64,000 bases of DNA from Protonemura montana. Lineage: Eukaryota > Arthropoda > Insecta > Plecoptera > Nemouridae. The position numbers and the translations under genes were made by a program. The notes under the pieces are model-generated. The model saw nothing but the letters and a program-made list of their open reading frames with translations. It did no database searches and was not told the origin of the DNA. Below, piece by piece: positions 1-64,000 of the stretch (the stretch's first letter is position 1; the number at the start of each line of letters is the position of its first letter). The DNA lies in NCBI GenBank assembly GCA_947568835.1, contig OX387603.1, positions 26,870,651-26,934,650 of the forward strand, in the 5' to 3' direction.

Positions 1-2026
1 TTAACATGAAGTAAGTACCTTGAATTCTGCCGAAAACATCTAGTGATAATGTTGATGTTATTTACACAGGAAAAAAAAACTGTGACGTGGAAGTAGATAG
101 AGGAAAAGAAGTAAACATATTATTGGTAAACCATATTATTATTATATACATATACTATATTGTAACGAAAATGTGTTGTACGCAGTTTATATAAATGAAC
201 GCATTGTACTGTGCATTGCGTGGATGCGTGTAATAAACGGTATATCTTTACGCACAAGCGTGCAGTTTTGCGTGCCTAATTTCGTAGCCCGCCTTGCGAC
301 AGCGCTGGGTTCGCGCTGTTGACAAATTGCCTCGGCGATTCCAGTGCCAGTCGGGTCGCCACTCTGGCGGCAGGTTCGCAAACTATTCATAATTACAGCG
401 ATCACAACAAGCGTCGGCAGCCAAATCAACTAATCGCGCTAATGGACATAAAGTCGTTCTGCTGTCAAACTTTCTAGAGAGAAAAACAATTGGCAAGAAG
501 CGACGCGATTCAATATGCCGTTTCTTGGCGCGGGGAACGGCGCCCTTGAAGACGCCGCCAACATCTTGAGATCCAATTAGCAGTGATCGGCTGGCACAGC
601 TTCTGTTCCCGATGTGCAAGTCCTGACAGAAATTAATACAAAAAGCCTTTCCCTTCACTCTCCCAACCCCAACCAGGATTACACCCTCTCGCAGCGCGTG
701 CCGCGGGCCTAATTAGAACTAAACCTCTGCTCACAGCTTCCTTTTGCTCTCTCATGACCAATCAGATCCCGCGATGCATTGATCACCCCTTTTCCCCCTT
801 TCTTCTTTCCCTTCCAGCCCAACGAAACTTTGAGACAGTTGTTCCTGCTTCGATGCCAAAGTCCCTCAACACCGAGACAGTCCACCCGTTACAGAAGACT
901 AACTCTTCGTCGACTTTCTTATGTTTTGGCCATAATATCAGCTTGCTCCACGGTCGCCTTTCGGCCAGTCTAAGACGTCGGCGGCGTCGTCGCGTGACCG
1001 ACGCCCGTCACGACGTTGCTCGCCGCAGTGGAATACATTAGCGCCAACCGCACGGACCCCGAAATCGCCCTGAGAATCGCCTCCACCTTCCTCAGCCCAC
1101 TCCACCCAGAGGGGGGGCAACGAAGTTGACTCGATATTTCAATCGTTGCAATCGCCAGCAGGTAAACAACTCGCCGCCTTGGAACCAGGTCACGTGGAAT
1201 TGGGACATTTTCCTTCTCGCAAACTTCAAGTGTGGTGTGATCTGGAAGGAACGATCTCAATCCCTTGGCGTTTCACCGTCACGGAGAAACCCTCGCCTGC
1301 ACAATGTTGCATTATCGTTGAAGTAATTAAAGAATAATTATAAATATCGTGATAACTAGCCAAACAACAAGTAGTCGCATGCATTGCGCTCAGTCACTAT
1401 CATGATGACCAAATAAAAATAAAGAAAAACTTGTGATATTCACATTTTTATAAATTCAGCTGTAGGTATAATTGGATTTGACTGGAAGTGCAGATTCTTA
1501 CCAAAGTCGCATCAAAGTTTTTGGATGTTCAATGGTCATTCTATTGGACATGAAAGTTTTTCACATTGAGTGTTTTATTCCCGATTTCCGGCACTGCGAT
1601 ATAATCCTTGAGTATTCCACACGCATCGGTAGCTACTTGGCGTAGACTCCAGCCAAGCAAGAAAGTATATGTTGACACTTAGCAGCAACCCCCCGGCTTC
1701 TACTAAAGATTGGGACTGCGTTTTGACCCTGACGAGTCAAAGCGGTCAAACGTTTGGGGGTCAAGATCTTTTCGCAGAAAAAAAAAAAAACTTAGCATAG
1801 AAAAAGGCTGTTTGTGGTTGGAACTGATTCTTTTTGTGATTCAAAATCTGGTACCGTCACATCAAGCTTTTACATTTTGACACCTTTAAAAAATTCGCCC
1901 CAGCTAAGTTTTTAAAACAGCCAGTATTTACAACATTCGAGCTAGGTTTCCTTGGAGCCTAATTATTCAAGTAGCCTTGACATCGAAACAGGCCACGACA
2001 TGTGGTCGCGGTGGTGAGGGGGGGAT

Positions 2027-2029
<3 letters not shown>
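1..2029. other. Non-coding flank, nothing recognised
   Basis: No open frame here resembles a known protein and no splice-supported exon was seen. The stretch holds A-rich runs and ordinary unique-looking sequence. The 5' end of the cluster may lie to the right of it. Confidence 0.5.

Positions 2030-2105
<76 letters not shown>
2030..2105 (+). repeat. Uninterrupted run of 76 G
   Basis: A pure G homopolymer preceded by a G-rich lead (GAGGGGGGGATGGAG). Runs this long can form G-quadruplexes and are also prone to sequencing and assembly length error. Just downstream (2106-2215) the sequence is dense in TGCA-containing words such as GTGCATGTGCAAGTGCAG. Confidence 0.95.
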
Positions 2106-2108
<3 letters not shown>

Positions 2109-3805
2109 CGGTAAATTCTCCACATGCACGCATGCACTCGTGCAGATGCACCCGCGAGATAAGTGCAATCGCAGCGCGGTGCATGTGCAAGTGCAGTGAC
2201 AAGTGCATTCCAGCTGGTTACAATGACGTCTTGTGTGTCGAGTCTTTTGAGGCCATCGTGACTCGGGTGAAATCAAGCGCTAAAAGGAGTTTTCTTTCAG
2301 TTTTCTTTCATTGTGTATAAGCAATTACTAAACAAGCAACGTTTGCAGTCTCGGCTACCGCTCGGATATTTGGTGTTTGCGCTCGCCCTGCGACCTGTGG
2401 TGATATCACTGAACTATGTGCTGCTTCAAGTTTCAGGATTTTCCTCGCGTGGCGCTGCCGGTGCTACATGCTCCGTTCGGCAAGAAAAATAATCCTACAG
2501 AGACACCACTGATATTTTGGGGGTGACTTGCAATCCAACGGTTGTTTTTTAAATTATCGTTGCTGATTGCGCTGTTTTACTCCACCATGAAACCATTTGT
2601 GCCAAGATATAGTGTTTTACAAACTAGTTTCAGCATTTTTCTAGCAATTGTAGCAATATTTGGGGATTATTTCGCAGATATTGTGACGTTTTACCACTGA
2701 AAAAATGCCTGGTATTTCATTCATGGCTTGGTAGGAACTTTATGGGGTGGTAACTATGGGCTGTTATCTTCTCTCTCGGCCAAGATTAAATCTTACAAAC
2801 GATTGTTTATTGAAACTAAACACGGGATCCATGAATCTGAGACAAAGAACAGCAAGGAGTCGAAAAAATTAAGGGAAACAAATTACACCAAGGTGGCGGT
2901 GTTCCGTACGGAAGACTTTGAATGTTCAATGAAATTTCTTGAATCGCGAGGAAGCAAAACAGCTGACGCCCTCGAGACTGGTGATTAAAGCTAATCTCTA
3001 GGTAGCCGGGCGGACGCACGACGCCTGCGCAACGCATCGACCGACGCCGCATTGATCGACGTCGCGGCGCTGTTCGAAGGGACAAAGCGACGCCATCCGT
3101 CGCCTGTCAAATTCACGTGCAGAGTCCCCAGGTTCGTCGGGCATGCACCCAATGTCCATGCATAGTCAGCGCCCCCCAAGAGAAGCTGCCCTTGGGACGA
3201 GGGCGTTGACATCGAGGGCTTGGCGTGGGCAGGGTTACCTAAGGGGGGGGGAGAAGAGCAGCAAAATATTTTTTTGAATAGTAGCAATATTTTTCTTTCT
3301 TTGTCCCGTTTGGCCCCACATAACTATAAGATTACTATTTCTCAGGTACGAGACGTGTAAGTCATGACGTGCTATAAGAGGTCGCGTCTTGGTCTTCACA
3401 TTATTAATCCAAGAAAAGTCTGTATAAAGGTCATATTTTGAAGCTAGTCAAAGTGTTTCCAGCAAACATTTGCAACTATTCGACTCATCAACAATGTCAG
3501 GCATTAACTTTGACTGTTTTTTTAAACCACTGAAAGGTTTTTGTTGTGCGGTCCTCGCAAGACAAAGTTTAGAGCTCCAGCCTGGCCGTACAAATCTCAA
3601 GTACAAGAGGCTACATTATTTCAAGACTTATCTATTTAAAAAAAAAAAAACACTTCTAAAATGGCGCCCGGACAATTGTGCTGGTTTCGTTTTTCTTATA
3701 CTGATAGTGAAATAGTGGCGAAGTACCCTTGGGCCCCCCCTCCCCCCCCCCCCTGACATCGTCGCAATTACTTAGAAAACATGCAGTGGTTAATTTCTAA
3801 CGAAA

Positions 3806-4285
3806 AAGGTTGGGTACGCTCCAGTGGCGAGTGGTGGGGCTAGAATGTAGGCATGCCCTGACCACACGCCTCTGGTAAGCTCTCAATTGAAGTCAGGTGC
3901 TGTTCTAGATCGGGTGTTTTCTTGGGGGAGGAAGGAAGCCGTGCCACAAGGCGGAAAACATTGAAACAATTTCTTTACTCTCGCTATGCTTTGTCGGCGC
4001 TGCCTGACAAAGGGTAGCGTTGCCTGAGCTTAGCTAAGCTTAGCCTTGCTATCGCTTTGCATTGTCATAATTATGAGCTAGTGTGTTTGGCATTTATTTT
4101 TCAGAATTTTAAGATTCTGTGAGTAAACCTACGTTCTGCTGAATGCCATTTTCAAATAAAATAAAAGAACGCGTGTTTCTTGAATTTAAATGTAGAGTTG
4201 ACCAAACTTTTCCTGGAATGAGTGATCGACGTACACTATTGCAAGAAAAGGTGCGTGAGCGTACGCACAAAATAACCACTGGAAA
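3806..4285 (+). repeat. Interspersed repeat R450, copy 1
   Basis: This roughly 450-bp block recurs at 59150-59580 inside MCT-H. Shared landmarks in order are TTGGGTACGCTC, TCAGGTGCTGTTCTAGATCG, a G-run, GGAAGCCGTGCC, TTTGTCGGCGCTGCCTGAC, TTCTTGAATTTAAATGTAGA and GTGATCGACGTACAC. It has no coding capacity and no clear terminal repeats, so the class is unknown; a short non-autonomous element is the simplest reading. Confidence 0.75.
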
Positions 4286-4288
4286 CAT

Positions 4289-4395
4289 GGGCTAGCTAAC
4301 CTAGACTAAGAAACCTAGGTTAGGAAACCTAGGTTAGGAAACCTAGGCTAGAAAACCTAGGTTAGGAAACCTAGGTTAGGAAACCTAGGTTAGAT
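4289..4395 (+). repeat. Short tandem repeat, unit GAAACCTAGGTTAG
   Basis: About seven head-to-tail copies of a 14-15 bp unit containing the palindrome AACCTAGGTT. Units vary by single bases (CTAGGCTAG, CTAGACTAA). Confidence 0.85.
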
Positions 4396-4938
4396 TCTAT
4401 TGGCTTGTCCTAGGCCACGTTCCAAGTTTCCTTCATGATCATCATCAGGGCAATTGCATGGGTTTAGTTTACCTAACCTCAACCTCCCCCTTCTCTGGCA
4501 TACCCCAAGAAGAGTATACATTGAGTTCTTGACCCTATCACCCCAGACCATCCCGGTTTACCCCTATTACCTATTACAGGAGAGTTTTTTAAAACTCGAC
4601 TCAATCTCAGGAACGTATTTTTAGAACTTCGCACTTCCTCCAACTTTTTAAGATTAGGGCTTGTTCGGGGCTTTTATCATTGACAGCTGAGCAGCGACTG
4701 TCAGCCAATTGGACTGCTTTCCATCCACATGGCGTGAAGAATCCCACACGGTAACATGGCTCTATTTGAACTCGACGCGGGTCCGCCTGGCCGAGTAGCC
4801 ATCGCAACACTCGAGTCGGCGCCGACGCACTGAACACGCACCGAAGGCGCCGACGCCGTCGTAGCGCGCCTTCTTAACGGATCGTCAGTGAGTCCCGGTC
4901 CTCTCTGTAGGGCGCATGCTGCGTGCCAACACGACGCC

Positions 4939-5034
4939 ATGGGCGCCGTGACCAGCCGAGAGGATGAAGACGGGGACGCTGACGAAGGGATCGACCTCGC
5001 CGCCCCCGAGCAGCCGGCGCCCGAGGACAGCATG
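4939..5034 (+). CDS. MCT-A alternative first coding exon 1a
   Basis: ATG in a good context (GACGCCATGG) opens 32 codons ending exactly at a GTGAGT donor in phase 0, which fits the phase 0 acceptor at 19426. The encoded N-terminus is strongly acidic ([15 protein letters not shown]). No TATA box was seen upstream; the surroundings are CpG-rich. Confidence 0.75.
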
Positions 5035-8000
5035 GTGAGTAGCCGACGGCCAGAGGGAGGCGTTTAGCGACCTCCGCGGAGAGTCATGGCGGCCGTGGCA
5101 GGATCGCTTTGTGTGGGCGACTTTGTATTGGTGTTTATGAATGGACGACAATGTCTGCGTGTGTTTAGGCGTGTGCTTCGTTAAACAGAGCGCTTCGTTA
5201 AACAGCTTACTTCTGAGCAGGAGCTTCTAGGAAGCTGTGCTTCTAAAAAGTGCTTCTAGGAAGCTTTGCTTCTGAATTGTGCTTCTAAACAGTGTTTCTA
5301 AGCAAAGCCAACTGACCAACGAGCTTTGCTAAGTGCGTTCAGAAAACATACGACAGCGCGGCGGGAATTTGACGCTCACTGCCTCCGAGAACCCGAACCC
5401 GACACGGCTCCTGGAAGAAATACGTAATCAATGACGTCACGCGACGCTATCTCTTTCTCTCTCTACTAATTAAACAAGCGCGTGTGCCGCGCGAAGTCGG
5501 CTTGTCGGATTCATCGCGGCCGATCGGCGGCGAACAGCTGAGCGGCGAAAGCACGGCTCCTTTGTGTCGAGGCATGGACGCCGAGGGGATCGATAGCCGC
5601 GACGCCACGGGGGAGGCGTCCAGGCGACGAGTGGAGGCGGCGAACGTCGCTACGGAGGCGTTTTACCCGAGCCGAACGAACGAGTATCTTTCAAAGCGGT
5701 ATCTGCCAGGATGCTTAGACTTGGGGGACGGGAATTTTATAACAAATAGAAGAGTTTATTGTGATAACACACGCATTTCCATGGCAACGCAATTCGGACT
5801 GTCGCCTGGAACGCTGTGTTCGGCGTCCCGAATCCAGCTGGCAGTGATTATTGGGGCCAATCGATACGACGCAAGGCGTCGGTCGTCGTCTCGACGGGCA
5901 CCTGGCCTTGTCACTGCCATCCTTTGGTCGCGTCCGTGGAAGTCCGGGGTTCGAGTTCGGGTCGGAAGGCCAACTGGAAACACGGCGAGCCAGGGTCGCT
6001 AAAAATAGCCACGGGAAGTGAAAGCCAAGTATTCTTGTACGCGGCCCCGTTGAGTTCACAGGCCCTGGCATCGTTTTAGTCTCGGGTTAGTGTTGGGTTA
6101 GTCTCGGGTTATTGCAAGGGTTATTGCAAGGGGCAGTATTACAGTGTTTAGTTGAATATGGGACCCCCTCACCGTCACCCCCCCCCCTACCACACGATAC
6201 CGCCGCCAGGGCGCCAGCACATGACGTCACCGTGGACACTCGACGAGACCGAGGTCCGGGAATCGAACTACGGACAATAGATTTCGGCTTGGAAAGGCGC
6301 GGCCTTGAATTCCACAGTTTATTTTCCCGGCGAACAATTGAATGGAGCGTGATGATAAGCACAGTCACTTGTTCCATTGTTGGCATTGGAACAAAATTGT
6401 CTGTTTTAATCTTATTTCATTCCATTCTGCTGGAAAAAAGTGACAGCAAAGAAGTCCAGGAGAATCAAGGCAATGTAGCATCGCCTGAGCCACTTTGAAA
6501 CATGTTTTCACTGCAAAGAAGAATCGAATCCAGGGTCACTGCAGACTAATCTTAACAGAAATCTCCATTACCAAACCATTGGAGTTAGAAGTCTTGACAT
6601 CGAGTATGTTGAGAACAATGCATTGAACTTGCTGAGAACTTCAGTGAGAAAAAAGTCGCAAAATTAAAGTTAGAATTTCAAGAAACAGACCAATTTGTTG
6701 CCGGCCTGTCATGGCCTCACCTTTGAGAGAAGTATGATACAAATCGAGAATGTGGTCGATAAAATACCTAACTAAGTCTGATCAAGAATATTTTTTCGAA
6801 ATATTATTCACTTTGCCTTGTGCGCAATCTCGGGCTTAGTATACTGAACGGTTTGTCGTGTTGGTAACACCGGTTCTCGTTAGATCACCGAAGTTAAGCA
6901 ACACTGCGCTGGGTCAGGTATTGAATGGGTGACCATCATACACATGACCAGTTCTGTTCGGGAGAGAGGTTGGAGGGATGAAAGTTAAGCAACACTGCGC
7001 TGGGTCAGGTATTGAATGGGTGACCGTCATACACATGACCAGTTCTGTTCGAGAGAGAGGTTGGAGGGATGAAAGTCAAGCAACACTGCGCTGGGTCAGG
7101 TATTGGATGGATGACCATCATACACATGACCATCATACACATGACCAGTTCTGTTTGGGAGAGAGGCTGGAGGGATAAAAGTTAGTACAACAACTTCATT
7201 CGCCTTGCTTATCAACCTCTCGACAGCATGGATTTGTGGAGGAATCCTGCTGTTCGAGTTGTACCGTCCTTAGGAAGGGACGTGAAGCCGGTGGTCCCCT
7301 TGGTGCTCTTCGACAGGAGTAGACTACGTGCCGACACCAAGTTGCCCCTCCTCCCTTCTAGGCTAGGGTAGGTTCATCATCATCCACTCATTCACCGACG
7401 CCATTAGACCAGTGCCGCATGGCCAGTTGTCAAAACATTGCGTCGTTAAACACCACAAATCAATCAATCGAGCTTGGTTGAAAAGAAAAATGTCAGGGGT
7501 CCATTTTGGCACGCGGAGAAAATTTTCGAAAAAAAATGTTCAGACCAAAGTTGAAACTCACGGCATGGTTGCCGATCGATACACTATCATTTGTTCCATT
7601 GCACCCGTCGGCAACAATAGGAGATATCGGTCGAGTTAAGCAGTGCTAGTCGAACCCTTTGTCTACCCGACTTCTAGAATTCTTACATTAACAATACACC
7701 AGTGCAAGCGGTTGCCATGGGTTACCATGGCTTGTTGGGTTGCCATGGCTTGTTGGATTGCCATGGGTTACCATGGCTTGTTGGATTGCCATGGGTTACC
7801 ATGGCTTGTTGGATTGCCATGGCTTGTTGGATTGCCATGGGTTACCATAGCTTGTTGGATTGCCATGGGTTACCATGGCTTGTTGGATTGCCATGGGTTA
7901 CCATGGCTTGTTGGATTGCCATGGGTTACCATGGCTTGTTGGATTGCCATGGGTTACCATGGCTTGTTGGATTGCCATGGGTTACCATGGCTTGTTGGAT

Positions 8001-11000
8001 TGCCATGGGTTACCATGGCTTGTTGGATTGCCATGGGTTACCATGGCTTGTTGGATTGCCATGGGTTACCACGGCTTGTTGGATTGCCATGGGTTACCAT
8101 GGCTTGTTGGATTGCCATGGGTTACCATGGCTTGTTGGATTGCCATGGGTTACCATAGCTTGTTGGATTGCCATGGGTTACCATGGCTTGTTGGATTGCC
8201 ATGGGTTACCACGGCTTGTTGGATTGCCATGGGTTACCATGGCTTGTTGGATTGCCATGGGTTACCATGGCTTGTTAAATTGCCATGGCTTGTTGGATTA
8301 TCATGGGTTACCATGGCTTGTTGGATTGCCATGGGTTACCATGGCTTGTTGGATTGACATGGCTTGTTGGATTGCCATGGCTTGTTGGATTGCCATGGCT
8401 TGTTGGATTGCCATGGGTTACCATGGCTTGTTGGATTGCCATGGCTTGTTGGGTTGCCATGGGTTACCATGGCTTGTTGGATTGCCATGGGTTACCATGG
8501 CTTGTTGGATTGCCATGGGTTACCATGGCTTGTTGGATTGCCATGGGTTACCATGGCTTGTTGGATTGCCATGGGTTACCATGGCTTGTTGGGTTGCCAT
8601 GGGTTACCATGGCTTGTTGGATTGCCATGGGTTACCATGGCTTGTTGGATTGCCATGGGTTACCATGGCTTGTTGGATTGCCATGGGTTACCATGGCTTG
8701 TTGGATTATCATGGCCCCCGAAATATTTCTGACAAGCCTCCAGTGTCTCTGCTGGTTAACAATTTATCGCAATTAAAAGAACGATCGCGAATTGTCGCCG
8801 ATGACAGGAAACCTAGTGTGACGTCACCCCGGAAGTATGCTGTGTCACTTCCACTTTGTTATCGTCGAGTTGTCGGCGAAAACAACATCTAGAAGTGTTG
8901 TAAACAACATGCGGCGAAGTTCTTGGCCTGCCTTTAAACAATGATCTCACCTAACCTGGATAGAGGTTGCCATGTGGCCGTTGAATCCAAGGCCGCCATC
9001 ATGACAGCTCCTAATTTTGAGTTCTCTCCAAAGGACGGTGAAACAGACTTTAACTGCCGATGCATTTTAATTGCTTCCATCGGTAGTTGTGGAGTTTTTC
9101 GTAGTTTCACGACTTTAACGGTCAAAATAGTTTGAAAATGTGTTTCATAAACTTTACGATGAACACTGATAAACGATGTCGTGGGGACATCTCGGATTTA
9201 CGGACTTCTTCCTGATGCCAAAAATGGATTTCCTAGCTTTAATTTTCATCAGCTGGCTTGATCCTATGCTCTATCCAGGTTATTTGAGATCAGCTGGCTG
9301 GATCCTATGCTCTATCCAGGTTATTTGAGATCAGCTGGCTGGATACTATGCTCTATCCATGTTATTTGAGATCAGCAAGCTGGATGCTATGCTCTATCCA
9401 GGTTATTTGAGATCAGCTGGCTGGATCCTATGCTCTATCCAGGTTATTTAAGATCAGCTGGCTGGATCCTATGCTCTATCCAGGTTATTTGAGATCAGCT
9501 GGCTGGATACTATGCTCTATCCATGTTATTTGAGATCAGCAAGCTGGATGCTATGCTCTATCCAGGTTATTTGAGATCAGCTGGCTGGATCCTATGCTCT
9601 ATCCAGGTTATTTGAGATCAGCTGGCTGGATCCTATGCTCTATCCAGGTTATTTGAGATCAGCTGGCTGGATCCTATGCTCTATCCAGGTTATTTGAGAT
9701 CAGCTGGCTGGATCCTATGCTCTATCCAGGTTATTTGAGATCAGCTGGCTGGGTCCTATGCTCTATCCAGGTTATTAGAGATCAGCTGGCTGGTACCTAT
9801 GCTCTATCCATGTTATGTAAGATCAGCTGGCTGGATCCTATGCTCTATCCAGGTTATTTGAGATCAGCTGGCTGGATCCTATGCTCTATCCAGGTTATTT
9901 GAGATCAGCTGGCTGGATCCTATGCTCTATCCAGGTTATTTGAGATCAGCTGGCTGGATCCTATCCTCTATCCAGGTTATTTGATATCAGCTAACTGGAT
10001 CCTATACTCTATCCAAGTTATTTGAGATCAGCTGGCTGGATCCTATGCTCTATCCAGGTTATTTGAGATCAGCTGGCTGAATCCTATGCTCTATCCAGGT
10101 TATTTGAGATCAGCTGGCTGGATCCTATGCTCTATCCAGGTTTTTGAGATCAGCTGGCTGGATCCTATGCTCTATCCATGTTATGTAAGATCAGCTGGCT
10201 GGATCCTATGCTCTATCCAGGTTATTTGAGATCAGCTGGCTGGATCCTATGCTCTATCTAGGTTATTTGAGATCAGCTGGCTGGATCCTATGCTCTATCC
10301 AGGTTATTTGAGATCAGCTGGCTGGATCCTATGCTCTATCCAGGTTATTTGAGATCAGCTGGCTGGATCCTATGCTCTTTCCAGGTTATTTGAGATCAGC
10401 TGGCTGGGTCCTATGCTCTATCCAGGTTATTAGAGATCAGCTGGCTGGTACCTATGCTCTATCCATGTTATGTAAGATCAGCTGGCTGGATCCTATGCTC
10501 TATCCAGGTTATTTGAGATCAGCTGGCTGGATCCTATCCTCTATCCAGGTTATTTGATATCAGCTAACTGGATCATATACTCTATCCAAGTTATTTGAGA
10601 TCAGCTGGCTGGATCCTATGCTCTATCCAGGTTATTTGAGATCAGCTGGCTGAATCCTATGCTCTATCCAGGTTATTTGAGATCAGCTGGCTGGATCCTA
10701 TGCTCTATCCAGGTTTTTGAGATCAGCTGGCTGGATCCTATGCTCTATCCATGTTATGTAAGATCAGCTGGCTGGATCCTATGCTCTATCCAGGTTATTT
10801 GAGATCAGCTGGCTGGATCCTATGCTCTATCTAGGTTATTTGAGATCAGCTGGCTGGATCCTATGCTCTATCCAGGTTATTTGAGATCAGCTGGCTGGAT
10901 CCTATGTTCTATCCAGGTTAATTGAGTTCCAGCTAGGGCACTCCGGCTAGGCCTTTGGGGCACATCAGGGCACTTCGGCAGCAAGTTAACGCATGTCTCA

Positions 11001-14000
11001 AAGCATTGGGATTGAATCAAGACGGCACTTGCGGCTGATTCGATTGTCTTTCTGGGCTTGCCGGAAAGTCTACGAGGGGGTCGTGGGAACGCAGTGGATT
11101 AGTTATTTTCGATTGCCTATTCTTGGCGTCGGCGTCGTCCAATCGAATGAAACCTCGTGTCGGCGTTGCGATGCGGAAAAAACAAAGAAAAACGCGGCGC
11201 CAGACACGCACCGTCACTGAAATACCAAGCCTTGAGATCGAATATCGGGTAAAATAACTCGCAGAAGCAAGTAATCAAGATAATTATCACAATACCGATA
11301 AGTTGAAAAAAGAACAATTAATTTTACTTCAGAAAGTCTCAACGAAGAATGTCAAGCCATTCCACGGACGTGACATCATCCTTGTCTACAGCTAGCACCC
11401 CAACGGGCCGTGCCCCTGTCGTGTGGCAGTTAGGCATCTTTTGATGCATGCATGTAACACGGGGTAGCCGGCCGGCACGGCGCCCTGGCAGCCAGCAGAA
11501 CAGCTGAGCCAAGCTCGACAACAAATCAATGAGGCGGTGACGCAATCGGCTGATTCGACTCATCAGGAGCGCAACGCCACATTCAATCGACAATCGCGCG
11601 AAGCAATCGCAGCCAATTGCCAGGCACGAGCATCTGTGAGACGGGACAGATGGCCGCATGCGACATATTATTGGAAGGCGGCACCGAAATACACTCTGGA
11701 AGGCGCATTTTGCCGGCTCAAGGCGGCACTGGAACAGAACTGTGGAAATCATATTCTAGCCAGGTTTGCGTATCGATCGGAATTCTCCGGCTTTCATTAG
11801 CGATCGACGTGGCCGGGTTTGACATCGAACCCGGGGCTCGTCTCTCATCCTCGGCGCCTTCCGGGAAATGTGACGTCATCCCGTCGCACGCAACTTGTTT
11901 TCCGCGAAATCATCGACCGTTGGCAGCCCTGTTTTCCTGCACGCTTTGAGGTGCTTAGGCGCCCTTCCCTGATACAAGCCGCTCTCCGTTACACCAGTCT
12001 TCCTTGTCTTCCTTGTGGCACTGGTCGGAATGTACGGGTGATGATGAGGATGATGATAAACCCATCATAGTCTAGCTGAGAGGATGGGAAACCCGGTGCC
12101 GGCACCAACTGCCATACTACCTAACTAGAATACCTCCACTGTTACCCAAATATTCCGCCACTGGGAGCGCCACTGGGATCGGCGTCTAAAAACAGAGACA
12201 AACGCGAGTATTAACGTCTCGGTGGCCGTGACGGTCTATTCCTGGGCCGACGGTCAAGGGCCCTCAAGCCAGGAACACGAGACGCGACATTTTGACAGAA
12301 CCATGCGGAAGAGATTTCCAGTGGACCTTGGCTGCGTGCGCACGCACCTGCGTAGCGCACCTGCGTAGAGCGCATCTAATGGCAAGCCACATGGACCTAC
12401 GTCAACACAGCATCCCATCACCATGACAACGAACAGCGGGACAACACAATTATTGGGACAGAAGGTCCCGCGACAATATTATAAACCAAAGTCTCCTTGA
12501 TGCTCTCGTTTTTTGCCATTTTTTGTCCCCTCCTGGTGACGTCACCGCGATCGAGTTCAGGAACCTCCAGCACGCAGTGTGACGTCATCGACAACATCTG
12601 TTGTCTTTCCAACACCCCCTGTTTCCATAGCAACAGTGGCGTCTTGTGTAACCCATGGCAACAGTGGCGTCCTGTGTAACCCATAGCAACAGTGGCGTCC
12701 TGTGAAACCCATGGCAACAGTGGCGTCCTGTGTAACCCATGGCAACAGTGGCGTCCTGTATAACCCATAGCGACAGTGGCGTCCTGTGTAACCCATAGCA
12801 ACAGTGGCGTCGTGAGTAACCCATAGCAACAGTGGCGTCGTGAGTAACCCATGGCAACAGTGGCGTCCTGTGTAACCCATGGCAACAGTGGCGTCCTGTG
12901 TAACCCATGACAACAGTGGCGTCCTGTGTAACCTATGGCAACAGTGGCGTCCTGTGTAACCCATGACAACAGTGGCGTCCTGTGTAACCCATGGCAACAG
13001 TGGCGTCCTGTGTAACCCATAGCAACAGTGGAGTCCTGTGTAACCCATGGCAACAGTGGCGTCCTGTGTAACCCATAGCAACAGTGGCGTTCTGTGTAAC
13101 CCATAGCAACAGTGGCGTTACTCTCGTTACTACGGTCTCGATGCACCTTGTTTTTGCTACCTGGGTGCAGTGGGTGGCCTCGGCCCGGTGGAGACGTGCG
13201 CCGGGCATCGATCTCAAGCCTACTTTGTCTTGACATTTATTTACTTGTTTATTATTTTTCCCACGACTGAGTTGGTGACGAAAGAACGCACGGATCGCCA
13301 CGCCTCGACACAGTCCCCACGACTGTCACGGGACCTCGGTATACAGCGGGGAACATCTTTTCAATAGATCAAGATCGTCGCCCAATAAGATCTTTTAAAA
13401 AGTTCGAAGTTCGCAATCGTTTTTTTTTTAGTTCAAATTTAAATTTTTGATTTTTTTTAGACTCATGTCTACTTGATGTAACCTTAGCACTTGTTTTAAC
13501 AAAAACTATTTCAACTGGGTTTTCAATGCTAAGTAAAGGGCTACTAAATTTCTACTGTTTACTACTATTAAAAGAGAAATTTAGTAGCCCTTTACTTAGC
13601 ATTCAAAACCCATTTCAAATAGTTTTTCTTGAATTCATATTTGTTTCAATAAAAGATCAAATTCATTTAAAAGATCGTTTTCGAAAGAAAATCATATGAT
13701 TTATGGAAACAAACGTGTGTTTTAGCAGCAGCTAAAGGCGCTGGGAAATCCAATATTAATATAGAAAAAGTATAGGAACACAATGCGACGAGGACTATGA
13801 CTTATAGTCAAGAATACAAGAAGAAAATTAACAGCCCGTTAACACTTAACAGGCTGTTAACACTTAACAGGCTGCTAACACTTAACAGGCTGTTAACACT
13901 TAACAGGCTATTAACACTTAACAGGCTGTTAACACTTAACAGGAACAAAAATTCCTTGCATGTTAAAAAAAACGTTCATTTTAAAAAAGATCGTTGAAAA

Positions 14001-17000
14001 TCCGATCTCGATCGAATAAAAAGATCGTGAAATACGCAAAAGATCGCAATCAGTTCGAAGATCTTTCCCCAAGTTTAAACCTCGGTATCCAGTGGGACGT
14101 GAAGTATAACATGTATGACATGACCTGGCCGTGTCAAATACTCGGTAATTCAAGCCGCCATGAAATCCGTGCTTGGTTACCATGACAACTCCGATGTAAA
14201 CACAACGTGTGAGAGAGAAAGTAGCCACCGCCACCAAGTTAAGCAACACTGCGCATGACCAGTCAACGGCTGGGCGACCGTTTACAGAGAACACCACCTT
14301 GTCGATACCACGAAACAAACGCCGCTCTCGAAGCAAGACACGTCTGAAATTAATCTGAATCAAGCTGGCTCTGATAATGACAACCTGTGCAGGAAAAACC
14401 CGTGCCCCGCGGGTAACAAAACAAGAAAACAAAACTGCATTTTGCACGGAAGCCGTGATTGCGTTCGCCTCGCATTCAGCTGTTTCTGGGCGGCGACTCC
14501 AAACGATGCTAGCATGACCTAGCTACGTCAAGGGGTGAACAAGTTTTTTGCATCGCCATGGAAACAGGTTTCGCGAACCACGGGCGATTCGCAACCACGG
14601 CTACAACGATCGGGTGCCCCGACTCTCTGTCGCTTAGCAACCAACTCACAGAGTCAGTTCAACCGTAAGATACACCACGACTTTCAAGCAAAACAAACAC
14701 CGGGTCCCTTCTAGGCTAGGCTTGCCTCGAGGCACAAAACTACCAAGAAACAACGCGGTCGCCTATGCTCGTCTAGCGCTGCGATCGCGACGTATAGCAC
14801 TGGCCGTGCACGTGGTACAGCTGTCACCCACCTCCCCTGACCCCCCTCCACTACTACACATCGGCGACGTCACGCCACCACGACGGGCTTCTCAGTGCGC
14901 GCGACCTCGCCGACCAGCTAGCAGTGTGAGCAGCGTCCTCTCGTCGCACGGGAGGCGTTTCGCTGCGTGCTTTGCTAGTGCGTGTGCGTCAGTGCGTCTG
15001 AGATGTCGTCGCGACCCACGTCGGTGCGGAATCGCTCGCGGAAGATTAGTCGGGTGAGTTTCGTGGGGGCGGTGTGTTGGGGGGCGGTGGGGGGCAGTGA
15101 CACACGACAGCCTGGATCCTCTGAACGCCGCCCGGCCCAGTAGACTCGACCGCTGCTCCGTGCTTATGTTTCTGTGGCTAAATATAAGCCGATGATTCGT
15201 GGTTCTCTTCCGCTGGTCGCCATAGCAACGCTGTCGCTATGACGCTAGCAAAGGTACAGAGCAATCTGTCTCTGTCGCTCCTGCACGACCGGTCGGAAGT
15301 CGCCGCGTCGTTGTCGCGAATCGCGGCTCTAGGCGGCGCTGGCCCACTTCGCGGGGCCGTGTGCCGTGTTTTCGCCACTCAGCTGTTCGAGCGTCACGTG
15401 CCGATTGCCGTGTTCGACGCTGTTCGATGCGTGGTTGCCAAGCCAACGATCGGCGCCGTCGTTGAGCGGCTTCGGAGCACGTGGCTGATGAGCGACGACG
15501 GCGGAGGGTGGAGACCTTTGCATAAAGAAGGCGGTGAGCTCGATGGTCTGAGTGCTTGCTGCATCAACATGGCGGTGAAGCTGAGGCTAGGAGAGGATAA
15601 ACATATGTTTTAATTGTCTGCAATTCGCTGGCTTCACTTTTTTTTATCAACGCCGCGGACGTGACTATTGACCAGCGAGCTGCACGCGATTTTAACCGAT
15701 ACAACGCCTCCTAGAAGAAGGGGGGGGGGGGGCGTTTGCCCGGAGCAAACTGGTTTGCCAACCAGCGACGGGCACCCCACGAGATGAGTCCAAACAGACT
15801 CCCGTCGCTAAGCAACGGCGGTGACTTCAGCCAGACTCCGAGGCCTCTCTTATCACGGCCGAGTTGATTGCGGTCAATTGATTAGCGTCGAGTGGACACG
15901 TGCAAAACATGGCGGCGTTTTACACCTGTTGCCGGTGCCTGGTAAGAAGGACCCAAGCGACCGTGGTGCGCGGGGACCGAACCCCGGCCCTGGCTCGAGG
16001 GTAGCCATGGCGACCGATGCACTCGCACATCACGTGATTGTCATGCGTTTGTCTCGCATTACAACGAACCCGACGCGAAACAAAACACAAGCGAGTGGTA
16101 TAAAGAGAGAGTGTGGAGAGGGGTGGGGAGTCCGGAAGGCCGAGCGCGGTCTCGGCCCGTCGGGAATCGCGCAAAGGTGATGGGAATTCCTTATCAGCAC
16201 AAAAAACAGCGTTACTATAGCAACACAACACTCTGAGATTACGTGGAACTAATTACAATCTCTGACAACGCGCTAAGCTGACATAAAACTTAGCAAAGAA
16301 AACTGAATCACGGCCTCTTATGCACATCAAATAGGGAATGTGCAGACCTTGGTTAAATCGGTAACATTTCTACAAACAAACTTTGTTTCTTCATGCGTTT
16401 CTTGTTTTACTTTTAAACTGTACTCTAGACAATGTCACTGAAGCACTTGGACACTCAGTGCTGCCAACCTGAATGCCATTCGACAAAACGGGATGGAGTC
16501 GTCGGTCCTGTGACAGGGACGGGGTGGGGTTTATTGGCATGCGTGGATCGCCGTTACATCTTCGAAACGACTCCATATCCATGCACGGGACTGCCGTGTT
16601 CCGGGACGTTCTGAGGCGGAGGACATTTCTAAGGAACAAGACGAGGCCGCCGAGAACGGATCTGAGTAGAAACCGACTCTCCGTGGCTAAAGCTGCAACG
16701 AACCTCGAACCCCGAACCCCAGGTCCACGTTCCAGCGACGAGCGATCAGTAAAATAGGTGCAAATGGAAATCAAAATCAAATTTCAAAATTTTGTGCCAA
16801 ACGTAGCTGCTGACTTCAAGGTCACGCACGAAAGAACAGACATTCCCTGCGAGTGACATTCGATACGCAATAAGTTGTCTATTTGTGTTCGTTGCATGGC
16901 AACGCCTGCACATGCAGTTGGTTGCAGTCGCCCACGATGCACCGGTGCATGTGCAATTGCACCTGCAACGTGGAGTTGCGTCACGAGCCGCTGATTTTCT

Positions 17001-20000
17001 GGCCGACGCCTGCACGGACACCTCGATACATTGTAATACATTGTGACGGGCAATGCGCCGACAGGGCCGTGAAAATCCAGCCAGCTGATCTCAAATAACT
17101 TGGATAGAGCATAGGATCCAGTCAGCTGATCTCAAATAACTTGGATAGAGCATAGGATCCAGCCAGCTGATCTCAAATAACTTGGATAGAGCATAGGATC
17201 CAGCCAGCTGATCTCAAATAACATGGATAGAGCATAGGATCCAGTCAGCTGATCTCAAATAACATGGATAGAGCATAGGATCCAGTCAGCTGATCTCAAA
17301 TAACCTGGATAGAGCATAGGATCCAGCCAGCTGATCTCAAATAACCTGGATAGAGCATAGGATCCAGTCAGCAGATCACAAATAACCTGGATAGAGCATA
17401 GGATCCAGCCAGCTGATCTCAAATAACTTGGATAGAGCATAGGATCCAGCCAGCTGATCACAAATATCCTGGATAGAACATAGGATCCAGTCAGCAGATC
17501 ACAAATAACCTGAATAGAGCATAGGATCCAGCCAGCTGATCTCTAATAACCTGGATAGAGCATAGGACCCAGCCAGCTGATCACAAATAACCTGGATAGA
17601 GCATAGGATCCAGCCAGCTGATCTCTAATAACCTGGATAGAGCATAGGATCCAGCCAGCTGATCTCAAATAACCTGGATAGAGCATAGGATCCAGCCAGC
17701 TGATCTCAAATAACCTGGATAGAGCATAGGATCCAGCCAGCTGATCTCAAATAACCTGGATAGAGCATAGGATCCAGCCAGCTGATCTCAAATAACCTGG
17801 ATAGAGCATAGGATCCAGCCAGCTGATCTCAAATAACATGGATAGAGCATAGGATCCAGCCAGCTGATCTTTAATAACCTGAATAGAGCATAGGATCCAG
17901 CCAGCTGATCAAAATTGAAGTCAGGCAATGAATTGCTGGCAACAGGTAGAATTTACTAAATCCGAGTTGACCGAATGATTTCACTGCTTACTTTAAAGTT
18001 TTTTTTAACACTTTTCAATGAATTTTGACCGTTAAAGTTGTGAAAACTACGAAAAACACGAACGATGTTGATGGAAAAGTTCTATTACCATGGGATCTTT
18101 AAAAGAACTTAAAATCGGAGACTCTCAAGATGGTGGACTTGGCTTCAAAGTGTCTCGCTGGCTACCGCTATCCAGGTTATTTAAGATCAGTGTGTGAACA
18201 CGTCCGAGCGACTCCTGGACGTAGATTTACTTTTGAGTCCAGGTTCGATGCCAGGCTGTCGCCGCGACCCGTGACCCTTGACAATGACCCTGTAAAAATA
18301 ACTGACTGACGAGTGGAACTTTCCGGGAGGTGTTGGGATTCCGGCGCTTGGCCGCGCGACAAACGACGACGACGACGACGGAGTATTGCGTTGGCTTATA
18401 ATTGGTTTGCTCTGCCTTGCACCTGAGTCGGCCTCCTAATTGACTCTGTTTTAAATTAAACGCTCTCCCCCCCCCCCCCCCCCCAGCCCCTCACGTCGCC
18501 GAGTGTAGGCGACGAGCAGGCTATTTGTGCTTAGCGTCCACCTGAACGACCGAGTGAACGCCCTCCCCTCCCTAGCGACGTCGGTCAGATCGTCTTGGCA
18601 ACGGCGTCCCCTGGATTTAGTTATGTCTTTGCTTTGCCGTCCATCACGGCAACGTGGAGTCCGCTATCTCCCCGCGAGATTAGCGCTTTCTGACCCACAT
18701 TTTCAAACAACACCAAGCGCGCGCCTGGCGGCCGTCCTAGTAACCAATCGAGGTCTGTATGAAATGTCCGGGGGCTCGACGCCTCTGTGTCTGAAACACC
18801 CTCCTGGACAAAGATACTAGTATACTCCTGGACGTCCACACGTTTTGAAACCGTTTCGCGGCAAAAGGGGCGTGTTGCGAAGAGTTCTTGCCCACTAAGT
18901 TTGTCGACGCCGAGGTCGCCCCCTCGCGTATCGATTGACAGTCGCGTCAGGGCACTGGGTCACTGGACTCCTCGCCGCGACGCCCCGGCAATAGTCGCGG
19001 ACCTCGAGGAGGGCGTTTAGAAGTCATGCTTTCGATGAGGTCACCACTCGTCACCGTCGCAAGGGATGTCAACGCCTTCCTTCGCTTCCTGGCTCGCCTC
19101 ATTGGCCCGTGACCTCACAGCTGTAGGCTGCTAAACGTCTCCCCTCCCCCAACATTCATCTGTCGTCGCTAGGGTCACACTCGGCGTTTAAGGGCACCGC
19201 GTTTTGATTGGTCGAACCTATCCGGGGCACGCGGGTCGACGAACCAATCATTTAAGTCGGCAAGAACAATAACTTCGCATGAACTCCCTGGGGTGGGGGC
19301 TTCGTCGGGAGTCAAACAGATGGCTTCCCATCGTGCGTTCTCTCTTCGACATCCCCGACAGCCGTTCAGGAAGTCCACGTTGATATGTCCCAAGCTTGTC
19401 TAACGCCCTCCTGTCTTCGTTACAGACCGAGAGCGAGTGCTCGTGCTCAGAGCGCGCCGAGGAGACAGCGCGGCTGACGCCCCAGGATGGTGGCGTCAAC
19501 GGGGGCAACGGGGGCGGCGATCACGGCGATGCAGAGGACGACGACGCCATGTCCTACTGCGAGTTTCACGACATCCCGCCGCCCCCCGACGGAGGCTACG
19601 GCTGGGTCATCGTGTTCGCCTCCTTCATGTGCAACATGATTGTCGATGGCATCGCCTACACGTTCGGGGTGTTTCTTGGGGAGTTCGTGATCTACTTCGG
19701 CGAGGGCAAGGGCAAGACCGCCTGGGTGGGCAGTCTGCTGTCCGGCATGTACCTCAGCGCCGGTGAGTGGAGCAATTTACAACGTTCGTTGGTAACGACG
19801 TCCCTAACCACAGTGCTGTGAGGATTGCACGGACACCTACTTGCAGCGACACCTTGGGACAGCTTTCTTGGGTTTATACCAAATCAAACCTCCCAAATGC
19901 TTGTGTCAATTAGCATAAACCTCCAGCACGAGTGTACTTTAAACTGCAGCCAATCACAAAATCCATAAGCAAAGGCACTGACTTAAGCAGACGTTATCTC

Positions 20001-21713
20001 AAAGATGGCTGTCTATGGGACAAATTCTCGGCCCCAGAAGCAAGGAGACAAGTTAGCATGGCAAGAGGTGCTTGATTTTCAAGACTGCCAGGGCGTTGGC
20101 AAACTTAGCGATAAGATAAGTATACTGTCACAGAGCAAGAACAGCCATGCTATAGTGCACAGGGACAGAAACAGCGGCTGTTTCGCTCACAAGATGTTGC
20201 AAATTCATAACATTTATCGTTCAGAGCGTTATGTTGACGTGTGCAGTTGAAATTAGATGCTAAATTTGCTGCTCAAGCTAAAATAGACTTGAGAAAGAAT
20301 CTCAGACGCTGGGTTTCAGCGAATACAATGTCCAAGTTGTAATTTCTCGTTGAGTTTTCAGCTGCGTCGAGTCATCCTGTTAAACGCCTCCTTCTGTGTC
20401 GCAGGTCCCGTCGTGAGCGCTCTGACCAACAAGTACGGCTGCCGTGCCGTTTGCATCTCCGGCAGCATCATCGGCTGTCTAGCCTTCATGCTCAGCACCT
20501 TGTCGCCAAACGTGACCGTCCTCATGCTGACTTACGGTGTAATGGGAGGTCAGTATATCCAGCGTCAAGGCATGTCATACACATGACCAGTTCTGTTCGG
20601 GAGAGAGGTTGGAGAGATTGAACTTCGTACGACAGCTTCTCTCACCTTGCTTGTCAACCTCTTGACAGCATGGATTTCTAGAGGAATATTGTTTTTCGCG
20701 GTGTATACCGTCCTTCGGAAGGGACGTTACGCTGATGGTCCACTTGGTGCTCTTTGACGGAAGTAGCCAACCTGTTGACATCGGGTTTCCGCTCCTACCT
20801 TCCGGGCTCGGTAAGGTTCATTCATTTTTTATAATCACCGCTCATCCAGCAAAGCTATTATCCCAGTGCGTCGTTAAAATCAATCGGCCAACAAATGAGC
20901 ATAAAGGGACTTCTCGGTTGTTTATGGAAACCCCGTCGTGGTCGAACTAGGGACCTCTCTTCAGCACGTGGACTTGCGCATCGCCTACCACTCGAGAGGT
21001 GCCGCGCGCAAACGAGGGCAATTATCACGAACGAACGGGTGTGACACACTTACGTACTTTTACAATGAGACCGATTCAAATCGACCCCCTCAGATCGCCA
21101 CAACAACTGTGATAAGCGCTTATCAACACGCGAGCAGCCTTGATAACGCCGGCGAGCCGTGAACAGGCGGCGGCAGGTACTTGACGCTGGTCGAAATGGT
21201 TGACATGTGTTTTGGGGACGAAGTCCACGGCACTCGACGCAGAGCCTAATTAACAGAGAAGCGGTGATAACGTGGTCTCGAGTTGTTGTCGAGTGCAGAC
21301 CTTGTAGCTTTGGAGGCTACGTTACAGCTCCGTTGCACCGAAGTCACCTTATCTCGCCATGCCTTGTGTGTTTAAAACTAGACTGAACTTTGTGACAGCT
21401 AAAAGCTTCAAATGCAAAGCAGTTTTTCACTGCCCAGTGGATTTGCCTCGCCACGGCTGACAAACACACACAGTCGATCACAGAGTCGATCACTCGGGCA
21501 AATAACAAGGCAACGTGCTGGCACCACTGTATGCGTCATGCATTTGTTTGCAATTATCACGCATGTTTTGGCGGCTGTCACCTCGCCGTGCCCTTGGCCA
21601 GGCTGCGATGACCCATGCCCCTTGGTGATACAGTGAACGGCCAGTGCCGGGTTGAGTCACGTCGACCTAGGGGTGTTTCCCGGGCTGTGACCCAAAAAGC
21701 ACGATATCAACAA

Positions 21714-21766
<53 letters not shown>

Positions 21767-24700
21767 GCTGGCGAAACGTCTCCGATTTAAAAACCTCTTG
21801 ATTTGCAAGCCACGCATGCTTCGCAGTGCGTTTACGCAAGCGCGTGACGTCACGAGTGCAAGGCGATTGCAAGGCAGCGTACCTGGCGGAATGGGGCCAA
21901 AGCAAAAAAAGTTGTATCTGAAAAATGCGCGGCAAATGTGACCACGACGTCAGCTCACGCGCAGCCGCGGTTTTGCATTTGTTTGCGGTGCTTTAATTGC
22001 ACGCGGCAGTGCGAGGAGGACGAATGCAACACGTTGTTCCCATTCATTTCAAAGCCTGTCAAACGCTCCTCTCGGTTGCAGGCATCGGCTTTGGCTGCAT
22101 CTACCTGCCGGCCATCGTCAGCGTCGGCTACTACTTTGAGACTAAGCGCTCCCTGGCGACGGGGATCGCAGTCTGCGGCTCCGGCTTCGGTACCTTCGCC
22201 TTCGCGCCGTTGGCAACCATGCTGCTCGAGAACTTCACGTGGCAGGGCGCCAACCTCATCCTCGCCGGGCTCATCCTCAACTGCGCCGTGAGTACTTAAA
22301 GCAAGCCGTGGTGGTCAACTCACCGATTGTCTGCCAGACGCAGTGTTGCTTAACCCGTATCATACAATGTTTGATGCACGTCGGCAGGTTTTCGGCATGC
22401 TGATGCGACCTCTGGAGTACCCGAAGTCGTCCAACTGTAAGCCGCTTCTTCAGCGGATGGCTGAAGAGAAGCGGTTCCAGATGGAACGCGGGTCGATCGG
22501 CGGTTCGTACTTCATGGTGCAGCTGCCGGACGGTAGCAAGGAGAAGCGACTTAAGATGCCCATCAACGTGGACCCCGGGGTGCACTCCAGCTTCAACTTG
22601 GACCAGCTGGTTCCGGGCACGCCTGGTGCCAACGTGCCTGGACCGACCATGCTGCCGACCATCTCGGAGGTAAGGAGAAGATCAAACGAGGTATACAAGT
22701 TCGGTGGGGGTCATTGTTAAACGTACACATATATGGACTCAGTTTTCCTCTGATATTTTACAAAGCAATGCATCTAACGTGACGGCAACTAGCAACGGTA
22801 CTTTGAATGTGTTCAATATAATTAGAAACTGAAGTACTTCTTTTTATTAAAAGAAACACTAATTACAACTCAAACATTGATGCCCGATTATGAGCATTGC
22901 AAAAATTTGCAACTTCAATCATATTTCACAGCGTAGTGATTGTTTTGCTACTGGAATTAAAAAAAAATCAATTTCGTAGAAAATCTGGACCCTTAAAGAA
23001 CCCCAGAGAACCTGAACTTGTGCCCGGTGGTCATGTCGCAAAACAATGCCTCGCTAACGACCCCTCCCCATGGCTACCTACAGGTGAAGGCGCCAGAGAC
23101 AAGCGGCTCAAGCGGGAACTCGAGCACTGGCAGCGCCACCGACGTCAAGACCGCGGAGAACACGAAGCGCAACAGCAAGATTGACGAGGTCAAGGAGGAG
23201 GAGCCGACGTCGTCATCGCCCACCAAACCGACGCCAGACGTCAACGCAGAGTTCGCCGGAGCGACGCGCGGAAACCTGCCGCGAAACGCGTCTCAGCCGG
23301 CCTTTACCACACACGTGCAGGTACCGTCGAACTCTCAGACTTTCAACCCATCAAACCTTTGGTCCTCCAGACCTTCAAACCAAGGTATCAAAGCCCCCCG
23401 AGCCCAAAGATTTCCTCACCAACCAATGGCGTGCCTCCTCCGCAGGGTCTTCCCAAGAATGGTTCGGTGCCGTTCTTCGACCGAGTGCGCAAGACGAGCG
23501 CCGGCGAGCGCTACAAGCCGTCGCTGCAGGCCATCACCGGAGGCCAGTCGCGCGGCAACGTCAACTCCAACGGGGACCTCCGCAAGTCGCTGCACCTGCG
23601 CCTGTCTACGGCGTCAGGCATGGCCGGCAGCCGATCTAACAACAACTGCGAGGACATGTGGTCCAAGACAGACGTGAGTCAGAGCCATCCCACCCCTACC
23701 ACGAGACACGAGACCGGGTCTCAAAGCGATCTTCCCCAGTAGCTTGTAAGATACACCTTTGCGAATACCTCTAATCGCCTCACGTTGCAAGTCAAATTGT
23801 AAGTACCGAGAGGGCCAAACCCGGAATTTCCGCGAAAAGCCGCCGATGCCTCGAAGTGCCGCCAACGCACTCAGTGTGGTCCTACAGGGGGGGTAGGATG
23901 CGGGGAACAGACTTTAACTAGCCAATTATAATCATTTAAACAAAGCCAATTTACTGCAATAATGTCAATACATATGGTCCCAAGCCCTAATTCCCTCGCT
24001 AGCTGTCTGGCCAGAATAAAAATAAAAATGTTACTCGAGTACAATAGCGTAGATGTAGCGGTGCGTCGATGTCGACCAGGCGTCGGCTCGTGGTTCGAGG
24101 CGGCTCGTAGTTCGGGACGCATTCGCGAAGGCGTCGTGAATTAAGGAGCGTCGTGGTTCGAGATATTTAGCGAATCTCGGGTTCGACGGTTCTTGTGTTC
24201 TGTTCGCTCGGTTCGGCGCTCTCGAACCGTTCCTTTGTTGAGCTGACTGACGATGGCCGCTAGCGTCCGCTTGGCCTCGAGATCCTGGGTCTTACGTCTG
24301 CCCGTTCGCCGGCCTCGTGACTCCGTCGACCAATCATTGGCTCGCATTTAGTTTGTGACCATATTTGGAGTTGTCGTCCACAGGCATCCCTCACGTCACT
24401 ACTATCCAACTTACTCAAATATTCCTCTATTTTCAATTTAATGAACATTGCAAATAATTGGGAGAAGCAGTTTGGCACGGATAATAGGGACAGGACCTCA
24501 CTGCGAGCGTCAGCACATTCCCCCGATGAATCGTCATCCAGTATCGCCAATTCGAGTCAGGCTGGCTGGCAAGACAGTCCTAAAGTATTAAACTATGGCG
24601 CAATTCGCAAACCGAGGCAAGGACACTGGCTCCCCTTCGGAGACCTACCAGAGAATATTTTCTAGACGCAAGAGGCTAGAAGCCTGTGGTGCATTATGTG

Positions 24701-26921
24701 CACCTCACAAGCTTTCAGGGTCGCCTTTCCGTTTTGCTTTTACTATCAGTGCCCCTATTAACAAGAACCCCGTGCTGAGCCCTTTTTGATTGAACCATAA
24801 AACAAGAGTTCGGGGATTGGTTTCAAATGTCGCCCTCGACGTAGCCGCTAACCCCGTCCACTCTTCCTTTACAGATGGGCGACAACGACGCCATCAGCTT
24901 CTCGACGTCCAAGGCGTCGATCGCACGCGAGCGTCGCGAGCTAGTCCGTCCGATGGCCCGCAAAGACATCTTCTACAGCGGCAGCGTCATCAACCTCCCA
25001 GAGTGAGTGCCACCTGGCTTCTAGCTTTCAGACGGGTACGGCAAACAGTCCACCAAACAGTTTCGGCAAACACAGCACTTAGCGACGCGCCTTCGCGCAA
25101 TACTGATTGGAGCTAATGGCTAGAGCAAAGCGGCAGATGTTGTTTTGTTTGTCCACGTCGACGCTGTCGGCCTCGCCAGGCGACCAGGACGAAGCCTTGC
25201 AATCGCCTCCCCTCGCTCAGTTCTGGTGTCGTTACAGGTACAAGTCGCAGAAGTCGCTCTCGAGCTATCGACAGAGCGTCATCTCTTTGCCGCGCTACGG
25301 CGCGCAAGGGGGCCAATATGGCGGCGACCCTGAGCGTGGAACAGAGCTGTGTCCGTGCTGCACGCTGCCGGAGTCGTTCAAGGCCACGCTGGCCGCCATG
25401 ATGGACGTCTCTCTGCTCAAGGACCCCGTCTTCATGCTCATCAGCATCAGCAATCTTTTCGGCATGATGGGCCTCTACGTGCCCTTCGTCTACCTGGTCG
25501 ACGCCGCCATCGTCGATGTGAGTGGTACCTTCCTGTCGTAGATACCAGGGTACTTGCTGTAGATACCGAGGCAGGGTCTGTGATGCCTACGCTAGCTTAG
25601 TGTAGATCCTCCAAGCTTTTCCAAGTAGGTACTTAAACACTTTCCGGAATTTGCATTTTGAAATCAGAAGAGCAAACATTTTCGAACATTTCCACTGCTT
25701 TGACACGTTACAAAACGTTGGTAAAAATTGTAGATATTTACTCGGTATTCAAAACTCCAGCTAGAATTATAATTCTTCTTAATCTTTCTGCAAATACCAT
25801 TTGGTTCATCGCTTAATTCGTGTTCCCTCGTTGATTACTCGACATCGCCCTTAGATTGTAATCGCATGATTTCCCGGGAAGAAGTTTGTGCAAGAGTATG
25901 TTACATTCGTCTCCAACTTACATAGAAGGATTCATTATTTTCCTCTGAAACATTTCAGCTGTCCGAGATGATTTAATTTGGTGCGTTTTTCAATGTTCCT
26001 TTGCCAAAAGGGCAGGCATAGCAGTTGTGTCCTGTGTTAACCTGATGAAGTGGCATAGTGTTAGAACGTGAGTTGGCAGAACAACCTAGATGGTCGAGTC
26101 GAGACAGGTTCAAATGCTGTCAAAATTAACGCTCCTCTGGTTACCTATTAGTCTTCTCTGTCCGGAGATCCACTCTGTGCTTGGACCTGGTCTCGAAGCC
26201 AATACCTCTGCCTGCAGGGCATCGATCCCAACTCTGCGTCGTTCCTGCTCTCGATCATCGGCATCACCAACACGGTGGGTCGCGTCGTCTGCGGCTACGT
26301 GGCCGACTTCCCCCGCGTCGACTCCCTGTTGCTGAACAACGTATGCCTGCTGATCAGCACGTTCGCCGTCGCAGCCGTCCCCTTCTGTCACACCTACGCG
26401 GCCTACGTCGTCATGTCGGTCTTCTTCGGTATTGCCATCTGTGAGTACCAAACCAGTCAAACGCCCTCCGTTCGCCCCAAACAAACGCCTGACTAACCCG
26501 ATGTTTCCGCCTTGCAGCCGGCTACATCTCACTGACGTCGATCATCCTAGTGGACCTCCTCGGCCTGGAAAAGCTGACGAACGCGTTCGGGCTGCTGATC
26601 TTGTTCCGTGGCGTCGCGGCGACGGTGGGCTCCCCGCTCGCCGGGGCCGTGTACGACGCAACGCTGAGCTACGACATCTCGTTCTTCATGGCGGGCGGCT
26701 TCTTCTTCGTCTCGGCCATCACCAGCTTCGCCGCGCCGGCGCTCAAGCGATATCTGACCCCTCGGCAGCCTCCCCAGCTCGGCGACGCCCTCACGCCCAT
26801 CGACGAGGACGAGGAGGACGACTACGACAACGGAATCATCCCCGAAATCGTGGAGACCGCTCCGTCGCCTGGCAACAAACCGGAGCCGATGGAGCTCAAG
26901 CAGATCGAATCGGTTCTGTGA
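4939..26921 (+). CDS. MCT-A: long SLC16-type monocarboxylate transporter
   Basis: Predicted plasma-membrane carrier of the SLC16 branch of the major facilitator superfamily. Exons: 4939-5034 (or an alternative first exon), 19426-19762, 20405-20548, 22082-22287, 22388-22669, 23084-23320, 23446-23673, 24875-25002, 25238-25517, 26218-26440, 26518-26921; 854 aa with the first of these, always in frame. Helix 1 opens with the family signature [18 protein letters not shown] follows helix 2, [12 protein letters not shown] precedes helix 5, helix 8 keeps the family arginine in NTVGRVVCG, and [14 protein letters not shown] precedes helix 11. The helix 1 lysine of vertebrate MCT1 is not present, so substrate is not inferred. 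The central loop (roughly 300 residues, spread over five exons) is the longest in the cluster and contains [10 protein letters not shown]. The acidic tail ends ESVL, a class I PDZ-ligand form. The first intron is about 14 kb; the others are 1.6 kb or less. Confidence 0.9.
6858..7475 (+). repeat. SINE with 5S-rRNA-derived head, copy 1
   Basis: The head matches the middle of animal 5S rRNA: AACACCGGTTCTCGT, GATCACCGAAGTTAAGCAAC (box A region) and ATGGGTGACC (box C region). The 5S-like segment is repeated three times with a period of about 92 bp. A body follows (CTCGACAGCATGGATTTGTG, AAGCCGGTGGTCCCCTTGG), then a tail TCGTTAAACACCAC plus AATC repeats. This is the arrangement of 5S-headed (SINE3-type) retroposons. 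Other copies or pieces lie at 12.0, 20.6, 33.2, 61.2 and 63.1 kb. Confidence 0.85.
7711..8714 (+). repeat. 28-bp satellite with CCATGGGTTACCATGG core
   Basis: About 1 kb of a 28-bp unit, with some shortened 18-bp units lacking the GGGTTACCAT part. On the minus strand most units read GTAACCCATGGCAAT, one base from an RFX X-box; at least three units (about 7712, 8452, 8592) read the perfect GTAACCCATGGCAAC. The unit has no stop in the + frames and its length is not a multiple of three, so long meaningless open frames result. Confidence 0.95.
8945..10933 (+). mobile_element. Foldback-like element FB41, copy 1
   Basis: The left end has one partial inverted unit (CTAACCTGGATAGAG, about 8952). A core of about 280 bp follows (TTTTCGTAGTTTCACGACTT, AACGGTCAAAAT), then about 41 direct copies of a 41-bp unit (GGATCCTATGCTCTATCCAG, then GTTATTTGAGATCAGCTGGCT). 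The same core and satellite occur inverted at 17077-18190. Tandem units at both ends in opposite orientation around a core resemble Drosophila FB elements, with very unequal arms. A block of 14-16 units is itself duplicated within the array (variants near 9790 and 10446, 9957 and 10530). Confidence 0.75.
10934..12039. other. Intronic stretch, nothing recognised
   Basis: This part of MCT-A intron 1 has short open frames only and no convincing coding exon or repeat. Confidence 0.5.
12040..12112 (-). repeat. Fragment of the 5S-headed SINE body
   Basis: GAAACCCGGTGCCGGCAC and the GATGATGA run next to it match the reverse complement of the SINE 3' body seen at 7.3 and 61.25 kb. Head and tail are missing. 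Confidence 0.6.
12617..13125 (+). repeat. 28-bp satellite made of RFX X-box-like sites
   Basis: Eighteen units, each with a core such as GTAACCCATGGCAAC or GTAACCCATAGCAAC followed by AGTGGCGTCCTGT. Against the X-box consensus GTNRCC-N(0-3)-RGYAAC I count 13 units that match exactly and five that miss by one or two bases. The array sits in MCT-A intron 1 between exons 1a and 1b. It may be a distant relative of the 7.7 kb satellite, which has the same unit length and the same core on the other strand. Confidence 0.9.
13455..13665 (+). repeat. Foldback repeat FBt, copy 1
   Basis: Near-palindrome: the left arm has TGCTAAGTAAAGGGCTACTA, the right arm its reverse complement TAGTAGCCCTTTACTTAGCA, with a loop of about 25 bp. 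It starts TTTAGACTCATGTCTACTTG, as do the copies at 57487 and 58021. No coding capacity; looks like a foldback MITE. Confidence 0.75.
13828..13942 (+). repeat. 18-bp tandem repeat, TTAACACTTAACAGGCTG
   Basis: Six to seven direct copies with one-base variants. Confidence 0.9.
14229..14285 (+). repeat. Degenerate 5S-like fragment
   Basis: CAAGTTAAGCAACACTGCGC and GGGCGACCG match the box A and box C parts of the 5S-headed repeats, at reduced identity. The rest of the element is absent. Confidence 0.5.
15003..15053 (+). CDS. MCT-A alternative first coding exon 1b
   Basis: ATG opens 17 codons ([17 protein letters not shown]) ending at a GTGAGT donor in phase 0, compatible with the acceptor at 19426; the full product would be 839 aa. 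The N-terminus is basic and serine-rich, unlike the acidic exon 1a. The preceding 100 bp are CpG-rich as in a promoter region, and a perfect X-box lies 163 bp past the donor. Confidence 0.65.
15216..15229 (+). promoter_or_regulatory. Perfect RFX X-box-like site
   Basis: GTCGCCATAGCAAC fits GTNRCC-N2-RGYAAC exactly. It lies just downstream of exon 1b. A second near-palindromic site, GTTGCATGGCAAC, is at 16891-16903. Binding is inferred from the motif only. Confidence 0.45.
15909..15941 (+). CDS. Possible MCT-A alternative first coding exon 1c
   Basis: AAACATGGCGGCG is a strong start context. It opens 11 codons ([11 protein letters not shown]) running exactly into a GTAAGA donor in phase 0, compatible with the acceptor at 19426 (833-aa product). 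The cysteines near the start could be acylated. The support is short, so it may be chance. Confidence 0.4.
15942..17076. other. Intronic stretch, no gene seen
   Basis: No exon recognised. Between 16890 and 16985 the sequence is rich in TGCA words (GGTGCATGTGCAATTGCACC), similar to the region after the 76-G run at 2.1 kb. Confidence 0.5.
17077..18190 (-). mobile_element. Foldback-like element FB41, copy 2 (inverted)
   Basis: About 20 copies of the 41-bp unit in reverse orientation (CCAGCCAGCTGATCTCAAAT, AACCTGGATAGAGCATAGG) occupy 17077-17912. The FB41 core follows on the minus strand to about 18165 (matching TTTTCGTAGT and ACGGTCAAAATTCA), then one partial unit in the opposite sense (CTATCCAGGTTATTTAAGAT, about 18168). 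It is an inverted partner of 8945-10933, about 6 kb away, flanking exons 1b and 1c. Confidence 0.75.
18191..19425. other. End of MCT-A intron 1
   Basis: No exon seen. Contains (CGA)n near 18365, a C16 run at about 18469-18484 and several CTCC-rich words. The last 25 bases (TAACGCCCTCCTG to TTACAG) form a branch-site-like and pyrimidine-rich acceptor for exon 2. Confidence 0.5.
20574..20893 (+). repeat. 5S-headed SINE, head-less copy
   Basis: Matches the SINE from the ACACATGACCAGTTCTGTTC segment through the body (GACAGCATGGATTT, CCACTTGGTGCTCTTTGACG) to the tail GCGTCGTTAAAATCAATC. It lies in MCT-A intron 3. It is more diverged than the copies at 7 and 33 kb. Confidence 0.7.
21714..21766 (+). 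repeat. (GTC)n microsatellite
   Basis: About 17-18 perfect GTC trinucleotides inside MCT-A intron 3. Confidence 0.95.
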
Positions 26922-29900
26922 GCGGCCGCACTGAATGCGGCGCGAAGCGTGGCAAACGCCTTCCCAGCCTCGACGTGCCGGAACTTGCAGACCAACCAAA
27001 GTATTTTTGTCGCCTCGTAGCGCTTGGCGCCGTGCTCGCTTAACGCCCTCCCTCTGGTGGCTCGTGATCTCTGACGACGACGACGACGACAACGACTTCG
27101 ACTTCTTCAACTACATAACTGGCTACCTTGGGGCGTAAAGCACTCAGAATAGGCACCAACGCGTGCGTGCCAGCGACACGAATGGTTCGGCGAAGATGTC
27201 TGCGCACAAATCAGTATTGCCTCCGTTGAGAGGGCGAGCGCGCGTTTTGATTTCCTCATCGACTGTGATACTAAGCGTTGGCCAGGCCGAGGACCAAGGA
27301 AGGAACATTCTGCGTCGCAATGACGGCGCAATGACGGCGCATGTGCGGCGACGGAAAATAAATGCTGGTTTTTTTACAAAAAAAAAAAAAACATTACAAT
27401 ATACTTATAATATGATTCGCGTATGGTACCTACCCGTTACGTCACGGCTCGACCTCTGTTTACACGAGGCCGTGGTCGCGGAAATTGCGTTTTGAACACT
27501 GTCTTAATATCATTGTTACAATTTACAAGTATTTTTTATTACACTGCTACCTAGAGTTTAACGTCTCGTTGTCTTTGTGGGCGAACTTGCGTGTCGAATT
27601 TGAAGTGACTCGACAGGCGGGCAGTTGTTTCGTTTTGTTTTGGACCCGGTAGACCGTGGTCCACGTTTCGTTGCCTGGTGGCGCCACCCGACCTAGTTGC
27701 GAGCGGCGACCGGGCGAACTACTTTCCATACGCGCTGTTGTTTTATTATCTAGGTACCTAATTTCGTGATGTCGGCCATCTTGTACTGTTGTCTCATAAT
27801 GATGCAATGCTGGCCAAGTATTTTCCGTTATTTTAAAACTATATATTATTGTATACATCATAAAATAAGAGACCTAATTCTCCATGAAACATTATGTCTT
27901 ACAATAAAACTGTGCTAGAAATCCGAGTGCTCGGTGTTCCACGCAAAGCATGCATGCCGCGACATGTGTAGTTAAGTACAGTTAAAGTCAATTATCGATA
28001 TTTGCAAGCCATTCGCTGATATCGCCAGGAATCGTTGCCAATTACTGTCAAGCAAGCCGTGTGCAATGGGTACACCAATTGCACGTAATGACGTCACTTC
28101 GGGGCACCCAATTGCTTTCAAAACTCGAAGGGATCATATCGATTTTTGACTCTGGCTGCGTTCGATTCGATAGCGCGCGCATTAGACAGTGTTAGGTAAT
28201 CGATCGTCAGACATTCCCAATCGATCGATTCGATTAATCGAAAGCCAGCAGCCAAATGCACTTTAAAACGTAGCTGCTGCTTTGCACTTTCAAGCGTTGC
28301 AGTAATGCACTTTACCCCGGGACAAGTAGAGGAAATGTACCTGTTGGCCAACCAGAGGCCTCAATTGCTCTGCGACTTCACGTTTGCTGTAAAAGTAAAT
28401 CTTGCAACACACAAGAACTCTCGTCAAGAGTTTGAGGACATATATTCGAACCAGCGACCACCACGTCGTGGCTGTCGCCTGACAAGTGTCGTGTCTCAGG
28501 AGAGGCTGGTGACCTCCGCGGTTAAGTTACGGATGCAGGTCTTCTTTATTGTACTTACCATTTATTCCTTGTGATGCATAATATAACAAAAGTTGTGAAT
28601 AAATTGCGATGCGTTTGTAAGCCACGGCCAGCAAGTGTTGCCCTAATCCCTGTCCACTTGTTGCTCCCGTGCGTCTCGGTCACTCGTTGCCCCTGGATTA
28701 GTAGACAACCCATGCTACATAAGTGTAACGTGGGGTGCCTAACGCCAGGGGCCATTGATACCGACATCCCCTCCACAGGCCCGTCACGGCCACCTCGGCC
28801 CGCCACGGCCAAGCGGGCGGGAAAACAGATTCAGTCTTTCGGCCGGCGCCTCTCAAGAAACAACAGAGCGCACCCCACGACCTCCTTGAGACACCGCACG
28901 CAACGTCCAGGTAAGAAACGGCCACTACGGTCAGCCACTTCGATCTGTCTCCTTGTCGTTTCAGTTCTGGTTTAGAGTTGTTATCACTCGATTAATTCTA
29001 GTTGCTATGGTTTTTTTTTTTTGCGGTGTGGACGAAGCACGTGCCCTGCGGGCCGTGGTGCTAGTAGTACTCGGGGTGCAGGGTGCGCGCGCATCGCCGC
29101 CGAAATGAATGGAAATTTCCACGCGCTCGGGGCAGGGAGGGACCGAGCACCCAAGGGTTGTTTTTTGTGACCGCATGTCGGGCTCGACCCACGGCACGGC
29201 CTACGAGAAGGCCGTGACCGAGCGCCGGCAATCGTTTTGATAAGATCGGCCGGCGAAATCTCGGCGATCGCTCGACAGAATTCGCAGCAGATTTCGCCAA
29301 AATTCACCGAGAGCGACATTTTTGCAGCGCCGCGACAGCCTTCAAAGTTGGTTGCCGATCCTCGGCCTTCAAGCCACGGAAACCTGGCTGTCCAGACAAA
29401 GCTACAAGCAAAACCCTGGCACTCGTGTCCTAGTTAGTCTCGGTCGCCAGGGCTGATAAGGCAAGGGAAGATCCGCAGAGAGCTAAGAATCTGCGAAAAG
29501 GGCTGATTAGGACCGGGGTGCGTCACAAAACCAATACTTTCGGAGACGTGACGGACGGAGGACGACCTCTGGCCTCGATAAAGACTCAACAAATGTCGAA
29601 CCCGTGACCCCGTGCTCCGGCTCTGCTATCTACATCGGGAACACGAGTCCACCGGCTTATCGCCTTCGCAAGTCGGTCATGTGTTCGATTTTTGCTCGGA
29701 TAGTTTTCACAAATTAGTATATAGATAGCCGCGATCGGATCGCTGACCGTTGCGCTTGTTTTCCAGTTGTCTGCCAGATCGACGCCGAATCCAGCTGGCC
29801 GTGCGTCTGCCGATGAAATTGACGCGATCAGTCCTCATTAAATTGCGGCCAATTCACTTGTTTACCAATAAACCGCGCTTGGCGAGATGTAGTTGATGTT

Positions 29901-32744
29901 GCTGTTGTGACAATTCTTTCAAGGCCGACAATTGAGAGATGATGACGATGACGTCGTTGCCCATCATCTTCGTGACGGCCATGATCACATCCAAACAATT
30001 TCATTAATTACTCGAGCTGCCCAGTGCCCTCTGGAGCCCGAACTCCGAGCAGTTTAGCACAGGGTGAACGAATAGATTCGCGGCGATCCAACTAGTATAA
30101 CCACGTGCCCGGTAGGCGATTCTCAAGCCTTGGACAGCGCGACGTTCTCGGCGAACAGCACAGATACAGACGACGACGACAGAGATGCAATCACGACCGA
30201 TAAGTTACCGACACAATCTAACGAGACATTGTTCCCGAGGTTCTTTCAAGAAGCGACCGCCAGACTCAAGTACTCGAACCGGCCGGCGTGTGCACGCGGT
30301 CGCTTTGCATCGGTCGACGGCGACCCCCGGAAGCTTCAAAGGGGCGATTTGCGACAGACAGGGTGCGCCACGCAGGGCAGGTATGACGGCCGGCCGGCCC
30401 CCCCCCCCCCCCCCCTCACGAGATATAACTCAATGTCAAGCTGACCACGCTCGGGGTAACGGCCGAGGGACAGAATAACCCCCTGTGTTCTCCCGCTCGG
30501 CGTGGATCCTTTTCACGGCTAGCTAAGGGCATCAAAGGCGAGGGTGTCTTTTGTGTCGCGTACAAAACGACTTCTTGGTAGTCTTCTTCACGGCCGCGGT
30601 GATCCTGCGCTGTCTCGACGGGCAAAACGTGCACCCTTTTAGCGAAATCTGCACCTAAAGTTTCGTTCCCCACCGAGCACGGCCCCCTGGGATCGGCACA
30701 ACTCCGATAGCGAAATCTTGCGGTAACAGCTGATTAGATTCGTCGTGAAACTACTAATAGGATGCAACATCTGTCGCAACACTCGATTGTTTCTCCAGTT
30801 CTGGCAAGGCGACATTGATAACTTCCGGAGCGGTTTGGGTTCGACTTCCGGGACTTCCGTTTGGAGCCCTGTCCTAGTTCCGAACAAAGTTATTCGTCCT
30901 GGAAGGTTAGGCATTGGACCACCGCAAAGCTAGCCGAAGATAACAAGGTTTCCGATCTAGACTTGGCCACCGAACCTGTCCATCGCCCCACGGTAGCAAG
31001 AGGGTGGTTGCCGACACCACGCTGATTGGTGTAGAAGAGAGTCCTCGGCATTCAGCGCCATGCGACGTGGACCCATCGCAAGGTCTCGGCTTACAACGAC
31101 CAAAATGACATCTCAAGTACCACTCGTCTGTCTAATCTTTTAGTGAAACAGCGAGTGATTGAGAAGTTATTGATTGTTTTCAAGTCGGTGTTATCTCGCA
31201 AATTAGCTGCAGGGCATTGTTTAAAAATACTTGGAAGTTAATATCAGCGCTGCGTTATCACCGTGAAGTGGGCGCTCCGTCAGTCGGCCCTGACCCTTGA
31301 CCCCTTCTCCACTTTTCCGTCAACGCTGGCTGGGTCAATTAGGGACCCCCCCTGCAAACGAGGTGGGTCTTGCATGGGCCAGGTTTGAAACCAACTGGGT
31401 CTAGAGCAGGTCACAGGCGTCAACACAAGTATCTGACGTTGTTAGTCGTTAAAATCGCCTTCTGTTGCCTCATTGCCGCATGTTTTGCAATTCATCGGCA
31501 GCAAAAACAAATCCGCACCGAGAGCTAGTTGGTAATTACACGTGGTGCATTAATATCTGTGGGCTAGTTACAAGTTGTGCGTGCAGCGTGCCTCGGGTTC
31601 AAATCGTCACATTTCTCCGACAGAGCAAAAACAACATGTCGCCAGACTGTCCCTCGATTGCGTACAAGTCAAACAGTTATTCGCGATCAAACGCAATTTG
31701 TTTTGAAGAAATCTGAAAATGTATTGAACTGTCAATCAATTCCCGAGCAAATTGATAGCGCCATTTCACGGCCGTCCAGAGACGATCACTCCAGGGTCGA
31801 TGTAAAGGGACGCGAGGGGTGAACGCAGGGTTGATGGAGCCCTGAGGGATGAAACGACCGATTTCCGCAACAGTTCACAAAACTCGTCAACAACGCCGCT
31901 ATGACGTCACACACACAAACGCTTGATGTTTGACGTCCGTCGTTAAAAAATGATTTGGACATTTGCATGTAAATCGCGGGAAGTGTGAGGGGGAGGGGGG
32001 TGAATTCCAGGCGTGGGGGCGTGGCCTAGGTCTGGGAGTCCGACAGAGAAGACGAACGTCGCAGCATCTCCGTTTGATCAAATCAATCTAGAGATGGCAA
32101 GAAAACAGTCCGCCAATTCGCGAGGCCACGGCCTCTCTGAGCACGTGACGCGGCGCCAGCTGATCACGGCCCATTGCGCACGGCGCCGGGCGTCGCGACG
32201 CCGACCGAGGCAACAGGTTTCGCTCACGGCAGGTGTTCTAAGTGAGGGATGTCAGGCCGACGGACCGGGGTTCGAACTAGCGACCCTCCACGGCAAGTAC
32301 AAGCACAAGTTGACAGTCGCGTTGCCGGGAAAACTGCAAGAAGCCAATCAGCCTATCGGGGTTCTATTTCCGTGCCGAGTCCGTTGCTCGGCAACCGTGC
32401 TATTGTCGGCAAGGGGAGCCTCTGGCCGGGGAAGTTGCGGCCACCGCAGCGGCGACCTCTAGGAGAGACGTTGACGGGTCAGTGGAGCTATCGAGTCGGT
32501 AGGGAGGGCATTGAAGCTGCATTGCCGGGAGGATCGGCTGTAGGAGGTCGTCAGCCTCTGTCTCGGGCCTACGACGGCGTCTTCCGATCCCTAAAACGTG
32601 CTTTCCGTTGGCGGTCATCGTGGAGCGCATGACAGCGATCATAGAAACTTCTTCTACGTTCTAACCTCACTTCTTGCCCGGTGCAAAAGGTCCAACTCTT
32701 ATAACGCCTTTGTAACACGTTTCCATGGTTTCTGTCCCGCGCAG
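26922..32744. other. MCT-A 3' region and A-B intergenic DNA
   Basis: The largest gap in the cluster. Apart from the MCT-A 3' UTR and a C-run near 30400-30415 I see no repeat or protein-like frame. An exon-like block near 28781-28911 (acceptor CCTCCACAG, donor GTAAGA) could be an untranslated exon but does not fit MCT-B's frame. Confidence 0.5.
27357..27362 (+). terminator. Likely MCT-A polyadenylation signal
   Basis: AATAAA about 440 bp after the stop codon. A second AATAAA is at 27903-27908. Which is used cannot be told from sequence. Confidence 0.45.
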
Positions 32745-32751
32745 CCGCACG

Positions 32752-35700
32752 ATGATCAGCTCGAACCCTGACCTGCAAGAGTCGCCGTCGAAGGAGCGCG
32801 ACGCCGATGCCGACGCCGACGCCGACGCCTCGGGCGAGGACGATGAAGCGCTTACCGCCTACATGGTGGTCCCCCCTGATGGCGGCTGGGGCTGGGTGGT
32901 GATGGTCGCTGCCTTCTTCTGCAACGTCATGGTGGACGGGAACATCTTCGCCGTGGGAATGTACTCCAGTGTGCTCAAGACGGAGTTTGACGTCAGCGAC
33001 AGCGCGGTCTCCATTGTTGGCTCGCTGCTGCAAGGATTTTACTTGCTCGTTGGTAAGTTGGATTCCTCTTCCTGTCCTCTTCCCGTCCTTTTTTGTCCTT
33101 TTTCTGCCCTCCTTCTGCCCTCTTTGACCGCTATCACGTAGGCGTCGGGAAACCCACCAAGGACGTACCGAAGTTAAACAACACAGCGCTGGGTCAGGTA
33201 TTGGATGGGTGACCATCATACACATGACCAGTTCTGTTCGGGAGAGAAATTGGAGGGATGAAAGTTAAGCAACACTGCGCTGAGTCAGGTATTGGATGGG
33301 TGACCATCATACACATGACCAGTTCTGTTCGGGAGAGAGGTTGGAGGGATGAAAGTTAGTACAGCAACTTCATTCGCCTTGCTTATCAACCTCTCGACAG
33401 CATGGATTTGTGGAGGAATCCTGCTGTTCGCGTTGTACCGTCCTTTGGAAGGGGCGTTAAGCCGGTGGTCCCCTTGGTGCTCTTCGACAGGAGTAGGCTA
33501 TTTACCGCCAACGGGTTTTCTCTCTTCCCTTCTAGGCAATGTCAGGTTCATCATCATCCTCATCATCATCCACTCATTCACCGACGCCTTTAGACCAGTG
33601 CCGCATGGCCAGATGTCAAAACACTGCGTCGTTAAACACCACAAATAATCAATCAGAGGGGCTCTATTTGCTGTGCATTTGATGGATTTTTTTGGTGGGA
33701 GCTCAGAACTCGGTGGCTTTGGTGGTAGTTGAATCAGAGGGAGAATTGCCGAGAGTAAAATGAGCATTGCAAATTTCAAATACCTTAACAACATGTCAAA
33801 CGTTAACCTTGATCGATGCTGGACAGCAAAGAGCCAATCGCCATAGCAACCCCACCATTGTCTCAACGTCTTCCTCTTGACAGGTCCACTGGTGAGCGCC
33901 ATCGCCAACCGCTACGGCTTCCGCGTGGTGGCCATTATCGGCAGCGTCATTGCCTTCGCCGGCTTCGGGGTCTCGTACTATGCCTCGTCCATCACCTTCC
34001 TCTACATCACATACGGCATCATCGGGGGTAAGTAGACAATCCGAGGACGCCGTTCAGGCGGCACCGATCCAAGGCCGTCTAACGCCTCTCCTCCTCGACA
34101 GGCATCGGGTTCGGCATGATATACGTGCCCGCTGTGATCGCGGTCGGCTTCTACTTCGAGCGTTGGCGTGCGCTGGCCACCGGCATAGCAGTGTGTGGTT
34201 CGGGCATCGGAGGCAGTCTAATCGCCCCCCTCGTATCTAAGGTGATCGACGTGTACGGGTGGAGGGAGGCGATGGTCATGCAAGCCGGTGAGTGCCCTCT
34301 CGAGTTACTTCTGTTAACATTTCAAACATGGAAACATTCGCTGTCAATTTCAGCCTGGCAATGCCTGCAAGTTATTTATGCAACATTTTGCTGACAATAT
34401 TTCTGTAAAGTTTTATTGGTTTGCAAACTTGCTGAGATCATATCGTATGGCCGAAAGAGCGAAACCCACGCAAAGATTGACTTGAAGTTGTGATATTGAT
34501 GTGAACCTGACTGACCTGTCTTCAGTGCTGATGCTCACCTGCATCCTCTTCGGGCTGCTGTTCCGGCCACTGGCGCCTGTACTCGTGACCTTAGCGCCTC
34601 CTGGCAACGATGCCGACGCCGACCCCACTCTGCTCCAACGCCTCGGCAGTGCCATGTCTCTAGGGGACGGTGCCAGCATCACGGCAGGTAAGACCTAAGT
34701 CCAGGTTAAGCAACATTTTGTCAGTCCGGCGATCGAATGGGTGACCGCCCCACGCGCAGAAGTCTAAACGCTCTCCCCTCGATTGCAGGGAGTCGGCGAA
34801 TGAGCCGTATCCTCGGACCCAACAACAACGCCTACCCCACGGCTGCCGACGCACTGGGGGGCAGCACGCTGACCCTAAAAGAGCGTCGCAAGTCCAACTA
34901 CTCGCTGCAGCAGGGGGTGGGGGTCAACGCGCCCCTGGTGCCAGTCGGCGAGAAACGCAAGAGCGCGCCTCCTGACAGCCTGCAGCTCGCTTCCCAGGAC
35001 CCCATGGGCGTCGACATCGTGCTCAACGGAGTCGACGCCGAGCGTCGCGACTCGAAGCTGCGTCGACGCAGAGACTCGGAGTGTAGTTACAAGAGCGGCC
35101 GCAGCAGGAAGAACAGCATGGCAGGCGTCAGACCGTTCTACAGGTGGGTGATCGTCGCCTAGAGGAAAGCGTTTTCAATCCGTTGAAATGTAATGCTACA
35201 TCACTCGGAACATTTCAATGCCAGCTGCCCAGTCAAGTCACCAAGCTGTCTTAACGCCTTCCCCTCTCACAGAGACGACATCCTCTTCACTGGGAGCATC
35301 AGCCAGCTGCCCCAGTACAAGTCACAGTCCAGTGCCGTGGGCTATCACATGTCGGTGTCGCGGCTGCCCACCAAGAAGGACCTCGCCGAGGAACAGTCGA
35401 CGTCGTGCGTGCTTTGCCCGGAGGCCGTGAAACGCACGCTGGCCACCATGTTGGACTTTTCACTGCTGCAGTCTCCATCTTTCCTGCTCCTCACGCTCAG
35501 CGGCTGCTTCACGCTGGCCGGCTTCTACGTGCCCTTCATGTTCATTAAAGGTACCACAAGCTGTCAATCACATTACATAGAACCAAGGGACTGTCTTGAA
35601 TTCCAAAAACAGGAGCCAAAAAGCAGTTATGTTAAGAATGCAGAAAATTAATTATACAACATAGTGGACAGGGCCGCAAATATTAGTGTTTCTCATAATT

Positions 35701-36644
35701 TATATTAGATTTCAAAGCATGAACTTGCATCGATCATCTGCAAAGCATGTGAATAATGCCTTTCTATGCCTGCTAAACGCCTCTCTCCTTGGCACAGGTC
35801 GTGGTGAGGAGACTAACATTGACCCGACGGTGCTGGCCTTTCTGATCCCTGGTATTGGCATCGCCAACACCGTGGGCCGTGTCGTGTGTGGTGTGGTCTC
35901 CAGTCTACCCGGCGCCAACGCGCTCCTGATCAACAACGTGGCACTCACAGCGGGTGGGATCGCCGTCATCGTTAGCGGCCTCTCCACGTCAGCCGGCTTC
36001 CAGTTCACGTATTGCACCGTCTTCGGGCTGGCCATTGGTACGTCGCTTGCGTTGCCACCCTGCAAAGCCTGCTTTGACGCCGTCATTACGCCATATTTAC
36101 TGTGTTTCAGCGTGCTTCGCCTCTCTGCGTTCCATCATTATCGTCGACCTTCTCGGGCTAGAGAAGCTGACCAACGCCTTTGGTCTGCTGCTGCTCTTCC
36201 AGGGTTTCGCCGCCATGTTGGGACCACCCCTCGCCGGTGAGTGACAAACGTCTCCCTCCTCACACCGTTAGGACGTAGTAGAATCACCTGGCATGTTCAA
36301 CAACTTGATTGGTACTAGTGCAAAAGCAAGGGGAAAAATATGAGTTTGTCCCAAAAATATCAAGGCATTTAACAGTTTGCAAGCAAATACTCCCGACAGA
36401 TCGCAAGCCTCCAGAAGGTTTGTGTTCTCGGACTAAGAACGTCCTTGGTTTGACGCTTTTTAATCGTCGCCGTATTGACCCCTCGATTTCAGGCTGGTTC
36501 ATGGAAGCCACCGGAAGCTACGACGCGGCCTTCTGGTTCTCAGGCACATTAATCCTGATCTCGGCCATCTTGACGTACCCCCTCGGTTGGGTAAACCGCC
36601 GCGAGCGCACAAAGCAAGCAGCGCGCGTCGCGGCTGTAGTGTAA
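32752..36644 (+). CDS. MCT-B: SLC16-type monocarboxylate transporter
   Basis: 647-aa carrier with 12 expected helices. Exons: 32752-33052, 33884-34027, 34102-34287, 34526-34687, 34789-35143, 35273-35550, 35798-36037, 36111-36236, 36493-36644; all GT-AG and in frame. Helix 1 begins VPPDGGWGWVVM at about residue 43. Other family marks are [19 protein letters not shown], the helix 8 arginine in NTVGRVVCG and [14 protein letters not shown]. The loop between helices 6 and 7 carries basic RRRRDSECSYKSGRSRK, then AGVRPFYR and DDILFTGS split by a phase 2 intron. The N-terminus has a DADADADADA run coded by GCCGAC repeats. The ATG follows a likely acceptor (CCCGCGCAG) by seven bases, so a 5' untranslated exon or trans-spliced leader is likely. 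Intron 1 holds a SINE. No AATAAA was found nearby. Confidence 0.92.
33165..33656 (+). repeat. 5S-headed SINE in MCT-B intron 1
   Basis: Two 5S-like head units about 91 bp apart (GTTAAACAACACAGCGCTGG and GTTAAGCAACACTGCGCTGA), the body (CATGGATTTGTGGAGGAATC) and the tail CGTCGTTAAACACCAC with AATCAATC. It looks full length and close in sequence to the 7.0 kb copy, so probably young. Confidence 0.85.
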
Positions 36645-37447
36645 ACCGCGCTCATGATGACTCGACGGGGCAGTGGACGACTTCAGCTTCCCAGTTCACC
36701 GGCGAACCGCCAGAGCGCTCTGCTGGTGCTGCCACAGAACGTTCTGGTGGCCGGTTTCTCAACTGGATTGTCAATAGCACGTTGGATCGCGTCTCGCCAG
36801 TGCCCACACGATTCGGCCACGAGACACTTTGTCAATTTGTGGTGCATCAACGCGCTTCTGGTGGTCGGTGTGCAAACTAAGCAGGAAACAAAACCAACGG
36901 AGCAGAGTGCAAGACTGTGATACCCGCGAGGCGGTGGCGCCCGCGTGGGCATGCACCGAACTATCTTGTTGCCTACGCCTGCCTACATTAGGCGAGGTAT
37001 TATTTTATATCTAGCCGACAAGTTGCCTCGATCTTGGTTGGCTTGAGGCAGAGAAACTCATCACAAATCGCATACGTAACTAATATATTTATTAGTGTGT
37101 AAGGCCCTTTTCGTATACCTGGACGTGCGGGGGCATATTTATTTTATATATAATACGATTTACAGACAAAATGAACGTACTCTATATTTTAAGAAGGTGT
37201 ATTTACTGTGAGAAAGATGCAAATATACGACTCAAAAACACGTGCAACTTTATTGGCGGATGCTATCCCTACGCAAGTCCTCGACTGGTTCCTGACTTCC
37301 GGCGTTTAGTAACAATGGGGCAACAATGGCCGACGCTGGCAAACGGCCGGTTGCTAGGAGATGGCCTACGCGTGTGCGATGGCTAAACCCCTCCTCACCT
37401 GACAGACGAGGTGCAGTCAGCGCCCTCTGTGAGCTCTGCAGACTCCG
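36645..37447. other. B-C intergenic region
   Basis: About 0.8 kb with no repeat recognised. AT-rich from 37070 to 37200. Just before the MCT-C ATG is a candidate acceptor (GTGAGCTCTGCAG, ending about 37441). Confidence 0.5.
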
Positions 37448-40400
37448 ATGAACGCAGCACAGAGAGGCGCTCCGACGGGAACGCCCCGAAGCAGCGCCGC
37501 GACACGGTAAGCACGTCGACACCTTCCTAAACCTCCCAGTGGCACTTTCTCTGTGTCTAACATCGCCTCCTTAACCCTGCACAGAGGCGCGTCCGCGCAG
37601 AGCGTCACTGCCGAGTACCACGACACGACGGCGGTCGTGGTGCCTCCCGACGGAGGTTACGGCTGGGTGATCGTCGCCGCCTCATTTTTTAGCAACTTCT
37701 TGATAGAGGGGAGCAACTCGTCGTTCAGTACCTACATCGAGGAACTGGCGAAGGCGTTCAACACGACCGAGTCGGCGATCTCACTCGTCGGCTCCTTGCT
37801 AGTCGGCATCGACCAACTCAGTGGTAACCTTCAACCTTACTTTAAACAATGCATCCTCAATATGCAGACACTTTTGCAAGCCTTACTAACGCCCCAGGAC
37901 CCCTGGCTAGCGGCATCGCCAACCGATACGGGTTCCGCACGGCTCTGATCAGCGGTGGATTCCTGGCCTGCGCTGGTCTCACACTCTCCTATTTCTCCAC
38001 ATCCGTCGTCTACCTGTACCTGAGCTACGGATTGCTAGGAGGTAGGCATCCACCCGGCCACCGCGTTGGCGAGTTTCCCTGGAGGTTGCATCAGCTAATA
38101 TGTCTGCTGACCTCAAGACAACTAGCCATCAAACTCGAGCCCCAATATCGCTAGGTCACAAATCCTGTCCAATGTGCCAAGCGGTAATGCCATTAGCGGA
38201 CACTGCACTTCTCCTTCCCGAAACCTGTCGTGCACTGCCAGCTCATATGGGCGACGTTGTTTACAAGTTCAACCTCTTTGATACTACCGACCCGACAGGC
38301 GTGGGCAGCGGGCTTGTCTACGTACCGGCCGTGATCGCCGTCAACTTCTTCTTCTCTCGATGGCGTGCACTTGCCGTCAGTATCGCCATGGTCGGATCCA
38401 ACTTTGGCGGTGCCACTTTGCCTCATCTGATCGGCTTCACCGTGAACCACCTCGGCTGGCGTTACTCCATGCTCGTGCAGGCAGGTACGCCGTGTTGGTC
38501 CGAACGAAGTCTTAGTGAGATCACCGAAGTTAAGCAATACTGCGCTGAGTCAGGTATTGGATGGGTGACCACTGAACGGTTTGGCCTGTTGGAAACACCG
38601 GTCCTCGTGAGATCACCGAAGTTAAGCAACACTGCGCTGAGTCAGGTATTGGATGGGTGACCACCGAATGGTTTGGCGTGTTGGAAACACCGGTCCTTGT
38701 GAGATCACCGAAGTTAAGCAACACTGCGCTGGGTCAGGTATTGGATGGGTGACCACCGAACGGTTTGGCGTGTTGGAAACACCGGTCCTCGTGAGAGTTA
38801 AGCAACACTGCACTGGGTCAGGTATTGGATGGGTGACCACCGAATGGTTTGTCGTGTTGGAAACACCGGTCCTCGTGAGATCACCGAAGTTAAGCAACAC
38901 TGCGCTGAGTCAGGTATTGGATGGGTGACCACCGAATGGTTTGGCGTGTTGGAAACACCGGTCCTTGTGAGATCACCGAAGTTAAGCAACACTGCGCTGG
39001 GTCAGGTATTGGATGGGTGACCACCGAACGGTTTGGCGTGTTGGAAACACCGGTCCTCGTGAGAGTTAAGCAACACTGCGCTGGGTCAGGTATTGGATGG
39101 GTGACCACCGAATGGTTTGACGTGTTGGAAACACCGGTCCTCGTGAGGTCATCGAAGCTAAGCAACACTGCGCTGAGTCAGGTATTGGATGGTTGACCAC
39201 TGAACGGTATTGTTGTGACGCAGGCTTGCTGCTTTGCTGCTCGGTACTCGGCATCTTTTTCCGTCCACCCCCCGCGACGCACGTGACCCAGAACGTCGCG
39301 ACGCCTGTCAGCATCACTAGCGCCAGCCTCGGTCGACGTCGCAACAGCAACGTGAACTACCCGAGCGTGATGGACGTCGTTGGCGAGAGCCACAGCCGCA
39401 TGGTACTCTCGACGCTCACCAGGTGCGCATCACCGATCCGGGGCTGCGAGTTCTGCTTGGCATCAACGCCTCTACCCGTCACCATGATGCTTACAGGAGG
39501 CCGTCACAAATGTGGCAGGACCACGGCATAGCTCCAGTACGCGGCGGGTCCCCCGAGACAACGCGCACGCTCACACAGGTTGCCAAGGAGACTGGAGGTG
39601 GGAGCTGCTGTGGCCGATGTCTGCACGCGACCTTCTGCTGTACGTGCTGCCGTCGGCGTCGAAGAGACAAAGGAGTGCGACCTTTCTACAGGTACGCTGG
39701 GATTAATTTAAGTTTGCTACTATCTGAGGTGCTTGTACGAACCAGGAAAACATGACACTATGATGCTACTGTTAACTATCCGATTTAAAAGCAGAGAAAA
39801 ATGTTTTTCTGTGAATGAAACATTTAATAATCTAAGTAAAAATAAATATTAAATGAAAAACAATTAATTTTAATCAATTAAAGTTCAAATTAATATATTT
39901 TGGGTTACTTTTAACTTTTATCAAGTTGGCATGCACCAAAGCTTGCAAACCGCTCTTTGGCAGCCATTGCTAGAATCCGCTAGTGTACGGTAGGTATTTA
40001 GCAGAAGCCACTAGGACTTTTAGTTTTGTATTCAAGTTCTTATTTTTCAACAGCTTTAGTTTCACGTAAATGAACTGATCAATTCACAAAGAATTAAAAT
40101 ACGAGATGTACCTGACTAACTTTCAAACTCCCCGGTGAAGACTAGCTTTAATTTGCTTTCAAAAGTTGGCAATGTGTAGTCAGAGTCCACCAGGCTGTGG
40201 CAAGGTAAGGCTCACTGAACCTACGCCAAACCAGCGCCAGCTTGAACCGTGCGCAGATGATGACCAGAGCTGTCTTGCCCTGCGCAGGGACGACATCTTC
40301 TACGAGGGTAGCACGACGCGTCTGTCACTGTACGACACGTCACCACGCGCAGGCGCGCAGGGCTACCACCTGCGCGTAACACGCGTCGCAGAACACCGTG

Positions 40401-43400
40401 ACGTCATGGAAGAGTTGTCTGCGCGCTGCGTCATGTTTCCACGTGCGCTGCGCAGGACGCTGGCAACCATGTGTGACGTCACACTGCTGCGCTCGCTGCC
40501 CATGGCGCTCATTGCCGCTGCGTTCATGTTTTCCAGCGCGGCCTACTATGTTCCCTTCACGTACCTGCGCCGTGAGTGTCATCACGGGGCTTAGTTGAGT
40601 GCCGTTGAGTGTGCAGGTTCTAGGTAGAGACAGAACGTTAATGTTAAACCGTTGAGTGTGCAGGTTCTAGGTAGAGACAGAACGTTGATGTTAAACCGTT
40701 GAGTGTGCAGGTTCTAGGTAGAGACAGAACGTTAATGTTAAACCGTTGAGTGTGCAGGTTCTAGGTAGAGACAGAACGTTAATGTTAAACCATTGAGTGT
40801 GCAGGTTCTAGGTAGAGACAGAACGTTAATGTTAAACCGTTGAGTGTGCAGGTTCTAGGTAGAGACAGAACGTTGATGTTAAACCGTTGAGTGTGCAGGT
40901 TCTGGGTAGAGGCAGAACGTTGATGTTAAACCGTTGAGTGTGCAGGTTCTAGGTAGAGACAGAACGTTGATGTTAAACCGTTGAGTGTGCAGGTTCTAGG
41001 TAGAGACAGAACGTTAATGTTAAACCGTTGAGTGTGCAGGTTCTAGGTAGAGACAGAACGTTGATGTTAAACCGTTGAGTGTGCAGGTTCTAGGTAGAGA
41101 CAGAACGTTGATGTTAAACCGTTGAGTGTGCAGGTTCTAGGTAGAGACAGAACGTTGATGTTAAACCGTTGAGTGGCAGGTTCTGGGTAGAGGCAAAACG
41201 TTGATGTTAAACCGTTGAGTGTGCAGGATCTAGGTAGAGACAGAACGTTAATGTTAAACCGTTGAGTGTGCAGGTTCTAGGTAGAGACAGAACGTTAATG
41301 TTAAACCGTTGAGTGTGCAGGTTCTAGGTAGAGACAGAAAATTGATGTTAAACCGTTGAGTGTGCAGGTTCTAGGTAGAGACAGAACGTTAATGTTAAAC
41401 CGTTGAGTGTGCAGGTTCTAGGTAGAGACAGAACGTTGATGTTAAACCGTTGAGTGTGCAGGTTCTAGGTAGAGACAGAACGTTAATGTTAAACCGTTGA
41501 GTGTACAGGTTCTAGGTAGAGACAGAACGTGAATGTTAAACCGTTGAGTGTGCAGGTTCTAGGTAGAGACAGAACGTTGATGTTAAACCGTTGAGTGTGC
41601 AGGTTCTAGGTAGAGACAGAACGTTAATGTTGAACCGTTGAGTGTGCAGGTTCTAGGTAGAGACAGAACGTTAATGTTAAACCGTTGAGTGTGCAGGTTC
41701 TAGGTAGAGACAGAACGTTAATGTTAAACCGTTGAGTGTGCAGGTTCTAGGTAGAGACAGAACGTTGATGTTAAACCGTTGAGTGTGCAGGTTCTAGGTA
41801 GAGACAGAACGTTAATGTTGAACCGTTGAGTGTGCAGGTTCTAGGTAGAGACAGAACGTTAATGTTAAACCGTTGAGTGTGCAGGTTCTAGGTAGAGACA
41901 GAACGTTAATGTTAAACCGTTGAGTGTGCAGGTTCTAGGTAGAGACAGAACGTTGATGTTAAACCGTTGAGTGTGCAGGTTCTAGGTAGAGACAGAACGT
42001 TAATGTTAAACCGTTGAGTGTGCAGGTTCTAGGTAGAGACAGAACGTGAATGTTAAACCGTTGAGTGTGCAGGTTCTAGGTAGAGACAGAACGTTGATGT
42101 TAAACCGTTGAGTGTGCAGGTTCTAGGTAGAGGCAGAACGTTAATGTTAAACCGTTGAGTGTGCAGGTTCTAGGTAGAGACAGAACGTTGATGTTAAACC
42201 GTTGAGTGTGCAGGTTCTAGGTAGAGACAGAACGTTAATGTTAAACCGTTGAGTGTGCAGGTTCTAGGTAGAGACAGAACGTTAATGTTGAACCGTTGAG
42301 TGTGCAGGTTCTAGGTAGAGACAGAACGTTAATGTTAAACCGTTGAGTGTGCAGGTTCTAGGTAGAGACAGAACGTTAATGTTAAACCGTTGAGTGTGCA
42401 GGTTCTAGGTAGAGACAGAACGTTAATGTTAAACCGTTGAGTGTGCAGGTTCAAGGTAGAGACAGAACGTTAATGTTACAGTCTCTGCGTGAAAGATGGC
42501 CACCAAATGACTACTTTACCGACAAAAATGCTGAGTACCGGAACACGCCGTTAAGTGGAGCCACTGTCGTATGAAATTTAATTTCGATATTTCTCGTAGG
42601 TTACTCGCTTTTGAATATCGTTACGTGTCTATCAATCGTTGAGGTAAACATCGATGGAGATCTTTTGTTCATGAAAAGTCTCAAAAGCAAAGAAGATTCA
42701 AAGAGTAGAAACTGCAGACCAAAAGAAGATTATACATGTATATATGCATAGCGCTCGGCACCGGGTTTACCCTTGCCTCCCTTGCAGTGCGGGAGCTTTC
42801 GAAGGGCGGCGACGATACAAGGGCGACAATGTTCCTGACTGTAATCAGTCTGTCAGCCATGGCAGGCCGCCTGATCTGCGCAGGCGTCTCCAGCCTGCCC
42901 TGCACCAACCACTTCTATGTCATCAGCGCCACTCAAACAGTCGGCGCGTGCGCAGTGTTCATCTGCGCATTCGACCCGCCGTACGAGGCGCAGATCGCGT
43001 GCTGCGTGTGCTACGGGTTCGCACTGGGTGAGAGGCGTTTCGTCGGCTTTGTTCGCGACCTCGAACGCTTTACCAACCACATGCTGTTGTCTGTCCGGCA
43101 GCGTGCACTTCCAACCTCCGCTCCATCATAATCGTGGACCTCGTAGGACTACACAACCTGACCAACGCCTTCGGTCTCGTGATGCTCTTCCAGGGCGTCG
43201 GTTTCATATCGGGCCCGCCCATTGCAAGTGAGTCACGGAGGCGTTTCACTAGCATGGTCACACTCTGACACCACACTGACGCACGAGTCTCTGTCACAGG
43301 TCTGATCAAGGAGGCTTCCGGCAGCTTTCCGTCTGTCTTTTGGTTCGCTGGCAGCATGATCCTGGCCTCGGCGATGCTCACCTATCCGTTGAACGAGCTG

Positions 43401-43433
43401 AAGAAGCGTCGACCCCGCGGTGACCTGCGATGA
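37448..43433 (+). CDS. MCT-C: SLC16-type monocarboxylate transporter
   Basis: 601-aa carrier. Exons: 37448-37506, 37585-37823, 37898-38041, 38299-38484, 39224-39422, 39497-39691, 40288-40571, 42788-43027, 43102-43227, 43300-43433. The ATG is chosen because it alone gives the phase 2 end that fits exon 2. Family marks: [31 protein letters not shown], helix 8 arginine in [10 protein letters not shown] and [14 protein letters not shown]. The central loop has a cysteine-rich, very basic block ([20 protein letters not shown]) then GVRPFYR and DDIFYEGS. Helix 7 to 8 departs from MCT-B but matches MCT-D closely, so C and D are sister copies. Intron 4 is almost filled by a 5S-like array and intron 7 by the 47-bp satellite, yet the reading frame is intact. 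Confidence 0.92.
38492..39205 (+). repeat. Tandem array of 5S-rRNA-like segments
   Basis: Eight units, each with ACACCGGTCCTCGTGAGATC, ACCGAAGTTAAGCAACACTG and GGATGGGTGACCACC, corresponding roughly to the middle two thirds of 5S rRNA. Unit spacing is about 92 bp with some units near 84 bp, and a three-unit block of about 268 bp is repeated. The 5' and 3' ends of true 5S genes are missing, so these are not 5S genes. The array lies in MCT-C intron 4 and ends about 20 bp before the acceptor at 39223. Confidence 0.9.
40605..42690 (+). mobile_element. Foldback-like element FB47, copy I (40-unit arm)
   Basis: About 40 direct copies of a 47-bp unit (CCGTTGAGTGTGCAGGTTCT, AGGTAGAGACAGAACGTTAA, TGTTAAA) run to about 42479. 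The FB47 core follows directly (CAGTCTCTGCGTGAAAGATG, GGAGCCACTGTCGTATGAAA, AGGTTACTCGCTTTTGAATA). The inverted right arm seen in copy III is absent. Units differ mainly by GTTAATG versus GTTGATG, which suggests recent amplification. It fills MCT-C intron 7. Confidence 0.8.
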
Positions 43434-44295
43434 CCTTTCCCGAGCGTGGCCGACTTTACCCGAGCGGTGCCGATCTGATCCAAGCGGGACCGACCATTCC
43501 CGAGACATGCTAACCGGTCCCGAGCAATACTGTCATGCCGATCTCACCCGAGCGCGACTGAATGAACCCGAGAATAGCCGATCTATTCCGTGCTAGGGCG
43601 ACCAGACACGAGTTTGGCCGAACTGTCACGAAATCTGTCATCTTCTACATCTGCTCGACTTTCGGATTGATCGACTCTGTAGTTGACAATAAAAAGTCTT
43701 GCAGCCTGAAATCAATGTCTTCTCTCTCTCTCTTGCTTTAGCCTGCCTCGTGCTCGACAATCACTCTCCCTCTGAAGTGGTCTCCTAGCAATGACTCTTC
43801 AAGCCTGTCAAACTCTTAGGTACAAATGAAGGGCGACATGACGGGGACGCTGACCTCACGGCACTGCCTTGATTAACGTTTAGTCTTCTATGGGTGACTT
43901 CTGCCAATTTAGGCCGACGATAATCATTGTGAGTGCCATGCTAAGCTGGCAAATCATATTCCACCTTCCGTTCGAATCCTCGACGACCACGTCGCCATTC
44001 TGGCTGACTCGGAGCACGAGGTAGTTCAGTCTTAACCTCACTTCACTGACCCACGTGTTGCACACGCTCGTTCTGCCACTCTTCGTTGCTCTCACGTACA
44101 ATACCTGCATCGTTCTTGTAGCCTCGGTGTTATTTTGACATTTAATACACTGTTATTTCCTTTTCTTTTTGTGAAATAGTGCATGCATGTATCGGAGTAA
44201 ATAAAACTAAAACAATCGGAAATATTGTCGCAAAACGCTGAGTCGCAAAGTTGTCTGATTGTACTTTGTAACTCCAGCTCTGAGCCGACACCCAG
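43434..44295. other. MCT-C 3' UTR and C-D intergenic region
   Basis: The first 200 bp contain a loose, degenerate repeat around CCCGAGCG and GCCGA words spaced roughly 20-30 bp. The rest is unremarkable. The MCT-D ATG directly follows a possible acceptor (CCGACACCCAG). Confidence 0.5.
43688..43693 (+). terminator. MCT-C polyadenylation signal
   Basis: AATAAA (GACAATAAAAAG) 255 bp after the stop. Confidence 0.6.
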
Positions 44296-47124
44296 ATGGA
44301 AACACACGGAGCGGGCACGGTGGTCATGCTCCCAGACGGCGGCTACGGCTGGGTCATCATGATAGTCTCGTTCCTGGCCAACTTCCTGACCGACGGTATC
44401 ATCTCCTCGTGCGGCCAGTTCATGGTGTCGCTCACCAAGGATTTGAAAGCAACTCCTGCCGCCGTCTCGCTGATCGGCTCACTCTTGGTGGGCGTCGCCC
44501 AGCTCGCCGGTACGTACCCCTCGTGTCATGTCAGGTCCTGCTCAGACTCGCCGTGTCATGTGCTCACCCTGCACACCCTGACAGGTCCCCTGGCGAGCGG
44601 GATCTCCAACCGCTACGGCTTCCGGGTTTCGGTCATTGTCGGCAGCCTCATCGCGGCCGCTGGGTTCGCGAGCTCCTACTTTGCCACATCCGTCGACAGT
44701 CTTTACGGGACGTACGGGTTCGTTGGGGGTAGGTAGCAACCCTGCCAGGTGCCAGATGGGTGCTAGGTCCACTGGTATTTTCTCTATAAAGCAGCATCGT
44801 GGCATTTGCATTGGCGAGTCTAGCCTTAGTCATCCTTGAGTGCTGGACAATGGACATGGATAACAACCTTGTGCTGCTGAAGGTTTGGGGGCTGATCTAA
44901 GTGCTCAGCTGATGGCTACCTCGTGCAGACAGTCGGAGGTCACTGAAGACTGATGAAGACCCTGTGGTGCCCTTTAGGCATCGGGTTCGGGCTGGTATAC
45001 GTGCCCAGCGCCCTCGCAGTCAACTTCTGGTTCACGCGTTGGCGGGCTCTGGCCACAGGTGTCGCGCTCGTCGGATACAACGCCGGCGGCGTGGTGCTGC
45101 CCGTGGTGCTGGACTTGTGCATAGAAAGCTACGGATGGCGTATCACCTTCCTCGTAGAAGCAGGTATAGGCTGCCACCGAGGAAAGGTCTAGAAAAAAGC
45201 TAGTAGAAATTAAAAAATATATATACTTAAAACTTTGGGATTCTATTGGCTGAACATTTTGCTACAAATTACGTGCGTTTATAAACTGTATAGACAATAT
45301 CATTGATGAACATGTACCAATATGTATTCTCAACACAAATTCACCTCTGAGCGTAAAATAGTTTAACATTTTAGCATCAAAAACCTGGCGACATTTGGCA
45401 TAAGAACCGCTGTCATATAATTAACTTTCCCGCTAAGATTGGGTTCACTCAGCGGCCGCGGCGAGCAGCACGCATTCAAAGCAACGTCCCCTAGACCTCG
45501 ATGTTAACAACATAAGCATTTCACTCACTAAAGCTTCGTGGCTGAGCTAGCGTCAAATTGAGACCGGTTCGCTCGTTGTCCCACGGGAACAGCGCTGATG
45601 CTGGGTTGCTCGCTGCTGGGCCCGTTCTTCTTGCCCCCTCCGGCGATGACCATCCTCCAGCCCGGCACAGCCGGTGCCAGCCTCACGAGCATGGGTCTGA
45701 GCCTGACTTCACGCATGCGCGTCAAGTCGGGCAACATCCACAACAAGAACTACGCGAGCGTGATGGAGATTATGGGCCCCGAAGAGTCTGTGGGGTCGTT
45801 GCAGTGGGGACCAGCGGGATGGCAGGGGGCCCCGACCCGACCCAAGGGCGAACGCTGCAAAGTCTGCTGCCACAACTTTCTGACATGTCACTGGAAGTGT
45901 AAACGACGTCCTAAGACGCACGGGGTGCGCCCGTTTTACCGGTGGGTGCTAAGCCAAGGATCCCTGCCAAGGGTGCAAAGTCTCCAGCCATTGCCTGACC
46001 TAGTATTTTGTCTCCAGAGACGACATATTCTACGGCGGAAGCACGGTCCGTCTGGAACAATATCAGAGCCACCGAGAGTTCGGTGAAAAGGTGTACAACC
46101 TGAAGGTAAGTGGCGACCTGTTGCGGTTGCGAACCCGGAGCCTCTGAGTGCCTGACTGCCGCGCACGCGTGCTACAGGTGACGCGCGTGGCTTCTCATCG
46201 TGACGTCATGGAGGAGTTGTCCACCCGCTGCGTCATGTTTCCTCACGCACTGCGTAGGACTCTGGTGACAATGTGCGACTTCACTCTGCTGCGTTCACCG
46301 GCCATGGTCTTACAAACCACCTGCTCTCTTGCAGCCGCCACGGCCTTCTACACGCCCTACATATTCTTGCCCGGTACGTTCCTCCACAGCCTTCTTAGCT
46401 CGTGACGACTCTCTTTTGCCCTCGACTAACTTGTGACGTCACCCTCAGCGCGCGGCATCTCGAAGGGTCTGACCTCCATGGATGCCACCCTGTACGTCAC
46501 AACCATCAGCGCCGCGGCGGCCATCGGAAGAATCACCTGCGCTGTCATGGCCAGTCTGCCGTGCTCCAACCACTTCTACCTGCAGAGCGCAGCACAGACT
46601 TTTGGCGGCTGCGCAGTGCTGGCCTGCGGGTTCCCCATACCGTACATTGCGCAGCTTGTTTGCTGCGCGGTATACGGGATGTCGATCGGTGGGTGCTCGT
46701 CGGGGGGGGGGGGGGGGGGGGGCGTTTAGCGTTGCTTGGGACTAACCTCTGTTTGGTCCGCAGCGTTCACGTCCAACCTCCGCTCGATCATCATCGTCGA
46801 CCTGGTCGGACTGCAGAACTTGACCAATGCCTTCGGTCTGCTGCTAATGTTCCAGGGTGTGGGTTACATCGTCGGCCCCCCAATCGCCGGTAAGACACAA
46901 CGCCCCGGTGCTATATAACTCCTGGCCAGGAGTCCCAGGATCGATCCTCCTAGTGCACGTGTCCGTTTACAGGCGTTATACTGGGGGCGACGGACGACAA
47001 CTACGACACGGTGTTCTGGTTCGCCGGCGCCCTGATCCTGGTCTCGGCCGTCTGCTCGTACCCGTTGAACGAGCTTGCAAAGCGCGGCAAGACCCACGAC
47101 ATCGTCAAACAGCGGCGGCGGTGA
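44296..47124 (+). CDS. MCT-D: SLC16-type monocarboxylate transporter
   Basis: 564-aa carrier. Exons: 44296-44509, 44585-44728, 44978-45163, 45593-45941, 46018-46105, 46178-46373, 46449-46688, 46764-46889, 46973-47124. The N-terminus is very short, with [12 protein letters not shown] at about residue 12. Other marks: [19 protein letters not shown], helix 8 arginine in [10 protein letters not shown] and [14 protein letters not shown]. The loop carries a cysteine and basic block ([18 protein letters not shown]), then HGVRPFYR and DDIFYGGS. A 72-bp phase 0 intron (46106-46177) splits the loop after the DDIFY block; no other copy has an intron at this spot, so it looks gained here or lost elsewhere. 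The donor of intron 7 is followed within 13 bases by a 21-G run. Confidence 0.92.
46702..46722 (+). repeat. G21 run just inside an MCT-D intron
   Basis: Begins 13 bases after the donor of the 75-bp intron 7 and is followed by CGTTTAGCG. G-runs near 5' splice sites are known intronic splicing enhancers; use here is inference. Confidence 0.85.
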
Positions 47125-47139
47125 CCTTGCTTACATGCT

Positions 47140-47145
47140 AATAAA
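47140..47145 (+). terminator. MCT-D polyadenylation signal
   Basis: AATAAA 16 bp past the stop, giving a very short 3' UTR. Confidence 0.65.
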
Positions 47146-47402
47146 ACCACTGTCTTAAACAACAACCTTCTTACTTTTTAAACAATCGTGTGAATGTTTG
47201 GCTGGAGTCGAAGCAGTCGCTTGGCAACCAACTGAGTTCGTGGATTTGTGGCCATCAGCTTTACAGCTTCGAGTGTCCACCGCTAGGTGCAATGCGGCCT
47301 GCAGCGACCACCACGTAAGTCCCGGTCTACTGACGTCAGCACGCCTTGAAAGGGGTCGCCGTCTGGGAGGAATATTTTCCCCGCCAATATAAACATGTGC
47401 GC

Positions 47403-50400
47403 ATGTCCAGGCAGCTGCCGACGACACGAGCGCCTGCGCCGACGCGACCTCGGGCCTTGTCGACCGTCACCGAGCCCGGCAGCAACGAGGGGTACATCAC
47501 CTACATAGTGGTGCCCCCCGACGGAGGCTGGGGCTGGGTCATCGTCGTCGCCTCCTTCTTCGCCAACATGCTCGAAGGCGCGGTCATCTACTCGATCGGA
47601 AGTTACACTCAGCCGTTTAGCATGGAGTTCGCTGTAAGCAGCAGTAAAGTTGCTCTCGTTGGCTCACTGCTTTCCGGCTTCCATCAGCTCGTGGGTAAGT
47701 GACGGGTACCTGTGCCTCCAGGACCCCTTGTTAGCACATTTCACCTCGCTGACACTCTGGTGGTCACAGGGCCCCTGGTGAGCGCCATGTCCAACCGCTG
47801 GGGCTTTCGGGTGGTCATGATCGTCGGCTCGATAATCACTGGCATCGGCGTGGGGCTGTGTTTCTTCGCGTCCGAGATGTGGCACATATACCTGCTCTTC
47901 GGCATCATCGCTGGTAACTCGTGACGATACTTTCAGGATAGGAACCCCCTTTTAAAATGGTCGATATCAAACAATTTTAGACTTTTAGTGAAAAGACTGG
48001 AACTCACCCATTTTTATTCGCAGTTTTAGTATCAAAAATACCGTCGCATACGGGAAGGGGACCAGGGCCAACTCACTTGGCTCTGAACGGACTCACCAAT
48101 ATCGTGTGAATGTTGTACAGATGAGAGCAGAGATATTGATTTGAAACCATCTAGTTGCTCTTGTTGTGAGATCGACCACTTGCTGTCAGGCGATGACAAA
48201 AAAATACAAATGACACTTAAAACCTTGCCACCTCCCTCGCTCTAGCTGTGACTCCAACGACGTCGTCTCGCTTGCTTCATGTGTCTTTAACCTCCAAATC
48301 TAGTCTCCTGTAGCACCAGATCGAGGTGTCGTGAGATAATGGCTTTAAGTGACTACCATAGCACCCTACAGCTCACAATGGCAACCTCCCAGACCCGTCC
48401 CTTCAACAAAGTGGCTAGAGATTGCAAGCACCCTTTACCAGGATGTACGTTGGCCTCCTTGCAGGCGCCGGCACGTGCATGATCTACATGCCGGGTGCGG
48501 TGATCGTCAGCTTCTACTTCTTGCGTTGGCGTGCGATAGCCGTGTGCCTGTCATTGTGTGGTGCAGGCGTAGGAGGCGCCTTCTTCCCAATCCTGCTTGA
48601 CGCGTGGATCGCAGCGTATGGCTGGCGCAGCGGGACGCTCTTCGAGGCGGGTATGTGCCGTAGGATGAGGCAAGGAGGGAACGCTCTTTAAGAGGGGGTA
48701 TGTGTTGTGTTAGTGTAGAATATGGACCACATCGCGCTGACGACCCACTGAACGCTTCCAGGGCTGCTGCTGACGGGCGTGTTCGCCGGTCTGCTGTACC
48801 GGCCCATCAAGCCGGTGGCCATCCGGGTAAACGAGACACAAGGCCGCCGAGGCAGCGGGTCCGGACAGATACAACGACGTAGCTTTGTGGCTAATGACAA
48901 GTACCCAACGGCAGCTGAAGCATACTCCGTGAGCCGCGCCACCATCCATTCGCTGCCCCCGGGACGCTCGCAGAGGTAGGTGACGGTGATGTCTTGCCAG
49001 CGGCCCGTGACAGTCGACTAACTGAGTGTTGCCCAGCAGCGCCGGCAGCATAATGATGGTGCCCATGGAGTATTACGACAACCCGATCCGCGACGCGGGC
49101 TCCGAGCAAATCGTGGTGTACGACGCTCCACGTCCATCACACCGACGTTGCCGCGTCTGTTTGGCGCGGTGGTGCTGCTGTCGCAGGAGACAACGCCGAG
49201 GTTTCCTGGGCATCCGCCCCATGTACAGGTCGGTAGAAAGCAAGTAATACTCTCCAGGATGGCTTCCCAAGACAACATCGTAAGACTCGAGGTCGACTTC
49301 CACAGGGACGACATCTTCTACCAAGGCAGCGTCAAGAGCATGCGCTCTCGCATCTCGCGAGCCAGCCTGGCGCCAGGGGCGGGCACGGGGTCGGGGACGG
49401 CGACGGCAACGGTGGGGGCAGCGGAGTACGCGATGACGGTGAGCCGGCTGCCGACGGCGCGCGACGTCGAGCAAGAGGAGTCAGCGAAATGCTTCGTCTG
49501 TCCCGAAGCCGTGACCCGTATCCTGGCAACCATGTTGGACTGCTCGCTGCTTCGGTCGCCTTCCTTCCTGGTCCTGACATTGCAGGGGTGTCTGATGCAG
49601 AGCGTGATACTCATTCCGTTCATATACTCACAGGGTATGTTGGTAACCCTGAACCAAACTTTTAACACAGTGTGTTAAAGCGACGAGGCTAAGCGGTGAC
49701 CGGTCCTTGGTGCTGCTGGACAGGAGCAGCCAATACAGTGTGTCAAAGTGACAAGGCTAAGCGGTGGCCGGTCCTTGGTGCTGTTGGACAGGAGCAGCCA
49801 ATACAGTGTGTCAAAGTGACAAAGCTAAGCGGTGGCCGGTCCTTGGTGCTGTTGGACAGGAGCAGCCAATACAGTTTGTCAAAGTGACAAGGCTAAGCGG
49901 TGGCCGGTCCTTGGTGCTGTTGGACAGGAGCAGCCAATACAGTGTGTCAAAGGGACAAGGCTAAGCGGTGGCCGGTCCTTGGTGCTGTTGGACAGGAGCA
50001 GCCAATACAGTGTGTCAAAGTGACAAGGCTAAGCGGTGGCCGGTCCTTGGTGCTGTTGGATAGAAGCAGCCAATACAGTGTGTCAAAGTGACAAGGCTAA
50101 GCGGTGGCCGGTCCTTGGTGCTGTTGGACAGGAGCAGCCAACACAGTGTGTCAAAGGGACAAGGCTAAACGGTGGCCGGTCCTTGGTGCTGTTGGACAGG
50201 AGCAGCCAACACAGTGTGACAAAGTGACAAGGCTAAGCGGTGGCCGGTCCTTGGTGCTGTTGGACAGGAGCAGCCAACACAGTGTGTCAAAGGGACAAGG
50301 CTAAACGGTGGCCGGTCCTTGGTGCTGTTGGACAGGAGCAGCCAACACAGTGTGTCAAAGTGACAAGGCTAAGCGGTGGCCGGTCCTTGGTGCTGTTGGA

Positions 50401-51339
50401 CAGGAGCAGCCAACACAGTGTGTCAAAGTGACAAGGCTAAGCGGTGGCCGGTCCTTGGTGCTGTTGGACAGGAGCAGCCAACACAGTGTGTCAAAGTGAC
50501 AAGGCTAAGCGGTGGCCGGTCCTTGGTGCTGTTGGACAGGAGCAGCCAACACAGTGTGTCAAAGGGACAAGGTTAAGCGGTGGCCGGTCCTTGGTGCTGT
50601 TGGACAGGAGCAGCCAACACAGTGTGTCAAAGTGACAAGGCTAAGACACCTGTGTTGTGGTACACAGAACACGCGCGCCTTCTGAACGTGGACCCCGAGA
50701 TCAGCAAGTACCTAGTACCATCGATCAGTGCGTCTGGGACCCTCCTGCGCATCGTGTGCGGGGTTCTTGCCAGCATCCCCCGGATCAGCGTGTTTGCAAT
50801 CAGCTCCTTTGGGTTGGCGGCGGGAGGTGTCGGTCTGCTTGTCGCGGGCCTCAGCCCGGCACCCGGCCTCCAGTTCGCCGTCTGCGTGAGCTTCGGTGGT
50901 GCCCTCGGTAAGTCAAGGTCGTTGTAAGCCCGGTACTTCAGTGCGGTGGAGACTGCAACGCACCTGTTGCTTGCAGCTTGTTTCTTCTCGCTGCGTTCGA
51001 TCGTCATCGTCGAGCTGCTCGGGCTAGAGAAACTGACCAACGCCTTCGGACTCCTGCTACTCTTCCAGGGCGCCGCCTCCGTGTTAGGACCGCCATTGGC
51101 TGGTGAGCGCTCCTCTAGGCTGACTAGCTGCTCCTTTGATGTACCCGTGGCTTACGGCATCCTTGCCTACTGTGCTTACAGGAGTTGTCAAGGACCTGAC
51201 AAACCAATTCGACTCCCTCTATTACATCTCTGGTTCTTGTATGCTGCTGTCTTCAGTGGCCATGGGCTGTCTGCCATGGATTAACCGACGGGAAAGAGCA
51301 AGAAACACTGCCAAGCGCGCCACCAGGGTCGCATTGTAG
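47403..51339 (+). CDS. MCT-E: SLC16-type monocarboxylate transporter
   Basis: 626-aa carrier. Exons: 47403-47694, 47770-47913, 48465-48650, 48762-48975, 49037-49228, 49306-49634, 50668-50907, 50977-51102, 51182-51339. VPPDGGWGWVIV starts at about residue 37; other marks are SNRWGFR, FYFLRWRAIAVC, helix 8 arginine in TLLRIVCG and [14 protein letters not shown]. The loop has CRVCLARWCCCRRRQRRG, then GIRPMYR and DDIFYQGS, plus a glycine/alanine/threonine-rich insert after it (about residues 390-415). The ATG at 47403 is the nearest in-frame start to the 5' end consistent with short N-termini of D and F; in-frame codons also extend upstream. Intron 6 is nearly all 68-bp satellite. Confidence 0.9.
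49670..50644 (+). repeat. 68-bp satellite derived from the SINE body
   Basis: About 14 direct units containing AAGCGGTGGCCGGTCCTTGG and TGCTGTTGGACAGGAGCAGC. These resemble the SINE body (AAGCCGGTGGTCCCCTTGG, TGCTCTTCGACAGGAGTAG), so the satellite probably grew from an inserted SINE piece. It fills MCT-E intron 6 and stops 23 bp before the acceptor. Confidence 0.85.
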
Positions 51340-51361
51340 CCGAATTGTTGCCAAGCGATCG

Positions 51362-51367
51362 AATAAA
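51362..51367 (+). terminator. MCT-E polyadenylation signal
   Basis: AATAAA 23 bp past the stop and only 163 bp before the MCT-F ATG. Confidence 0.65.
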
Positions 51368-51529
51368 TGAGTGCTGCAAAAAATTACTTACATTTTGCCT
51401 GAATGTGCTCTTTAAGTAATTGTGTTTGTGTTCACCGGAGGCTGTCGTCTTGCGTCTAGAAAATGTAGACAATTATTGTTAGGAGCTAGCAGGTGACACA
51501 GCAATCGATCCTGGTCCCCCGACAACACG

Positions 51530-53685
51530 ATGCCACCGCCGACGGCGTCCTCACGCGCCGCCAACTTTGAGGTTGATGCTGATGGTTTGGTAACTACCTA
51601 CGTCACTGTCCCGCCAGACGGCGGCTGGGGCTGGGTGGTGCTGGTCACAGCCTTCTACGTACAGATGCTATTCGGTGCCACCATCTTTGCCGTTAGCAGC
51701 CTCGTAGAGGCCGTGGCAGCCGACTTCCACTCTACCATGGGCCACGCGTCGGTGTACAGCGCGCTCTTCGGCGGCTGCTCGCTGTGTGTCGGTGAGTCCC
51801 AGAAGACTTGACGGCAGGATGACACCAAGATTGTTTAACGCCAACCTCTCGCAACAGGCCCCCTGGTCAGCGTCATGGCACACAAGTATGGCTTCCGTAC
51901 CGTCACCTCCATCGGCACCGTCGTCGGCACCTTCGGCTTCGTCGGCGCGTTCTACGCAGACTCCCTGCCGGTGCTCATTTTCTCGTTCGGTTTTCTTGGA
52001 GGTATTCGGAGATGTCCGGCAAGCTTCGTGACAGCTTGCAAGAGCTGTTTTCTTTACGATATTTCCTATGCAGGTGTCGGCTTCGGCATGCTGTTCGTGC
52101 CTTCTATATTAGTGGCAGCGTTATACTTTGAGCGATGGCGGGCGTTGGTCCAGGGAATCACCGTGTGCGGCTCAAGTGTAGGGGGAGCCATCGCCCCGCC
52201 TCTCGTGACCTTGGCTGTCGACAGGCTGGGCTGGCGATACACTATCCTCATTGAAGCCGGTAAATCGCCTCCACTCCCTAGTCAGTAGGTTACACTATGA
52301 TTTCCTAGCCTCACAATTACAATAAAGTAAGAAAATCAAGTTAAACCACAATAGAATAATGAAATAAATAGACAATTTCTATTAGAGAATATCTTTCTTG
52401 CGGTCAAGGATTATATGCGAGTTTTCTGACCAGTACTTAGCTTAGCAATGTGACGGTTCTAATAGAAAATGCACGTCTAGTTTGATATATTAAAACCGAT
52501 ATTGCAAACTTTATGTCTGCAGGAATGCTGCTAAGCTGTGGCCTGGCCAGCCTGTTGTACCTACCATTGACCCCGGTAATGAAACGCGTCACGCCGGCCG
52601 AGCTGACCGACGCCATGCAAGCGAGGGCGTCGCGGACACACCTCGCTCGCCTCCGTTGCGATTGCTCTCTGTGTAAATCGCCGTCCTACCTGCTGTTCGG
52701 CGTGTGCTGCATGCTGTGCATGGCAGCCACCTTGGTGCCTTTCGTCTACCTGCCCGGTACGTTGTAACGCATAACCAGGCTCAAAGGGGACTCCGACAAG
52801 TGAAGCCGTGCAGGGACACCTGCTCAACGCTCCCCAAAGAATTGATAGATCGCGGTCCTCCTCGAGTGCATCAAAGTAGGGACATGCCAGTGGATGGGAG
52901 AAAGAGACTCTGACACCTGAACTCGCACACCTCTCTGCCACAGATCGATCGCACTCGCTAGGGGTAGAGGCGTCGACGGTGGAGCTGCTGATCCCTGTGT
53001 CGAACATCGTCTCGACCCTGGGGCGATTAGTGTGCGGGGTGCTGGCCTCCAGTCCGCGCCCCGTCGCGATGCCCATCTTCGGCGCGACTATCTTCGCGGC
53101 TGGCGCAGCGCTCTGTTTTAGCGGCCTCAGCGCAGACTCGACCTTTCAAATCACGTGCGTCGTGCTCTTCGGCCTCTTCATGGGTGAGCCTCCTTGGCCT
53201 GACATCGGCCTGACTTCCTTCCCATGAGCATGAAGGCGAAGCCTTTGCTTGCAGCGTCCTTCAACGCGCTTCGAGTGGTGATCCTCGTGGAGTTGGTCGG
53301 CTTGGAACGCCTCACGACGGCCTTCGGGTACCTGCTGTTCACCCAGGGGCTCAGCGTCATGGCCGGTCCGCCGCTAGCAGGTAACCACGTGGCAACCTGT
53401 CGGGCGTACCACAAACTACATCGGGTATCCTTGCATGGCCATGAGTCAACAAGCTGGCGCCCTTACAACATCTTGCAGGTCGCCATGGTAACCCGTCCTC
53501 GTCTTGCAGGTCAACTGAAGGAGGCGACGGGAAACTATGACTCGGTGTTCTGGTTCGCTGGCAGTTTGTTGCTGGTTGCCTCAATGGTCGTCGTACCTTT
53601 GCCCAGCATCAGCCACTGGGAGAAAAAGCGCGACAAACGCCGATCAGCGGCGCGTGAATCGCCCCAAGTGAGACCAATCCAGTGA
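51530..53685 (+). CDS. MCT-F: short-loop SLC16-type transporter
   Basis: 455-aa carrier in seven exons: 51530-51791, 51858-52001, 52074-52259, 52523-52756, 52944-53183, 53255-53380, 53510-53685. VPPDGGWGWVVLV begins at about residue 27. Other marks: AHKYGFR, LYFERWRALVQG, helix 8 arginine in TLGRLVCG and VELVGLERLTTAFG. A single 234-bp exon replaces the loop exons of the other genes, so the cysteine-rich and RP-YR-DDIFY blocks are missing and the loop is only about 40 residues. It is closest to MCT-G (shared VDADGLVTTYV before helix 1, shared exon plan). The last codons and stop lie in a 28-bp tandem repeat. Confidence 0.92.
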
Positions 53686-53737
53686 ATCGCCCCAAGTGAG
53701 CCTAGTCCAGTGAATCGCCCCAAGTGAGCCCAGTCCG
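53654..53737 (+). repeat. Three 28-bp repeats across the MCT-F stop codon
   Basis: Three units start GTGAATCGCCCCAAGTGAG. The first codes the last residues (ESPQVRPIQ); the TGA stop is created by the start of the second unit. Confidence 0.9.
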
Positions 53738-53834
53738 GTGCAACGCTTCCATGGAACGCCATCGCACTGTCGCTGACATCGCCTGTCATTGTAGACTTTA
53801 TGCCAGAGAGTGTTTGTTGGTTGCTAGGAGACCG

Positions 53835-53840
53835 AATAAA
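53835..53840 (+). terminator. MCT-F polyadenylation signal
   Basis: AATAAA (ACCGAATAAACGG) 150 bp after the stop and 200 bp before MCT-G. Confidence 0.55.
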
Positions 53841-54039
53841 CGGCGTGATCGCGAACATGTGCTTTGCTTGCTTTGTTTCTTGCTCATTGAGGAACCCCAC
53901 CACCAGTCAGCGCCACCTACCGGCGTCCCAACACGAGTCCCGTGGATCCCCAGCTCTCAGGTACATCCGATCCAAACGCCATCCCCTCCGTGGCTGGACG
54001 CCGACGTCACGACGCTGAGCGGCGTGGTTGTCGCAGAGG

Positions 54040-57000
54040 ATGGCGTCAACGGCGCCCATGGTGGTGGATGCCGACGGGCTGGTCACTACCTATGTGAAGG
54101 TTCCTCCCGATGGAGGCTGGGGTTGGATCGTCTTGCTCGCTGCGTTCCTTGTGCAAGTCCAGTTTGGCGCTACAATGCTGGTGGTCAGCAGCCTCGTGGA
54201 AGCCGTGGCAGATGACTTCCAAGTGACCATGAGCGAGGCTTCGTTGTTTACCTCGCTGTTTGGAGGCTGTGCCTACTGCATCGGTGAGATCTCTGTGTTG
54301 TGGGGGGGGGGGGGGGGGGCGTTTCACACTACGTCTACTGATCGGTGCTCTGAAATCTGATTTAATTTGCAAGCGCTTGCAATGCGCAAAGTATTTTATT
54401 ACTAGGAGCACTAATAACCTCTCAAAAATTGACGCAACGGGGACTCGAACGCCGATCGCATAACGCGGCCTACCAATTGAGCAATTTGGAGAGAGGGTTT
54501 TAGTGAATTTCATAAGAATGACGGATCGCCGAGGAGTAGAACCACGAGGCTGTGATTGCTCAGCATTTCGACACCAATCCTTTAGAGGTTATAAGTGTTC
54601 CAAATTTTAGAAATATATTTGCACGCTCCCCCAGGTCCCGTGGTCAGCGCCATGGCACATAAGTATGGCTTCCGCACCGCCACCTCGATCGGCACCGTCA
54701 TCGGCGTCATCGGCTTCGTCGCCGCCTCCTACGCCAACAACCTGACGGTGCTTGTCGTCACGTACGGCGTGGTTGGAGGTGAGAAAACGCCCCTCGTGTA
54801 GGCGCCCGTTTGACTTTCGGACCACCCTCTGTCCCCTGTGTCGTACAGGAGTCGGCTTCGGCATGCTGTTCGTGCCTTCCATCATAGTGCCAGTGTTCTA
54901 CTTTCAACGATGGCGCGCGTTGGTCCAGGGCATCACCGTGTGCGGCACTAGCGTCGGGGGTACCGTCGCACCCCCTCTGTTCGGTCTTGCAGTCAACCAT
55001 CTCGGTTGGCGGTACACCATCCTCATCGAAGCAGGTACGAACGCTTCCTCCAGTGACAAGAATCTAAAGCGGATCGCTGGGGCAACCTATGCTGTGAGAA
55101 TTGAAACAACGGTCGATCATTTAAGGGCATATAAATCATTGAATAGGATACCGTGGTATAGTCCACCCCCTTGTGGCGATTTTAAATTAGTCATTTCACT
55201 GTGAAGTGATTACAAAAGCGCGCTTTTCTCTGACATACACCAATGAAAGAGCATGAAAGGAAATCCACGGCCCCCTTCTGCATGTCAAGTGGATTCCAGT
55301 CTTGTTTATGTCCCTTCAAGGAATGATACTGAGCTGTGGATTGATAAGCCTGCTCTACGTTCCCCTTACACCCGTCGCAAAGAGGGTCACACCAGCCGAG
55401 CTGGCAGTCGCCATTCGAAGCGGGGCGTCGAGTTCGCACCGTGCCAGCTCCCAGTGCATCGCATCTCTGTTTCACTCGCCGTCGTACCTCATGTTCGGCG
55501 TCAACGGCATCTTCGCTATGACGTGTCTTATGGTGCCCTTCGTCTATTGGCCCGGTGAGCGTGACCCTCCTCCCAACCTCTACTCACAGTCATCGATTCG
55601 CCCCTCACTGACTTTCCAACGCCCACAGACCGTTCCCAGAAGATAGGCGTTGACGATACGACCGCTGAGTGGCTGGTGTCGTGCTGTAACTTAGCTAGCC
55701 TGTTTGGCCGCTTGGCTTGCGGGGTGCTGGCTACTTACCCGCACCCCGTGGCGCTACCTATCTTCAACGTCACGCTCGTCGCCGCTGGATTGGCGTTATG
55801 CCTCAGCTTCCTGTCCACTTACCCGGCATTCCAGTTCACAGTCGCGGTGTGCTACGGACTGCACCAAGGTAACTTCCGTTGCGTGCTACCGTTAAGTGTA
55901 CAGGTTCTAGGTAGAGACAGAACGTTAATGTTAAACCATTGAGTGTGCAGGTTCTAGGTAGAGACAGAATGTTAATGTTACAGTTTCTTCGTGAAAGATG
56001 GCAGCCAAATGACTATACTTTACCGACAAAAATGCAGAGTACCAGAACACCCCGTTAAGTGGAGCCATTGTCGTATGAAATTTAATTTCGATATTTCTCG
56101 TAGGTTACTCGCTTTTGAGACTTTTCATGCTCAAATGATCTTCATAAATGTCTACCTCAACGATTGATATTCACGTAACGATATTCAAAAGCGAGTAACT
56201 TACCATCTTTCAAACATAGAACCTAGAACCTGCACACTCAACGGTTTAACATCAACGTTCTGTCTCTACCTAGAACCTGCACACTCAACGGTTTAACATT
56301 AACGTTCTGTCTCTACCTAGAACCTGCACACTCAACGGCTTAACATCAACGTTCTGCCTCCACCTAGAACCTGCACACTCAACGGTTTAACATTAACGTT
56401 CTGCCTCTACCTAGAACCTGCACACTCAACGGTTTAACATTAACGTTATGCATCTACCTAGAACATGCACACTCAACGGCTTAACATCAACGTTCTGCCT
56501 CCACCTATAACCTGCACACTCAACGGCTTAACATCAACGTTCTGCCTCCACCTATAACCTGCACACTCAACGGCTTAACATCAACGTTCTGCCTCTACCT
56601 AGAACCTGCACACTCAACGGTTTAACATTAACGTTCTGTCTCTACCTATAACCTGCACACTCAACGGTTTAACATTAACGTTCTGCCTCCACCTAGAACC
56701 TGCACACTCAACGGTTTAACATTAAAGTTCTGCCTCCACCTAGAACCTGCACACTCAACGGTTTAATATTAACGTTCTGTCTCTACCTAGAACCTGCACA
56801 CTCAACGGTTTAACATTAACGTTCTGTCTCTACCTAGAACCTGCACACTCAACGGTTTAACATTAACGTTCTGTCTCTACCTAGAACCTGCACACTCAAC
56901 GGCTTAACATCAACGTTCTGCCTCAACCTATAACCTGCACACTCAACGGCTTAACATCAACGTTCTGTCTCTACCTAGAACCTGCACACTCAACGGTTTA

Positions 57001-57422
57001 ACATTAAAGTTCTGCCTCCACCTGTAACCTGCACACACTTTGCATGTGGGTGTCAACATGAGTTGTGTCTTGCAGCCTCATTCAACGCACTCCGCGCTGT
57101 GATCCTGGTGGAACTGATTGGCCTGGAACGCCTGACCTACGCTGTCGGCTTTCTGCTCTTCTCGCAAGGCATCAGCATCATGATCGGCCCACCATTGGCC
57201 GGTGAGCTCTCGACAATGCGCTGACCTCCGTCGCATGTTCTCGACGGAGATGCTAAACTGGTCGGCATTGCAGGTCAGCTGATGATTCTGACGGCAGACT
57301 ACAATTCGGTGTTCTGGTTTGCCGGCGGCCTGCTGCTGGTGGGGTCTTTGTTCGTGCTGCCGCTGTCATGTGTCAACCGCTGGGAGAAACGCCGAGCTGA
57401 ACGCCTCGGCGACGTCTGGTGA
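54040..57422 (+). CDS. MCT-G: short-loop SLC16-type transporter
   Basis: 440-aa carrier with the same seven-exon plan as MCT-F: 54040-54283, 54635-54778, 54849-55034, 55321-55554, 55629-55868, 57076-57201, 57274-57422. VPPDGGWGWIVLL begins at about residue 22; other marks are AHKYGFR, FYFQRWRALVQG, helix 8 arginine in SLFGRLACG and VELIGLERLTYAVG. As in F, the long loop is absent. Codons differ from F at many third positions while residues agree, so the duplication is not very recent. The ATG lies just after a possible acceptor (GTTGTCGCAG). Intron 1 carries an 18-G run and a tRNA-type SINE; intron 5 carries an FB47 element. Confidence 0.92.
54302..54319 (+). repeat. G18 run just inside MCT-G intron 1
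   Basis: Eighteen G residues 18 bases after the donor, followed by CGTTTCAC. The same intron ends in CACGCTCCCCCAG, which is complementary with one mismatch or bulge. Confidence 0.85.
54358..54562 (-). repeat. tRNA-derived SINE, copy 1 (minus strand)
   Basis: On the minus strand, TTGCTCAATTGGTAGG (box A-like) and GGCGTTCGAGTCC (box B) lie at tRNA spacing, preceded by GTGGTTCTACTCCTCGGCGA and followed by CAATTTTTGAG. The copy at 58236-58600 shares all of these. Not an intact tRNA. Confidence 0.7.
55893..57030 (+). mobile_element. Foldback-like element FB47, copy II
   Basis: Two direct 47-bp units on the left, the core at about 55978-56215 (CGACAAAAATGCAGAGTACC, then an inverted GCGAGTAACTTACC), and about 17 units in inverted orientation on the right (AACCTGCACACTCAACGG, TTTAACATTAACGTTCTG). 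It shows the arm-core-inverted arm plan with arms of 2 and 17 units. It lies in MCT-G intron 5. Confidence 0.8.
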
Positions 57423-57457
57423 CGCCCTCCTCTCGCTGTTCCTCCACTTTAAGAGAC

Positions 57458-57463
57458 AATAAA
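57458..57463 (+). terminator. MCT-G polyadenylation signal
   Basis: AATAAA (GACAATAAAAATG) 36 bp after the stop. Confidence 0.65.
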
Positions 57464-57486
57464 AATGTTGCGAACATCTTTTTGAT

Positions 57487-57765
57487 GGTTTTTAGACTCA
57501 TGTCTACTTGATTTATCCTTAGCACTAGTTTTACAAAAACTATTTCAACTGGGTTTTGAAAGCTTAGTAAAGAACAACTAAATTTGCCGACGTTTCGTAA
57601 CATGTACAAGTTACTTCTTCAAGGGTTGGAGCAGTTCTCTAACCCTTGACTGCTCTTACGCTTGAAGAAGTAACTAGTACATGTTACAAAATGTTGGGAA
57701 ATTTAGTTGTTCTTCACTTAGCATTCAAGACCCAGTTGAAATAGTTTTTGTTGATGCAAACATCT
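57487..57765 (+). repeat. Foldback repeat FBt, copy 2
   Basis: Starts TTTTTAGACTCATGTCTACTTG. The left arm contains AAGAACAACTAAATTTGCCG, GTAACATGTACAAGTTACTT and CTTCAAGGG; the right arm carries the reverse complements, ending AACTATTTCAACTG inverted. It sits between MCT-G and MCT-H. Confidence 0.75.
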
Positions 57766-57877
57766 GATATTACAAAGTTGGTGTTTGTTGCTTGTTGTGT
57801 TGTCAATGTCTTGGCGTTGCCGGGGAAACTAAACACGTGGAGCAAGTTTGCTGGGGACTGCGTCACGCTCTAGAGCC

Positions 57878-60800
57878 ATGACTTCGAGGAACCAGCCTCA
57901 GCCGAAGAAGCCGTGAGTCTTTTAATAGCTTTATTCGGGGCACAACGAACCTTGTCTTGATTCCTTGTCGCTCGTGGACTCGAGGTCTGGTTTGCTACGC
58001 TTGTCCCGAATTGTGATTGGTTTTAGACTCATGTCTACTTGATTTATCCTTAGCACTAGTTTTAACAAAAACTATTTGAAATGGGTTTAGAATGCTAAGT
58101 AAAGAACAACTAAATTTCCCGACGTTTCGTAACTTGTACCTGTTACTTCTTCAAGGGTAAGAGCAGTCCTGATAATTTTCCGATAACAAAATAACCACAC
58201 AAAATTATAACAATTACCAAGAATGACAGTTCAGTTGTAGTGTTGTTAATAATAAAATACCCCGCGCATTGCAAGCGTTTGCAATTTAAATAAGATTTCA
58301 TCCTAATACAGCAACGAATCCAAAGTCAAATTGGAGTTACTCGAGTTTGACAGGTTGTGACGTGATATAGCGTCACTAGAATCAGAGTGACTGTGAGTAT
58401 TCACAGCCTCTTGGTTCTACTCCTTGGAGATCCGTCATTCTCATCAAATACACTAAAATCGTCTCAAAAAGCCAGTGTTCAAGTAGCTCAATGGTTCAGA
58501 GCAACACCCGCGACAGGTGGAGATCGGGGTTCGAGTCCTTGTTTGGGCATCAATTTTTGAGACGGTTATAGTGTTGTTAATAATAAAACACTAACGTATT
58601 TTGTATTGTCTGCAAAAAAATCCCGAACTAATGGAACAAATGTATTATGTGTATCCCGAATTTTAGCTACAACCGAGTTCTTTACATCCCTGTGAGGTAG
58701 GCTTTTTGTAGAGCATAATTGCGTCGCGTGCGGCCTATAACTAGGTGTTTATAGGGGCGTATGCAGCGACAACTTCAGGCTGGTCCTGCTTGGTGGCTAG
58801 GAATGGGGAAATTTTAAGTCCAATAAACCAGGGAAGGTATACGGGTGCTTGGAGAGGGGTAAAGATCAAGAAATGGTCACAGAATTAGTTCGACGCTAGA
58901 GACTGTCTCGGCTTCCAGAACGGAGGACGACGCCCAGGTTACGACCCACATCGTGGTCCCCCCCGACGGCGGCTGGGGCTGGGTGGTCATGACCTCGGCC
59001 TTCCTGTGCAACCTCGTCTGCGACGGCGTTATCTACAACTTCGGCGGCATCTACATGAAACCCATGACCGAGGAGTTTAACGCTTCGCCCGCTAGTGTCG
59101 CGCTCGTCGGCTCACTGCTGCAGGCGTCGACGCAGTTCATCGGTCAGTACCGAAAATTGTTGGGTACGCTCTCAATTGAATTCAGGTGCTGTTCTAGATC
59201 GTGTGTTTTCTTTGGGGGGGGGGGGGGGGGGGGGGGGGGGAGGAAGCCGTGCCAAAAGGCAAAAAACATTGAAACAATTTCTATTCTCTCGTTATGCTTT
59301 GTCGGCGCTGCCTGACTTGCCTGAGCTCAGCCTTGCTATCGCTTTACGTAGCCTTAATAACGAGCTAGTGTATTTGGCATATATTTTTCAGAATGTTAAG
59401 ATTTTGTGAATATACCATACGTTCTGCTAAATGCCATTTCCAAATAAAATGTTCACCAACACGTAAAAGTAACATGTGTTTCTTGAATTTAAATGTAGAG
59501 CAGACCAAACTTTTCCCGGAATAAGTGATCGACGTACACTTTTGCAAGAAAAGGTGGGTCACGGCGCGTACGTAACCACCGGTCAGAATCAATGGGGTCG
59601 TGGTTGCGGGGTGAAAATAAACCCACACCCACCCACCCACAGCCCCTTGGACACGCCCACAATATGCGCGTGTCTCTGTGCGCAGGTCCCGTGGCCAGCG
59701 CATTGGTCAACCGGCACGCGTTCCCCAAGGTGCTCATGTTCGGCACGATCCTATCGGCCGTGGGTTTCGTCCTTTCATACTACGCCACCTCCGTCACGTT
59801 CCTCTGCATCACGTTCGGCGTCCTAGCAGGTACCCGTCAGCCCACAGCGCCTCAAGCGGTCACATCTACAAACTCTTCAACGACCATCTTCCTTGCAGGC
59901 AGCGGATTCGGCATCGCATTCGTCGTCTCCACCATCGTCATCAGCTTCTACTTCCAGCGCTGGAGGTCGATCGCCACGTGCTTCGCTCTGTGCGGCTCCA
60001 CTGTCGGCGGCATGGTCGGAGGACCAGTTCTTCAGTACATTGTCAACCGCTACGACTGGCGCACGGCCATATTGGCGCAGGCAGGTAGGCCCAGGTGCTG
60101 GCAGCAATAACGCAAGATCGAAGAGCCTCGTGGCAAAAAGGTGTCTAAGCCTTAGTTCCCTTGTCCCTCGTAGTCGCCATCGGGCTGTGCACGTTCCTGG
60201 GCCTCACGTACCGACCGCTGAAGCCCGTTCAGGTGCACAGGCAGACCGACGCCTCTGTCGGCGTCTCTCAGATGTCGCTCGTGAGCATCGGTGTGAGCGG
60301 CGGACCTGGGCGACTAGGTCCGAAGAACCACGAGTACCCGACAGCGGCGCAAGTCGTCCTCAGCGAGACGACGCTGACCGTGCTTGGGACCACAGCGCAC
60401 GGCTCCCGTGGTAAGTACATAGACAGAGCACGCCATTAGGCAACCAAGCCGTAGTAACGTTGAGTGTAGGTTATAGGTAGAGTTTCAACGTCAATGTTAC
60501 AGTCTCTGCGTGAAAGATGGCCGCCAAATGACTACCTTACCGACAAAAATGCAGAGTACCGGAACGTCACGTTAAGTGGAGCCACTGTCGTATGGAATTT
60601 AATTTCAATATTTATCGTAGGTTACTCGCTTTTTAATATCGTTACGTGTATATCAATCGTTGAGGTAAACATTGATGGAGATTTTTTGAGCATGAAAAGT
60701 CTCAAAAGCGAGTTAACCTACGAGAAATATCGAAATTAAAATTCATACGACAGTGGCTCCACTTAGCGTGATGTTCCGGTACTCTGCATTTTTGCCGGTA

Positions 60801-62747
60801 AGGTAGTCATTTGGCGGCCATCTTTCACGCAGAGACTGTAACATTGACGTTGTTTCTCTACCTAGAACCTACACTCAACGGTTGTAACGCCTCTTATCGT
60901 CACAGAGTCGCTCGTTTCGACGGCGCATTGGACTTCGCGCGGCGGTTCTATGACAAGTGTGCGCGTGGTGGCCGGCCACCACCTGGACATGCACCACCTG
61001 ATGACGGGACGCCGACAACGCTGGTGGCGCTGTTGGAGTTGCAGGGGCGTGCGTTGGTGCGGCAAGAAACGGGAGCACGACCTCGGGGCAAGACCCCTCT
61101 ACAGGTGCGTGTCGTCACCCTGGGCTCGTTCTCTCAGCCAAGTGCCGTTAAACACACTATTTGTTTATTTATGATGTTTAACGACGCACTGTTTTGACAT
61201 CTGGCCATGCGGCACTGGTGTAAAGGCGTTGGTGAATGAGTGGATGATGATGAACCTAATCTAGCCTAGAAGGGAGGAGGGGAAACCCGGTGCCAGCACG
61301 TAGCCTACTCCTGTCGAAGAGCACCAAGGGGACCACCGGCTTAACGTCCCTTCCAAAGGACGGTACAACTCAAACAGCAGGATTCCTCCACAAATCCATG
61401 CTGTCGAGAGGTTGATAAGCCAGGCGAGTGAAGTTGCTGTACTAGCTTTCATCCCTCCAACCTCTCTACCGAAGATTTAACACAATAATTTGGGCCCCAA
61501 AGGGACGACATCTTCTACGGCGAGAGTGTGACGCGGCTCCCGCAGTACACGAACGGTGGTCACATGGGGTACAACATGGCGGTGTCGAGGGTAGCCACGC
61601 GCCGCGACGTCGAACAGGAGCGATCGCGGCGGTGCTTTGTTTGTCCCGAGTCCGTCAGGCGTACGCTCAGGACAATGCTGGACATCTCGCTGTTCCGATC
61701 ACCATCGTTCATGCTCTACGCCGTGGTCAACGGGCTCATGCAGTTTGCCCTCCTTGTACCCTTCGTGTTCATGCCTGGTACGTCATCAAGTGGCTCTCTT
61801 GAGACTAACAAGGTTAAGCAACATTTCGCCAGGTCAGGCATTGGATGGGTGACCAGTCCAAAGTTTGGCGTGTTGGAAACACCGGTCTTCGTGAGACCAC
61901 CGAAGTTAAGCAACACTGCGCTGGGTCAGGCATTGGATGGGTGACCAGTCCAAAGTTTGGCGTGTTGGAAACACCGGTCTTCGTGAGATCACCGAAGTTA
62001 AGCAACACTGCGCTGGACCAGGTATTGGATGGGTATAATGAACAATTCCTCGCTGCAGACCGCGCCAGACTCCTAGGGCTGTCGCCGGACACGGTGTCGC
62101 TGCTGGTGCCGATGATGTCTCTGTCAGGCTTCGTGGCCCGACTGACACTCGGCGTGGCCACCAGCTTCCCACGCGTGCCCCTGATTGCCGTCAGCTACAC
62201 GGTGCTGTCGCTAGGAGGGGTTGCCGTCATGCTCATGGGCTACACCACCACGGCCTGGGCCCAGCTCACGTGCTGCGCAGTCTTCGGCGTCACCCTGGGT
62301 ATGTAAACATGGGCATACCACGCTGCGTTTAGTTCTGACCACGGTTCCGTTGCACTGCCATCGGCAGGTTTTCCACGTTCACTGCCTTCTAAACGCCTCT
62401 CTGTCGCAGCCACCTTCTACAGCTTCCGCGCACTCTTATTGGTGCAGCTGTTAGGTCTAAACAAGCTCACCAACGCGTTCGGTCTGTTGCTGCTCATCTC
62501 GGGGTGTTTTTCCGTCCTCGGTGCGCCGGTCTCCGGCAAGTACCCCCACTTCTAAAGTCCGCTAAACGCTTCCCCAAAGACAGCCGCTGAGTGCATGATA
62601 TTTGCAGGCTTGGTGAAGGAAATCACCGACAGCTACGATTCCGTATTCTACCTGTCGGGGGCGTTGGTCACGCTCAGTGGGCTGCTCATGTTGCCGATGG
62701 AGAGAATCAATCGCCGCGAGAAGGCCGCGACGGGGCAACTGATTTAG
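57878..62747 (+). CDS. MCT-H: SLC16-type transporter with a GC-AG intron
   Basis: 601-aa carrier. Exons: 57878-57912, 58919-59142, 59686-59829, 59899-60084, 60174-60410, 60906-61104, 61503-61777, 62059-62298, 62410-62535, 62608-62747. The first exon (MTSRNQPQPKKP) is chosen because its phase 2 donor restores the frame into TEDDAQVTTHIV. VPPDGGWGWVVM begins at about residue 25. Helix 8 keeps the arginine (FVARLTLG), and VQLLGLNKLTNAFG precedes helix 11. The loop has a tryptophan-, cysteine- and arginine-rich block (RRQRWWRCWSCRGVRWCGKK), then ARPLYR and DDIFYGES. Intron 9 uses a GC donor (CCG then GCAAGT), the only non-GT donor in the cluster. It is closest in layout to MCT-B and carries six different repeats in its introns. 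Confidence 0.9.
58021..58170 (+). repeat. Foldback repeat FBt, copy 3 (half)
   Basis: Left arm only: TTTAGACTCATGTCTACTTG, AACTATTTGAAATGGGTTTA, AAGAACAACTAAATTTCCCG, TTACTTCTTCAAGGG. The inverted arm is missing. In MCT-H intron 1. Confidence 0.75.
58236..58600 (+). repeat. tRNA-derived SINE, copy 2
   Basis: Contains CACAGCCTCTTGGTTCTACT, then TAGCTCAATGGTTCAGAGCA (box A) and GGGGTTCGAGTCC (box B), then CAATTTTTGAGACGG. AATAATAAAA motifs flank it. Stems and the U33 position are degenerate, so it is a SINE head rather than a tRNA gene. Confidence 0.7.
59150..59580 (+). repeat. Interspersed repeat R450, copy 2
   Basis: Second copy of the 3.8 kb repeat, in MCT-H intron 2, with an internal G27 run at 59214-59240 where copy 1 has only CTTGGGGGAGGAAGG. 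The G-run is therefore an expansion within a shared repeat. Confidence 0.75.
60455..60885 (+). mobile_element. Foldback-like element FB47, copy III (single-unit arms)
   Basis: A near-complete palindrome: left arm from GTTGAGTGTAGGTTATAGGT through CAGTCTCTGCGTGAAAGATG to AGGTTACTCGC, a loop of about 90 bp, then the inverted arm ending CTACCTAGAACCTACACTCA. Each arm ends in just one 47-bp-type unit, so this shows the unexpanded form of the element. It lies in MCT-H intron 5 and ends about 20 bp before the acceptor. Confidence 0.85.
61155..61480 (-). repeat. 5S-headed SINE body and tail (minus strand)
   Basis: Reverse complement of the SINE tail (GTTTAACGACGCA) and body (AGCACCAAGGGGACCACCGG, ATTCCTCCACAAATCCATGC), ending ATCCCTCCAACCTCTC. 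It lacks the 5S head. It occupies most of MCT-H intron 6. Confidence 0.8.
61805..62035 (+). repeat. Three 5S-like units in MCT-H intron 7
   Basis: Three copies about 92 bp apart of the 5S-derived unit (AGGTTAAGCAACATTTCGCC in the first, ACCGAAGTTAAGCAACACTG in the others, with GGATGGGTGACCAG). They fill almost the whole 281-bp intron. Confidence 0.9.
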
Positions 62748-62886
62748 AGGCGTCAAACAGGCAACGATACCTCAACGGAAACTTGTATTTAATTTTCGTT
62801 TGGCTGGAAATGCCAGTGACATAATGCGTGTGAAATGCAGGAGTACCGCTATAATTACTTCTAGGAAAACAAACAGAAAAACTTTA

Positions 62887-62892
62887 AATAAA
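62887..62892 (+). terminator. MCT-H polyadenylation signal
   Basis: AATAAA (TTTAAATAAATG) 140 bp after the stop. Confidence 0.5.
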
Positions 62893-63124
62893 TGTGGTTG
62901 TGATACAAACGGCGAGATTACTGAAGTGTTGCGTCGAGTGATATGTGTTTCGATGACGCGTGCAAACAGAATTTCAACGCAGGATCTTTGTTGTGGCGGA
63001 CTCTGTCGTCCCCGCCGCAACATGCAGATTACGACCGGCATTCGGAGTTCGGACTGGTATCGGGCATGGTACCATGAGTACCATGAGTATGGGGCACTAT
63101 CAACCTCGACCGTTTTGCACTGAA

Positions 63125-63345
63125 CGAGAAATTGGTAGAGTGGCCATCATGAGGAAATGGGTGGATTGAAGTTAAAGCAATCACCTTGCGAGTAAACCTG
63201 TTGTTCGAGTTGCATCGTCCTTCTGAAGGGACGCTAAGCCGGTGGTCCCCTAGGTACTATTTGACAGCAGTAGCCAGTAGGGTACGTGCCTGCACCGAGT
63301 TTCCCCTCCGCTCTTCTCTTAGGGCGGACTGGCTTGGAAAGGTCC
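63125..63345 (+). repeat. 5S-headed SINE body fragment
   Basis: GTTCGAGTTGCATCGTCCTT, AAGGGACGCTAAGCCGGTGG and GTTTCCCCTCCGCTCTTCTC match the SINE body at moderate identity. A SINE-like tail (ACCATTCACCAGTGCCACAG, GCATTGCGTCATCAAAG, AATCAATCG) lies further on at about 63880-63955, so the copy may be split by about 500 bp of other sequence. Confidence 0.6.
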
Positions 63346-64000
63346 CAATCCCACCCGGAATACAGGTAGGCAACAAATGTGATGTGCTCTTGAAATGTAT
63401 GTTAGTGCAGTAAGGTAAGACAACACTGTTTTTTGTGGGTGCACCAAGCGATGTTGTGGCGTTTCCTGCTGAATAGAATGAACACGCTCCAGTTTGTATC
63501 AGTACGGTTTGGTCGTTTGGTTTGGTTTGGTATAGAAATAAAAAAGTGAACACTCGGAAATTGTGTCCAACCAAACCTAAAACAAACCCTATAATCCTCC
63601 TCTCCAAACCTGTTCCTCAGCACGGCAGCGGCGGCCTTGGTTGCGAGTAGCATATTTAAGAGTTACTTCTCGGAGCACCGACAAAGAGGCTTAAATACTC
63701 AAACTCATTTGCTGTAAATCGCAACTGTGCTTCGCAATATCTCAGGCAGAGATGGGTTGTCACATAAGCTACCAGTACCAGGAAAGCACATGTTTACTGC
63801 CAGGCGGGAGCGATCATGCCCAATCATTTCACGCTTGTCTTATGGAGTAGGTAATTAAGGTATTCCGGCACTCAATCGCCGAGGCCACCATTCACCAGTG
63901 CCACAGAGACAGTTGTCCAAGCATTGCGTCATCAAAGTCTACAAATCAATCGTGCATTGGTAGCTCTGCACAGACAGTTGATAGGGTCGTTACTCCTAGA
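63346..64000. other. Right end of window, no gene seen
   Basis: Apart from the SINE tail near 63880-63955 nothing was recognised. The next gene in the cluster, if any, starts beyond the window. Confidence 0.5.

Follow-up and report, generated by a model that had tools for sequence, protein, structure and literature searches.

Galileo, a Drosophila transposon of the P superfamily, combines a P-type THAP transposase with foldback-like TIRs that contain tandem repeats in some copies, and these properties are shared by the system described here. Its target duplications are mostly of 7 bp, with the consensus GTANTAC or GTATTAC according to the accessible text of PMC4168063, and chimeric copies with non-matching 7-bp flanks are reported in the accessible part of PMC3573991. 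In Tetris of Drosophila virilis, the repeats of the foldback TIR (TIR-220) give rise to satellite arrays, as in the present case. The accessible part of its description (PMC4079207) places a 220-bp unit inside the terminal flanking domain, reports duplications of 8-10 bp, and presents the element as apparently non-autonomous, with its transposase unnamed. Double insertion of the P element (McGurk and Barbash 2018) is known to leave back-to-back elements whose junction has the size and the motif of the target duplication (accessible parts of PMC9659126 and PMC12628747). Finally, the P-MITEs of Anopheles gambiae have ends in common with resident P transposase elements and produce 8-bp duplications (accessible part of PMC1562414).

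The element investigated here was found in a window of 64,000 nucleotides from the plecopteran Protonemura montana (contig OX387603.1, positions 26,870,651 to 26,934,650 of the forward strand). It is 423 bp long and its target, GTWNWAC, is similar to the GTANTAC of Galileo. In the F group of Galileo from D. mojavensis the tandem units are internal and measure about 210 bp, whereas here the repeat comprises the outermost 47 bp of the element and keeps phase with its end. Galileo was characterised in D. willistoni from 191 copies; exact patterns detect here about 1,600 MITE arms. The monomer of the P double insertion is the whole element, as opposed to 40 bp of terminus followed by a 7-mer in the present arrays, and terminal tandem arrays, which the accessible part of PMC1562414 does not describe for the Anopheles P-MITEs, are present here. 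Foldback repeats giving rise to satellites (Tetris), tandem TIR repeats (Galileo), P-MITEs and P double insertions are thus already known. The new part is a terminal 47-bp unit carrying a target, in a genome that also harbours a related transposase element. A satellite unit that combines the end of a transposon with its target 7-mer was unreported in the literature searched, which excludes most subscription papers and was accessible in part.

Copies of the element and identity of the repeated unit

The original prediction described one core present in three copies, with arms of 40+0, 2+17 and 1+1 units, and a unit scan of the window agrees with these numbers at each place. The unexpanded copy (60458-60880, ends CGTTGAG...CTCAACG, 1+1 units) is an intact palindrome, identified by genome search, folding and alignment. 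It forms a long hairpin whose arms, aligned over 176 bp, show 164 identities, 11 mismatches and 2 gaps; its folding energy of -197.7 kcal/mol (z -34) was reached by none of 100 shuffled sequences. It is flanked on the forward strand by the 7-mers GTAGTAA (60451-60457) and GTTGTAA (60881-60887), which pair at 6 of 7 positions. The two other copies are incomplete. At 40.6 kb, 40 forward units (40603-42474) lie on one side and none on the other; each consists of 40 bp and GTTAAAC or a variant, GTTACAG follows the last unit, and the array so delimited spans 40603-42481. Its last unit provides the first 40 bp of the left half of a core (42435-42688, forward strand, 90% identical to 60458-60880); the core breaks off in the loop, leaving half an element. 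At 55.9 kb, the left arm (55890-55983) holds two forward units (55890-55976), and its outer 7-mer is GTGCTAC. The core of this copy (55939-56206, 89% identical to the unexpanded element) has lost most of its right arm, and 17 reverse-strand units follow at 56251-57042, the 17th and outermost being degenerate, without a clean end. TRF finds 47-bp repeats of 40.0, 2.0 and 17.4 copies in these arrays, and an intact duplication pair is seen in neither of the two array-bearing copies of the window. Inverted repeats make up nearly the whole element, as in foldback transposons, and tandem repeats occur in a minority of arms.

All three copies sit between splice-like signals, judged by eye. A Pfam search of eight ORFs of the gene cluster matched MFS_1 below the cut-off in two and gave nothing in the remaining six; the host genes look like MFS-transporter genes. 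The introns of one cluster named in the original prediction are a local sample of a genome-wide family, and an expansion restricted to one gene cluster was rejected on the basis of the copies found elsewhere. The same window contains two arrays of a 41-bp unit (9248-10934 and 17075-17910), in opposite orientation and 6 kb apart, whose TRF consensus units are reverse-complement rotations of each other and which are possibly another foldback-derived minisatellite. TRF also detects tandem repeats of 91-92 bp at 6891-7132, 33171-33358, 38515-39208 and 61813-62034, in which a stretch like GTTAAGCAACACTGCGCTGGGTCAGGTATTGGATGGGTGACC presumably resembles part of 5S rRNA, and long G runs are present at 2018-2105 (88 bases) and 59214-59240 (27 bases).

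A DNA search with the unexpanded element returned 2,346 candidates, of which 40 were scored; the 39 besides the query itself are 96-99% identical to it. Exact patterns, which exclude mismatched copies, were then counted over the whole genome, with reversed patterns as a control that gave 0 in every case. A commoner subfamily was represented by 1,496 arms ending ...GTTACAGTCTCTGCG, a divergent one by 110 arms ending ...TTAAACTTTCTGCG, and 7,798 unit junctions were found, which at 47 bp each amount to about 0.37 Mb. Arms joined to units are present on multiple chromosomes. The 7-mer TTAAACC precedes 116 of the 1,496 arms of the commoner subfamily; among 17 such loci fetched, some of the plain ones picked deliberately from chromosome interiors, at least two units were present in an arm in 12 and five were plain. 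Plain copies at TTAAAC-type targets are L089, L099, L100, L101 and L102. Among the matches listed, 94 of the 116 arms were tallied (6 rows on C13 and C14 being left out) and 80 of these lie less than 3 Mb from a chromosome end. On C1, none of 12 TTAAACC-preceded arms is interior, versus 35 of 88 other arms (P=0.004, among the first 100 of the 1,496 arms listed). A skew of array-type arms towards chromosome ends is suggestive, the arms of one copy being non-independent. Two further loci, L005 (C15:4065784) and L006 (C15:4056109), are separated by 9.7 kb; their scores are identical and their arms are laid out in the same way, down to another unit downstream, which suggests a segmental duplication.

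The satellite unit had been equated with the terminus of the unexpanded element. The two indeed match at 40/45 bases for the right end and 37/45 for the left, plus one 2-bp gap, and the right-end alignment score of 32 compares with a maximum of 5 among 2,000 random 45-mers from window positions 1-39000. The divergent subfamily allows this identity to be refined. Its 110 arms read CGTTGAG...GTTAAAC, then TTTCTGCG; in five rows, among 100 matches listed, the start of the arm equals the majority unit of the arrays, and L051 and L104 have single-unit arms with GTTAAAC at bases 41-47. This reading of the arms equates the unit with bases 1-47 of the divergent subfamily: it begins at the terminal base of the element, exactly where the repeat junction falls, and closes with the 7-mer GTTAAAC. 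The commoner subfamily carries GTTACAG at bases 41-47, as do most innermost array units. The divergent subfamily is probably the older, to judge from the sequences of L051 and L061, only 88% like the 60.5-kb copy. Nineteen arrays have four or more full-length units, and 14 of them share one identical 40-bp majority unit, which fits a single origin followed by spread or exchange. Array-specific homogenisation was considered and found to be weak, identity being 0.953 within arrays and 0.945 between them (label difference 0.0118, the largest value among 500 shuffles being 0.0056).

P-type partner and target duplications

A partner transposase with matching ends, proposed as a check in the original prediction, was sought with the PF21787 profile. 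This search produced 138 matches. Nine fall in open frames of 1,019-1,072 aa and score nearly alike, and two of the four P-type loci fetched (L079, L080, L081 and L082) belong to this group. L081 is complete: it measures 4,961 bp, starts with CGTTGAGTGTGCATATAGG... at both ends and is flanked by an exact duplication, GTACTAC. Its ends form an 83-bp inverted match of 91.6%, 7 flanking bases included. The 1,070-aa ORF contains THAP, PF21787, PF21788, PF21789 and PF12017 domains and matches the solved P transposase PDB 6p5a (E=9.7e-34), so that the THAP, P-type RNase H and GTP-binding insertion domains of the P superfamily are found together with related ends. Indeed, its terminal 59 bp are 86% (5', E=8.7e-15) and 81% (3', E=1.9e-10) identical to the MITE. 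L080 is 99.7% identical to L081 over 4,345 bp, its 3' end not being found within the fetched stretch. L079 and L082 were rejected as partners, being without the MITE terminus; L082 does match MITE bases 71-87 (17 bp, E=6e-4). Members of one P-type transposase family, nearly equal in score in the PF21787 search, lie less than about 115 kb from chromosome ends (C2:113569, C13:106551, C14:13045332, C15:12877876, C11:18766656, C12:95768 and C16:83519). On sequence grounds, the foldback element is identified as a non-autonomous P-superfamily MITE.

The flanks of the MITE copies agree with this classification. Collapsing identical cores left 64 copies; both ends were readable in 55, including five that adjoin arrays, and nine were dropped. 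The flanks match exactly over 7 bp in 16 of the 55 copies and with at most one mismatch in 34, whereas at lengths of 5, 6, 8 and 9 a match was found in 0 of 55. The duplications are therefore of the 7-8 bp characteristic of the P superfamily. When the five array-adjacent copies are left out, the flanks agree at 6-7 of 7 positions in 32 of the 50 single-unit copies (random pairs: 3.1%) and at no more than 5 in the remaining 18. Imperfect duplications are frequent (34/50 inexact), yet most of the single-unit copies have 94-98% identity to the query, three of the 55 standing at 87-89%. Flank mismatch looks higher than expected for the age of the copies; one possibility is that imperfect pairs could stem from exchange between copies, by analogy with what was proposed for chimeric Galileo.

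The target matrix derived from the flank pairs, symmetrised over both strands, reads GTWNWAC and is, in this symmetrised form, palindromic like the GTANTAC of Galileo. The 7-mer that closes the satellite unit is an excellent target on this scale. With a matrix from 40 pairs, those with GTTAAAC or its complement being left out, the score of GTTAAAC is equalled by 0.06% of the 7-mers of window positions 1-40000, compared with 0.85% for GTTACAG, its counterpart in the commoner subfamily. The satellite unit is therefore a terminus ending in a target-grade 7-mer.

Probable movement and origin of the arrays

At least two units in an arm were found in 22 copies (L025, L051, L056, L059, L061, L083, L085-L088, L090-L098, L107 and two in the window). 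Target duplications, which the original prediction proposed to compare, could be scored outside the arrays in 11 of them, the rest running off the fetched stretch, being without a second arm or having damaged ends. These 11 copies carry 1+9, 12+1, 7+1, 8+9, 5+5, 21+1, 4+1, 3+2, 2+2, 11+1 and 11+5 units. The outer 7-mers match at 6-7 of 7 positions in eight: 7/7 in L051, L085 and L090, and 6/7 in L056, L061, L087, L097 and L098. They do not in L093 (5/7), L025 (4/7) and L094 (3/7). Against the 3.1% of random pairs, the binomial probability of this result is 1.3e-10, for loci that were not randomly drawn. CTTTTAG, for example, stands on both sides of the 7+1 units of L090, and GTTAAAC on both outer sides of the divergent-type copy L085 (12+1 units). 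In five of the eight matching copies (L051, L056, L061, L090 and L098), GTTAAAC is on neither flank, in either strand; their GTTAAAC junctions must then have been made elsewhere, and the arrays either entered together with the element or were converted from another copy. The right flanks of L087 and L097, read from the arm, are GTTAAAC and may be array remnants. Taken together, the matching 7-mers outside the arrays, five of eight without GTTAAAC, suggest that the arrays most likely moved together with the element; the alternative is that copies already present received them later by conversion.

Target duplications can also be re-used. A search for back-to-back ends separated by one 7-bp spacer gave 14 matches at about 12 places (control 0); three of the 14 correspond to one short local repeat, and ten places were inspected. 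In L104, two elements alternate with three identical 7-mers (CTACCAC-E-CTACCAC-E-CTACCAC), and L084 has the same arrangement with one mismatch. In L083, L106, L107, L109 and L110 one partner is reduced to some 8-23 bp of its terminus, and in L103, L105 and L108 the far end of one partner was undetected at the inspected place. L106 (96-130 and 541-575) reads GTACTAC-8 bp-GTACTAC-element-GTACTAC-8 bp-GTACTAT, its 8-bp remnants resembling excision footprints. In L096 (1-550), a 28-bp minisatellite of 19.6 copies spans the border between flank and element; its unit joins flanking sequence to the 7-mer GTACCAT and to element bases 1-12, and the minisatellite directly abuts the 47-bp array.

The reading favoured here, which is judged quite probable, is that a P-superfamily foldback MITE underwent a founder duplication at a GTTAAAC target and that its arrays spread with it. 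The family, the partner, the identity of the unit, the target-grade junction, the outer 7-mers and the re-use of duplications are observed; the founder event and the spread would be their history. By the simplest route, an element would have inserted at GTTAAAC, bases 41-47 of another copy. Such a self-insertion accounts jointly for the period, the phase and the 7-mer. The resulting 2+1 composite, with CGTTGAG...CTCAACG as outer ends, could then transpose as one element, unequal exchange among units would lengthen or shorten the arrays to give the arms of 1 to 40 units seen in the inspected copies, and half-elements would be the plain minisatellites of today. A pattern for a standing nested insertion at bases 41-47, allowing at most 2 mismatches, gave 0 matches, with a rough expectation well below one.

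The period, the phase and the 7-mer are also explained if a flanking GTTAAAC duplication exchanged or slipped with the internal GTTAAAC at bases 41-47 of one element of the divergent subfamily, without nesting, and the product then spread. This route is considered less likely than not. GTTAAAC stands on both sides of L085, and on both sides of the plain copy L102, so such insertions do occur; the 7-mer and 8-bp terminus repeated on either side of L106 and the minisatellite that crosses the border in L096 also speak for it. This route does, however, require an insertion at GTTAAAC, a motif that accounts, on either strand, for only 3 of the 100 7-mers flanking the 50 single-unit copies. Moreover, L085 and L102 come from a sample biased by TTAAAC patterns, and L102 belongs to the subfamily whose internal 7-mer is GTTACAG. 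When 190 arm ends were scanned for a terminal fragment plus a repeated 7-mer, 16 were flagged (shuffled fragments: 0-1 per run in 20 runs), namely 12 array units that passed the filter, two in L106 and two, in L105 and L108, that are seemingly incidental. Short same-direction tandems of remnant and duplication were rejected as a common precursor, with 1 exact match and no evident duplication, for a pattern that misses the L106 remnant, which has a mismatch.

A stronger form of the nested-insertion reading, in which the transposase itself builds the minisatellite, is a tentative proposal. With a near-optimal target 40 bp from its own end, each unit would be a potential end as well as a landing site, and self-insertion with duplication re-use would add end-plus-target units, making the array self-extending and mobile. 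The CTCAACGGTTARACCGTTGAG pattern for insertion within arrays gave 4 matches at 3 places, none of which is a clean mid-array insertion.

As has been proposed for Galileo and Tetris, arrays might instead be kept since every unit adds a binding site for the transposase, which seems improbable. The tandem TIR repeats of Galileo contain THAP sites (accessible part of PMC3688188), and the end of the element is present in every unit. The block best conserved with L081, TCTCTGCGTGAAAG, is nevertheless mostly outside the unit, and falls within the range of the P-element THAP sites, bp 41-63, reported in the accessible part of the same source. In addition, most arms are unexpanded, TTAAACC preceding 116 of 1,496, some of those plain. 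Ectopic conversion that copied arrays into resident elements without any transposition deserves as little credence. Many copies here are chimeric, with flanks that do not match, exchange could equally yield the majority unit shared by 14 of 19 arrays, and conversion into resident copies would likewise leave local 7-mers outside the arrays; conversion alone, however, leaves the origin and the terminal phase of the unit unexplained, and array-specific homogenisation is weak. The chance meeting of an unrelated core and satellite, which would have undone the original prediction, has next to no probability and was rejected, since unit-joined arms recur across chromosomes, the unit is the first 47 bp of one subfamily and control counts are 0.

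The route from foldback transposon to minisatellite put forward in the original prediction is thus supported by the recurrence of unit-joined arms, by the agreement of outer 7-mers in most scored copies and by the P-superfamily partner with matching ends, and a comparable one is already in print (accessible part of PMC4079207). The series from 1+1 to 40 units in the inspected copies, accompanied by a related transposase element, makes the step from transposon end to minisatellite readable locus by locus, genome-wide. With its start at the terminal base and its end in a target-grade 7-mer, the unit points to transposition, and not to random slippage, as the birth event of these minisatellites.
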